64,000 bases of DNA from Prostheceraeus crozeri (lineage: Eukaryota > Platyhelminthes > Polycladida > Euryleptidae), in NCBI GenBank assembly GCA_907163375.1, contig CAJQUW010010395.1:53670-117669 (forward strand). The letters run 5' to 3'. The notes below the pieces were generated by a model, which made no database searches, was not told the DNA's origin, and worked only from the letters and a program-made list of their open reading frames with translations. The position numbers were made by a program, and so were the translations under genes. The stretch's first letter is position 1. Every line of letters begins with the position of its first letter. Of this stretch, positions 1 to 64,000 are shown piece by piece.

Positions 1-153
1 ACTATACTTTTCCACGTTCTCATGCACAACGACAAGTGACATTCAGTAATAGATGAGCAATTGCACCGTAAATTATAGCTCCACTTATAACTGATTTCTG
101 AGCGCCATCCGGAAATGATGCGATGACCTCGATTACCGGTGCGTTTTAAGATG

Positions 154-462
154 TTAGCCTGTTTTTTTATTCAATCCGGTTAATAAGGGACAAGCGTACT
201 CCATCAGCGCACGAATAGTTGCTGTATAAATTTCATGCAGTGACTCTTCAGATGTGAGGTACTTTAATTTGCGCTGCATGTGAAAGCGTTGTGAACGCTT
301 CACTCTTAAATATTCAACTTGCGAACTCCAGTTCAATTGATCATTGAAAATAATCCCAAGAAGTTTCAAACAGGAGACGCATTCAATCTTCGGCATGACT
401 GAGAAGCAAAGAGGCTGGCGGGTGACCATCAAACATTTAGATTTTTTCATATTTACTTTCAT
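154..462 (-). pseudogene. LINE reverse transcriptase, C-terminal fragment
   Basis: The 102-codon frame reads like the region after the polymerase motifs of a CR1/Jockey-group non-LTR retrotransposon. It has KKSKCLMV (the N/KPxKTK-type block), LLGIIFNDQLNWSSQVEYL (the LGxxxDxxLxWxxH block), and IRALMEYACPLLTGL (the xIRSxLEYxxPV block). It ends in a stop, has no catalytic YxDD and no upstream RT core, so it is a dead piece. The family order of these blocks is established; the clade within non-LTR elements is my guess. Confidence 0.7.
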
Positions 463-649
463 ACCATAATGGCCACTTCACAATCAATCAATTTTTGAAT
501 TTTCATTGAGGATCTGGAGATGGTGGGTACAACGATCGTGATATATTCCGCATTTTTAAAGTCACTTTCTTGTCACATTGCTTTCAATTAGTTACTTATG
601 AAATTACATTACTCAGATGTTGCACAAAATCAATTGCATAGGGAGACGG

Positions 650-1550
650 TTTCACGATGTTGACTATACAGACTTGATGACCATAAAATTGATCATCTAA
701 TTATATTAAAATTCAAGCGATTCTCATACCTGTCAGTCGAATCACACAACAATGAACCATACATCACTCGAGAGATTACATTCTCAGGATTCAAATGAGC
801 CTTGAACAATATATCCGTCATTTTGTTTGCTGGACAGTGGTAAAAATACAAAAATCGCAAATTTTCAATAAGAAAGCATGTGAGTATGATAGCGAATCAG
901 GCACGAGATATGAGCATTTTCTGAATTTTCTTCTGATATATTGGTCATCGAAATAGGTGGACTGGAGAAGAAGTATAGTGATATTGTAAAGTTATCGCAA
1001 AATTGTGACTCTATATTGGTTGAAAATGCAATGCTCTAACTTTATCATCAAAAAAGTTAGTGGTTGGCATCTTCACACGTCTTGCGATGGGGGGATTAGA
1101 ATATGCAAGCTTTATTCAAATAATTTCAATGGTTCTTATGACCATCTTCTTTCATGACCATTCAACATTTTTCTCATGACCGCAATATACTATTCGATCG
1201 AACATGGTGAACAAGGTGCGGTGTGTGAGCAGAGAACAATGATTTTTCAATGCTAATTGATGAAACAAATGCTTATTCGCCTTGTACCTGATTCCTTGTC
1301 ATGCTCACATGCCTTCTTATTGAAAAGGTGAGATTTGTAAATAGAGCGATTTTCATATTTTGACCACTGCTCAGTAAACAAAAGGACGGATACAAGGTTC
1401 ACAGCCCATTTGAATCCTGAGAATGTAAGCTCTCGAATGATGAATGGCACATTTTTGTACAACACGATTGGAAGGCATGAGAATCGATTGACTTTTGGTG
1501 AAATTTAGGTGGTCTGTTTTAATGATCAGCTCCGTACATCGCAATCTCAG
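650..1550. repeat. Fold-back element, family A, copy 1
   Basis: Sequence from about 690-1000 returns as an imperfect reverse complement at about 1250-1530. Shared landmarks are CGATTCTCAT near 718 facing ATGAGAATCGATT near 1478, and AAAGCATGTGAGTATGA near 866 facing TCATGCTCACATGCCTT near 1298. The same two arms recur at 24350-25500, so this is a repeat family and not a chance palindrome. No transposase is present. The ends are approximate, and both arms have drifted, so this copy looks older than the other. Confidence 0.6.
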
Positions 1551-1840
1551 ACACTTAGCTCTTTTGCAATTTGTTTGTTCCGCAGCAGATCCCCTGCATT
1601 TGTTCACTATTTTAATTTCATTCACCCCTATCAGGCCTACCCTACTCCATGGGCCTACCAGAGTCATAGGATCACGACAAATGAACTTTAGCTTTGCTAC
1701 TCGACTTGAGTGAAGTGAGTGGATGCATTCAACAATCCTTGGTAGGTTGAAGTATTGGTACATGAAATCATTTAATAGTTGGGATTGTAAGCGTCCTATT
1801 AATTAGACCGCACACTAACAATCCCATCCTACATGCATGC

Positions 1841-2616
1841 CAGGGATGTGGAGTCGGAGTCCTATCAAATGATAGGACTCCAGACTCCGGCCTATAACTA
1901 GACCCAAAATAATATAATACAAGCAAATAATTTATTCTCGTGCATAGCTGTCATTGTCTTGATGTCAACTTTCTCCGTCAGACAAAAGTACAGAGACAGC
2001 AGTGCATACAAAGCTTATAATAGTTGAGGGAATGAACCGTGATAGTGAAAAAAAGGATTGTCTTTTCACTCGGTGATTTAGTAGAGAAGACAAGCCTTCC
2101 TAGACTCGATCACTCCTACGCACCAAAGGTCACATCAGAGCCAAAATGAAATACTGGTTTGTTTGAGATAATTACTTCTTACCCTCGCGTGAATCGTGTG
2201 TGATGGCTCCACCAAGGCGCATATTAAAATCGAAAGTGTACTCATATTTTTAAAGAAGGATGGGGATTTTCCTGCCTGGTAGAGACTGGAGAAAAACTGT
2301 GTGAAGCACACATCAAGAAGATGGGAGGAGCCGAGTCGCATGCATCCAACTTAAAGCGACATTTGATAAACTTTCATCGAAAATGATTGATAATTGATGC
2401 AATGATCACTAAATATCGATTCAGGTAAGCCTATAATGATCTGTGATGTACAGTAGGCTCCCAGTTCATTTTTCAAAAAACTAAGTTTATATACTTGCCA
2501 CCCGGAGTCGGAGTAGGAGTCCTATCAAAAGCCGGAGTCCTATCAACCCCCGGAGTCGGAGTCGGAGTCGAGTCGGAGTCGGAGTCCTATCAAAATGATA
2601 GGACTCCGCATCCCTG
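1841..2616. mobile_element. Non-autonomous hAT-type element
   Basis: The ends are CAGGGATGTGGAGTC and, inverted, CAGGGATGCGGAGTC. They are flanked by identical 8-bp direct repeats ATGCATGC at 1833-1840 and 2617-2624. CAGGG-type ends with 8-bp target duplication are diagnostic of the hAT superfamily. GGAGTC/GACTCC repeats lie near both ends (1851-1890 and 2505-2610), with the palindrome around ATGATAGGACTCC, as expected for subterminal transposase sites. The 776-bp body holds no transposase, so it would need help in trans. A reverse-complement fragment of the same family is at 42723-42815. Confidence 0.85.
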
Positions 2617-3442
2617 ATGCATGCACATTGAAAAACACACGTATATGCATTATTTGTTCAAATTATGAAGTCATGGAGATGTTAAAATTCAATTTATTCA
2701 GATTGAGACATCATGCTGATTCATGCATATGGCAATCAATACTCACACTACGAGTAATTACATATGTCGAGTAGTAAAGGAATCGCACAATGCTGTAACG
2801 ATGAATGAGACCAGAATTCTATGATTCGCCATAGACTTCTTAATGTTAGTATCTGGACAGGAAACTTGTTGAGGTGTACACATGAGGGTATAGTCATTCA
2901 TCATTTAGCCATTGCTTTCTAAATGGCATCTCCTGGACATGAAGCTGAATTCAGCGATTTTATCCGGAAATCAAGACTCAATTACAGGCGGATTCAAGAT
3001 CTTTTATCCTTAACATGCATTTTGTATAATGTTCGCAGGACAGAAGTGTAGATAGATAATGCGTTACATTATGAAACTGAATATAATCGTGAATTATTAT
3101 TTCACCGATGCCACTAATAACACTACGCTAAAACATCAAGAACGAAGACGGATATGTTGAAGAATTCTGTATTAGAAGAAGTATGATCTGCTTGATGAAG
3201 ACTTCAGAAATATAATTGCAATGTGAAGAAGTTTATCTCTTAAGAACCAATCGGGGATAGTAGGGCGATACGCTGCGAAGAATTATTAGAAAAGTCTAAT
3301 TTTTGGTATTTAAAGAAGAAAAATTGATTCGTTTAATCTACTTCAGTGGGAATGCTTCCCTAAAATTTGAAAATTAGGCTGGTTGGATTTCACAAAGTCA
3401 TCAAATAAACCATCTAATGCATCACGGCTATAAAGTTCGCGT
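2617..3442. other. Gene-free stretch
   Basis: AT-rich sequence after the hAT duplication. I see no exon-like frame, repeat or structured site in it. Confidence 0.4.
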
Positions 3443-3646
3443 TCAATTGCAATCGAATAGTCTTTGAATTTGTTTGTAAATAATACTCTGTACTTCCATT
3501 TTACTCCCACACATCAAACCGTCATCCAAATACAAAGCATGAAATTTCAAGTTGTTCGCTGTCTCGATCTCTACTAACAGTTCTTGCAGGATATCAGAAA
3601 TTACGACAGGAACTAGAACCGATATTATGCCACTGCGAAAGTACAA
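3443..3646 (-). pseudogene. Possible reverse-transcriptase scrap
   Basis: A 67-codon frame contains FHALYLDDGLMCGSKMEV, which resembles the YxDD catalytic strand and following GS turn of the reverse transcriptases seen in many animal retroelements. Nothing recognisable lies on either side in any frame. The motif is short, so this could be chance. Confidence 0.3.
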
Positions 3647-4376
3647 CTGAGTTTTTCAAGTTGATGAACACGCATACTCCAAATAGTCTTGCAAGTATTG
3701 CTAAATTCCTTCAAAAAGCTAAAGAGTTGCGATAGTCTACTACACACAACACAAACTGAATGACATTTAGAAGCAATTTTTTTCCTCTCCTTCCTGAACA
3801 TGATTTTTTTGTTGTTGAAATTGACCGCACGCTTGAAATGTACTATTTGATGTCTGAGTTTTTGCAGTTATGTTTGAAACACGAATGTTTTTGTTCACAT
3901 GCATGTTCTCCATCCTCTTCCATGTTTTCCAAAGTATTTGGAAATAAACGTTTATTGATTTATTGACTATTGAGAAGAGAAATTGCCCTTGCAGGTCTAC
4001 TTGTTGCACACCGGTCATTGAAAACGTTCCCATTTGATGAAAGGCTCATGCTGCCATCTTCTTTACCATTAATTCTTTCTTTAGCGACAGTGACACTATT
4101 GGCCTAGGTCAATGCAAAAGATGTCTTTTGACGCTTTGAAGTCGCTTTTTCAGACCATTTGTTAAATAGTTCCAGCTGCTATGTAAACTACCACCAACAT
4201 ATTCATAGGAATAGAAGCAATCGTTTACAAATTATCTTCTGTGAAAACGCACGGTATTTTGATTTTTTCAGAATTTAGTGATGGCTTTTACAGTAATGAA
4301 AAGGCATGGCCCTGTTGCAATAATGATAGTACTTTGTGAATCACTTTTGATACAAAAGTTTTCAAAAAAGACTGAA

Positions 4377-5124
4377 TAGTCCGGGAGCCAGCGTGAAGTT
4401 GTGCAGGGAACGAGGTAGTACATAAAACTTTCAGATAGGATAGTGCACCTCTAACCTACTGCAAAACTTCGCGTCTGCCGGATCAGATCATTTGCTTTTC
4501 AGAAATAGAGAGGATAACACAATCCTATGTATTTCCAATGGTAAAATTGTGACATCTGAGGTGTTGACTCCATTTTTTCGAATTTTTGCTCATAAAGGTT
4601 ACACAAATTGGTATTTTGTTGAACTGGTTATTATAGAAATCATCTACAGATCATGATCTTTCAAATGAGTTATCATTCAGTGACAGAGGATGACGTAAAG
4701 TGTACAAACAGACACTTTTCGTTAAAGTATATCAACAATTTTCCTGAAATTTCTTTGTTAAAATTTGCAGTTACACCAACGAAAAGTGTCTGTTTGCACA
4801 CTTTACGTCATCCTCTGTCACTGAATGATAACTCATTTGAAAGATCATGATCTGTAGATGATTTCTATAATAACCAGTTCAACAAAATACCAATTTGTGT
4901 AACTTTTATGAGCAAAAACTCGAAAAAATGGAGTCAACACCTTAAATGTCACAATTTTACCACTGGAAATACATAGGATTGTGTTATCCTCTCTATTTCT
5001 GGAAAGCAAATGATCTGATCCGGCAGACGCGAAGTTTTGCAGTAGGCTAGAGGTGCACTATGCTATGTGAAAGTTTTATGTACTACCTCGTTCCCTGCGC
5101 AACTTCACGCTAGCTCCCGGACTA
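4377..5124. mobile_element. Fold-back (near-perfect palindromic) element, 748 bp
   Basis: Two arms of about 340 bp are near-exact reverse complements around a loop of about 65 bp centred near 4750. The ends are TAGTCCGGGAGC at 4377 and GCTCCCGGACTA ending 5124. The trinucleotide GAA occurs on both sides (4374-4376, 5125-5127), a possible 3-bp target duplication. Arms differ at only scattered bases (GTGCAGGG versus CCCTGCGC inside), so the insertion is young. Nothing is encoded beyond incidental frames. The superfamily is unknown. Confidence 0.8.
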
Positions 5125-6979
5125 GAAGCTTTCACCAAAGGATATACTGAATCAATCCTAGTAAGAAGATATTCTTTTTTTAATTGCTAATTCACTAAAT
5201 GGATACTAGAATGAATAAAGAGACTTCACACTTAGCCGTTGTACATCTTCAATCATTGTTATTGACTGTTGAATATGATTGTAATAGTCTTGTAAGTATT
5301 ATATATCATTGTTGGTAATACTTCCTTGATTGGGTTATCTTCTCTCAGCAAATTCTCTACATGAATATGCGATTGCAATAATTGATTCTGCTGGATCATG
5401 ATGTACCGGTATTTCACAGAATGAAGTGATCTTTTTCAAAGCCTGCTCTGTATCCAGGTGCACACTGCCGTCATCCATCAATCTTACAAATGTCCCCGGT
5501 CTTCAATTCAGTGCATGCTGTGGAATTTAAGCGTCCATAGATCAATTATGCATATGTTCCCTGTTTATATGTAGCCCTCATCTGTACGGCTGAAAGGGAA
5601 GTTTCCTGTGCAGAAAATAATATTAAGAAGTCTGTGGATTCACTGACATACTGAGCGATTGAAAAGTTTATAGCTATTCGCTATTACATAGACCTGACAT
5701 CAGATAGATGCTAACATATGACTTCGGCGGATCTGACGAATTCGTACGTCAGCTGGCGACTATGTGACGTCACATTGTTTGCTGGGGATGAAGAAAATTC
5801 AATTTTTCTTCATATTTTTAAAAAAGTCAGTAACGACCCCATTAATATTTTCCATTACGCTTGTAGGCTATTTCACTTGCGTATGACAGCAAACGGTTTA
5901 CCACGAAGATGTTCTATTGTTTGTTTTTAGGCATGCACCGTTTATGGGACTAGCTAAATGTGACGGTACTGAATAGGCCTACCGACATTTCATAGAGCTC
6001 TGTCAATATTCTCTAATATTGTTAGAGAATCTGAAAATGATTTAACGCAAGATTCTGAAGAACATCTACAAGCATCGAATTCGAAAAAGTTGGAACAAGA
6101 TTCACATTTGCAAAAATTTTTGGCAGCAAATTATTCTACAATGAGGCAATTTTAGAAAAGTGAACCAACATAATTTTAATTTTTGAAAATTTTCCCTGTG
6201 TTTACAAACCAACTATACGAGATGCAGACATGCTCATATTAATAACGGTTAAACTCATATAAACGTATAAGCGGTCATATCAGGAGGAACAGAATATATA
6301 GCAGAAAGGATTTGATATTTACTGATAAGAGTCTTAAAGCATATTTAGCTTCGCATGAAAGTAAATTAATTACCAAGGAAGTTTACGAAGGCATTTTCTA
6401 TACAGCATTTTGATACAAAAATCCGAAAATTATTCATATTTTGACTCAATTTTCGGGTATGCAAAAGTTGTTGCATGAAAAATATAGGACTAGATAATAG
6501 AATAGCATGCTTTATGAATTGAGATATGAAAAATGCCAAGTAGGAAAGTATTCTAAATCCATATTTCCAGGATGTGCATTCGTAAAGCAATCAAGTTACA
6601 AGAGTAAAGTAAAATTATATAATGTGATAACAAATCCGCTACGATAATCTACGAACTGAGATGCATAAAAATGTGTTGATCATCAATTTTGCAAATCTGA
6701 CGCTGCGTTGCTCCTCTAGAGTGGGTGATTATATCCGAACTCCTATATCACCGGAGTGGAGTTTTTCAACTCTGACACAAATCCACTGACATTAGAGAAG
6801 CAGCACAACAAAAGAGCATCAACATAATTCTTAATCATATTAATTCATTTTTTACAGAAAGTTCACCCGCAGCACAGCTATGAGCCATGAATGAAGGTAG
6901 GAGTTACTCAATGAAAAAGTAATAAATGGCATTATTTGAAATAAATAAAAGAAAAAATCGGACCTTCGAATCTAATTAA
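5125..6979. other. Gene-free stretch
   Basis: AT-rich sequence with only short frames in all six readings. A small hairpin (TTCTCTAATATTGTTAGAGAA near 6010) is the only structure I noticed. Confidence 0.4.
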
Positions 6980-8408
6980 TCTGTCCACATCAGCACCTGT
7001 TCGCACGCCTCTTGAAAGTATCAAGATTGTATTGGTCAGGGAAAGTGGTCTGATGATGCTGATTCCAAAGATGTGCCGTGCGAACAAAATAGCTTTTCGA
7101 GCGACTGACAGTGCGTGTGCATTCTAAGCTCACATGATAGGATGTGAGTGCATTAGCTCTGCTCGTGCTTCTGGAGAAGATCGTAGGTTTGGGTACACAC
7201 TCATTTACTGCAGAGCTGCTTCTACCCAAATATTATCTGTGGTAGAGACTGAGTGAAGCAATATCCCGTCTGTCGGAGAGCGGCTGCAACTCGCTAGCAA
7301 GTTTTTCATCCATTAGATTCTTGACATGTTTCTCAACCCGTTCAAGGAGATTTAGATGTGTTTGTGGGGCACCTGCCCACGGATGACAACAATACTCCTT
7401 CAAAGGACGAATAGTGGACTTATAAAGATAGCAGACAGTGTGTGGTGGAATATGGCTGCTGGCACCATTACCAATGCGTTGAGCTTCCTGCTTGCTGATG
7501 TACTAGATGTACGGTTTCCATGACAAGTCTTTCGTAACCGGCAATCCAAGGAAGGAGATGGAATCTTGCACTCTGATCCTATTATCTGACATCTTAATGC
7601 TTTGATCATCATCATCTCCTTTAAGTCGTGAGTGCAGAATACTCTGCGTTTTTGAAGGATTGAAGGAAACAAGCCATTTGATGCCCCATTCAGAAACCCT
7701 GCGTAAGTCTTCATTAAGAACGTCGCATAACCGCTGACGTTACTGAGTGCTCCTAGCTAGTCGCTCATTGGAATTGAAGAGTGTCGTGTCATGCGCATAC
7801 ATCACCAATTTACTCACCTGGCAGTCTGAGAGGTCGTTGGCAGAAAAATAGTGGGTCCCAAAATTGACCCTATAGGAGGAACTCCGGCATTGACAACCTT
7901 GTTGGAGGACTTTTAACCATCTAAGACGACAGATATCTACCGGTCACTAAGGAAGGAAGAAAGAAGTTTGTGGAGTTGATCAGCAACTCCAGAAGACTTA
8001 AGCTTCCTAAGGAGTCCTTGATAACAGACTTTATCGAATGCCTTGGAAATATCCAGCGCAACTGATCTCGTCTCACCTTGTCTGTCAAGAACACGACTCA
8101 CATGTTCAGTGACATATGAAAGAAGATCAGCAGTTGTTCGAGAGTGCCTGAAGCCATACTGTTCTTCTGATAGAAGGTTCTGGGTTTCAAGGAAGTTAAC
8201 AATATGTTGGTTAATCACTGCTTCAAAAATCTTGCCAGCAATTGAAAGCAGGCTGATAGGACGGTAACTAGATGCAAGAGATTCAGAACCTTTCTTTGGA
8301 ACTGGAACCACGGAGGCTACTTTTCAACAAGACGGAGACTCGCCAGTGGATAGACATCTACTGAACAGTTTGGATAAAAGTGGAAAAAGTTCTGTATCTT
8401 TCTTGATG
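6980..8408 (-). pseudogene. Degraded CR1/Jockey-group LINE (reverse transcriptase to C-terminus)
   Basis: Read from 8408 down on the minus strand, the fragments appear in family order with frameshifts and stops. They are LFSRCLSTGESPS, then VVPVPKKGSESLASSYRPIS (RT block 1), EEQYGFRHSRTTADLL, ALDISKAFDKV (motif A), YAHDTTLFNS (motif C, the usual YADD mutated to YAHD), FNPSKTQSILHSR, FLGLPVTKDLSWK, STIRPLKEYCCHPW, and finally FVRTAHLWNQHHQTTFPDQ near 7060. The longest clean piece is 7937-8311. The 5' half with the endonuclease is missing, as expected for a 5'-truncated LINE insertion. The order of these blocks is well established; the clade is a guess. Confidence 0.85.
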
Positions 8409-11400
8409 AAACATTCTCGACTCTGAGTATCCGTTCATTTCAATTATGAGTTTATTTCATTGAGTCGCATAGAATAAAGCCATTGCAGAATAGTAATACA
8501 GGATTGCATCGAGCATTGGGCATACAATTACGGCTTAAGAATTTTGCTATCCATCTAATCTGTACATCTTTTACATGAATTATGTATAATCAAGGATCAC
8601 AAAGGGTCGGATCGAAGGGATGCGTCAAGCTTTTGTTCAGATGAAACATAAGAATGGTCTATTTACTTGTATTTGCGGTCAGTCGTATGATGTCATCTTT
8701 ATTCTTCGTGCTCGTATATAGTCAGTCAGCATGTAGGCCGTTCAGTGTATTATAAGCCTATTTGTTATAGCATGAAGGCCATATCAGGGTCTTCAATTCG
8801 ACACATAAATGCAGTCATCTATTTGTAATATATATATTATGTAATGGTGCTGAACCTGATGACTATTAGCATCATGGATTAGTTGAACCTAAAGGCATGC
8901 CAGCGAGTAATCAAATGAAAATGTCGCTAAAACGTTTTCAACCCACAGGCTCCTGCAACTTCAAGCCTCCTCCAAATTAAATAATTCTCATAATTCAAAG
9001 CATTTTCGAAATCCTCAACATGCCAGCAACAAGAATGCGTGATAAAACAAAGGAATACCTTTACATATATTCGACAAAGCAAACGGTTAATATTTTAACG
9101 CAATTGCTGCAATTCTACTGACACTGGGTGAGCGTTATTTATTAGAATCACGCATAAGCGTAATCACCCAAACATTTTTTCAAATTTATATTATTAACAT
9201 TCATAATCTTTTTCACGATGTTGTGAAACAGGATCAGCTAACCACTCGACATTGAGACGCTTGAGTCTCGATCTCCAGCATGACTCAAATATACTTTGAC
9301 AAATTTGTGAAAATTGTCCCTGTCATTCGAATTAGCAATCATACTTGTAACGCAAGCTGCGTTCTATTTGTACATATGACGTTCTCTCAAGCGTCGCTTT
9401 CAAGGATTTCTTTGAATATTGAACAATATGTTATATTATGGGCTGAGTTTTCCAAGAATGCTGTATTGACTTCCACCCATTCTCGACAGGTAATCCTGGA
9501 TTCACTTTTCGAGGAAAGTTGCTGTCTTGTGCTTCTCCGCTCTCGTGAAAATTGACAACTCGTTTCCGAACACGAATAAGTATCTAGGCCTGCACTTCTC
9601 AACTTAATTGAATTAACTCTTCAGTCTATTTCATCCAATAAATCAAAGCAAAGCGCAAAAAATGCACAAATTAGTACAACTGAATACATGTGCATATCGA
9701 TCTTCGTCCTATCTATGGCATCCTTCGCTGGTCGTGCTTTACCTATAATAACAGTTCTGATTTATTGAGGCCCTTGACAGAATGTCGTCATTGCGCCTAA
9801 ATACACATAATGCAACATATCAGTCTGAAGCCATGCATCCCATCAAATTCAAAAGTTTCACTTAAAACTTTGCACATGTATACTGCAAAAATGAAGAGAC
9901 AACGTTCAAAATTGTTAGAGAACTTTACATACCGTGAGATTCCTAATAATCAAGGATGTTCGGTTGTCATCAACAAAAAAATAACAGACGACATTTTGCT
10001 GTTAAATGTGATTTATTCAGGGGTTACATTGTTGGTATATGTGTTCTTTAAACAACTCAATTACGTCGACAGTAAAAAATCGATGTTCAACCTCCACAAT
10101 GTGTGTTGTGTTCAGAGCAGATAATTTCATTGGCATTCTAAAACATTCTTAAGTTTAAGTCTCTCAAACATGACTGTATTCTTTTTAAAAAAGCCGGAAA
10201 TGTAAAGCTCTCAAACAAGGGGCCTCAATGCCGTTTCATTGCGAATCATAACTCAATGCACCTTCCAAAGCAATTCATCATTTAGGTTGCATGTCTTCTA
10301 CATTAGACAACAGATACGCCATCAGATAACTTAGTTTCCATTAATTGCTTCTGAAATGAAATGCTTCATATTGTTGAGGTTTCGAAGCAGCACTTTAGCT
10401 AGTACTGCTGAAAGATACAGTTGCTGCTTTTCTAGCATCAATGCATCACCTGATCCGAGACACGTTGTCATCGAAATTTTAAACTTCCTCAACTTGATAT
10501 TTACTTCAGACAAACAATATTTCAGAGAACCTAGGGTTTTAAGGTCACCGAAAATCATCTGTCTCCGGTCTAGACCTAGCCATGTAGCCCGATGTATTGT
10601 TCGATGCCAACCTGACCAAGCAGCTGTAATGGCCATCAACAATGAGTCATCATTGTGCAATTGAAGACCACGAGGTGCTGCCTGGAGTGTAATTTACTCT
10701 AAACTAAAAATTAAAAAATTTCGAACAAACTTTGGGCAGTTTTGCTTGATTTAATTTCTGGAAAATGATCTATCATCCTTTCCAGTGTTAATATCTTGAG
10801 ACGAACAGTCATATTTCTGTGGTATATATTAATACAAGCATTATTTGTTTGAGTTCTGAGAATAGTTACAGAAAGAGCTTTTCTAATTTATTTGAATAGC
10901 CTGCACGATATTGTTTCGTCATACGTTGGCTTGTTGCATACAGCTGTGAAATTTTGGTTTTTTGTTTCCGCGATCTATTTTATATTGTCGCCATCTCAAG
11001 GCAAATTGAGATGGTTAGGGATTTGGTTTGACTAAAATTCTGTTCAAGAGAAGCCACTTCTAAATAAAGATAACTAATGTTGACCACAAGTTTCATAGGG
11101 GTAAAGAAAACATCGGTGAAAAATTCGTTAATTCATTTCGATAGTCATTCAGGTATTCAGTTAGATATTCAAAGTCGTTACTATTGCCTCATCAGAGTAA
11201 AAAAGTCTATCAACAACTTTGCATTGCAACATTGTTCACGAAATTGCAACCAAAATTTCCGAAAATTGATATTTATCTTCAACTGCATGAATGTCAAAAC
11301 GGCCTACTCACAACTCTCAATGTTACATTGGTCTGCTTACACCCTCAGCAGACCCCACCGAATTCTTTGATGCATAAATCACGTGCACAATTTGAAGCAC

Positions 11401-12869
11401 ATTGATAGCCATCTTCAAAATTTGCCTTGATCATCTTTCGTAGAGAATATCGCGAGTTTGCTGTCGTAGTGCTGAACAAAGTTTCTTTAAGTTTTCGCTT
11501 CCTCCTTACGACCAAAATTATAAGGGGAATCTCGTTTCAAGATCAGTATGTCTTCGGAAGTCAGTTCTGTGTCTGTCGAATGAATCATGGTCTTGATGAA
11601 GCTGCTTCTGTGGAGTGGATCACTGGATCAGAGGCCGATAAAGTCAAATAAAACTTTCTTGCTTTGATGAAGGTCGCAACAGTTACAGCTGCCTGCTCCG
11701 AGTTCAAGAAGGGTAAGGATCGGTCAGGCAGTTTCTGGATTCCCATTTATGAAAAAACAGTGTCCACGTGTTCTGATTCAACTCATATGTCGCATTTTTG
11801 TTTAGCTCATGGGCCGCAGGCATATTTATTGACCGTAGGTTCAATATGAGAAACGAAATGATCGTTGAATAATATCATTGAAAATCAATTGGAGGAGAGT
11901 CTGATTGCACAGCGCCGAATCTCGTGGATATCTCGTCGCTTGAAGTTCTGAAAAAGATAGATAAGAGGAATGGCACAAGGAGCCCGGCGACGATACCATG
12001 ACTTCCTTCGCATTCAAATGATAGTCATTGTTAATTACCACATTTCTTAAAAATGACATCGTGGAAACTGATAATCTGTTTCGCAAATTCTGTAATTTGT
12101 TTTATGCTGCTGCCATATGCACCGTTTGAAAAACGGAAAACAGATCAACGTGAAATCCCGAGGTCCATATGCACCCTGTAATAGCGCATATTTTCGGGTG
12201 ATGTTTTTTCTTTTGCCATGTAATTTAGAGGTTTATTTGTGTTCTCTCTTTAGGTGTATGTTCCTATAAGGGCCAATTCTGCATATATAATCAGACGAGT
12301 ATTTATGTACAAATGTCTGTTGCAAGTGGTGACAAGATAGCTACAACATAGGTTTTTCTTGTGCTGGGCAGATAATGCATTTAAATTTCATTGAATATGA
12401 CAAATTTTTTCATTTTCAAGCGCTGAAAAAAATTTAACATGGCATACGCATCCAGAGATATCGCCTCTGATGTACTTGAATCAAAAGCGCATGATTCATG
12501 AGTACACTTAGGGTTATATCAAAGTAGCGTTCAGTTGATGAAATTTGTACTATGTGTGGCGTGAATCAATACAGTTTCACACTACATTGTATGAACATGC
12601 AGTAAGTTCTTAAAAAATCATTCATATTATAATGCTCTATTGAAACATATTTCACCCATATGAACTAAGACAGCTTTCAGCTTGCAATTTCATTGTTTTA
12701 GTAGTAAACCATGCGAAGATAAGTGCTACATGCATGTATAACTGCATTGACCTATGCGTATGCATAGGTCAATGCATAAACTGCTGCGTAAATTTTGCGT
12801 CTCAGCGTGAAAATAATTTTCCGCGTACGACCACTGCCATCAATCAACAGGTTTGCAGGCTGAAGACGT
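8409..12869. other. Gene-free stretch with unrecognised short frames
   Basis: No gene can be supported in this AT-rich interval. Open frames of about 100 codons exist on both strands at 10331-10664 and on the + strand at 9280-9555, 9810-10124 and 11077-11370. They have no recognisable motif, no splice context and no bias I can defend, so I treat them as chance or as eroded mobile DNA. Confidence 0.35.
12743..12776. repeat. 34-bp near-perfect palindrome
   Basis: TGCATTGACCTATGC is followed, after GTA, by its complement GCATAGGTCAATGCA. The half-site contains TGACCT, the half-site type bound by nuclear receptors, here in everted/palindromic layout. That reading is only a possibility, since no gene starts nearby. 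Confidence 0.5.
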
Positions 12870-13316
12870 TCAACAACTTGGCCACTGCATCCATTTCACT
12901 AGAACGCAGAGCTTGTCTGTTGTAGACAGCCGCTTGCAGCACTGTATTAACGATGGACCCAGAGAGCTTTTGTTGTGATGCATTGTGTTGATTTTTGGCC
13001 AACCCCCTTTGTGTGCATACGAGTATGGCACGCGTAAACTTTCCTGATGGTTCGGTTTCACTACCATAAAGTGATTAGTTGAGTTTTTCGTTTGGACGGA
13101 TTCACTGTCAGTCCTTTTCTGCAAAACGACGCTTCAATATCTGCAGCAATGGCGATATTGTTGGCATGCAGCACGTCCCTGGGCAAGTCTTGCGCATTTT
13201 GAGATGGTGTCCATCAAGGCGAATGATATTGGACTGTGAACAGATCCCTGGTGCAGTTCACCATTGACTGAAATCCAAATACCGGGTTCATGAGTCAACC
13301 CTGCGTAAATCGTCAA
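12870..13316 (-). pseudogene. Probable LINE reverse-transcriptase remnant
   Basis: On the minus strand the pieces VNGELHQGSVHSPISFALMD (resembling the G-x-RQG-x-x-SPxLF motif B of LINE RTs), FMVVKPNHQESLRVPYSY (resembling the TKxMVV block) and LSTTDKLCVL (resembling the LSxxTKLxVY block) occur in the correct order across two frames with a stop between them. The polymerase aspartates are not visible. Each motif is weak alone; the order carries the call. Confidence 0.4.
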
Positions 13317-15007
13317 ACAATAGCATCATCACCGCTTTTGCTAGCCATTCAGCGACACCTGCTTTTTAAGGCCTACATGACCACACTGCACGGGATACGA
13401 TCGAAATCTTTCTCCAGGTCTGTGAATCCATAGAAGAGGTGTTTGTAATAAGCCAGGAATCTTTCTTGTAGCTGTCTTTCTTCTCTAGAAAAAACATGTA
13501 AAATGCTCGCTGCAAAACATAATTCTTCGTCTAAAAATGGAGCAAGTCGAGAGCACTTAGTTTGTGGTTGGAACTGTCCAGCTTGCTACGGAGAACAGAT
13601 GGAATGTTTTCCTATCCATAGCACAAGTTGGTATTGAGTTTTTTTTTGTAAAACCATTCGACACTGCTTGATTCCATTTTCTATATGTGATGACTAAAAC
13701 TGTTGTTTTTTACATCAGACACAATGTTGCAATGGCATCACACATTTAAAAATTTTTGCAAGAAAATCGAGTAATGCGAGATCAACTCATTTTTAGCTTG
13801 AACTGTTGCGAAATAATTTCAATTCATGAATTTCTCACTACTGGAAAACATGAATTTTCCTAACATCTTGTGTGTATGTATCATTTGTCAAATTTTGAAC
13901 TGCGTAGCGATGTACAACTAAATCTGTTGCTCTGAAAGTATCAGTAAATCCTTCCAAATCCGTAATTTTGTCGGTCTCATAAGATACGTACCCGTGTTAA
14001 TGTTAATATTTACATAACCTTTTTTATTCATGTTTTAGTTAGGCTTTGTGATTGATGTCTTTGGCCTTCCCTCAATTTATTTGTGTCTGAAATTTTGCTA
14101 CAATTTTTTCCAAATGAGTTTATCCAATAAAGTAATCTGAATTTCTCTAAGTAGCTGCATGGATTTTCTTTTTGTGCGCAATATCAACACCTAATATTCA
14201 GTTTTATCCAGATATGTAAAATGGAGCGGACTAGAAGCGCTAGCAGCAAAGTTGATTTTTCTGATAACAGTTGTTGTAAGTTTCAGCTAATTGCCTAGAG
14301 AAATTAACTCGAGTGATTTTTAACAAGGCATTTCCATTTGTCTCAGGTAGCTGCCTGCAAGGTTGTCGGACTACAACAGGGGCAGTTAATATTCCGTTTT
14401 GATGAAGGAACTCTGACTAATAGCATCTCCCAAGTACCCTGCAAGATTGAACGTGCTATATTCTACAAAGCAGGCACTCCGTTGAGTCGTCATATAAAAG
14501 ATTAAGTACCCGATGCAAATTACATTGTGCAAGCACAATGTAAATGTACTTTGTTTGCGGATAACTCATTATTGCAAATCAGCAGTCGTCACTGTAACTC
14601 AGTTCACTCTTCAGTTCTGCTGCTACTGTGATGAACTAGCTCCTCTTCTCGGGCGAACAAGACTGCTTATAGCAGGGATGGGCCCCAATAAATCTGCATA
14701 ATGCATTCTTTATTTTATTCTTTTTGGGGCCCTTTTGAAGCATGAATTTCCGCTGTGGTCCCCGTTACCACATTCTCATTCCTATTATAAAAAAACACTT
14801 TCTCAACGAAGTGGATTGGAAATGTAATCGCTTCCTTCCTGATTATTGGCAATCATGAATTTGTGCGGTGATAACTTGACTGAATCCAGAGGGGTTAAAT
14901 GTATGAAGATCATAAAAGAAGTTTCAATAAATTTTGTGTAAGATGTTATGCGGACATAGATTTCTAGGAGATGTAATAAAAGTACTTCATTTCTTTTTTT
15001 TGTTTCA
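13317..15007. other. Stretch upstream of the TyrRS gene
   Basis: No coding exon seen. The promoter and any 5'-untranslated exon of the TyrRS gene probably lie here or further upstream, because the first coding exon is preceded by a splice acceptor. A loose inverted pair (GGGCCCC near 14681 and GGGGCCC near 14726) is the only repeat noticed. Confidence 0.35.
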
Positions 15008-15027
15008 GGTGATTAATTTCTCCGACA
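14997..15027 (+). other. Splice acceptor and 5'-untranslated leader of TyrRS
   Basis: A run of T followed by GTTTCAG ends at 15008, a strong acceptor. Nineteen bases later comes the ATG at 15028. This implies that a noncoding first exon lies upstream, its position unknown, and that translation starts shortly after the first splice. Confidence 0.55.
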
Positions 15028-15081
15028 ATGTCAGATCTTGACGTCGATGAGAAGATGCATCTGATTGAACGGAACTTGCAG
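15028..15081 (+). CDS. YARS1: TyrRS coding exon 1 (residues 1-18)
   Basis: Reads [18 protein letters not shown] and then donor GTATCT. It matches the start of animal cytosolic TyrRS, where EEKLHLITRNLQ is the usual form. The ATG is the only one in frame after the acceptor at 15008. Ends in phase 0. Confidence 0.85.
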
Positions 15082-18000
15082 GTATCTATTTTATATTTTA
15101 TCTCATGTTTGGTCAATGAATACTTAAGCGTAATTGCAATACACCACATTAAACATGACATTTTTGATTTATCTCTACCCAGGAAAATTCCCAAGTGCCC
15201 TAATAATCGCATTATCTGATTCAACCACTACTGGTATACATTACTCTGAACATCATCTCTGCTGACATACAATTTGACGTTGAGAGGATGAATTTATCAA
15301 ATCTCAACAGATGTAACCACCACGAGCCACGTTTCGGCCTGATGAGCTTCATCAGTCGTAGATAGGTTCGAACCAGCGACGTTGGAGCTGAAGGACGTGC
15401 AAGCATACTATCCAGCCATAAAGCCACTGGACTGTCTGTTGAGAGCGTGAATTAGCCAGGAATGCATTGCGTCAACGCCGGCACATGGAGGGCGGATTGC
15501 ATCTGCAGTCAATGTTGCATCCGATATTGAGGCGCTTCACACAAGCGCTGGTCATTGCATGTTAAGACTTGAAAGGATGAATTGATTCTGATTAATGAGA
15601 CTATGAAAATGTTCGAAAATAATTGCCATAATGCTATTGGTAGCATCACAACGACCGCTTTTTGGTTCCAAATATCATCCCTACTGTGTGCATTCTCTAA
15701 TGATGACAAAGGTTAATTCAATCATGCAGCCAATCATAGAAAGCTGAATTTAAAGTGAATTTACTTTAAATATTTCAAAAGTTAATTGGATCATTGATGC
15801 CCCGGAATGTTTTTATACAGAAAAATCGCAAGATGCATTAGTGGCAGATACATTTTGCCTGCCCTCAGTCGGTGCCATAAGCAGGAATAAGTGTACTTTT
15901 TGTTCACTAGATTTCATTCCTGTGTACTGCCACTAATTCATCTTGCGATTTTCTGTGCAAAAGTTAATTGAGTTTTTGAGGAGACGCTGTCTGTAGAGTT
16001 GCACGACTGAGAATGAGATGTGTGAGTGAGAACAGCGATTCGTTTCTCACTTGTGACTGTACGAACGTTTGGTAATTACTAGTTGATGTATCAACATATT
16101 TTCTGAAATAGCATGTTCTGAAGTCCTTCCACATGAATCCAAAAATTCTCTGATGTAATTGCTACAAAGTTCATAGCATCGAAATTTGCAACGGAAATAT
16201 CCATTTCAGATTGAATGATATTCAATCGTGCATATTCTCGTGTATTATTCAATCGATTGCATTTTGTTTGCAGTTAACAAGGGCTTGTGGCAATGGTAGT
16301 CAGTCTAATTTACAGCGCAAATGTAGTAACATAAAGGTAACGTCAATAAGTGAGTTCTATAACTTGCTAACTCTTAGAATGAAATCGTTTGTGCTAGCAC
16401 TGATGCTAAAATTGTCTGCTTCAACGAACAGGCACGTGGAAGAGAATTGAAGACACAGGACAATTCACATTACCATTTACAGCTTGCAAACTGAATACGG
16501 TATCATGTATTGCGCGTTTTCTTTCCTAAGTTGTTCGGTCGAATATAGTCTGTTCAAATGATAATTGTTAATCATTTATAATGTCTTGCGTAAAAAAGCG
16601 AAAATAGTTGCGCAAGTCGAAAATAGTCGAAATTAAATTCACGCAAGTTGGCTTTTACTATTTACAAATCATTTCGTTTTACCCCAGAACTTCAATGCTG
16701 ATGCATTTTCTCTCAACAGCTCCATTCATTTTCACAATGAATGTTTTCTGCGCTATTCACTCATTTTCACGTAATAATAGAATATAGCAATTTTATGAAC
16801 TTCGGATGTTTTTCAAGTCAGGACAAGAATTATAAGATATACAAGAAGACAAAATTGCTAGTGGCTTTGAAAATTAGATTGCTCATCTAATAGTGCACGT
16901 TTTCAGGTTTATTCACTTATTTCCTTTCAAGAATGAAGTACTAGCCGGGAAATTCAAAAATGTTCGTGTAAAATACGTGCAGAATCGGAATCTTTTTTTC
17001 TTATTTATTCGGATGGTGTAATTTTTGAAGTATATAAATGCTAAGATATGAAATTTTGCATGAAAAAATTCAATTTATGCTGCCTTTTCGAGGTCCATTT
17101 CGGTGACATTCATTTGCTATTGATCATTTATTGAAATATTTATATTTCTAGTGTAACATTGTTTTGATTTTAAAACTATACAGTTCTCTGTAGCCGATGC
17201 CTCTTTTGAAAGTGATGTTCACTTTATAAGCACTAAATTTCGGCTGTCAGAACACGAAATGTAAGACGTCGGAGGCCAGTCTGACTTCTCCTTTTGATTT
17301 ACTTTCCGCATGTCAATAACGTAGGTAGTGAGGATATCCCTTCTTAGCTATTGGAATGAAGTGTTAAGATGTCAAGACATAAGTTCTACAACATCGTGAT
17401 GAATTTTTTTGTTGCATCCTATCTATTGATAGGATTATCAATAGACCTTCAAATGCCTCCGCAATCTTCTTTGAATGCGAATTGTCTCGCCATCAAAAGT
17501 TAATCATTGTCGCTTCTGTCTAATATAGTCTTCTAGATGCAGAGTTTCCAACAAATCATAAAAAGATTCCTCTGCATTGTCCCATGTCAATGCCTGTTCA
17601 TGAAATCCAGTAATTATGGTAAGGACCTTAGTAGAATCATCTGTCTACTGTATTTTCTTGCTAAATCGGATGGAAACCGAACAGTCTTCCAGAATACCAT
17701 TTTTTCTATCAGGTGACATAAAGCGTCAATCAATAGACCTCTCTCCCTACTAATGACAGTGCACAGTGAAGCTGGAAGTTCTAAGAATTTGCTAATGCGG
17801 ATGGTGGATGGTCACTCGTGCAATAAGGGTACAGACATTTTCGCTGAAGACTTCTGCAAACGCCATGATAGCAAATAGGTGGCTAATTATACAGCCTTGA
17901 CTGACTGGAACTTGTCCACAAGATATCAGAGATCTCAAAGTCAAGATTTTTAGAGAATAGCATGCATGCAGAATATATCCCATGAATACATCACCTTATC

Positions 18001-21000
18001 ACAACATTTCTCAGGGTTGTCCGACCTCGTCTATTCTGATTTCTGTCATAATCGATGATAATAAGTGATGGCGGTCACAATTGTGACGAGATATCTATTC
18101 ATTGATCATAATTGCTATGACATGTGTGGTGGTTAGGGTTTGCTCCTACCAGTTGACAGTCGCATGTAAGCGGCTTGTACCTCAGTTGGTACAAAGATGT
18201 GAGGCTCGAATCCTGCCAGCCGCACATCTTTGGCATGGTAATTTGATTTGCCGTTTATCTCATTTCATTCTATTGTTAATAATTCATAATATTTGTTTAA
18301 GTTGCGTTTATTTCTTCAAAATAAAAGTCAAATCAATACAGGATGAAGTTGCACAAACACAAGTTGACAAGACTAATAGTTGTCATGCTGAAGTATTTAC
18401 TAAACCGATGTTTGTGGTATCGGTTCGACAAATTAGGTGAATTCATCGAATCGGACCCTTTTCTCAAAGATTTCTTTCATTTTCAGGAGGTGATAGGCAA
18501 GGACAAGATGCGAACGATCTTGAAAGCTCACGATCTGCGTTTGTATTGGGGCACTGCTACCACAGGCCGACCGCATGTCGCGTATTTCATCTGCATGTCA
18601 AAGCTGGCTGATTACCTGAAATCAGGTTGCGCAGTTGTTGTTTTATTCGCCGATCTTCATGCATATCTGGACAACATGAAAGCTCCATGGGAACTTTTAA
18701 GATGGAGAACGGATTACTATGAAGCCGTCATCAAAGCCATGTTGAAGGCAATCGGTGTTCCATTGGATAAACTGACATTTGTTCGCGGCACTGACTACCA
18801 GCTGAGCGAGTAAGTGAAGAGCAAGGAGAAGTTTAAAACTTGTGATGTTCAAATGTCATGAAAATGCTGATCAGACTAGGTCAGGATTGTATAGGATTCA
18901 AAGTCGCCGACAAGTTCGTTTCCCGAGAATCATTGTGAATTTCAAGAAATCAATTCTCGAGAAATGGTGCTTGGATCTCAGGACCTTAAAAAGGCTCCTA
19001 TTTTATGTATTGATTTATCACTAGAACCTGACAAAAAGTTGGAATTTTGAGGCAAAATATTTGCTGGCCAATGTCCTAAAACAGTTTCCAGAATTTAGTA
19101 ATATGCAACTTGGTTGAACATGTATTGATTTCTGTGGCACAGTGGTTAAGTGCTTGGCCTAGCAATCTTTTGTCCCAGAAGTCGAATCCCGAAGGTGTTA
19201 TTGGAAGTCGGCAGGAAGGGATCCGGACTTGAATCACCACAACGTTCCAGAAATATGTGACCATGTCATGACTGTTCAAGCCTCCGATATGGTAGAGTAG
19301 TGACGCTAAAGCTTCATTTGATATGCAACTGTTTATAAGAAACAGCAATACTCGTGATTGTACTCAAAGACCTGAGCCCAATAAGAAATCAGCTCCTTCA
19401 ACCCTTTCTCTACGGTCTATATACACCGATGAAACATCAAGTTAAAAGAATAGCTCTTGTCGGTTTTTTTGTTCTGCGTATAAAGTATTTTATGAGCGTC
19501 ATAATTCAAAGATTCTTGTCATGTAAACGGATGCTTCGCGAGTCTCTTTCACTGTATGATTATTCTCCTCTTATTAAAATTTAATCTTTTTATCTACGTT
19601 TTCTCTTCTCTCACAGCTTTTAAGGATGTTAGAGAAATTGCCTCTTGAGTCTGTGCTTTAGTTGTATTGTTTTCAAAAATGCAACCATTGTCTGAGATCT
19701 GCCCCTAAAACGATGTTAGTTGGATTGATGCTTAACTGATGAAACCTTTTTTCAGGAAATTGAGTCTAATCATGCAGCATGCTTTGGCGAACAGAGCCTC
19801 AAAGTTTCTGATCTTGCTATATTGGTTATTTCTAGTAGACTAACAGACGTTCGTGTGAGAAGTATGACGAATGTGAAACATCATGAGTGGTACGCGAATT
19901 GTAGGTGAATGTTTTTTTGATCGGATAGTGTGGACAAAGATCTAGTTACTTAAGTCTAGATACAAAGATCCATGATAGGTCTCTCATCACTTTTCCTTCT
20001 TTTCTTCACTTTTATACTTTTCTTATTCAACTGGGAGTCTTGATGCATAAGGCGTCAACTTCCGTCAATTTGATTAAACATTTACACAGGAAAGCAACAT
20101 TTCCATCTCATCAGATTTGCATGGAATGACATTATCTTAGCTGTACACTATTGTAGCCAGATGGAACATCGTTGGCTAAGCATGTGTTCTGTTTCCAAAG
20201 CTAGCCGGTTAAGTCATTTTAAATGAAAGTATCATCTGCGATTTCTAGAACCCTAATAACTGACCTGACGTCATCAGCGCCCCAACCTGTCACAGCAGTA
20301 GTCGATGACATTTCCCTTTATGTTTTCCTGACTTTGCCTATCTTTGACGACACTTCTGTCGTCATTTCGCCGATTGTGCTTTGTCTTTGCGGCTGAATTA
20401 ATTATGTATTCTCATAAGACATTTAGATTTCTATGATGACAATTGTTTCCATAGAGGGACACAAGGATGAAGACGTGAACAATGTGTTAAACGGTATTTC
20501 CCCTAAAAGCATCATCGCCGCTGCTTGCTGATTTCTATCTAAGGCTCTCTCATACGAAAACGTGCGAAAAACTGCTGAATTCCTTGTACCAGAGGTTGCA
20601 TTGACGGACTCTCTATTTGATGAAGTGATGGAACTAAACTTAATGCTTCTAGCTTTCCTATAAGATCTTTCTGAACCAAAATTATTCTTTTTGTATTCTT
20701 CGGTTACTGGGTGAAAGTGTCTGTAAAAAAGCGATCTCGAGATTGGGAGCAAACATATCTCAACATATCCTCATATATTGAAATACTGTTGCCGTCTATA
20801 TTTGGGAGGGGTTGTCTTCCTGCCTCTGCGATCCGCTCCCACTGAAAATGTCCTTCCTTTTACTTGCGCTGCGATGGCAACCCTAGACATCAATGCTTGG
20901 AGTCTGGTGACCAATACACTTCTTTTCTTGCTGGAATGATGAATCTCTGTTTCATACTCTTCAGTGACTATACAAATTGTTTTTCTGCTATTCTGCAGAC

Positions 21001-24000
21001 ATCAGTATTACGTGTTCAAGTTCTCTGAAGTTCTCACGTTATGTTTCACGTCATTCATCCACGACAGAAATATCGCCGCAATCATGCAGGTTTCATTCAC
21101 GTTACAACTGTACAACTGCTTCGGTTCATCATATTTGCACTCAATGAACTCATCAGTGCTATTAAAGAGAGCTCTAAGGGATCATTCAGACATTTTGACT
21201 TGAGACATAGAAGCGGAAGAGACACCACATGAGGATTAACGAGCATAAAGCCACTTTCACGTGATGACATCTGTGGAAAGATAGAAATTGCATCAATGAC
21301 GGAGATCAAAATACTTGATCATTCGTGAAATTCTTAAAAGAATAATCAAAAGAGCGTGTTGCATTGCCTAGTTATTCATTGCAGGTATGAATACGAATTT
21401 GGAAAGTTTCAGTTGATTATAAAAGAAAAACATGCAGTTATTTAATTCGATTCCATATTTTGAAGCAGCCAACCCGACCTGCCTTTGATTGAATAGTGAA
21501 GGGTTCGTACTTTTGTTGAAATGAATGTGGCACTAGAGTAAATGTATGTGTGTAATGCTGGTTTAACGTCACTACTCCCCCATACTGGGGGCTCCTACGG
21601 TGCTGACATAGTCAGATTTTCAAGTTTCGTGATCTTTTAGCACGGATGCCCTTACTGACTCCCATTGACACTCTCAGGGCTCGACCTCTGGACCAAAGGA
21701 TCGCTAGGCCAAGCACTTAACCACTGTGCCACGGAAACCACTGGCAAGCAGCTGACAGATAATAGCATCGTATGATAGGCAGGCAGAAGCATGATGAGCA
21801 GCACTGAAGACATGCTCTTATGTTCCTCTGACGATTTATAGCGAATTCACATGCGAAGAAATACAATCAACGTGAAATTCTACCGAGAAATGTTTGAACC
21901 ATTTTCCTGTGTGTGCTATCTTCCGAACCGTTGATGGGATGCGATAACTTTATCGATGAAGAATTTGTGTTCTATTTTCTGTGCAATTATCTGGATTCTT
22001 CTCACCTGAAAGGAACGTGCCGTCCGGACCATTTTAAGTTACATAAAAACATGATGCATTTAAGAAGCACGAAGATCATGGAAAAGTAAAAGAATGAATA
22101 TTAAACAAATTTCCTCATGGAAACCCCAATTCTCACCCATTTGTAAGTGATCTAAATCTGTTCCTGCTACTCAACCAATGAATGAAAACTCCTCCCATTA
22201 AATTCATGGCTCTGTCATAGCTCAATTGATGATTGTACATGTACCTGTGCTGAGCGGTCACCCGTGATCTAATTCTGTGACCATTGAAGCTATCATGTAT
22301 TGTTTCATAAAGATATCAACATCATGCATCAACACATTTCTTCTATGAAATCCAAGCCATGAAGCATACGCCATATTTTTGAATCTAAATTTTATAACCA
22401 TGAAATCAATCCACTATCGGTGCAATTATTATAACATCAAGAGAAAGATTTCCCCTGACGTAATTCATTTTCCTCTGCAGGGAATATTCCAAGGATGTTT
22501 ATCGCATGTTGGCCGCAGTCACTATCCATGATGCAAGAAAGGCTGGCGCTGAAGTTGTGAAACAAGTCTCCAATCCTCTCATATCTGGCCTGGTTTACCC
22601 TTGTCTGCAAGCCCTTGACGAGCAATATCTCAAGGTGGACGCGCAATTCGGAGGAACTGATCAGCGCAAGATTTTCACCTTCGCTGAGAAGTATATGCCA
22701 ATCCTGGGATACAAGAAACGAATTCATCTGATGAACCCTATGTTGCCAGGACTTACTGGGGCGAAAATGTCATCATCAGTTGAAGATTCCAAAATAGATT
22801 TGCTAGATTCCGCCGAAAAGGTGTCCCGAAAAGTGATGTCCGCAGTATGTGTTGAAGGTCAAGTGGATGATAATGGTGTCCTAGCTTTCATGAAGCATGT
22901 CGTCTTCCCACTCAGCCCTGAAGGTGAATACAATGATACACGCAGCTCTGATAAAGTGTTAAGCATGAGAGATAAAAATCTGATGGATAGGAAATACATG
23001 TTGATGTGGCGGAGATTTTGAAGCACCACCATACCATTGAAGAACATCGTAAGACCATTTGACCAGTTTGATATGAGAGAAACCCCAGTATTCTCTAAAG
23101 ATAGACCACAGCAAAGGAACTAATTATCTTCTAAAAAGGAAAAGGAAGCGGCTTTCAAGGCAGGAGAGATTGTTGGAATTAGAGATTGTTAGGAAAGATA
23201 TTAAGTTTTAAGCATTCGCCATGAAAGGACTAACTGCTATTATTTGTGAGCTTAGAAGCTAAGAGCATCTGTTAGATGCTTAGACTTGGAGAAATGGAAT
23301 AATTACAGTTGTTTATTAATTTTAAACAGAATTTTTGATAAATTACGTGTAATATATAAAGTACATGTAATGATAATCAGCCGCAATTGTTCCATTTAAG
23401 TCAGCTAAATGAAAAATTCGCATACTCTCACGCGTTTAATAAAGTTAGCATAACTACTGCATGATTTCGGAATTGGTATTGTAAATTCAATCCCATGCCT
23501 GCACTCGAAGAAGAATGGACGAAATGTATGGTGCAAAATGCTGGTATTTTCGGTTCTCTCAAATCGACTTTTGGCGGCTGTATTTGCAAGTTTAAATTAA
23601 ATAAAGAGAAATCATATGTTTCTTTTTCAGCAGTGACTATGGGAGGAAAGCAATACGCTGACTACGCATCAGTGGAAGCTGATTTCTTGAACGGAAGTCT
23701 TTCAGGTGAAGAATTGAAGAAAACAATCACCGCTTGTCTCAATCGCGTCCTAGATCCAGTTAGAGAAGAGTTTGAAAGTGATGAACGACAAACATTGGTG
23801 CAAAATGCATATCCGCAGTCAACAGAGGCGTCAACTGAAAGTGAGAACCTTCAAATTGCCACATTTTAGCGTTCGTTTGACTTCTTTCACCTACGTGAGC
23901 AATACAGCACTATGATTAAGTGGTGCTACTGCGTTTTGTGTGGTACTCTTATCAAGAAATTAGTAGCTATGGGTGTCACGTAATATTTAATGAAGTTAAG

Positions 24001-27000
24001 TGTTTTTTCCAGAATGTTAGGAAGCAAGAGACAGCAGATACGTCTGAATCATGTTTCTTACTAACTAGCGGCAATTGATGTATAAATTATGGTCCATTAA
24101 TTCATAAAATATGTTTGTATGCTGTTAGATAATTACGAATGTGATTTTGAACATGTTATTGTATCAATAGAGATGAACTTATTAAAACGTTCATTGTCAT
24201 GGAGCTAAACATACCACATTTCTCGCATAATAAACAGGTCAAAACAATATTTTTTGAGGTGAACCGGCCGATGGGACTGGCGGACACCAAATGTCTTAAT
24301 TAATTGAGTCAAATTATTGGAAGCAATAAGACATAATGCATCATGCAATTTGTATTGTACAGAACTGATCATAAAAACCGGACTACCTATATTTCGCTGA
24401 AATTGAATCGATTCTCATGCCTTCTAATTGTGCCACACATCATTCGAGAGCTTTCATTCTCAGCTTTAAAATGAGCTATGATGGGCTCGTATGCGTCTTT
24501 GTATTTGCTGAACAGTGCTAAAGATATTTGAAAACCACTCAATTTACAAATCGGTATTTTTCAAAAGGAAAACATGAGTATGATGATGAATCAGACACGT
24601 GGAGAACGAGCATTTTCTGAGCTCTTCTTTGATATACTGGTCATCAAAGTCGGTGAATTAGGAAAAAATTAGTGATATCGTGAAGTTATCACAAAGTTAT
24701 GACTCTTTGGCTGAATTCGGTTACATTCTCACTTTTTCATTAAAGATATTCATGTTTTGGTTTCTTCATAATCCTTGCGATGTAAGTAGTGGGAATATGT
24801 TAATTCTATGTTCAATTGTTCCTTTTCAAACGTCTTCAACATTTTTCCTTATTACCGCAGGAGTACACAAACACCATGTAAGGTAAACGGATGTTCAAAA
24901 CAAAACAATTAGTGAAGTCATGTCCTTGTTCTCTCACAGCGCCTGTAGATGGCTTACTTTGTGTGTTTGTGTGCTTTATCGTTAATGGGAAAAATGTCAA
25001 GACATTTGATGAAGAACTATTGAACTCATTTCAATAATTCTTACATATTCGCACTCCTTACATCGCAAAGATTCTGAAGACACCAAACATGAACATTTTT
25101 TATAAAAAAGTTTTATGAAAATATAACATTTTCAATCAAACGAGTCATGATTTTGTGATAACTTCAGGATATCACTAATTTTTTCATAGTTCACCGACTT
25201 TGATGACCACTATATCAAAGAAGATCTCAGAAAATGCTCATTCTCTCCATGCTTGATGATTCATTATCATGCTCATATGCTTTCCTATTGAAAAAAATTG
25301 TAAAAATTGAGTGATTTTCATATTTTGAATGCTGCTCAGCAACTACGATGACGGTGCAAAAGTCTATCATACTTCATTTTAAAGCTCTCGAATGATGTTT
25401 GGCACGTTGATGTGCGGTACGATTGGAAGGCATGAGAATCGATTCAATTTCAGAGAAATTTAGGTAGTCCGTTTTGCATGATCAGCTCAAGGACATCATT
25501 TGAATACTTTCCTTCGGACAATGAAACTCATTTTGCATCCTTTGATTTTTGTAGTGCTACATTTTTCAGTGATTACAAGAAATGGATAAATTTCTGGCGT
25601 TTTCTTGAGTACAGAATGAAGTGATTGAGCAAAATGCCATAAATCGCATAAAATGCCAATAGTCTCATGTGTTTTGTATTTGAAGTTCCGTCTTTGTGAA
25701 TTGCCGCTGAAGAGTTTCATGGACATGTGGCAGACTTACGTACATGCTGGTGTAGATACTGCATTTCCTAAGACGGTCTGAAAAGGAACTATAATGTGTT
25801 TGTGGATCTCAGAAATCGCGTCATTTTATAGCAGATCTTGTAGCTTCGAAAATCGGATTGTTGCCATCTTCTCGTGATTCGGATAATCCACAAATAGCTG
25901 AAATTTCGTCAGTATCAAATGAATGACATGCAATCGAAATTCTTTACAGAATCTGCGGCGGAGAAGGAAGCTATGTTAGAGGCATTGACTACTGAATTAG
26001 AAGGCCTTTCCACGCGGAATCTCTTGGAATTGAGAGAACAAATGTGCGGTGATGGAGACTCTGTCAAAGTGAAACACAGAGAACGCCCCAATGTGGTATG
26101 GTCGGTGCGCACTGCTGGACCACCGCATTTAGGCCTGCTAGTGCCTCTCCAGCGTCTGAGCAACCTGGCAAAGGCGGGATGTGATGTAAGTACGATAGCG
26201 ACATCCTTTTCTAGTACAACAATGTCCACTGTATTTCTACCTTAGATTTATAAGCGGAAAATTACAGCGGTCCATGCCTTTCAAGACAACTACCGCTGTG
26301 GGGGCATTCAAGAGATCAAATTTAGATTGAAGTATTTTCAGCATTTTTGGAGCATTAACGCATATCAAGTACGGTACTTATGGATTATATCCCCACGCTT
26401 TCAAATTTGTTTAATTCGTAGAATTGAATCAATCGCCACAAAACTTTAAGCACGTGATTGAGGATATTTTCTACCCACATGCCAAAATTTATGCAAATCC
26501 GAAAAGTACCTTATGAATTGGGGGCGATAACTTGAAGTGCAGCGATGTCTGCAGTTTTATCTGACTTCTTCTGACCTCATCGTCTGAGCACAAAGCACTT
26601 GAGGTCAACAAAGTCATGTCCCGACAACTCGTGAAGTGATGATGACCAGGCCACATCCCCTAAATTAGCATTTTTAATTTAAAATAGGTGCGGTAGGGCA
26701 GTGGTCGTGGTTTGTGGATGAGACGAAGAGGGAGAGAGAATAATGCACAGACGAAGTCAAATCAATGACATCACTACACTTCATGTTATTTTTGTCATGA
26801 ATTTTAGACATTATGTCAGATTTTAGACAAATTTGAAAACCTGGGGGAGGGGGAGATAACCCATAGGTACCTCAGGTACAGTATATGATCAGTTTTCACA
26901 CGAATAAAGATCAACTCACTCATTCCACGTGTAACGTCTGCTTTTCACCGTATTGCGATGGTTGGACGCGATCCACAGGGTGCAAAAAGTTCAATCATAT

Positions 27001-30000
27001 ACATCAGTCAAACTCTGTCAAAAATGTTCACATTCTGCGCCATTACCAACAGAGCCAGATTCAAGTCTACGTTGCCCTCAAGCAGATATCGCCCGTCTGA
27101 TAGCATGAATGCAATTTCAGCCGTCTGTAAGGGCATTCTTCAAGTCGTCAACTGCATTGATTTTCGTGCTTGACCGCGACAGATCTCAGCGATGAATGTC
27201 ACATTGAGATTGAGACTTTCTGAAGACCGAGCGAATTCCACAAAATCCAGCATCTGTAGCATGTGATTTGCCGATGTCTTATTGTCACAACCCCTCCCCC
27301 CACACACCATTTCACGTTCAGTATCACGGAACGTGTTAGGACACGCTTTATTTTGATATACGATTTAAGGTATCCGTGGCACAGTGGCTACGTGCTTGGC
27401 CTAGCGATCTTTCGGTCCAGAGGTCGAGCCCCAAGAGTGTCAATGGAAGTCGTCAGGAAGGGCATCCAGACTAAAATATCACAAAATTCCAGTTAAAAGT
27501 CTAACTGTGCCAGCACCGTCGAGGCCCCCAGTATGGGAGAACAGTGCCGTTAAACTAACATTTAAAGTCATTTGTAGCCTTTTGCTGGTGAGAATATTGC
27601 CCTGGCCATCAGTAGCATCATCATCAAAAAAGCAAAATCTTCTCTATGGAAGCAATTGTACACGTTGATTTCGATCAAGTTCTACAACAACTGGAGATAT
27701 TGTTGGCGTCAAAACAAGTGCAAAACAGCAGCTTCAAATAGAGAATCAAACTTTCATGTTTGCCCCTTTACCTAATTGTTCACGAGCTCTCTCAATGCAG
27801 CCTACATTTTCTCAACAATGTGATCATATTTTGTTTTGCGAAATTTTGATAAAGATATGACAGAATAACAATACATTTCGAGAGCATTTCCTCCAAGACA
27901 TTATTTTATAAATTACGGTAACTCTACCCTCAAAATTGGTACTTTGAGTGTGAGCAAAAATGTTTCATGTCAAATTTTTTAAAACAGAAAGCTTGTTCAG
28001 TCCCGCATAAAATTGGACAAATTAGACTCAAGAAAACATGGAAATTCATCGTGAGAAATGACTTCACATCCTAAATTATTCTCTACATCGAATTTCTTGA
28101 CTTTTTATCAAGCACCCTGTAGTTTGTACTTATCATTTATTCACCTTGAGCAAAAAGTGTAAAGCTTCGACTGATAGGCGAAAGCGTTATTCGAATTAGT
28201 TACTCATTTGTTAAATGTAATTACGAATAAATCAGTTTCATCATGCATTCATCATAATTATAAAAGCTAATGCTCGATGTATTTTTGACGATTCAGCTAT
28301 GTTGCTAAATGAGTTTCTATGTGCTTCATTGGTCTGACAAACAATATTTCTACAATTCTTTGAGACAACAAGCAGTTCTGAAAAGCTGCAGGTCTGAGAA
28401 TCTTCAAATCCGGTGTGCCAGCACTTAATTTCCGTGATTCTGAAGCAGCATGAAGCAATACTTTGTAGATAGCCTAATATTAGCCTGCAAATAGCCGGAG
28501 CTCAAAACTGGTGATCAATATGCAGTAAACGAGCAGTAACGGGTGCCTGCCCCACTGACTCATTACATAATAAAATTTCATCGGTCAAATATCATTTATT
28601 GCATCAAATTCTATCATTTTAGGTGACTATCCTACTTGACGATGTCAGCGCATTCCTGGAGGGGAACTGCACATGGGCGCTGATGGAGAATCGCTCGGAG
28701 GTGTTTCACAGTGTTATTTCACGTTTGCTTGCTGCATGGGGCGCACCAGAGGCCAGAATTCACTTTCGTCGAACGTCCACATATCGTCTTGAACGGAGCT
28801 TCATGCTAGACATGTACCGCATGTTGTCACTGGTGCCTGAAACTGATGCGGTTGTCGCTGGATGTACGGACACGATGGAGCATCCAAACCTTGGCAGTCT
28901 AATGCGGCCTCTTCTGACCACTCTTGATGAAGAATATTGCAAAGCGGATATCCGTCTCGGCGGTGATGAAGGCACAGTGCAGAGACGAAGGAAATTCACT
29001 TCTCTGCACGTTCCTCGAATGGATTTCTCATCAACTGCGCAGACTCATCATCCACTTCTTTGTGGTCTCACTCTCGCCAATGGTTCCACGACGAAAATGA
29101 GACCTGTGGAGAAAGAGGGGAACATTCTATTGACAGAACCTATCTCCAGTGTGAAGAAGAAGCTGAAGAAAGGTTTCTGTGAGCCATGCAATACGAGTGT
29201 CAATCCCATTCTGGAGTTGGTGCACCATGTATTGATGGTGGGAGGGAAAGGTAAGATAACAAGCAAATATCAGGCGATGACATTAATTACGGAGTGTAAC
29301 TCTTTCGAGAACTATTTCCTATTCTGCAGGGATTTCCTTCAAATAACTAGTTCAAACAGATGATGGAGAGCAAATGACGGTATCAAGTCAGAATGGTCTT
29401 CTACATCATGTTTTTTGATAAAACCGTCCCAGGGCAAGCCTAGAAATGAAATTTGAATAACAGGAGCGTTCTTAGCAGCATCTAAAATCTACATTTTTGT
29501 CAATATTTTCGACGAAAAATTGATTGACTTTGACCGTTTGAAAGAAGGTCTACTTCCACAAACTGCATGAGGCAAATGAAGAAACGCTGAATTAACCATA
29601 GCAGTCCGAATTCAGAGCAGGCAGTAATACATTCAAAATAGGTCTGATGAAAAAAGTTTTGTGAGTGAATTGCATCTATATTTGCGTATAGAGGATTTAA
29701 TCGTGCTATGATTCTTAGAGACCGCCCAACAATCCCTCAAATGACCTTAAAACACTGCTGACACGTCGAAAACCAATTTTTCTGAATTAAGATTTAGGTA
29801 GAGGCAATTCTATGTTTGAGTTTTGAGAGTGAAACACAAGACAAGAATGAATAGAAAGCATGTATCTGAGTTAATGTGCTACATCAAGTATTAGAACCAA
29901 CAAACGAGAGCACTTTACTATCGAATAGTTTAAGTGCAATTATCTCGCTCTTCGCTTCTGAAAATCAGTAGAAGCAGAGTCATTGAGAGCCATAGGGTTT

Positions 30001-33000
30001 CCTAATTATAACTCGCGATTGAATATTCATGACACGAGAGTCGTGATCCATACTTTCACAACCACATCAAATACTGTGTGATTCAGTAAATAATCAAATG
30101 CAAGAAAGTTGCAATATTCATAAGATTCATAATATCAGCTATAATTGATCTTTATTTCTTAATTTTCCCGAATTTTTCAAAGAAAATCAAAACCGCGAAA
30201 GCGGGAATTTTATCACAAATTAACGGTTAACCAGAAATTTCGTTTGAATCACAATGAGTATAACGGCCTCTAGCAGCCTGGAAAGTTGAAGAAATTTGAC
30301 ATTACAAAATTCTTGAATTTTACTATTCATCTACGCAGACAGTCTTTAAAAAGCTTGATTACTTTCGAACAGTTTTGTGCGTCGTAGCAACCGCCATGGT
30401 GAAAAAACTCTATAATCTCATCTCAAGGCTCGGTTCTCTTTACATATAATTGTCTGACTTCTTCAGATTTCATTGTGGAACGCAGTGAAGAACACGGAGG
30501 TCGCTTGTCCTTTTCCGATTTCTCACAAGTCATCGAAGCTTTCAAATCCGGCGTTCTTCATCCCAGCGATCTCAAACCAGCCGTCAGTATTGCCTTAGAA
30601 TCTCTTCTATCTCCTTTGAGTGAAATCAACACAACCAAATTGTTTCAGTCCAAATTGACAGCCGCATTTCCGCCTGAAACTAAGAGTAAGTTCTTTCAAG
30701 CAAAGCATGGACAACTCAGTAATATCATATTCGATGTGTTTGTAGAAGGCAGCGCCGATGACGAATTATCACCCAGTCGCCTCGACTTGCGTGTCGGTAG
30801 AATTACGTCAGTGCGTGTGGTGAGTTACCGGTAGTTATATTTATGTAAAAAATACTTCATTTGGTGTTACTTAATAATTATTTATCAGTAATATATTTTT
30901 TCTAAGAATGTGAAGATGTAAAATTCAGCGCAGAATATAATTCATCGACAGATTACCGTAAAGGGGCGTTCAGTTATATACCCATATGCCCTCTATGATC
31001 ATACCCATAGAGATGAGACCCCTACTATATGATAAAACCAGGCCCAGGACTAGACCGATAGCGATGACTATGTAATCGTTTCGAAATTTCCTTCTCTCAG
31101 CTGAAAGATATCTCGTTTAGCTTCACTATTCACATTACAACTGTGGATTGGGACGATCTTATGGTTCTAGCCACATCATTTTTTTGAAGTTTCATTTCTG
31201 TCATTCAAAATTGAAAAAAGTTCATTCCCAATTAATTTGGACAAACTCGTGCAAAAAAAGAGAAACTTAAGAAAAATACATTTCAGGAACAACTTGGAAG
31301 TCACCTTGAAGGAGTGCTCGGTCAGCATAATAGCCATGGACTTCTGGATAATTAAGCTTACGATAAGTATATTGAAACAATTGTGCCTGTTTGTAATTTT
31401 ATAAATAAAAAGCGCACAGAATGCTTTCGAAGTCATAATAAAGTTTATTGAAATTAGGAAGAAAAATGTAAACCTGACATGTTTCGACTGGTCTTGTCAA
31501 AGGTAACCCAGCATGTGAAATTACATTGAAGGATAGACATTTTTTAAGAAGGGGAAAGTTGAGATACAGGTCAACACGCGATAGCAGCGGCAGACTGTGA
31601 GTCACCCGATTACCATGGCAAGCGAAGATTAATCACATGGTCCTTTTGCTTGCACAGGTTGGGATTATCACGTCTAATAAACAATGCCTCGAGGATACGT
31701 AAAATGCGGTCATTGTAAGCGTGGCATACAATCTCAAACTTGCTGATAGGGTCATTCGGAACACTACAGCAACTGAGCACATGTTCAGTAATTGCAGAGC
31801 GAGAAATTCCTAAATGACCATTTAAGAACCACCTGGGTATGTGCTCCCGCGCTCGAACTGTCAGGGGTCGTGACGTCCGTCCAATATAGGTTGATCCACA
31901 ACCACAACGAAAAGAATAAATAACAGAAGACGTGGCGGCCACTGGCAGACGATCTTTAGGAGAAGCAACAGGAATACAGTTGGTCTTAAAAATAATTATG
32001 GGTTTTGCGGCAGGAGCAAACTTGGCCAGCAGTTCATCGATCGATTTGCGAATGAAAAGACTAGATTTGTCACCATAGAAAGGCAAGTTGACATAAACAG
32101 CCTTTCTTTCAGCGGTGGCAACAGAAACATTATTGATCTCAGTGACTTCATATTGATCGATGAAGTGCTCAGGATAAGCATTAGACTTCAAAATAGCACG
32201 AATGGTATTGAATTCTTGGTCTAACATTTCATCAGAACAAATACGAAGCGCACGAATAAATAGAGAACGGACAAGGCCTCTTTTATAGGCAATGGGCACG
32301 AAACTGTGAAAACTCATGTAAACACCTGAAAAAGTTGGTTTACGGTGCACTGTGGTACACAGTTTCCCGTCAGACATGCGTTGTATAGAAACATCAAGAA
32401 ACGGTAGTCTGCCCTGCTCTTCACATTCATAAGTAAAATTTATATGAGGATGAAAGCTATTGAAAATGTCAAGTAAAGATTCTCCTGCCTCCCTGCTCCT
32501 CACAAGAGCGAACGTGTCGTCAACATAACGATAATACACATGACACAAGGAATCAATATGACTAGACAAACTACTCTCAAGGTTTCCAATGAAAATGTTG
32601 GCAAAGAGAGGGCCGAGAGCACTGCCCATGGCTACACCGTCTACCTGACGGCAAAACTGACCGTCAAATAAAAATTGCACATTGCTAGAACACTTGTAAA
32701 GAAGCTCACTCAGAATGTCGGCAGGGATTCCACAAAGGTTAGGACACTTTCTTACCGTGTCAACAATGAGCCGGATAGTCTCACTCACGGGAACATTAGT
32801 GAAAAGGGCACTAACGTCAAAAGACATCATAGACGTGGCAGATGAATCAATACCACGAATGCTTTCTGCAAAAGTGAACGAATCCTTAACACAGAAGTTC
32901 GAGAAACACCTCTCAACAGGTTTGAGTAAAGATACCAACCATTTTGAGACGTTCTCATAAACAGTCTTTGTCATCGATAAGATAGGACGAACAGGCACAT

Positions 33001-36000
33001 TAGACTTGTGCGTCTTGGGAAGACCGTAGAGGCGTGGGATACCATTAGATGAAGTCGTCAGTTCCTTATAAGTGTAATCCGAAATCACCTGCTTTCTCTT
33101 GAGCTTGAGTAATGTGTCAGAAATACTCTTGGCTATATTAGCTGACTGGTCTTTCTGGCATTGATCAACTTGGAACTTCGTCTGATCAGATAGAATTGAG
33201 TTCACTTTATCAACATAGTCATGTTTATCCATTATCACTACACCAGATCCTTTATCCGGTTTCAAGATAACGATGTTGGGATTTTTCTTAAGGTCGATCA
33301 ACTCGTCGATGTGACACGGTAGAAGACAACTCCTCTCAATCCTTGCACTACCATACGTCGATGCTAGAGAAACTAGTTTTGCCTTGAACACAGATAGATC
33401 TTCCGAAGTAGAATGACACACATCTTGAAGTTGCTGGAAAAGACTCTCAAACTCGGCATTGATACGAATCTGCTCAGTCCGTCTAGGTGGAACACAAAAG
33501 TTCAACCCCAAGCAAAGTGCTTGCTTCTGTGTAGTCGAAAGCGTAAGGGAGGATAAGTTGATTATCCTTTTCTCCATATCCTCAGGAAAGATGGGTGCAC
33601 AGGCATCACGTAAACGTTGATACTTCGCAACGCATCGCTTTAGAGTCTGATTCACGACAAATTTGGACATCTTGTGGAATTTAAATAAGCCAATGAGATC
33701 AAGGGAATGCAACACAGAAGCGACTTGGTTGATTGAGTCATCGATGCCCTTAAGTAATTCGAGATCATTACATAACTCAGTCTGTAGAAAGTCTTGACAT
33801 ACATTCGGCGTGGCACTCAAGTGATTCTTCTTCAACTGCTTCCTTAAACGAGAAGTATAAATTCCATACTTAATGCACAAACGATCAAATTCAATCTTCT
33901 TCATTAACTTCGCACGTCTGCAACGTAGTGTGAGCAGCCAATCCAACTGTTTCACCTTGTCCCCAGGCAAGAGGCGCTTTATGTAATTGAAACAATTGTG
34001 CCTGTTTGTAATTTTATAAATAAAAAGCGCACAGAATGCTTTCGAAGTCATAATAAAGTTTATTGAAATTAGGAAGAAAAATGTAAACCTGACATGTTTC
34101 GACTGGTCTTGTCAAAGGTAACCCAGCATGTGAAATTACATTGAAGGATAGACATTTTTTAAGAAGGAGAAAGTTGAGATTCAGGTCAACACGCGATAGC
34201 AGCGGCAGACTGTGAGTCACCCGATTACCATGGCAAGCGAAGATTAATCACATGGTCCTTTTGCTTGCACAGGTTGGGATTATCACGTCTAATAAACAAT
34301 GCCTCGAGGATACGTAAAATGCGGTCATTGTAAGCGTGGCATACAATCTCAAACTTGTTGATAGGTTCGAGTTCAACCTGATAGGTTGACAGTTCGAGCG
34401 CGGGAGCACATACCCAGGTGGTTCTTAAATGGTCATTTAGGAATTTCTCGCTCTGCAATTACTGAACATGTGCTCAGTTGCTGTAGTGTTCCGAATGACC
34501 CTATCAACAAGTTTGAGATTGTATGCCACGCTTACAATGACCGCATTTTACGTATCCTCGAGGCATTGTTTATTAGACGTGATAATCCCAACCTGTGCAA
34601 GCAAAAGGACCATGTGATTAATCTTCGCTTGCCATGGTAATCGGGTGACTCACAGTCTGCCGCTGCTATCGCGTGTTGACCTGTATCTCAACTTTCTCCT
34701 TCTTAAAAAATGTCTATCCTTCAATGTAATTTCACATGCTGGGTTACCTTTGACAAGACCAGTCGAAACATGTCAGGTTTACATTTTTCTTCCTAATTTC
34801 AATAAACTTTATTATGACTTCGAAAGCATTCTGTGCGCTTTTTATTTATAAGATAAGTATATTATCTAGAAGTCTATGAATGAACTCAGTTGCGGAATAT
34901 AGATTAATCATCCCATGTATCAGATTGTGGTCTCCGTGGTACAGTGGTCAAGTGCTTGGCCTATCGATCTTTCGGTCCAGATCCGAAAGCGTCATTGGAA
35001 GTCGTCAGGAAGGACATTGACTAAAAAATCATAATGTTGCAGATTACAGTCTGACTGTGTCAGCACCGTCCAAGCCCTCAGTAAAGGGGAGTAGTGACGC
35101 CAAACCATTCATTCATCCCATGTCAGATTCACAGAAGAGGAACTTGATTCATCAATTATTGCTTTCATTCATCCATTTGTTCCATTAATCACATGTCTGT
35201 TTGATATCTTGTTTCTAATATCATGATGTTGACCTGCACATGGGGCTGCCAAGTGTTCCAACTTTGTGCCCTCAAAATAGAGTGCCCTATTTTTCCCAGC
35301 CTGTGAGAATCGAATGTCCTGGATTTTTTGCATTATATATTCTGATCCTTGACTTTAATGCTCTTCTGTAATTCTGATTAACACAGGGTTCGTATGGTTT
35401 GTAAAAGTTTGGGAATTTCATCAACATGTCCTTTGAATCTGAGTTGTTGAAACAGCTAAAATCTAAGTATGGAACCATGTTCTTGAGACTGGGATCATGC
35501 CTTTCACACAGCATTTCATAGCTGTTTTAAGAAAGGTGTAAATGCACTTGATGTCGAGTAACGTCGAGTAATTCTTAACAGATCTGTTGTGCATGCACAA
35601 TCCCTCTTAAAATACTCAACTGTGCGTCGTAAAGATTTCCATTCTCTCGGTGAAGTGACAACGGATGTGACAGCATAGTTTGGGTCTCAGTTAGCTTCCT
35701 CACGGTGGTTAAGCCGCAAGCCAGCCTTGCTTCAAATTCAGGGTACTTTTATTCTTCCCCCCCCCACATTTCTGTTGTTGACACCCTGAAGTGTTGCATC
35801 GTCAACGATCTTCTCTTGCTCTTACTGGCAATCTCACGAGCGCCGCATAGCGTTGAGTGTGTAAAACTCCTCTTATCTGACTTGTAGAACATTTACAGCC
35901 TCAGAATTAGACAACTGCTCATTTGTATGTAGACAACAATACCACGAAGTTCATGATCACAGCTGTACCTTGTATTCTAATTGAGTATGCAAAGGACCAA

Positions 36001-39000
36001 TCCTTCATCCCAAGGTTCAAGTAAGACTTTTCAGTCGTGTTGTAGTGTCGCTCAGTGACAGATCAAGTCTCTTCTAAATCCAATGTGACTAACTTTGGCG
36101 AAATTTGAAGAATTTGGAAAACCTGAAAATGTGGGGGGAGGGAAGAATAGAAGTACCAAATTTAAGGTCAATGAGAATACTTGAATCAGCATTTTCTCGA
36201 ATATCTTCCGTCACTAACAATTTAAAAGTACTATCCGATTAACTACCTAATACAATCGGATAGTATTTCATCGCAAGTATGCCTAGCCGTAATGACTTTC
36301 ATCAATCAGCATTTCAAGGCAATCTCATTGAAGTTCCAAGGAAGAGAGTCTATGATTCATGTCCTGGATACAGCATTGACATCTCCTTTACCGGAATTGA
36401 TGCAGAAGTTTATCAGGAAAAACCTGCTAACAGGATCAGACAAAATAATGAGGTTTGTTGTGATTTAGCAAATATTAATCCAACAAATTCTGAAAATATA
36501 TTGTCTACCAGGAAGACGATGTTGGAACGGAAGCCAAGTTAATGAAGTTTTTGAAAGAGACGTCGAGAGATTAAAGAATACCTGTGTTGATATCTTCGTG
36601 GTCAGCAATCAACTAGTCTTTTTTACTTTTTATTCGACGGTGCTAAAAGACCTATTCATGCTTCACCTGGATAAACGTCGTTATCCTCAATACCCCGTTT
36701 ATCCCTAACCGTTCTGGGAGTACTGAAGCTCGACTGAACAATTAGAAACTGTATCAAAAGAAGATATCTGCAATGAAGTGAGGATTGAATGCTTGAATCT
36801 ATCAGCTTCCGTCGTTTCATTGCTGTTCGATGTCATAGAATGAATATCGGGAAAAGCTTCAAAACTAACATCGGAAGTGTTCTCGAAGAGCATCTGGATT
36901 ATCTCTTCAGGAAAAGAAGAATCGATCAATGTTGGGAGGTATCAAAAGTCACGGACAATTAGGAAATCTGAGGTACAGGTGTTTCTGAAACCTATCGAAA
37001 TATATTTAAACTCCTAGCCACTGCAATGCGTCCCCCTGAATAATCAGATTTTTAGCTGAATAAAGCCATATTGGATGTTCACGGGCTTCCTGGACAAACA
37101 AACGCTTGCGGCGGTTTATTACAAAGCTATTAATAAGCACACGGTCGACTAGATAACATGAACAATGTGATATGATGTTCTTTTTGTCAATTCACCCCTA
37201 GTGAAATGTCAACAAAAATGCTTTCTTTCTTTTAGCTTCATTGACGCCATTCAAACGCAAAGTTCCAAAGATATCAATAAATGAGAAAAGAGTTGTCATT
37301 GATTTGAAAAACATTCCATTGCAACTTCAGACTGATATGAGGATTCAGCCATGGACCTCCATGACTGAATATACTGCAAACGCAAAGTGAAAGTGTCACA
37401 ATAATGACATACCTAACATGTGAATTTTGCGATAGTTTACTTTTCTTATATAAGCAATTTTTTTCTTATGAAAATGTTCGTATAAAATCCATTAACTACC
37501 TCCTGATGTTGTTAGAAAATCAATGCTCTGCACATTTATCGACTATTGATCAAAATGTAATGCGAAATATGCACTCACCCGGTGGAACTACAAATCACAT
37601 TTCATCCTCCCATGTAGAATTGTGAAAATGCACATGTTAGGTATTAACCACTTGTCGCAAAGTTCACATGTCAGAAATTGTACTTGTCCTTGAAAATTAC
37701 ATGTCGGGTATTATTGCGCCAACGGTGACATAAGCGTTGATAATTGGTTTAAATAGTAAAATTGGTCAAGATTTTCTCAATTTCAATTCAAATCAAATTT
37801 CTAAGATTTGAACTGTACGTTAGTACATCAGATGAGATATCTATAATTTGAGTTCATGCTGAAGAGGACCTTGTGCACATTTTGTGATTACGTATAAAAT
37901 ACAGAAAGGATGCTGCTTTTGCTGCAAAAGTGCATTTCTGGGGTAATTAGTCGAAAAGACCCGAAAATGTTGGGAAGCGATCTCAGGTCGCAACGATGCT
38001 AACATGATTAGTAAACCAAATAGATCTCTCTATAGTATCCTAAGTAATAAAGTTAAGAATGAGAAGCATGATACTGTCATCTCTGTATCTTGCTGAATGA
38101 TAACTATAGGTGCAATGACCGTTTTATCATCTGTAAGTTTACCTAGTATATTAGGTCCGGAAGTTTACATCGGCAAAAGTAGCCACCCTTTTTATTTAGG
38201 TTATGCTGAACATCGTGACAGCACCAACGCTGGCAACAAAGTCAGTGCCCTCTCTGATCACTTGTTGCAGAAACATCATTATTTTGATGTATGAAATATT
38301 GACAAATGCAGAGATCGTGTTGTTACTACATTGTCTGAATCTCGACAAATCAGATCTTTGGAGCCTTAACTTAATAGAAAGATCGAAATGACCGATCTCT
38401 AATCGATTTGTGTCAACTGTGTATCATAATTTTGTTCGTGTGCGCATTTTCATGCTTTTGTGAATTTTTCTGTGCCTTGACAAAGAACGAACGTCCGAAA
38501 CGTCTGCAATATGTGCAATTTCGAGAAATTTGGCCTTATCATTACATCTAGAAGTATCACCGGAAAATCTCATCTTCAAATTATGAATGCCAAGCACCAC
38601 CTGCTCATGGCTCTCTTGTGTAAACGATGTTTTTTTTCATAAGAACGATTTATCATTGAGAGAAACGGGCTAATGTGAACAACAGCAGTGTTGCACATGC
38701 AGGGCAATTGCATTTCAATTTACCATTTTAGTTATCGTTCTATTGTTAATTTTTCTTTGTAATGGATAAAGAAATGACATTTCTGCTAGTGTGATTTTGC
38801 TTTGTAGCATCCTGATGCGAGCACCTTGTTCATCGAGGAAGTTGACTTGGGAGAAGACGCTCCTAGAACTGTCGTCAGTGGCTTGGTAGACAGAGTGCCA
38901 CAGGAGGAGTTGGACGGTTCTCTCGGTGTTTTCCTCTGCAATTTGAAGCCAGTGAAGATGCGTGGCGTGGAGTCTAAAGCCATGCTCATGTGTGCCTGTG

Positions 39001-42000
39001 ATGCTAACGATCCCAAACAAGTGCGGCCTCTGCTTCCTCCCGACGGAGCTGCACCTGGTGAACGGGTGTTCTTTGAAGGCGCCGATGACAGACAGCCCGA
39101 CGCTCAACTGAATCCAAAGAAGAAGGTTTGTGAAGATTTTGTGAAATGTATTGAAATTAAGAACACATTTTATGCGACATTATCGACTGCTGTGTTTAGC
39201 AAGCCCTAGTTCGCCAGGTTTGGGGCAACCATAGCTTACGTGATGGTGTGTATGATCAATCACGTTTTCACGCAATCTCACCAGTTGAAGGGGAACTTCT
39301 CTATCACGTGATGCTCTCTGTCGCATTCAAGCAATGTGGAACCGTTTCTTAGCCGAAACTGGATATGTGTGCGGCTCGAGAAGACTTAGCCGAAGCCGCA
39401 GCTAAGCCGGTTTTAGCCGCCTCAGCTAGGCAGTATGTTTTTCATTCACGCGTGTTAGGAAAATCGACCTACCTCTACTGACTTAAATCTCACAATAAAT
39501 TCCATCTACCTGTATATCATGAATAGAATACTGATGAATTTAAATTGTAAGCAGGGGTGTGCCGCCGTGGTATGGAAGTTGCACTACCAGGCACGCTCTT
39601 TCGGCCCTGTGTAGTCTGCGTCCGGGGTCGCGGAGCAGTGGTATGGTTGTCCCACCTCGTGAACCAGTTTACAAGAGGAATCCAATAGTCTAAATAGACC
39701 AACCAAAGTAGCTCTTTCAATGACTCGATTACAAACAGTCGGCGGTTTTCTTAGCTTGTACGTATGAAATTCCATGAGCTAATAGTATCAACGGACCACA
39801 TCACAAATAGAGCCACTGGGTGGGTTGAGACAAATAGCGTGATTGAGACCACGTCGCGTTGATGGCTTAAATGGAAAAGTGGTTGAGTATGCAAGTGCGC
39901 AGGCTTAGCCTTGCAAACAAGTAGATATTGTGGGATAACTCTGATGAAACATGAGTTTCTGTATTTTCTTACCTCATATTTCTGTTTGATTTTTACCTTT
40001 GTGTAGAGTTAGATGAATTTTCCAATGCTGGCAGAAGTTATGAGTCTCACATCATATCGGTTCCAAGATTTTTAGTGGAACCGATTGGCTCCGCTTTAAA
40101 CGTCTCTAACACGGCCATGAAGCCGAATACGTGTAGCAAAAAAGCTACAGACGAAAATCCTTCGAATACTTGTCTTGCGAGCAAAGTAAAAGAAATTTCG
40201 AACGAAAATAGTAAAGGAAATTTATAAAATAAAGAAAAAAACAAACTTTCACTGGATGAAGAGATTGAAGAATTCAAGACAAAACAATTCGATTTGAATT
40301 AAAAGTTCGGAGATGATTGTCAAAATGCTGCACACCTCGATCTTACAACAAAGCTGATCAAATTGTCTCGAACTCAAGGAACACCGCTGATGTTAATGCA
40401 CATTCGCTCTGCTGAGATTCTGGCACCGGGCAGCTCGTGACTTGGTCATGTATTGGTTCTGTATTGGCTGCATTGCATCTCCAGCCAATCTTTCCTTGTA
40501 AGTGCAGTAAAGAACGCTGCATATTTATCCTTTATCGTGGAATAAAATGAATAGCTTGTCTTCAGCTAGAGCAGGTTAAATTGTCAAAATATTTCAAACT
40601 AAAAATTTACAATGAATCATTGCCAACGAGAAAATAAAAGACGAACACGAGGCGACTCACTAGGCTCAACACAACACGAAACACGACCGCGCTCGTGTCA
40701 CGGCGTGTTTGGCTGTTTTATCGATAGTATTATTACTTATCTAAACTGCGAAAATTTCAAGACCACGTGTTATTCGATGCTCAACCAGAGTGGGACACGG
40801 ATTCAGGACCCGCGCACACCGCGCTGGTTCTGGCACGAGTCGGGTCTGAACCTTGAAACTCGTGAGTCCATCCGCGGTTTGACAAAATAATACAAAACTG
40901 CTAAGATGATGAATTTCTTAGTCCGGTTGTGACCACTGAAGCCTCAACTGCGGATGCAATGGACCGCTCGAGATGGAAGAGGAAAATTAGGCCGCCCCTT
41001 CGCTGGGACAAGGCCTTTCCAGTTGAGCAAGGTTTAGATGATGCGACTCCTGGCTCTTAAAACAATGTCTCTATTAATCCCCGCCAAACAGTATATAATC
41101 TTTTCGCTACAAGATAAGCAATAGTTCATTAAGATACATTGACTCATGAATGGGGCGTTGATGATGCTATCATCCCTTGAATAAGGACAAATAAGCACTC
41201 TCAACCAACTACAAAAGAGACTGTCGTTTGTTTTACAAATCCCCAGTACTTGGTAATTGAAGTAGTGTCCAGTTTGTTAGATTGTACTCTCGCTTTGATA
41301 TTTCAACTTCGGTCTTTGATAATCCAAGCCAGGTGAGTAGCATCAAGATTTAGTCATGACCCTTCATTGCATTTACCGGTCTCTGCAGTTTTGCCCCAAC
41401 TTATCTACCGACATTTGCTTAAAATTGACATGAAATTATCTGGTGGATCTTCATTCAGCTACGTAGCTCCAGTGGAATGGAATGGTTTTCCTCAGACAAT
41501 TCGTGGTGCTCAGTCACTCAATTCTTTTAAACGACTGTTAAAAAATTTCCTTTAGTCAAATGCCTTCACGTGACTATCAGTTTCTGTTGATCGTTATTGT
41601 CAACAGTGTTTCTCTGCGCTGTGAGCCACTTGGGTACTGCGCAATATAAATGTAGTGAATAAATAAATAGATTTCTCATGGATCGATTTGCCCTAAAAGT
41701 GGTTCTTTATTCTTATGCTGATGCAATGTCTGATGATTTTGAAATGTTTGTCAAAGCACCTCAGTGGGCGAAAGTTGAACTATCTACAAAGAGAGGGTAT
41801 TCATATGCATTGCTCACTGAGCATATTTCAAGAAAACTAGTGAATAGTCAATAGTCAATTATTCATAAAATCACTAGGCATAGCATTATTCATCTGTCTT
41901 GCACGAACATCCTAATTATCAATAACCTTGAAGTGCACGCTGCATAGATAGGCAGATTGACTATAGATTTTTCTTAGCATGAATCTTGAAATTCGTATTT

Positions 42001-43806
42001 TTTCAAGTTCAAGTCTCGAGATTCTTCATTTTTGGCAGCAATAGTTATTGGCACAATTTATGCAATGCATTGTATTGCAATCATTGCGGAATAAGTAATC
42101 TCGAAAAGCTTAGTTTTATGTGTAACTAATTTTAATCAAGTGTTGATTTATCATCTAAAAATATTGCCTAACTGCCTCACTGGCATGGTCTGAAATGATG
42201 TTGATTTAGAAAGAAAACGTGATCATTTTCAGAGGTATCAAAACATGACTTGTCTTTGAAGAGATAGCTATTGAATTTCCAAAATGAAAGATACGAATCC
42301 GCGGTTTTACGCTATTACTACTGTGCAGTTTTTGAAGTAGAACTTTAGACTGTATTGCGTTGTGATAAAGCAGATACAATTTGAAACTTATCTGTCTAGC
42401 AAGCTTGAGTGAAAAGAGAGCATCAAGAATGGCAATGTCTTCGCCTACTTCCTTTTCAATTCGTTGTTTGATGAATGTTTTGGATTCTCTATGTTTCGGA
42501 TCACTCAAACGTAAGCCTGTAGAATTACGCCAGGTGGACGGAAGTTAAATTCACAACGATATTGAATTGGGATTCAAATCGAAAAAAGTACTATACGGGT
42601 TTTTAAGGAAAATATCAGATACTGATCCTATGAAAAATAGACGAACTAGTGAGACAAAATGGACGAAATCAATGGTGCTATTAGTACTAATAGCATAATT
42701 TATTTGAGTAATAATCATGATTTGAGTCGACTCCGGCTTTTGATAGGACTCCGACTCCGGGTGGCAAATATACAAAGCCTAGTTTTCTGAAAAATTAACT
42801 GGCGACCTACATCATATAACCATTTTTCAAAATAATTGAGCACTCTCTTTTTCTTTAAAGCCGAAATGTAGATACTAGTGCACTATACATACACTTAAGT
42901 CGAAGGAAAGTCTTAATGAAATCTTACAGATATCGGCATAGAAAGGTAATAGTGCAATATTAACAGCATTCACGTGTATAATGTGTCAATTATGAATTTC
43001 ATCTTTCATCTACCGTTCTCTACATTTCCACTGGTTGACAGCTAAGCTGAGTTGTAACCGATTTGTCGCCTGCCTGAAGTTTGAACTTTTAAAGCAATCA
43101 ATTTCTTTTTATGTTAAATACGAGTGGAGGGAGTGAGAGCGCGTAGTGGGGGAGGGTCGCAGCCACCCCCTTCCAACAGGCATGTTAATAAAAAAATCAC
43201 TGATGGCTGGGAGTGCAGCAATCCTGCTTTTGTAGGCTGAAAATGTGTTTTGCATGCTCTTCTGTGAAAGTTTTCATCATTTTCCAGAAATTATGCATAT
43301 CAATCACAAAACATATGTCCTCTGGAGATAATCTGTCATGTCCTGTCCATAATATGAACAACAGTGGAATTTTCCCTCACGAAGGGCGAAGGAATTCGCG
43401 AAGTCCATAATTGCTCTGATTTGTTGGTCGACCCGCTTGAAACTCAGATGAAATGCACTCATATTTATGTGCTTGTATAACTTGTACATCTGTCTGTAGG
43501 CTGTTTATACTCGTAGACGACTTGGATGAATCGCCGATGAATTGCTTAATTAAACAGGCTAATCACGAATCACTTCTTCGAAAATTAAGTCTTAAATCAA
43601 TTTTTTGGAGATCTTCAACTGATTGTTTCATTTGCCAGTGTTAGAAGTTTTGTGATCATTTCCTTTTTATCTTGCAGGTTTGGGATAAACTAGCCGTTGA
43701 TCTGTCCGTGAATGCAGACTCTATAGCAGAATGGAAAGGTCTGGAAATGTGTACGGCTCAAGGCTTAGTTACCGGACAAGGACTAGTGAACGTGCCAATC
43801 AAATAA
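15028..43806 (+). CDS. YARS1: Double-length tyrosyl-tRNA synthetase with EMAP-II-like C-domain (9 coding exons, 897 aa)
   Basis: Joins tyrosine to tRNA-Tyr in the cytosol. Exons: 15028-15081, 18487-18809, 22481-22923, 23631-23840, 25950-26185, 28623-29250, 30467-30819, 38808-39125, 43678-43806; all junctions are GT..AG and all phases agree. Unit 1 (1-343) is a class I Tyr[10 protein letters not shown] at 38-45, HIGH-type PHVAY at 47-51, tyrosine-pocket Y165, Q169, D172 and Q187, and KMSSS at 221-225. Unit 2 (about 345-700) is a second TyrRS fold, recognisable by PHLGL (402-406), KAGCDVTIL (418-426), [10 protein letters not shown] (522-531) and [13 protein letters not shown] (600-612). It has lost the pocket (V393, R517, T521) and reads KMRPV for KMSSS. 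Residues 733-897 are the EMAP-II-like tRNA-binding domain. Human YARS1 has one unit (528 aa). A split into two genes is the alternative, see the separate entry in the rejected list. Confidence 0.85.
15320..15361 (-). ncRNA. Hammerhead ribozyme relic
   Basis: On the minus strand: stem I CTACGA pairs with TCGTGG (6 bp, one G-U), the core CTGATGA is canonical, stem II is AGC/GGC-like with loop TCATCA, then CGAAAC follows. Core, stem I and the GAA block are all in place for a type I hammerhead. The base before the presumed cleavage C is G instead of U, and stem III is poor, so this copy is probably inactive. Such ribozymes are known in Penelope-like elements and in some SINEs. Confidence 0.5.
15365..15426 (-). 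mobile_element. tRNA-like SINE head next to the hammerhead relic
   Basis: Minus strand: TGGCTTTATGGCTGG at 15426-15412 fits a pol III A box and GGTTCGAACC at 15374-15365 fits a B box, at tRNA-like spacing. The hammerhead-type core follows within a few bases. I infer a tRNA-derived retroposon with a ribozyme in its body. Boundaries beyond this are not visible. Confidence 0.45.
15776..15972. repeat. MITE-like hairpin
   Basis: AAAATCGCAAGATGCATTAG near 15823 faces its complement CTAATTCATCTTGCGATTTT near 15931, giving arms of about 30 bp (CAGAAAAATCGCAAGATG..). AAAAGTTAATTG occurs just outside on both sides (15778 and 15959), either a 12-bp target duplication or the outer part of the element. 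Confidence 0.5.
16000..18160. other. TyrRS intron 1, remainder
   Basis: No exon, repeat or structured element that I can support in this part of intron 1. A short minus-strand frame at 17792-17983 contains [13 protein letters not shown], faintly like an RT motif B, but without company. Confidence 0.35.
18170..18223 (+). repeat. tRNA relic lacking the anticodon arm
   Basis: GCGGCT at 18170 can pair with AGCCGC ending 18223; between them lie a D-arm-like GTACCTCAGTTGGTAC and a T-arm-like GGCTCGAATCCTGCC. The total is about 54 nt because the anticodon arm is missing. It is a tRNA-derived fragment (SINE or tRNA pseudogene), not a working tRNA. Confidence 0.45.
18487..18809 (+). CDS. YARS1: TyrRS coding exon 2 (residues 19-126): HIGH-type motif
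   Basis: Acceptor TTTCATTTTCAG, donor GTAAGT, ends in phase 2. Carries [13 protein letters not shown] and [11 protein letters not shown], so most of the ATP and tyrosine site of unit 1. The position of the human ELR cytokine motif (after WELL) reads RWR at 90-92. The reading frame is open upstream of the acceptor, so the exon start rests on the splice site and on the family boundary at EV(I/L)G. Confidence 0.9.
19131..19310 (+). mobile_element. tRNA-derived SINE, family S, copy 1
   Basis: Starts TCTGTGGCACAGTGGTTAAG (A box) with CTTGGCCTAGC, a B-box-like AGTCGAATCCC, then the body ATTGGAAGTCGGCAGGAAGG, and ends GAGTAGTGACGCTAAA. Four copies in this window share this layout of about 180-190 bp. 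Sits in TyrRS intron 2, sense. Confidence 0.75.
19620..21550. other. TyrRS intron 2, middle part
   Basis: AT-rich; a minus-strand frame of 109 codons (20423-20752) has no recognisable motif. Nothing else seen. Confidence 0.3.
21558..21739 (-). mobile_element. SINE family S, copy 2
   Basis: Reverse complement of the same element: GGTTTAACGTCACTACTCC at the left end and AACCACTGTGCCACGG at the right end, with GGTCGAGCCC-type B box as GGGCTCGACCTCTGG. Antisense to the TyrRS gene in intron 2. Confidence 0.75.
22481..22923 (+). CDS. YARS1: TyrRS coding exon 3 (residues 126-274): KMSSS loop
   Basis: Acceptor CCTCTGCAG, donor GTGAAT, phases 2 in and 1 out. Contains [35 protein letters not shown] and GAKMSSS. 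The donor GTGAAT is weak but gives the only in-frame join to exon 4. After KMSSS the family's lysine-rich KKKLKKAFCEPGN block is replaced by [13 protein letters not shown], a clear local loss of conservation. Confidence 0.85.
23631..23840 (+). CDS. YARS1: TyrRS coding exon 4 (residues 274-344): end of unit 1
   Basis: Acceptor TTTCTTTTTCAG, donor GTGAGA, phases 1 and 1. Encodes the anticodon-side helical domain ([27 protein letters not shown]). Compared with human TyrRS about six residues before GG are missing and the anticodon-contacting W283 position is M277. If the donor is not used, the frame runs on for ten codons to a stop at 23867-23869, which would end the protein after unit 1. Confidence 0.8.
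24229..24234 (+). terminator. Candidate intronic polyadenylation signal
   Basis: AATAAA lies 360 bp after the in-frame stop that is reached when exon 4 is not spliced. It could end a short transcript coding for unit 1 alone, a single catalytic TyrRS unit of about 353 aa. In AT-rich DNA a single AATAAA is weak evidence. Confidence 0.3.
24350..25500. mobile_element. Fold-back element, family A, copy 2
   Basis: Arms of about 350 bp: AAAACCGGACTACCT near 24375 faces AGGTAGTCCGTTTT ending 25475, and GAATCGATTCTCATGCCTTC near 24406 faces its complement near 25426. The middle (about 24720-25130) is unique. Same family as 650-1550 but better preserved. Lies wholly in TyrRS intron 4, between unit 1 and unit 2. 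No transposase frame. Outermost bases and target duplication are uncertain. Confidence 0.7.
25950..26185 (+). CDS. YARS1: TyrRS coding exon 5 (residues 344-422): start of unit 2
   Basis: Acceptor ATTCTTTACAG, donor GTAAGT, phase 1 in and 0 out, matching exon 4. The [10 protein letters not shown] stretch followed by PHLGL aligns with the nucleotide-binding start of unit 1; the catalytic tyrosine position (Y38) is V393, and the TGxPHVAY motif reads AGPPHLGL. The exon ends after KAGCD, exactly where the TyrRS family continues with VTIL in the next exon. An in-frame ATG at 25919, upstream of the acceptor, is the alternative start if unit 2 were a separate gene. Confidence 0.8.
26186..27370. other. 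TyrRS intron 5, first part
   Basis: No feature supported. Two overlapping frames near 26885-27173 show no motif. Confidence 0.3.
27371..27560 (+). mobile_element. SINE family S, copy 3
   Basis: TATCCGTGGCACAGTGGCTA head, CTTGGCCTAGCGATCTTTCG, B box AGGTCGAGCCCC, body AATGGAAGTCGTCAGGAAGG and the end CCGTTAAACTAACA. Sense in TyrRS intron 5. Confidence 0.8.
27561..28622. other. TyrRS intron 5, second part
   Basis: AT-rich intron sequence, nothing seen except the acceptor of exon 6. Confidence 0.35.
28623..29250 (+). CDS. YARS1: TyrRS coding exon 6 (residues 423-632): degenerate catalytic core
   Basis: Acceptor CTATCATTTTAG, donor GTAAGA, ends in phase 1. Begins [15 protein letters not shown], the counterpart of [14 protein letters not shown]. 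The tyrosine pocket is gone (R517 for Y165, T521 for Q169), DAQFGGTDQ reads DIRLGGDEG, and the ATP loop is KMRPV at 580-584. After it, [13 protein letters not shown] (600-612) is nearly identical to the human sequence, so the exon is half ruined and half strongly conserved. No stops or frameshifts. Confidence 0.85.
29251..30466. other. TyrRS intron 6
   Basis: AT-rich intron, no inserted element recognised. Confidence 0.4.
30467..30819 (+). CDS. YARS1: TyrRS coding exon 7 (residues 632-749): anticodon-side helices and start of EMAP-II domain
   Basis: Acceptor GACTTCTTCAG, donor GTGAGT, phase 1 in and 0 out. [11 protein letters not shown] keeps the full length of the loop that is shortened in unit 1; H641 stands at the human W283 position. 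[17 protein letters not shown] matches the family's HPGDLKNSVEVALNKLL. A linker of about 30 residues leads to RLDLRVGRI (736-744), the first strand of the OB-fold tRNA-binding domain. Confidence 0.85.
31472..31504 (-). ncRNA. Hammerhead-type motif in Penelope pLTR, copy 1 (3' end)
   Basis: Minus strand, 33 nt: stem I ACCT with AGGT, core TTGACAA, stem II GAC-CA-GTC, GAA, short self-complementary stem III ACATGT, and cleavage-site C. This is the type I layout with very short stem III known from Penelope elements, which work as dimers. The core C3-G8 pair of the canonical ribozyme is replaced by T3-A8, which keeps pairing. Confidence 0.6.
31610..34051 (-). CDS. Penelope-like polyprotein: reverse transcriptase and GIY-YIG endonuclease
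   Basis: 813 codons with no break. RT blocks in order: [12 protein letters not shown] (about 265), [10 protein letters not shown] (about 340), [12 protein letters not shown] (motif A, about 415), [18 protein letters not shown] (motif B, about 485), [11 protein letters not shown] (motif C, catalytic YVDD, about 525) and LPFLDV (about 565). Near the C-terminus, [18 protein letters not shown] starts a GIY-YIG nuclease with the following R-x-REH. It copies the element's RNA and nicks the target. The first codons lie inside the upstream repeat, so an alternative start is possible. All visible catalytic residues are present, so the copy may be active. Confidence 0.9.
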   Translation of the reverse strand: MTSKAFCALFIYKITNRHNCFNYIKRLLPGDKVKQLDWLLTLRCRRAKLMKKIEFDRLCIKYGIYTSRLRKQLKKNHLSATPNVCQDFLQTELCNDLELLKGIDDSINQVASVLHSLDLIGLFKFHKMSKFVVNQTLKRCVAKYQRLRDACAPIFPEDMEKRIINLSSLTLSTTQKQALCLGLNFCVPPRRTEQIRINAEFESLFQQLQDVCHSTSEDLSVFKAKLVSLASTYGSARIERSCLLPCHIDELIDLKKNPNIVILKPDKGSGVVIMDKHDYVDKVNSILSDQTKFQVDQCQKDQSANIAKSISDTLLKLKRKQVISDYTYKELTTSSNGIPRLYGLPKTHKSNVPVRPILSMTKTVYENVSKWLVSLLKPVERCFSNFCVKDSFTFAESIRGIDSSATSMMSFDVSALFTNVPVSETIRLIVDTVRKCPNLCGIPADILSELLYKCSSNVQFLFDGQFCRQVDGVAMGSALGPLFANIFIGNLESSLSSHIDSLCHVYYRYVDDTFALVRSREAGESLLDIFNSFHPHINFTYECEEQGRLPFLDVSIQRMSDGKLCTTVHRKPTFSGVYMSFHSFVPIAYKRGLVRSLFIRALRICSDEMLDQEFNTIRAILKSNAYPEHFIDQYEVTEINNVSVATAERKAVYVNLPFYGDKSSLFIRKSIDELLAKFAPAAKPIIIFKTNCIPVASPKDRLPVAATSSVIYSFRCGCGSTYIGRTSRPLTVRAREHIPRWFLNGHLGISRSAITEHVLSCCSVPNDPISKFEIVCHAYNDRILRILEALFIRRDNPNLCKQKDHVINLRLPW
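34087..34119 (-). ncRNA. Hammerhead-type motif in Penelope pLTR, copy 2 (5' repeat)
   Basis: Identical to the motif at 31472-31504, in the upstream direct repeat and in the same orientation. Together the two would release an RNA unit of about 2.6 kb if active. Confidence 0.6.
34746..34778 (+). ncRNA. Hammerhead-type motif in inverted pLTR copy
   Basis: Same 33-nt motif on the + strand, in the inverted terminal copy. Being in opposite orientation it would not act on the element's sense transcript, but would be present in TyrRS pre-mRNA intron 7 in sense. Confidence 0.6.
34931..35105 (+). mobile_element. SINE family S, copy 4
   Basis: TCTCCGTGGTACAGTGGTCA head, CTTGGCCTATCGATCTTTCG, a damaged B box (deletion after GGTCCAGA), body ATTGGAAGTCGTCAGGAAGG and the end GTAGTGACGCCAAACC. 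It lies about 70 bp beyond the Penelope target duplication. Confidence 0.75.
35106..36270. other. TyrRS intron 7, stretch without features
   Basis: Nothing supported. A C-run near 35757-35765 and GGGGGGAGGGAAG near 36135 are the only low-complexity spots. Confidence 0.35.
36279..37390 (+). other. Cluster of unidentified exon-like frames in TyrRS intron 7
   Basis: Three open stretches on the + strand have plausible splice sites. From 36279, [19 protein letters not shown] continues to NRIRQNNE at 36451, then donor GTTTGT. Acceptor TTGTCTACCAG at 36511 leads to [20 protein letters not shown] and a stop. Acceptor TTTCTTTTAG at 37235 leads to [20 protein letters not shown] and on to a stop at 37388-37390. 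On the minus strand 36705-36929 is also open ([19 protein letters not shown]). I recognise none of these. They could be a small nested gene, a broken one, or chance. Confidence 0.25.
38130..38520 (+). pseudogene. Penelope-like element remnant (GIY-YIG and 3' tail)
   Basis: [20 protein letters not shown] at 38158 onward, followed by [18 protein letters not shown], is a worn GIY-YIG nuclease end (YIGxTxRxxxxRxxEH). About 180 bp later CCTTGACAAAGAACGAACG and TCCGAAACGTCTGC repeat the hammerhead-type pattern of the intact element (core TTGACAA, CGAAAC, ACGT-C). So this is the 3' part of an older, different Penelope copy; the RT is gone. Confidence 0.6.
38808..39125 (+). CDS. YARS1: TyrRS coding exon 8 (residues 750-855): EMAP-II-like OB fold
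   Basis: Acceptor TTGCTTTGTAG, donor GTTTGT, 106 codons, phase 0 on both sides. [28 protein letters not shown] and NPKKK are the hallmark stretches of the tRNA-binding domain shared by animal TyrRS, AIMP1/EMAP-II and bacterial Arc1p-like proteins. Conservation is high, so the C-terminus of this long protein is under selection. Confidence 0.9.
40006..40227 (+). other. Unidentified exon-like frame in TyrRS intron 8
   Basis: After the acceptor-like TTTGTGTAG, a frame of about 72 codons reads [20 protein letters not shown], continues through [20 protein letters not shown] and stops at TAA. It is rich in S, N and K like the frames at 36279-37390, and may belong with them. No motif is recognised. 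Confidence 0.2.
41340..41670 (+). mobile_element. LINE 3' end (CR1/L2-like)
   Basis: The frame at 41367-41555 ends in [18 protein letters not shown] and [13 protein letters not shown], the standard C-terminus of CR1/Jockey-group reverse transcriptases (AxxLWNxLPxxIRxxxSLxxFKxxLK). It is followed by a 3' UTR with GCGCAATATAAATGTAGTG and a short ATAAATAA repeat tail, as expected of this group. Strongly 5'-truncated. Sits in TyrRS intron 8, sense. Confidence 0.75.
42723..42815 (-). repeat. Fragment of the hAT family found at 1841-2616
   Basis: GACTCCGGCTTTTGATAGGA and GACTCCGGGTGGCAA followed by AACTGGCGACCTAC match, in reverse complement, 2455-2545 of the element near the start of the window. 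Terminal CAGGG ends are missing, so it is a partial copy. Confidence 0.7.
43678..43806 (+). CDS. YARS1: TyrRS coding exon 9 (residues 856-897) and stop
   Basis: Acceptor TTTATCTTGCAG, then [12 protein letters not shown] and further to QGLVNVPIK and TAA. It matches the human end KVFEKLQADFKIS...CIAQWK. The extra tail beyond the OB fold is typical of TyrRS. A clear poly(A) signal was not found right after the stop; an AATAAA occurs at 44452. Confidence 0.85.
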   Translation, partial: VWDKLAVDLSVNADSIAEWKGLEMCTAQGLVTGQGLVNVPIK

Positions 43807-44447
43807 ACCGCCATGACGTATCCTTAGTAATGAATATACAGAGACTAATATATATTTATCTGATGGACTACTGGTTTTCACTTCTAATGACGATTTAGCA
43901 CAATTTTAATCAGAACAAGGAAGATCTCAACACATTTGTGCTAGTCTTTAACTCGTTATTCATAATGTCAATATTATTAGGGTAAGTCAAATATGAAATG
44001 CAATAATTACCAATATAACTCAATCAATTAGTATAGGTATTGGTTATAGATGGCGATACAACTTTAGTAGAAGACTCAGTTGACTAAACTCGTCTAAAGT
44101 GGATTGAGACAGCTGAAGATACAAACTCGAGTGCAGAGGTTGGAAATATTCAATCGATTCAAAAACATCAATACTCTTCTGATTATTTGCCTTCCAACTT
44201 CTGCTGCTGGACCGGAAAACCTTCAGTGCAAAGGCGTCCTCTTCCCTCATGACAGTTTTTGTCTGATATTTTCATTGAGATCAATTTATTTTTTAGCAAC
44301 GTTTCCTCTCTTCATAAGCATTTTTATCTTTGAATAACCCGAAAAATGAACTCGTGATGATGAGGCTATGCTCGTTTACTAAAGAATATGCATGAAAGGG
44401 CACTCGCCACAATTAAAAGTGCTCCTTGCACAACTGCAAGCCTACAG

Positions 44448-44603
44448 CTGCAATAAAGCTTCCCATCGGTGTGTGCGTTTAGAATTTGTAAGCAAATCAA
44501 TATTATATATATTGATTTGCCTACATATATTGTAAACACATACATCGATGGGAAGCTCTATTGCAGTCGACTTCCATATGGAATATCATCCATATGGAAG
44601 TCG
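44448..44603. repeat. Two adjacent hairpins
   Basis: CTGCAATAAAGCTTCCCATC at 44448 faces its near-complement ending 44566, around an AT-rich centre that is itself palindromic (AAATCAATATTATATATATT). Directly after comes CGACTTCCATATGG at 44568, facing CCATATGGAAGTCG ending 44603. It may be a MITE; the AATAAA at 44452 could alternatively serve the TyrRS 3' UTR. Confidence 0.5.
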
Positions 44604-44689
44604 TTATAAAATTTATCACAATTCTGATGCGGGTGCGCATTCATTATTAAATTTTATTTGATTTGATTTTGATTTAATTCTTTAATATC

Positions 44690-45155
44690 TAAATGAGAAT
44701 ACGAAATGACTTACTTAATCTTATTAAGGAAATCTTGCAAGTTCTGACCAGAGTACCAGTCGTGCTAAGTCTTATTAGCAAATCTGATCAGATCTGATAT
44801 ATCTCATTTGTACGTGATTTTTAGAAATCTTTTGAGTAGAAAAAAGTCTTATATTTTGCGTTTCTCTACTGCACTGATGTTCCAGCAAGATCATTTAAGA
44901 ACTAAAACCATTGATATCGTCTGATCTTCGCACTGTAATCGGACTTCAAGTTCTAAATTTCAGTTCACTTTTCTTAATTTCAATTATCAGCTGGTAAGAT
45001 CTGAAAAGATCTTATTTTGCAAAATATAAGACTTAGTAAGCTGGTACTTTTCTGGTCAGGAAATGTAAGATCTTAAACAAAATAAGTTCTTATCAGACTT
45101 TGCAAGAATCTGATCAGACTTAGTAAGACTTAGCAAGTCATTTCGTCTAGTGTAG
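44690..45155. mobile_element. MITE-like element with TIRs
   Basis: ACGAAATGACTTACTTAATC at 44700 faces the inverted GACTTAGCAAGTCATTTCGT near 45150. Many degenerate copies of TAAGTCTTATTAGC/GATCTGATCAGA-like words fill the 450 bp between. No coding capacity and no clear target duplication. Confidence 0.55.
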
Positions 45156-45159
45156 GCCT

Positions 45160-46480
45160 ATAGGCTAACAGGCCTGTACTGGCCTACTGCACCCATGACT
45201 TCCCCTAGATTGCATTATCGAGGACACAATCAGTTTTCATAGGAACCATAGAGAATAACTTGAAATACGTTTAAGAAAAACAAAGTAGCTCGGATGATGC
45301 AAAAGTCCATTTTTCTCAAAAAATTCAAAGTAGATCAAAACTATTTGTCGCTGTATTGACGACATGAAATGGATCTGCAGATACGCAATGCGATTCCTTC
45401 CAGACCATCTCTGGAATTGAATCCGCTTATAATTTGTCTAGTGCTGTAAAAGAACCAAAATCGCTCTCGTGGTGTCCGCAGTCAATTATAGGCCCCATGT
45501 TCTTATGTTATTTTAACTACAAGATTACAATCAAAACCAAGAAAATGTTATGATACATAGGAGCCATGCATTACAGAAATATGCTTGGTTTTATCAAAGA
45601 TGCCGCAGAATTGTCCAGGGAGTGGTATGTGGATTGTTCGAGTTAATGTCAAAAACACCGGTTCATGATGTTATTTTAACCACGACGAGTTGCAGCGTGT
45701 ATGAGGTATCAAAAGACTGCAAATTTTCTGAAACCACCAGAAATGGCAATGGTTTTACAAGAAAGTGTAGTAGTTGTATTTAAATAGCAATTAATAATTC
45801 AAAATTGGACATATTTCATTCACGTGATCATTATGTTATTTTTATCCTGCGAACACATACAACAAACTTGGTATCATTGGATAGAGAATTGTTCACTCTA
45901 TCTAGAAATATCAACGCTTTTACAGAAAATGCTGACACAATGTCGGAAACTACAGATTGATGTTTGTGCAAGGATGTTTCTGTCACAAATTCCTTCTAAA
46001 TTTATGTTAGATTTTGTTTAAACGCTGCACGCATTTCTAAACGTACCAGCTGGATGTGGAATTTTATGGTCTGCCGCTATTAACGAAGCTATCAGCCTAT
46101 ATCTACGCACACGGCATGTTTCAAGGCAGCAGGGAAAGTAAGCAGCTTTTATTTCATTGCAATGAATGCTTAGTCTTATTGCAGGAGAGATCAATGGAAT
46201 CGGCTTGCAGACTGATGAACGGAGCTTATGATTGCTTGGCTTAGTTAGGAACAACCCTATAACTAAAGAATAGAAGGGAGTGCTGTGTAGGGCACTGTGC
46301 ATATGCAGCAGATGAATAATGAGTAATGAATAAGCAGATGTTGGTGGAATGGCTATGGCTAAGTCGGCAAATATTTGGTCTCGCATCTATTACACCGGCT
46401 ATCTGTTGCCTTATAATAGTCGCTACAGAATTGCAGCCAAGAGGTTTAAAGTTGCTTTCCTGCTGTCCTAAAGACGAGTT
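45160..46480. other. Stretch without supported features
   Basis: Only short frames on both strands, none recognised. Confidence 0.3.
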
Positions 46481-46482
46481 AA

Positions 46483-46935
46483 CACTAGGTGATGCCACGC
46501 TCAATCAAGCGTAATTCACGCGTGAACCACGCGTAATTACTTACACATGACCCAAACATCCGTGGATATGCGGGATATTGCTGCAATATAAGTTATATAA
46601 GTTAGTATAGTTGGCAGTCCTGCTATATAGACTTTGCGTCTTATGTGTGTCAGCATGCATCAGCGTCTAAACAATGTGATAGGACCTCGATTCATGCTCA
46701 TGGAAGACAGAACATGCTTAGCGGTTAGTGGTTCAACCGGCAGCGCAGACAACCGTGGACGACGCGCAAACTATAGACACGCGCCCGCGCGTATTCATAA
46801 ACATTTCCCATGTTTTAACAGCATCAGATCAAGTGATTTCTGACTCTTAGTGCAGCGCGTATGTACGCGGGTAGAATGTCCTTAACCACGGATGTTTGGG
46901 GTGTTCCGTAATTACGCGTGGCATGTCACCTAGTG
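46483..46935. mobile_element. Short CACTA-like non-autonomous element
   Basis: The ends are CACTAGGTGATGCCACGC and, inverted, CACTAGGTGACATGCCACGC. Inside these, CAAACATCCGTGG faces CCACGGATGTTTG. CACTA termini suggest the EnSpm/CACTA superfamily. AA flanks both ends, too short to prove a target duplication. 453 bp, GC-richer than its surroundings (ACGCGCCCGCGCG near 46780), noncoding. Confidence 0.6.
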
Positions 46936-47775
46936 AACACAGATGGGCGACTTTAAGCGGTGGTCGGGCTTGGCCCAAATTACCCTATTACACGCTTGTA
47001 TCATTTGTATTATTACCCTATTACACGCTATATTATTCCCCTCATTATATTTTTGCAAGCACTGAACGATTAGCACTGAACTGCCTAATTGATAGGGTAT
47101 TAACCTTTGAACGTTGATCCGGGTCAATGGTGACCCATACCAGTTTTTGACAACTATTTTTGAAGCAGAAATAATTTTTGAATTACATCCATCTTCTGTG
47201 ACTTTTCCTAACTTTCAGTCACCCAGATCATGCTAGATGGACAACTCGACCACATCATTACTTCTATGGTAAATTTGAATTTCAAAATAAAATAACAACT
47301 AAGTAAATATGGGTCAGGGTTGACCCGTACTGGTATTTTTGCTAAATAGAGTCAAATAGCTTTGCTCTTTTTATTTGTTACATACCATATCTTGATAATT
47401 TAGGTTTTCCAAGGCATGAGTAGCTGCATTTAGTCCAATATCATCAATATAGCTTGCCCTTAGCCACATTCTAGCCAGATATATCCTGGAGAGTAGGTAG
47501 GTTTGGAGGTACATTTAGAGCAAATATAGCTTTTTCGATTCACGATGATGTTATTGTGCGTGATTCAAATTGCGAGGCACGCTAGCTTGGTAAAAATCAG
47601 TAGCCGCGCACATACTGCTTAGTGTATCACGATAGGGAAGATATGATGACGTCACTCTGCATTCAACCGATGCTGCGCTCATAATTTATATTCAATCACA
47701 CGTATTGCTTTAGACACAAATTCTTCTCTACTTCGATACATCGAGTGTGCGACTGCTTCCGTCTACACGTGTCTT

Positions 47776-48704
47776 ATGTCTGATAGACCTCAACGTCGGG
47801 CTTCAATAGAGGCCAAGAGAATACTGTGGGGAGATATCAATGATGAAACATCTGAAGAATCGAATATCAGCGAGGAAGAGATCGACGACGAAAGCGAAGA
47901 TGGAGAGGAGAATTCCGCTGTTCATCTGAATCGGATAGCGATACAAGCGATGAAGAAGTTGAAGCTCATTCTGAAGTTGAAGTGAGTGGTACAATGCCTA
48001 ATCTAGTTTCAAAGAGTGGTGAGATATGGAATAGAGAACCATGTCGAACTGGACGAGCTCGTGAAATAAATGTTATACACAGTAGAATTGGGCCAAAACC
48101 TCATGTCAAAACTAAGGTCACTTCTGTTGAGGACTCGTTTGGACTGTTCTTTACATCAGAGATGCTTGATATTATTGTCAAGCACACAAATGAAGAAGGA
48201 GAACGCCATGGAACTCCATGGAAAGAATTTACCCGTGATGAGGCTGAAAAGACTTTGGGTTTGATTATTCTAGCTGGTGTCTATAAATCAAAGCATGAAT
48301 CTCTGGATTCTCTTTGGGGTAGGAATGGCCGCCAATGCTTTAGAGAAACCATGCCTTTGTACCGATTCAAAGAAATTTTGAGAACGATTAGATTTGACAA
48401 TAAGGAGTCAAGATCACACAGAAGAAACTTGGACAAGTTTTGTCCTATTCGCGACCTGTTTGATATGTTTGCTAGACAACTCCCAAAGCATTTCACTCCA
48501 TCTGAAAGCATAACTGTAGATGAACAGCTAGCAGATTTTCGGGGTAGATGTGGCTTCAGGCAGTACATGCCATTGAAGCCATCCAAATATGGTTTGAAGT
48601 TTTTCATCGCTGTCTGTAGCTCAACACGCTACATCCTGGCAATCAGACCTTACCTCGGAAAGGTGAACAACGAAGTCACAACAAAGTTAGGAGATTTTTT
48701 ATGA
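47776..48704 (+). pseudogene. piggyBac transposase, N-terminal half
   Basis: Starts MSDRPQRRASIEAKRI with an acidic S/E/D-rich region, as in piggyBac. A frameshift near 47910 moves the frame from DDESEDGEENS to SSESDSDTSDEEVEAHSEVE. From 48096 the catalytic domain reads TSVEDSFGLFFTSEMLD, LAGVYKSKHESLDSLW, FKEILRTIRFDNKESR, and SITVDEQLADFRGRC followed by MPLKPSKYGLKFF. VDEQL carries the first catalytic aspartate. The frame ends right after KLGDFL, where the inserted DNA begins. The region with the other two catalytic aspartates is not in the window, so it was deleted. Confidence 0.85.
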
Positions 48705-49004
48705 GATGATTTTTTATATGATTTTCTTTATGAGATGCAGTACATGTAGGCCCAATATACATGTACAGTATGCGTACAGAAGGAGTATTACAGTATGTAT
48801 CTGTTGATGGCGGTAGTCATGCATGCAAAACATTGTATAGCCAATACTATGCGACCATTCTAGAAATTGGGCTTCATAAAGGCCTATCCCGGTGGTAAAA
48901 ATTTCATCGGGCCGAAGCATGAAATCTCGTTTCGGCATCGCGGCGTCGATTTCCCATAAAATCGATGTCTTGCCGATGCCCGAGAATTCGTCTAGGCATT
49001 GCAC

Positions 49005-49430
49005 CTGATATTCCGCTCTATTTCCGATATCGGATTTTGGCCGATTAATCGCTACATATGCGGTATCCACCTGTTTTGTCGCTCTATTTCCGATATCGGA
49101 TTTTGGCCGATTAATCGCTACATACGCGGTATCCACCTGTTTTCTCGCTCTATATACGATATCGGATTTTGGCCGATTAATCGCTACATATGCGGTATCC
49201 ACCTGTTTTGTCGCTCTATTTCCGATATCGGATTTTGGCCGATTAATCGCTACATACGCGGTATCCACCTGTTTTCTCGCTCTATATCCGATATCGGATT
49301 TTGGCCGATTAATCGCTACATATGCGGTATCCCACCTGTTTTGTCGCTCTATATCCGATATCGGATTTAGGCCGATTAATCGCTACATATACGGCATCCC
49401 ACCTGCTTTGTCGCTCTATATTCGCTATTG
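49005..49430. repeat. 66-bp minisatellite, about 6 copies
   Basis: The unit starts TTTCCGATATCGGATTTTGG and continues CCGATTAATCGCTACATATG. Units alternate between two variants (CATATGCGG with TTTTGTCGC, CATACGCGG with TTTTCTCGC), giving a 132-bp higher-order period. 66 bp is 22 codons, so both strands stay open over several copies; this is periodicity, not coding. The last two copies decay. Confidence 0.85.
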
Positions 49431-49646
49431 GACTTGAGACGATAAGCCGATTAATTTACAATCTGAATCACTCGTATAAAAATTATACCGCTTACTACAC
49501 ACGCTTTTCCTACTCCTGAACTACAACCTGTGCTAGGCCAATTAACAATTGTTGAAAACGAAGACAGCATTCATTCAATAACATCATATTACAAAAATAT
49601 ATACATGAAATCTAGAAATAGCGCACTACACAATCTATATCAACAA

Positions 49647-49957
49647 TCATCTGGATTTCTGTACTAAAACTAAAAATGTTCGGATAACAAGTCCAATCAA
49701 TGTGATTTTAGGCGAAATTGTTCGATTCAACTTCTCCTCCAGAACATCTCGTCCTTCCAGTGCAGGCTCTGCGACTCCTAGCTCGTTGGTGTGGCAGGCA
49801 ATTGCTTCCACCCGCAATGGCTTTGGCGAGGAGAACTTGTTCGACCCGGACTGTCGCCTCCTCCTCCCTCCGCCGCGGTGAGTTGCATCCTTCAACATTT
49901 TCTCGATCACCTCTTCAATCGTCTTCTCATTCCCAATTTTCTCTTCTCTTAGGGAAT
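49647..49957 (-). CDS. Unidentified terminal exon on the minus strand
   Basis: Acceptor TCTTTATTTTCAG, then DSLREEKIGNEKTIEEVIEK, MLKDATHRGGGRRRRQSGSN, and on to VLVQKSR and a stop. About 102 codons, GC-richer than the surroundings, with an arginine cluster that could be a nuclear localisation signal. It needs an upstream exon ending in phase 1. A second stop-free stretch (minus, near 50130-50030) reads SGSLSKTPLSAGRGRVTPAS. I do not recognise the product. Confidence 0.35.
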
Positions 49958-51475
49958 CTGAAAATAAAGATGCGAGGAATTAGTAGTGTATGGCAATGAG
50001 TAACGAATGTTTGTTTCCAGTGGGAAACACAAAAAATACATTTAGATAAGCCTTGCTGCTGAGTGATGTCTTCGACGGGCTGGCTGGTGTTACCCGACCC
50101 CGTCCCGCGGATAGGGGCGTCTTCGATAGACTACCGCTGCTTTGTATCATAAAAAGAACAATGCTGCATGCGGAAAACTACATGTACTCGTATGTGACAG
50201 TAATGAAAGAAACTTTGTGGTCTACTGTACAAATGTTTGTTAATTCGTCGCGATGACATGAACTTCTAAACAAATAGATGAACATGCATTATACATACCG
50301 GTACTTATACATATATACTTCAGTTGACCAGTCTGATCGGGAGCGAATTTGTGTTTTCAGAAGACATGCTGTGCAAGCTCCGTTTTATTTTTATGGTCGA
50401 TAGTTTACAATAGAAGCAATAACCAGTACTTCGGCCTTGAGAGGGCGATGCTACATGTAGAGTAACAATGGCACGAATGCATGCACATAAACACTAACAT
50501 TTAATACAGATCAGGAGTGAACAGGACTTAAAAATTTCACTTATGATTGGGCAACTGACCAGTTCATGTCTACTATTTATCGGAGGTTCAATGCATTCTG
50601 AAACAGAAATATTGTTTGAGTTCTATTTTTTTTACAACTTGTTTCAGAATGTAATATCGTAACGAGATTGATCGATCATTTTTCATCAGTTCAAGGCATT
50701 GAATATAGAGCTTAGGCAATTTCATTTTTTTAACTTATTAAATATTTGAATAAACTTAATCCATATCAAGCCTTGTGACATGAAAAGACGTGCCAAGTTT
50801 ACAAGTTCCATGAAATGAAAAATCATTAAATAAGATGAAAATTTAAAGATTTCAATACTTAATCTTTGATGAATGCTATCCTCTGCTATGATGAAGACTG
50901 ACAAAATCAACATTTCGCATACTTTTAATCGTCTGCATACGGTTCCAGAGTCCATAAGCTATAACTCTATAGATTCTTAGAGCAAACTTAAACGATTTTA
51001 CTTATGCTTCGTAAACATCAATAGGAAATTTGAAAATGTATTCGTAAACAATTTTAATGCATTCTATTCAAAAATATTGAGCTATTCATTTTTACTATAG
51101 ATCAGACTATCTACTATTTACTATGGTCAGGCTAGGAAAAAGAAAGTTCCAAATGATTTTACCACACCTCCAGTTAATTGACCAATCTGCAAAATAAAGT
51201 GTTGTGATTAAAATAGCCGGCGCTTAGTGCCACTGACACTTCTGTTGGGCTTTGATAAAACATCGCTTCGATGCCCAAGCTTAATTAAGCACTATACCGG
51301 CAATAAAACCGAGTTCTTTATAAAGTATTCAGACATTTGGGAGCTCGTGCTTTGGCGGTTGCTGCCTGGGCAAAAAAACACGAGCTACCTATTTATGAAA
51401 ACAATTCGGAAAATTGTCCACCTCCTGTAGTTCATAAAATTCAATCCTAAATTTCTGACTATTCAGGTAACGATA

Positions 51476-52140
51476 TTGATAGATCATTTTCATCAGTTCA
51501 AGGCATTGAAAATAAAACAGAAAAAGATTGGAGTAGCACGACTACTGTCCAAGACCACCAGATACATCGATGACTTATGTATCTTCAATTACAAGCGCTT
51601 GGACAAAATTATTCCAAGTATCTACCCAGATAGCTTAGAAGCTAACAGATGCGGACTTGATAATAAAGATTATCTTGACGTTAAGCTAAAAGTTACCAGC
51701 ACTGGCCTTAAGACTGCTGTATATCACAAAGTGGACGACTTCAACTTTCCAGTAACACTTTTGACATCTCCTGAGAATGCCCACAAAATTGGAGTTGACG
51801 TTTTCAGCAGTCAGCTCATATGGTCGCATCTGCTCCTCATTAGAAGATTTCGTCATGAAATCGAAGAAAAGTTTCAGATTACCAAGATCAAGAGGATAAA
51901 GCAGCAAGGAATTACTAATATCCGCAGAAAGAGCACTGCATAGACATGACAAGATCTTGAGAAAATTCGGACTTTATGCCGCTAAACAAATTACTGCACG
52001 CTTTGATGATGATCGAAACCTTTAAGCAACGAACATATGGCAAGATGCATGATTACAAATCCCTCAACACAACAAATTTATCGACTTCGACATAAACTAC
52101 CGATTATGACTACATGTATGAAAGATTCCGGATTCCTTGA
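51476..52140 (+). pseudogene. Reverse-transcriptase remnant
   Basis: TTRYIDDLCIFNYKRLD (catalytic YIDD), KDYLDVKLKV, AVYHKVDDFNFPVTLL and VDVFSSQLIWSHLLL follow the pattern of a widespread animal RT lineage with the words YIDD..YLDxxL..DKRDDFNF..GVYISQLIR. A stop after RRKSTA and frame loss follow. The block upstream of the active site is truncated. Downstream, at 54080-54110, GAGCGTTCAGG and GGGGCCGAAACGCG resemble a Penelope-type hammerhead tail and may be the 3' end of this element, split by the insertion at 52486. Confidence 0.6.
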
Positions 52141-52485
52141 CTCCAGACTTCCGTACACAGTCCTTTTGCCGATTGTGACAAACCTTTCTTACTTGTAATG
52201 CCATAACAGTTTCGATTATAATTTTGTAATTATTTATATATTTATTTTCAATTCAATTATCTTTTATCATGTCATTTTCCTTTATTCTGAATTTTTTCCG
52301 CTATTAGTTCATTATCATCGTAATTGCTTATTTATTTTCAATTTAATTATTTATTATGTGATTTTTCTTCTGTCTGAATAGTTACCGCTATTTATAATTA
52401 ATTTTCTTTCATTTTCATCGTACATTCTATTTACTGTTTCACTTGCATTAATATTTAGAGTCAGTGTTATTGAGTCTGTACATGA

Positions 52486-54040
52486 CATAGTTGACCAGTT
52501 TGCGAGTCAGGCGATGCATTTCACAGGCAAGTAAAGATAGTTTCTGACTCGGATCTAATTTATTGGTCGAAAATAAAAGGATTTAAAGTTACAGCGTGAC
52601 GGGCCTTCGGCGTCCAGCGCCTTCTTAACGGTCGATGGTCAAATGGCGGTCTGCAAACTCGGTGTGAAAATTTATAAAGAAGTGAATGATATTAAGAATT
52701 GTGTTGCTTGTTGAATGTGAGGTGATCAAAGTGAGAAGGCAGACTGTAGCAAGGTAATTCATGTCTTCTATTGATTGTTGGCCTCAAGTGTGTAATAGCT
52801 TTTGCTATTTCACTTTCATTTTACTGATTTTCATGAGTCATATAGAACAATTGGCTATTGAAAAATTAAGCTTTTCTCCGTCGTTCTATATGAGATACAT
52901 CGATGATATCATCCTTGGTCCAATAGAGTATAATAGTGACTTACTGTCCCATATAACTGATGTCTTTAATGCAGTAAACTCAAGCATAAAATTTACAATA
53001 GAAGCTCATAACCCAATGGACTGGTTACCCTTCTTAGATATAAAAATAAAAATAATTAATAATAAAGTTCAATATGCGTGGTACCACAAACCAGGCCATT
53101 CCGACATAACCTTAAGAAGGGACTCTTTCGTGCCCAATCATGTTAAAAGTAGTTTCATTAATAACCGCTTAAAAGATATAAGTAATCGGTGTAGCAATGA
53201 AGTGATGCAAAAAGAAAAAGTTAGCGAATTTAATGACATTCTAATTAAAAATGGCTACAGTAACAAGAATTTTTCCAAGAAAAGGAACAAGCATAGGAGT
53301 AGAAATAAAATCAAGAACCAAAATAATTGTTATTTTAAAGTTCCATTTATCAGCGATAAATGCAATAGAAAAATTAATAAAGCAGTTAAGAAGTTTGACT
53401 TACCTGTTACAGTTATTAATGAATACGGTAGACAGACGGTAAACCAAATAAGGAAAAATAAAAATTTCTATAATACTTGTAGCTGTCAAATCTGTAAATG
53501 TTTACCTAAGTTTAAATGTAGTGATAAATACGTAGTATATAGGTACACTTGTAATAAATGTGGAGAATGCTACATTGGAAAGACTGTAAGGAAATTCTCC
53601 ACTCGGCACGCAGAACATAGACGTGCAATTATTAATAAGTCTGCATCCAGCGCTCTCTATGAGCATAATAAAAATAAACATAATGATCTAGGTAGCATCG
53701 AGGATTTTCAGATCGATTTCATTGCTAAGCTGACGAACACTCGAGACACAACATTCACTGAAGCAAAAGCTATTACACACTTGAGGCCAACAATCAATAG
53801 AATGAATTACCTTGCTACAGTCTGCCTTCTCACTTTGATCACCTCACATTCAACAAGCAACACAATTCTTAATATCATTCACTTCTTTATAAATTTTCAC
53901 ACCGAGTTTGCAGACCGCCATTTGACCATCGACCGTTAAGAAGGCGCTGGACGCCGAAGGCCCGTCACGCTGTAACTTTAAATCCTTTTATTTTCGACCA
54001 ATAAATTAGATCCGAGTCAGAAACTATCTTTACTTGCCTG
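52486..54040 (+). mobile_element. Truncated Penelope-like element with inverted terminal copies
   Basis: Flanked by the exact 15-bp duplication TGAGTCTGTACATGA (52471-52485 and 54041-54055). About 250 bp at the left (52521-52776) is the reverse complement of the right end (about 53795-54042), the typical Penelope tail inversion. The coding part is 5'-truncated within the RT. Inserted into the RT remnant described at 51476-52140. Confidence 0.8.
52761..53939 (+). pseudogene. Penelope-like RT (C-terminal part) with GIY-YIG endonuclease
   Basis: 392 codons: FYMRYIDDIILG (motif C), WLPFLDIKI (motif D), YAWYHKPGHSD, SFVPNHVKSSF, a lysine/asparagine-rich middle, TCSCQICKCLPKFKC, then YRYTCNKCGECYIGKTVRKF and STRHAEHRRA (GIY-YIG nuclease with CX2C inserted before YIG). 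RT motifs 1 to B are missing, so this copy is dead. The first codons come from the inverted terminal copy. It is a different lineage from the intact copy at 31610-34051. Confidence 0.8.
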
Positions 54041-54055
54041 TGAGTCTGTACATGA

Positions 54056-55930
54056 TTGATGCGCAGGGCCCACTCAAACAGGTATGAGCGTTCAGGATTT
54101 AGGGGCCGAAACGCGAATTCTGGTCGAGTTCCTGCTGATGAACTCATTGCTATCAAGTTTAATCATTTTAGGCATCACATTTTTCTTCATTCTTAGACAC
54201 GTTTTGCTGAACTTTTGAATGATTCTTAACATCTGTAGAGAACGAACCATGCGTCCTTGTCAGGATTTCATAACTTTATCTTCATCTTAATCTCAAACAC
54301 GTCTATCTTCTTACTCAATCACAGCAGGGAGACTTAGTCGGCAGATGACGGATCTGTGCGGTGTCAATTTTCAAATATATGCTATATATTGAATGATAAT
54401 AATGATATGCTATAATATTCATTAAATCATCGAAATTATCAAATTTCATTACATACATGTATATAACATGATTATAACATATTTAAGTTACTATATTGCA
54501 TATTATAATTATTAGTATGTCATCATTGCATTATATCACATCATTATTGTAAATTATGCAATTATATCACTTAAATCTATAATGTACTGTGTTTTTACTT
54601 TGCATTGAATTTTCAGACTTTATTATAATTAACAATTAACAAAAAGAATATTACCTGATACTTCTCTTAGTAAATTTGAAGTATTATATATCGATAGATG
54701 CATTTTTTGATATCTCAGAATATTACCTGCACTTTACCTCCCTGCAATTAATTGAATATTGAATAGGAATGTACGAAAGCCATATTTAGTTTTTCAAGAA
54801 TTACAGTATATGATCAAAATTAAAACACCTGATATGAATGCAATTTATGAATATGATTGAATAATTATATTTATAACATAAATAATAGGCCTACATTTAT
54901 CATTGATCACATGGGCCATCATAGAATCGAGAGTTTCAAATAATATTTCATTTGCACTTTTTATTATTTTTGAAATAGCCTCTGGCTTTTACAGGAATTA
55001 AAAAAATGCGAGATTTTTGACGCAACCTGTCGAGATTCTTTAACGAGACTGACAAAGCAACATCCACAAAAAAATCAAGATTGTTTAAACCTAATATTGG
55101 TAACGAGAATATACATGTACCATATACACTGTACATGTAAAAATGCAATGTAGAATGTCATAAAATATGCACAAGGCTAATCAAAACAACCTAATCTTGG
55201 GGAGTAATATGTCACATCATAGTATCAACGTTGAGTCAAAAATTTCGTGTTCTTTATTCTTGTGAAAGTCAGAGGTATTTTTTTTTTTAGAAAAATTAGG
55301 ATTCGCTAGCTACGAATAACTTTTCTTCAAGATATCCTTGAAAATCTCTCATCATGTCAATTATGTGTTTTATGAATTATTATTATGTGTTTATGTGTTT
55401 TTTGTGAATTATGTGATAAATGGTGTTGAAACATAAAATGCACATTTTTTATGTTTGGACAAATGATGAAGCCATCAAAAAGCCCTATTATTAAGGCCTA
55501 TTATATAAGTCTGAACCCTAGGGCAAATCAAAATGTTTATCACATTATTTCATAATATAAAATGTTATCTAACTGCTGCAATTTCCATTTCGCAAATAAA
55601 TGAAGGCATACATGTTTAGTTTTCATTTCAATAGCAGAAATATTAAAAAATACTTCGTAATTAGAATTGAAGAGAAAGGAAATTAGGCTATCTAATTATC
55701 AAATTATTTTTCTATTGTATAGCATTTTTATTTAAAAATTGGTTTGAGTAAGCCTGCTATGCAATCACATCCTTCGCATGCCTGAAGTCAATTTATGTAT
55801 AGCCTACATATCTTTGGAAAAAAATGTAAAATTAATTAATGAAGAATCCAATAAAGAGAGTGGAGAAAATTTGATTTAATACATGATGTTTAAGTTAAGA
55901 ATAATTCACACAATCTAGCCGAAAGTTTTA
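54056..55930. other. Very AT-rich stretch
   Basis: Long A/T runs, no feature beyond the short RT tail at its start. A minus-strand frame at 54948-55148 is not recognised. Confidence 0.35.
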
Positions 55931-55935
55931 CTTAC

Positions 55936-55992
55936 TTTGTCTGGTTTTCCTAGTCCAGAAACAACCGCCTGCCAAACTCGATGTTCAAGCAT
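55936..55992 (-). CDS. Candidate first coding exon, minus strand
   Basis: MLEHRVWQAVVSGLGKPDK (19 codons) followed by a perfect donor GTAAGT. Some 45-65 bases upstream lies GCTGCCATTTTGG, the YY1-type motif common just downstream of animal promoters. The patch is clearly GC-richer than the AT-rich DNA around it. It ends in phase 0, so it cannot join the exon at 49647-49957 directly; a middle exon would be needed. Product unknown. Confidence 0.3.
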
Positions 55993-56039
55993 ATTCAGGC
56001 ACAAGCTTCGAAGATACTCCGCACAAATTGATCAATCCA

Positions 56040-56062
56040 AAATGGCAGCAGCCGGTGGTATG
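56040..56062 (-). promoter_or_regulatory. YY1-like promoter motif
   Basis: GGCTGCTGCCATTTTGG on the minus strand matches the GCNGCCATTTTG promoter motif. It sits upstream of the candidate exon at 55936-55992. Confidence 0.3.
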
Positions 56063-56539
56063 TACTCGTAATTGAATGAGGAATAAAAGATATTTATTTT
56101 CATGTTTTAACATATCATATTAATTGTGAATAAATAAAAATGCATGTACATTGTAGGTCTATATAACAATTAGGTAAGAGTGCATAAAAACTATTATTGA
56201 TATATGCAAAATAAAAAATTGTCAATCCATTATAATTGGTGAAATTAGTTTCAGTTAAATCATCAAGAAAATCACAGAACATCTGTAATATCACGATGTA
56301 TGATAGGTTTAACCTTCAGAATTTTATAGGCCTATGGAATACATGGAGAGTCTGTGCTTTTTCAAAAATTCTCCTTAATATGTGATTTAGATCGACAATG
56401 CATTCAATTAAGCTACTGAATCACAGCATTTCAAATTAGAAATACATTAGACCATAATTCTTATCTTGATGACAACTGAACAAAGAAAGAAATTCACATT
56501 ACACCTAAATTAATCATTCTAGGTGCATTGACTGCTTTA

Positions 56540-56815
56540 GTGTTGTTTTGGGAAAAGTCAACTTGGTCTATTTTACATCAGCTCGATATATTTCAATAGC
56601 TCAGCGCTATCTTCAGGAGCAAAGGATTACAAGAATGTTTATGGTAGTGATCCAAAATAATAGTGTTATTTTATATGCGTGATTTCTGATTTCCTTGTAC
56701 ATTTTGAATAACTTTTATGAATATTCTTGAAATCCTTTGCTCCTTGCGCTGAGTTACTGAAATATGTTGAGCTGATGTAAATCATCAACTTGACTTTTAC
56801 GAAAATGACAGCAAT
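56540..56815. repeat. Hairpin with arms of about 85 bp
   Basis: AAAAGTCAACTTGG near 56554 with ACATCAGCTCGATATATTTC and GGAGCAAAGGATT faces the inverted AATCCTTTGCTCC, GAAATATGTTGAGCTGATGT and CAACTTGACTTTT near 56792. Imperfect; a decayed MITE or fold-back. Confidence 0.6.
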
Positions 56816-57825
56816 GATTCTAGGGGTTTTCGATTGTAAACATCTGAATGAATTCTTTGACGATACTCGTATGCATAAAGTTCTTATTTCATTTAATCAC
56901 ATATTAAAATATGAATTAGCATGCTGATACTTACATGTTGCGACGAAAGTAATCGACACAAGAACATGAGAAGCATTGAACTCGAAACACTAAGTTGAGA
57001 AACCAAACGACATTGACTATGGAGATAATACATATTGTTCTGCTCTGCTGATTTCTCCCGATTTTCTCTTGATAGATGTATCAATCTCCTTGAAGCTATC
57101 GGATGAAAGGTTGCTTTCGTTCAAGGAATTCTTTACCATGTCGAATGTTGCATAATTTAATCCATGTGTCACTAAATTTGATATTGTGCACGATAAAATA
57201 GGCAATACTGAGACACGTTGGTCTCTGAAGACAGATGAAGGATAGCAGTGGCGTGCGTAAAGTCCACAACATTAGTGCCGGATCACTGCTATATTTGACG
57301 TAGCATCATGTCATCATGTGCGTTGCTCGCTTGTGTGACTGCAAGTGAGAGTCAGCGTCATCGATCCATCTGTAGCTGTCGGCAGGCGAACCCGGACAAA
57401 GACAAATGCTGCCGAAGCATGGAGAGGGATGGAATTAGTCTGCTAAAGCGAGAAGGGCGGGGAGATTGCGCAACGGAACCGGTCTGTGTAAAAGCTTTCA
57501 AAATCACATCACTTGCGCAGATTTCAGATACGAAGTATACTACTGAAAGCAAAATGAATATCTTTTATAATTGGTTACTTAGGTTGTCATCCAAGGTAAT
57601 GAAATCATTCGGAAAGGGAAAGCTTCAGAGTTGATAGAAAAACACGCAAGCACACAAAAAGATGATTTATTTCATTTGAAGACTTAATTGTGAAATGCGA
57701 ATTTCTTTCTTGTGAGATTTAAGTGACAGTTTGCAATGCAAAAACATACTGTCGTTTTTTTTGAGACTACATTTTTTACATCGCATCGAATGCATCCAAA
57801 TGCATAGATGAGAATATATGAGAGA

Positions 57826-57985
57826 TTAGAGCGAACAAGGGGAAAAGGAGAAAAAGGAGAGGGATATGAAGAAGATTAAGTGGAAAATAAAAAAGACACG
57901 GAGTGAAAGAAAAGAGAAAAGGGGGATCGAGAGGAGAGGATCGTGGAACTGGAGGATAGAGATGAAAGAAATTGGGATGGCAACA
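57826..57985 (+). repeat. Polypurine tract
   Basis: About 150 bases almost free of C and T on the + strand (GGGGAAAAGGAGAAAAAGGA and similar). It can in principle form a triplex. The open frame on the minus strand is a by-product of low complexity. Confidence 0.6.
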
Positions 57986-58319
57986 GCAAGAGTTGGGATG
58001 ACGTCTGAGTTGGGATTTATGAAGATAATAGGAAGAGGAGAATAATTGATGAGAGAATGAGTGAATTTTCCGTCATACAAATTAAACCTATGAATTTTGA
58101 GTTTGGAAAGAGACCAATCGCATTACTAGACATCGAGACATTACCAGACATTTATGAATTTAAGTGGGATAAGATGATAAAATGATGTGCAAATGATATG
58201 GGAATTCCATGTCAGATCCCATCAAATGCCCATGGTCTGATGGTGGGATGACGATCGCCCACGCAATATCCATGAGCAATGATGGGACCTCACTGTTACC
58301 ATGTACGTTTTTCACTGTG

Positions 58320-58655
58320 AGACTTGATATCGATATAGAATCATCGGAAATTAAGCGACAATTCGATATCGGCAAATGAACGACTTATAGACATAATATC
58401 GATATGAGAAGCATCGGAAATAGGGCGACAATTCGATATCGGCAAATGAACGACTTATAGACATGATATCGATATGAGAAGCATCGGAAATAGGGCGACA
58501 ATTCGATATCGGCAAATGAACGACTTATAGACATGATATCGATATGAGAAGCATCGGAAATAGGGCGACAATTCGATATCGGCAAATGAACGACTTATAG
58601 ACATGATATCGATATGAGAAGCATCGGAAATAGGGCGACAATTCGATATCGGTCG
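58320..58655. repeat. 70-bp minisatellite, 4.5 copies
   Basis: The unit contains GGCAAATGAACGACTTATAG, GATATCGATATGAGAAGCAT and GGGCGACAATTCGATATC; unit starts are at 58371, 58441, 58511 and 58581. Internal copies are nearly identical. It shares CGATATCGG with the 66-bp array at the other end of the 9.9-kb element. Confidence 0.85.
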
Positions 58656-58799
58656 ATGGACTACAAATCGCTCACTTTTCGATTATGAATTGATCGGAAA
58701 TTGCACGATTTCACGATTGAACGATTTCTCGATGCTGAATCGAGAAAACGCTTTGAATCCGAGCATTTTCCGATCAATTTTTACCACCGGGATAGGCTT

Positions 58800-59130
58800 C
58801 ACGTCATAAGCTTGCAAAACTGTAGGTCTACCTGCCTTTAGCCTATACGTAGCCTAAATGTACCTTTGATCAAACTCTGCAAACAAACAAGTTTTTATAA
58901 ATTGCTTGAATAATCCATTCCGTACTTCACTCAAAATATACAATCGCTCATGTAAAGATGTAATGCAGAATCAAACGATAGATAGGCCACACGTACAGTA
59001 CCGTAGGCCTATAGTTCCGTATAACTGTGGATAACTGTGCTACTGGTCTTTTTATTGGCGTATTGAATGCATACCTTGCAAGCGGAACTCACAAAAAGTT
59101 TCCTACACATCGGCATATAACGAAAATAAT
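58800..59130. other. Stretch between the nested element and the piggyBac C-terminus
   Basis: Not piggyBac coding sequence. AGGCCTA-type words are frequent (58860, 59010). No other feature. Together with 48705-48881 it suggests that the foreign DNA is larger than the 22-bp inverted repeats indicate. Confidence 0.3.
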
Positions 59131-59239
59131 ATGCTACATTGTGTTACAAGTAGAACTGTAGGTTGTATCCATGCAGATACGAATCACACAGTGCCAGCTT
59201 CTGCCAGGAAAGATGTTACCCTCAATTCTAACATTTTAG

Positions 59240-59707
59240 GAGTCAATGGATATGTGATTTTCACTTCATTGAATCAAAGTTTTCATCTCGGAAAAACCCA
59301 CAGAAGAAGAATATATCTGGAAGAGTTAGGACGGAATTTGTGCCATCTGGACGACTCCTCGTAAGTCGTGAGTATGTCGATATAGGGTGCGCCTAGTAGC
59401 CTATCGACGTAGCCTATTACAGCCTATCGATATATTATCCTACCGGAATGCTGACATGTTGGCCACCGTTCAGCACGTACTTACATAGGTATGGATGACA
59501 TGAAAACATGTACTTCTATTTTGCAGATCTGCTCTGGCTCCAGCTATAATTCCACCCTCAGCACCTGCTCCTCCACATGCAAAACGTGGCCGCTGCCGAC
59601 TCTGTCATTACACCTGTGACAACAAGCACTCTACCAGGTGCTCAAAATGTCTCAACTTTGTTTGTAGAGATCATCTCCTGTGTGAGAGATGCTTAACCTT
59701 TCAATAA
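59240..59707 (+). pseudogene. piggyBac transposase, C-terminal part with zinc finger
   Basis: Two exons: acceptor at 59239 then GVNGYVIFTSLN and YLEELGRNLCHLDDSS to 59360, intron 59361-59526 (GTAAGT..TTGCAG), then SALAPAIIPPSAPAPP and the cysteine-rich domain CRLCHYTCDN, RCSKCLNFVC, CERC, stop at 59705-59707. This is the RING-like DNA-binding finger that ends piggyBac transposases. The AATAAA at 59703-59708 overlaps the stop codon, making a very short 3' UTR. The upstream half is 10.4 kb away. Confidence 0.8.
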
Positions 59708-60016
59708 AAGTCAGTTGGAGTACAACAGACATTCTTACTGCTTTTTCCTCGCAAGCCTAGCCTACCAGCACATAGTAGGCTTAACAAAAGTACATATTTC
59801 TGTAGGCCCTATAGTGTACATAATGCTTGCTAGGAAATATGGACTTTGCGTTAGGCTCACTAAGCATCCTAGGGCAACATGACCAAAGTTTATCAATGTC
59901 AAAAGATTATAAAATTGGGTTATACGAGTATGGGTCAATGGTGACCCATAATTGACTTAAGTGTAATTTTTTTTTCGACGTTCAAAGGTTAATAAAGAAA
60001 ATGTGGAAATAGGTTG

Positions 60017-60022
60017 TTTATT
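60017..60022 (-). terminator. Candidate poly(A) signal of the minus-strand gene
   Basis: AATAAA on the minus strand, about 590 bases after the stop at 60613-60615 and only some 25 bases before the piggyBac end, so the 3' UTR may end at the transposon. Confidence 0.35.
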
Positions 60023-60612
60023 TTGCTAGAAAACGTAATAAGTTTACAAATTATATGAAGCCTCTATTCACACCATTTGCAAGCATTTATATTGTCTTAA
60101 CTATATACACTTGACTTATTCCCACATTTTCTATTTTTGAATAGTTGATGCAACGTCACAATGCCAAGTTTTGCCTTACGACTTGTATCGAATGTCTGAA
60201 GTGTTTTCAGTGGAATGCTAGCCGGTCATGATCAAGTCATATATAATCAGCAATACACACGTCATGTACATAAAATAGAGATGCCAATTGTTTTCATTTC
60301 TCGATCCACCTTGCATCAGTATCTTATCAGGAGTTTCAAATGATAGCGTGGTTCAAAAGGTCCAATTGCATATCTCGTGGCAGTTGCTATCTAAAATTTC
60401 CACAATATATCCATTAGAAAGAACGAAGTCTACACAGTGATTTTCTATACAAAATTGATTTTAAGGTACAAATTAAACACACGATGTGTCTTGTAATCGT
60501 CTAGGTTGACGACAAGGGACATTTACAGATGGAAAGTCGAACACGAAGTTAACGAGTCTATTATGACTCCTGATACAAATTGTCCAACGAAATGCGGCTT
60601 ATGCTGAATAAT

Positions 60613-60677
60613 TCAACTATCAACTTCCTGCCTCTCCTCCTCCATTTCCACTTTGTCACTGCTTTCTTCCTTGACGT
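60613..60677 (-). CDS. Probable last coding exon of an unidentified minus-strand gene
   Basis: Acceptor TTTTTTCCTTTCAG, then VKEESSDKVEMEEERQEVDS and TGA. A short acidic tail of this type ends many nuclear proteins; no family can be named. The exon enters with 2 nt, so the preceding exon ends in phase 1. The rest of the gene must lie to the right, possibly outside the window. Confidence 0.45.
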
Positions 60678-61275
60678 CTGAAAGGAAAAAATGTCCTATC
60701 ATACACAAAAAATCATGTAATGCATTTTCATGCAGAGAGCAGAGCCACGTGAACACCATATTATAGATGGAAATTTACTCTTCATTGCAGTAAACGACTA
60801 GAAAGACAATACACAAGGAGCGATATTACGTCGTGGACATGCGTTGTCATGACAACGGCACATAAACAATGTGGTTTGCCAGCAACGTACCGCTACGTTG
60901 TCAGCCTATTTGTAATGAGCAGCTGAAATTAACATCAACAATCAGCTACATGTACTGTTCATTCTATTCCTAGAGACTCAAAAGCAATGCCGTATATCAA
61001 TGGAAATTTCAAATTATTGCAATAATGTATGAAAATCATCAGCATGTTCTCAAAGTTGTAAAAAAAGAAATAAAACTATTTTGAAAAATAAAAACGATGC
61101 TATACAAGATACGTAACAAAATGACATTTCAAAATTCGGGCATGATTCTGGTATATTTCCCGAAAATTTCAAAATTCGTACATATATCCGAAATTCGTGT
61201 ATATGCGGCCACCCTGTTTTATTACCTTGACAAAGTACAATATAGCTTCTTTGAAAGAGGCCCTGACTTGTCATT

Positions 61276-61520
61276 TTCAGTTTTGTGGTTGGAAAGAGCC
61301 AGGAGTATTTTAAGATGTTATTATTATTGATCTTATTCTTATATATATGTACAAAATTTTTCGACTGCTATCAGGCAATCATCTTCAGATAATCATTTTC
61401 ATCTTACCTGAAGATGATTGCCGGATAGCAGTCGAAAAATTTTTACATATATGTAAGAATAAGATCAATAATAATATCATCTTAAAAACACTCCTGGCTC
61501 TTTCCAACCACAAAACTGAA
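61276..61520. repeat. 245-bp near-perfect hairpin
   Basis: Arms of about 112 bp (TTCAGTTTTGTGGTTGGAAA at the left, its complement ending 61520) around a loop of about 20 bases near 61390. Few mismatches. The long stem could give a miRNA-like precursor or be a MITE. GACTGCTATCAGGCAATCAT in the stem is perfectly paired except one base. Confidence 0.7.
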
Positions 61521-61702
61521 TATGTCTTCTATTACTGGTTTCTCCGTCAAATTTGTCATAAATCTCACTTTCCTGTCAAATTCGCCAAAATGTTGTTTTA
61601 TCTGAACACAGTTAAATTACTCTATTTACCGAGTAAAACGTCCTTTCCGGGTCATTTTTGCATGAAAAATTCGATGTTGTCTGGTTGAAATGTCAAATGG
61701 GT

Positions 61703-61990
61703 CTATCTTACAAGACTACAAGGATCGAGCATCTTTTCATCAGTCAAAAATTGCGTGGAATTCCTCATTGTAAGCTTATAAAACGCAGGATACCAGCAAC
61801 CAGGCAACTTGAGATTTCTCCACTTCCCGTCAACGTGGAATTCTTGATTTTTGATACGGCCCAGAGGATCGCTGCTCATCTTTTCCGGTTGAGATTCTTG
61901 TAGGGAAAGGCGGAGTATTATCGGCATGTAGGCTACAGACGAATCCATCCAGCAAATATCGCTTATTCGCTCAATATGTATGGTACCCAT
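61703..61990 (-). other. Unidentified open frame
   Basis: 95 codons with coding-like composition: MSSDPLGRIKNQEFHVDGKW, KLPGCWYPAFYKLTMRNSTQ, then DPCSLV and a donor-like GTAAGA just before the stop. It could be an exon of the minus-strand gene whose last exon is at 60613-60677, although the ends in phase do not prove it. Not recognised. Confidence 0.25.
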
Positions 61991-62248
61991 CTTTCAAGAC
62001 TACATACGGTCACGAGGCACTTTACTGCATCGATTCGGCATGATGCGGATCGATAGATGCTCAGGTGGACATGTTTGAAAATTTTCAAAATTCTGTTATT
62101 TTTGTGATATGCCTAATACTGAGTGATATCTTAGAATCTGTTTCTGATGTTGGTTATGGTGTATCTGCAGCTGTCCACAAAGCAAAAAAAATCTTGAATT
62201 CCTGATATTTCCGATTGTAGAGCTTGAAATGTTTTTCTTTGTGGCACC

Positions 62249-63040
62249 GGGGTATTATGGGCACTTTTGACCGAGGTACAATGGGCATGCCCATTATACT
62301 CGTGTGGTTGGTCGATTTCAATGACTCATAAGAAGAAATATTTTGAAGTTTGCAAGCCACAATTTCTGCTAGCACGTAATTCTAATCGGAAATCCGTCAA
62401 CATTTTGGTTAATTCTGTGGGTTAACTTATCGAGCTATTTTTTAGAGTTAGGAGCGCCTATGATGAATTGAAGTATTTTCGAAACCGGGGATTTCCCAGA
62501 TCTTTGTCTGGAAGCTAATTAACACTTAAGCGAACTTAAATAGTCTTCATTATTTTTAGTGCTAATGATCGCGAATGGAATCTACAAAAGCTACCAAGAC
62601 AAGATTCACTATGAATAAGAATGGTGAATCGGCTTTTCCCATAGCTGATATCACTCGAGTCCTCAAAGAATTTACTCAGACCGCCAACCGGAGGATTGTA
62701 TTCGAATTTTGTGGTACGGTCGACGTGAGGGAAACATAAAGCTGAACTACATGTAATAGCCATCAAATTTCATTTGTGTAGTTTTCTATCTAATTAATAA
62801 ATTTCCCTGTAATTGCTGCATATATCCAGAATCAATGCGAACATTGAAAGATTTTGCTTCTGACTTCTCAATTATGACCAATAAATTAACTCAAACACAC
62901 CACACATCATCATTAACTTATCACATTAAACGATACTTCAAGAAATTGAGAATACCTAATAATGCAACGAACAGCATTGTGAAATTTTCTATTTTACTTT
63001 AAATGCCCATAATATCCCGGTGGAGTGCCCATAATACCCC
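62249..63040. mobile_element. DNA transposon-like element with GGGGTATTATGGGCAC ends
   Basis: GGGGTATTATGGGCAC at 62249 faces GTGCCCATAATACCCC ending 63040, exact over 16 bp. Extra copies of ATTATGGGC-like words lie inside each end (62280, 63008), and another loose one at 63220. The 790 bp between contain no recognised transposase; a short + frame from 62577 (ESTKATKTRFTMNKNGESAF) is unidentified. No target duplication seen. Confidence 0.55.
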
Positions 63041-64000
63041 ATGGATTTTTTCGATGGAAAAATGACATATTTTCGTATTTTTTTATGTGGACGAGCAAAA
63101 GATATTTTGCCACCTACTCACTACAACATATCGTCTATTGATTAATTTATCTCTAATATAAACATAGTAGCAATAGCAATGAATCATTTTGGCAGCCTCA
63201 ATGGGTCGTAACACAAAACATGGAATAATACCCTGGCTTCCACTACGCGATTTTGGGATTTTATCACCTTAGAAAAGACATGAGGGTAACTGGAGGCAGC
63301 TAGGGCAATCTCTCCCTGTCAATTCTCATCAAAATCGACAACGATAGGATTCTATTAAAATTTCTGGTTGCTTTTTCCTAGATTTGCCGTTTCTATAATG
63401 AGCAATTGTTTCAATCAGTGCTCTTGCCACATTCTTACTGATTGTTGCATGACAAACAGAAATTCAACTGTGTAGTGCTTTGTAACATCGCCATATCCAT
63501 TATATTATTACAGGGTTGGCATATTTAAAAGCCCATATAAATTTCAAATAGGAATTTTGGTTAGTTTTTTTAAACACGTGGCTGGATTTATTAAAATAGT
63601 ACATGTATATTGTATCTTCTATATAAGGCCATGATTTTTAAATGCAAGCTGTATATCATCAGCTCGAAACTTCAACATGAACGACCGTCTACTTATACTT
63701 CTATCCTAATTACAGTTCTAAAGGAGCGGCTGCACAGCATTCATAGCAAAATTATATAGTTATTCTACATTGGTGCTTCTGGGTGCTTTAATCAGTCTGT
63801 TATATCAAGTAATATTCATGATCGTAAGAGTTTCCATACCTTTCCAATAATTCTTGTAATAGCCACACTTTTTGTTATGAACATTTTTGGATCATTGATT
63901 TTAGTATGACGAAATCATGCTCGTGATATTATAAGCTCAGCTGTATCACTTAATTGTTTTCATTGGAATAAATACTAAACTAGATAATATACTGATGTTT
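63041..64000. other. Right end of window, no feature seen
   Basis: AT-rich; no exon or repeat I can support apart from the loose GGAATAATACCCTGG at 63220. Confidence 0.35.

Follow-up and report, generated by a model that had tools for sequence, protein, structure and literature searches.

The question raised by this locus is how a gene that carries two tyrosyl-tRNA synthetase (TyrRS) units in a single reading frame could serve as an enzyme that usually works in pairs. TyrRS is normally a homodimer whose tRNA site straddles both subunits, as stated in a passage of PMC8319005. In the 64-kb window, by which we mean the whole stretch of DNA that was analysed (about 38% GC), the plus strand holds a double-length TyrRS gene at positions 15028-43806, with nine exons that encode, in order, a first TyrRS unit (unit 1), a second one (unit 2) and an EMAP-II-like domain. 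Our preferred reading, to which we give a probability of about 0.74, is that the gene encodes one 897-residue cytosolic TyrRS in which the two units fold together as an intramolecular pseudo-dimer, with unit 1 as the catalytic half and unit 2 as the anticodon-reading half.

Reconstruction of the gene from the letters of the window gave 897 codons and a TAA stop codon at 43804-43806 as a single frame, with agreeing phases at all eight junctions and GT-AG borders at all eight introns. A nine-exon, 897-codon frame with two TyrRS units and an EMAP-II-like domain had been given in a preliminary description, and our reconstruction returns the same ends to the base. Unit 1 starts in exon 1 (15028..15081, aa 1-18), where the alignment to human TyrRS begins at residue 7, and continues with its catalytic domain in exon 2 (18487..18809) and exon 3 (22481..22923) and its anticodon-binding domain in exon 4 (23631..23840). 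Exon 5 (25950..26185) encodes a linker and the N-terminal part of unit 2, exon 6 (28623..29250) the catalytic domain of unit 2, and exon 7 (30467..30819) its anticodon-binding domain, a linker and the start of the EMAP-II-like domain. This tRNA-binding domain continues in exon 8 (38808..39125) and reaches its C-terminal end, together with the stop codon, in exon 9 (43678..43806). When the joined protein was compared with Pfam, two stretches of tRNA-synt_1b and one of tRNA_bind were found, the latter at aa 739-834 and beginning in exon 7.

The splice sites were ranked by a simple score, with assumed site frequencies, against the 3360 GTs and 3625 AGs of the window. On this scale, the eight donors range from the 94.0 to the 99.9 percentile, and six of the eight acceptors from 91.8 to 99.9; the weakest acceptor of the model is that of exon 5 (79.7), followed by that of exon 8 (84.4). 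Upstream of the start codon, the acceptor TTTTTTTTGTTTCAG, which ends at 15008, scores at the 100.0 percentile, the top of all window AGs, and leaves a 5' untranslated stretch of 19 nt (15009..15027). This acceptor, 19 nt before the ATG (the whole feature spans 14994-15027), suggests either an intron in the 5'UTR or trans-splicing of a spliced leader; the latter, if true, would narrow the phylum.

Other features of the window are mostly mobile or repeated DNA. Intron 7 contains a retroelement at 31371-34854, whose 833-aa frame on the minus strand (31610-34111) matches a reverse transcriptase (Pfam RVT_1). It has inverted arms at 31396-31863 and 34387-34854 (99% match) and 300-nt direct repeats that are 99% alike, and it looks young; we take it to be a Penelope-like element with a GIY-YIG-like end. 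By eye, a 393-aa frame at 52758-53939 resembles the C-terminal half of another Penelope-like element, with no Pfam match above the cut-off, and a reverse-transcriptase fragment of another retroelement lies at 7940-8323 on the minus strand (Pfam RVT_1, E 2.5e-17). A transposase fragment at 47856-48704 (Pfam DDE_Tnp_1_7, E 3.7e-38) is presumably of the piggyBac type, and a cysteine-rich frame at 59504-59704 looks by eye like a piggyBac C-terminus, with no Pfam match. There are also two tandem arrays, one of a 66-nt unit at 49014-49432 (6.3 copies, 94% matches) and one of a 70-nt unit at 58320-58652 (4.8 copies, 96% matches). Its unit length being divisible by three, the former shows long frames on both strands, probably by chance. 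Rfam gave no match at gathering scores in the window, and ARAGORN found no tRNA in it.

Unit 1 (aa 1-343) has the residues of a catalytic TyrRS. Its match to human cytosolic TyrRS has an E value of 7e-143, with an identity of 63% to the human and 50% to the yeast enzyme and of 73.5% to the human one over the catalytic domain only. The tyrosine pocket, for which we assume the set of five residues of the M. jannaschii enzyme, is complete (Y38, with Y165, Q169, D172 and Q187 in exon 3), and the HIGH-like HVAY (aa 48-51, exon 2) and KMSSS (aa 221-225, exon 3) motifs are both as in human TyrRS. The NCBIfam TyrRS equivalog NF006330 accepts unit 1 with 258.9 bits at a cut-off of 220. Unit 1 thus has the domain, the equivalog score, the motifs and the pocket of a class Ic TyrRS (archaeal/eukaryal type).

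The anticodon-binding domain of unit 1 is degenerate. In the phmmer alignment it lacks six residues, human 279-284, including the invariant Arg279 and Trp283 as well as Gly284, with the gap falling at 23641/23642 in exon 4, and the invariant Asp308 is replaced by Glu301. We take Trp283 and Asp308 to be anticodon-reading positions, with F296 and D321 as their yeast counterparts. MAFFT places the gap near human 272-278, and we cite the deletion after phmmer; with the MAFFT placing, unit 1 has Ser, Val and Thr at human 279, 283 and 284, so the loss holds either way. No other exon 4 acceptor that we tried repaired the domain. The acceptor as modelled stands at the 99.0 percentile; one at 23634 (96.0) makes the product one residue shorter and does not undo the deletion, one at 23607 adds about the missing length but stands at 16.9 and does not restore the RDEKWGG letters, and those at 23511 (86.8) and 23514 (53.8) add about 40 residues with no TyrRS similarity by eye. 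The deletion lies four codons from a phase-1 intron and might have come from a shifted splice acceptor.

The state of unit 2 (aa 344-713) is the reverse. It still matches human TyrRS with an E value of about 2e-59, at an identity of 34.7% to the human enzyme and 27% to unit 1. One of the five tyrosine-pocket residues is kept (Asp173), and the others are changed by Y39V in exon 5 and by Y166R, Q170T and Q188R in exon 6. HLGL (aa 403-406, exon 5) stands where HVAY is expected, and KMRPV (aa 580-584, exon 6) replaces KMSSS. NF006330 rejects unit 2 (147.9 bits against the cut-off of 220), as do the motifs and the pocket. In its anticodon-binding domain, on the other hand, Arg637, His641, Gly642 and Asp666 (in HPSDLK) occupy human 279, 283, 284 and 308; the His is at the Trp283 site, where the references shown carry Phe, Tyr or Trp. 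The loss of most catalytic residues in unit 2 rules out two equal active units. The preliminary description had treated the units as equivalent, and this has to be corrected: they are unequal, unit 2 being degenerate in catalytic residues and unit 1 in anticodon residues.

To place these losses on a common scale, we used 44 reference TyrRS, namely human, yeast and 42 archaeal loci. A genome collection had given 51 TyrRS loci (49 archaeal and two from CPR bacteria, with no animal among them), and nine of the 51 were dropped, either for lacking a motif-matching frame (L014, L016, L028, L036, L038, L040, L045, L050) or for being short (L015). At columns conserved in at least 98% of the references, unit 1 keeps 32 of 33 and unit 2 12 of 33 in the catalytic domain (human 7-232), while in the anticodon domain (262-342), where the test is limited to just five such columns, unit 1 keeps two and unit 2 all five. 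The motifs YWGTA[TP]TG and H[VC][AG]YF[VI][PC]M had served to find the loci, and conservation over these stretches is inflated as a result; a catalytic recount that omits human 38-57 gives 25/25 for unit 1 and 8/25 for unit 2. Over the whole of human 233-342, the numbers are 4/7 and 7/7.

Columns kept by one unit only (unit 1:unit 2) divide 21:1 in the catalytic and 0:3 in the anticodon domain (Fisher p 0.0017), or 17:0 and 0:3 without human 38-57 (Fisher p 0.0009), the p values being a guide only since columns are not independent events. At a threshold of 90%, the anticodon contrast shrinks, with 6/10 columns kept by unit 1 and 7/10 by unit 2; the references miss at most two of these ten, unit 1 misses four, and unit 2 three, two of them Tyr to Phe. 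The catalytic columns at 90% number 59, of which 33 are missed by unit 2, 4 by unit 1, 6 by the worst reference and 1.2 by the mean reference. Judged by these residues, the two halves have lost complementary functions. Such complementary losses, as reported for Leishmania, support the intramolecular pseudo-dimer that the preliminary description had proposed.

We also modelled exons 6 and 7 singly, with TyrRS rows as the input alignment, which itself favours a TyrRS-like model. The exon 6 model has a mean pLDDT of 71.8 and a pTM of 0.68, and its best match is human TyrRS (E 1.8e-10, TM-score 0.68 over the query, rmsd 4.5). Its longest stretch with a pLDDT below 50, residues 144-163, falls at the expected site of the KMSKS loop. 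In the exon 7 model, ten-residue blocks have a mean pLDDT of 89-97 over residues 1-70 and the remainder is poorly modelled; it matches the TyrRS anticodon domain, with human first (E 4.6e-4). As models of single exons, both are silent on the pairing of the halves.

The origin of the gene can be read best from unit 1. In a 46-row tree with no trypanosomatids among its rows, it groups with human TyrRS (support 95/89), and against PDB sequences it scores 479 bits with the human and 95 bits with the L. major enzyme. The end branch of unit 2 is 4.49 in the same tree, where it is not placeable. An origin separate from that in Leishmania, as claimed in the preliminary description, is supported by the 63% identity of unit 1 to human TyrRS and by its grouping with that enzyme; on the same grounds, we reject descent from a trypanosomatid gene. 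The tail points the same way as to animal affinity: among PDB sequences, the C-domain of human TyrRS (1ntg) matches it with an E value of 3.3e-52, ahead of AIMP1 (2.6e-47). We therefore regard the protein as an animal-type TyrRS, on the basis of the identity of unit 1 to the human enzyme, the 95/89 grouping and the EMAP-II-like tail. A phase-1 intron lies at a near-equal place in both units, within the codon for human 275 in the first and for human 274 in the second; the units therefore probably share it and go back to the duplication of a TyrRS gene. A tblastn search with the joined protein found one EMAP-II-like domain in the window, after unit 2; it found neither a second copy after unit 1 (the next hits, with E values of 5.4 and 8.9, are far from intron 4) nor a copy of exon 1 before unit 2. 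Scanning of viral contigs gave no confirmed relatives.

The claim of a single protein depends on exons 4 and 5 being joined in the mRNA, for which the phase, a good donor and the limits of homology speak; the join is probable, and it is also the weakest link of the claim. The aligned ends of the units, at aa 338 and 364, leave only 25 codons between them, which favours the join; a study on helminth fusion artefacts (PMC12964723) reports that interdomain stretches are shorter in real fusions. The same study finds that fusion genes predicted in helminths are often artefacts, which counts against the join if the source is a helminth. Alternatively, exons 1-4 and 5-9 could be separate transcripts, made from an own promoter or by trans-splicing, with two proteins that split the labour as a heterodimer. 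Past its donor, exon 4 stays open for nine codons up to the stop at 23867-23869, so that a short unit 1 protein is conceivable, and intron 4 holds one AATAAA, at 24229. The acceptor of exon 5 is the weakest of the model, in-frame ATGs stand just upstream of this exon, and the strong 5' acceptor at 15009 could mark trans-splicing, making operons possible. However, the exon 4 donor at 23841 is phase-matched, stands at the 97.9 percentile and lies directly after the end of the unit 1 homology, and the unit 2 homology begins soon after a phase-matched acceptor. Within 25800-26000, moreover, no acceptor exceeds the 90.8 percentile (the best is at 25835), and the halves are separated by 2.1 kb, which would be long for the intergenic spacing of an operon. 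We consider two separate proteins unlikely; even for separate halves, the reciprocal losses would favour an obligate heterodimer.

The remaining explanations accept the long frame and assign it another role. Unit 1 could homodimerise with the unit 1 of another chain, leaving unit 2 as an appended regulator or moonlighting domain outside charging, and both the great divergence of unit 2 (end branch 4.49) and the full set of tyrosine-pocket and motif residues in unit 1 would fit this. Yet unit 1 is without Arg279, Trp283, Gly284 and Asp308, of which unit 2 keeps three, with His at the Trp283 site, and there is no reason why a free regulator should have retained anticodon residues, which makes this arrangement quite improbable in our view. 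The locus might also be a paralogue, or a copy in decay, with a canonical TyrRS gene present at another place in the genome; we rate this as about equally improbable, if not slightly more so. A working paralogue is compatible with the sequence, but decay is at odds with the 73.5% identity of the unit 1 catalytic domain to human TyrRS and with intact sites and frames. In simulations with random substitutions (200 runs each), neutral decay of the 343 codons of unit 1 to 35% or 27% amino-acid identity produced on average 11.9 or 13.0 stops, and at least four in every run, against none in the real unit 2 and none in all 897 codons; chance is a very poor explanation for such an open frame. Open frames and intact splice sites rule out a pseudogene.

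The preferred reading of an intramolecular pseudo-dimer would work as follows. In a normal homodimer, one tRNA-Tyr lies across both subunits: the acceptor end enters the active site of one, and the anticodon rests on the other. Following an internal duplication, this labour would have been divided: unit 1 would activate tyrosine and charge the acceptor end, and unit 2, no longer activating tyrosine, would serve as dimer partner and read the anticodon. The EMAP-II-like tail would add general tRNA affinity, and the single chain, folded on itself, would offer one productive tRNA site. The gene model, the homologies, the opposite residue losses and the folds predicted for exons 6 and 7 singly come from the sequence, whereas we infer the exon 4-5 joining in mRNA, that the halves pair within a single chain, the activity and what the tail does.

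Like human cytosolic TyrRS (1n3l, 7rou, 1ntg), the protein has catalytic and anticodon domains and a C-terminal EMAP-II-like domain; unlike the human enzyme, a homodimer of single-unit chains, it has two unequal units per chain. Double-length TyrRS of trypanosomatids and Arabidopsis are mentioned in passages of PMC8319005, PMC9437257, PMC9978631, PMC11580382, PMC3532385, PMC5370408 and PMC7564348, not each of which covers both. Two units in one chain are also found in the trypanosomatid enzymes (L. major 3p0h/3p0j, L. donovani 5usf). For the Leishmania pseudo-dimer, passages of PMC8319005 report that the C-terminal unit has lost KMSKS and that the N-terminal unit has a six-residue deletion affecting its anticodon domain; the reference list of PMC8319005 includes a T. 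brucei paper whose title states that both TyrRS units are required. The same pattern is seen here by residues only, with the C-terminal KMSKS lost, the N-terminal anticodon site damaged and the C-terminal one kept; the deletion is of equal length in both, a likeness known by length and not by place. The KMSKS motif has become KMRPV here and ARAVL in Leishmania. In contrast to the trypanosomatid enzymes, the present protein has an EMAP-II-like tail and an animal-like unit 1 that groups with human TyrRS; for the former, a passage of PMC3532385 gives 682 aa and TyrRS_core twice, with no EMAP-II-like domain listed.

In Arabidopsis At1g28350, two TyrRS coding sequences are likewise fused, as described in parts of PMC7564348 and PMC9437257. 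It differs from the present gene in that HIGH and KMSK motifs are ascribed to both of its units (a passage of PMC9437257) and that a TyrRS EMAP-II domain was not found there, according to a passage of PMC7564348. The preliminary description had also been unaware of any description in animals, and the absence that this implies does not stand as worded: one clause of PMC7564348 says that double-length TyrRS is 'also found in nematodes', with two citations that are, by title, Leishmania papers, and it may be a slip. A nematode double-length TyrRS, known from that clause alone, would if real be an animal enzyme of the same organisation; C. elegans synthetases are discussed in passages of PMC4394549, which give no length for TyrRS. 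Among the matches listed in the open-licence literature, there was no description of a double TyrRS with an EMAP-II tail. The double-length TyrRS itself is already known, and what is new here is probably the EMAP-II tail and the separate origin.

Tentatively, and at somewhat below even odds, we propose that an animal lineage has independently evolved a single-chain TyrRS made of a catalytic half, an anticodon half and an EMAP-II tail, with the same order of halves and an N-terminal deletion of equal length, and that this is a convergent locking-in of half-of-sites use that is undescribed for animals. Should the halves prove to be joined in RNA, a homodimer would once more, and apparently separately, have changed into an asymmetric single chain with a trypanosomatid-like split of duties. 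The half-of-sites question of TyrRS would then be open to a comparative test, and the animal EMAP-II tail would be compatible with the change to a pseudo-dimer. If the organism is parasitic, the architecture of its enzyme would differ from that of human TyrRS.
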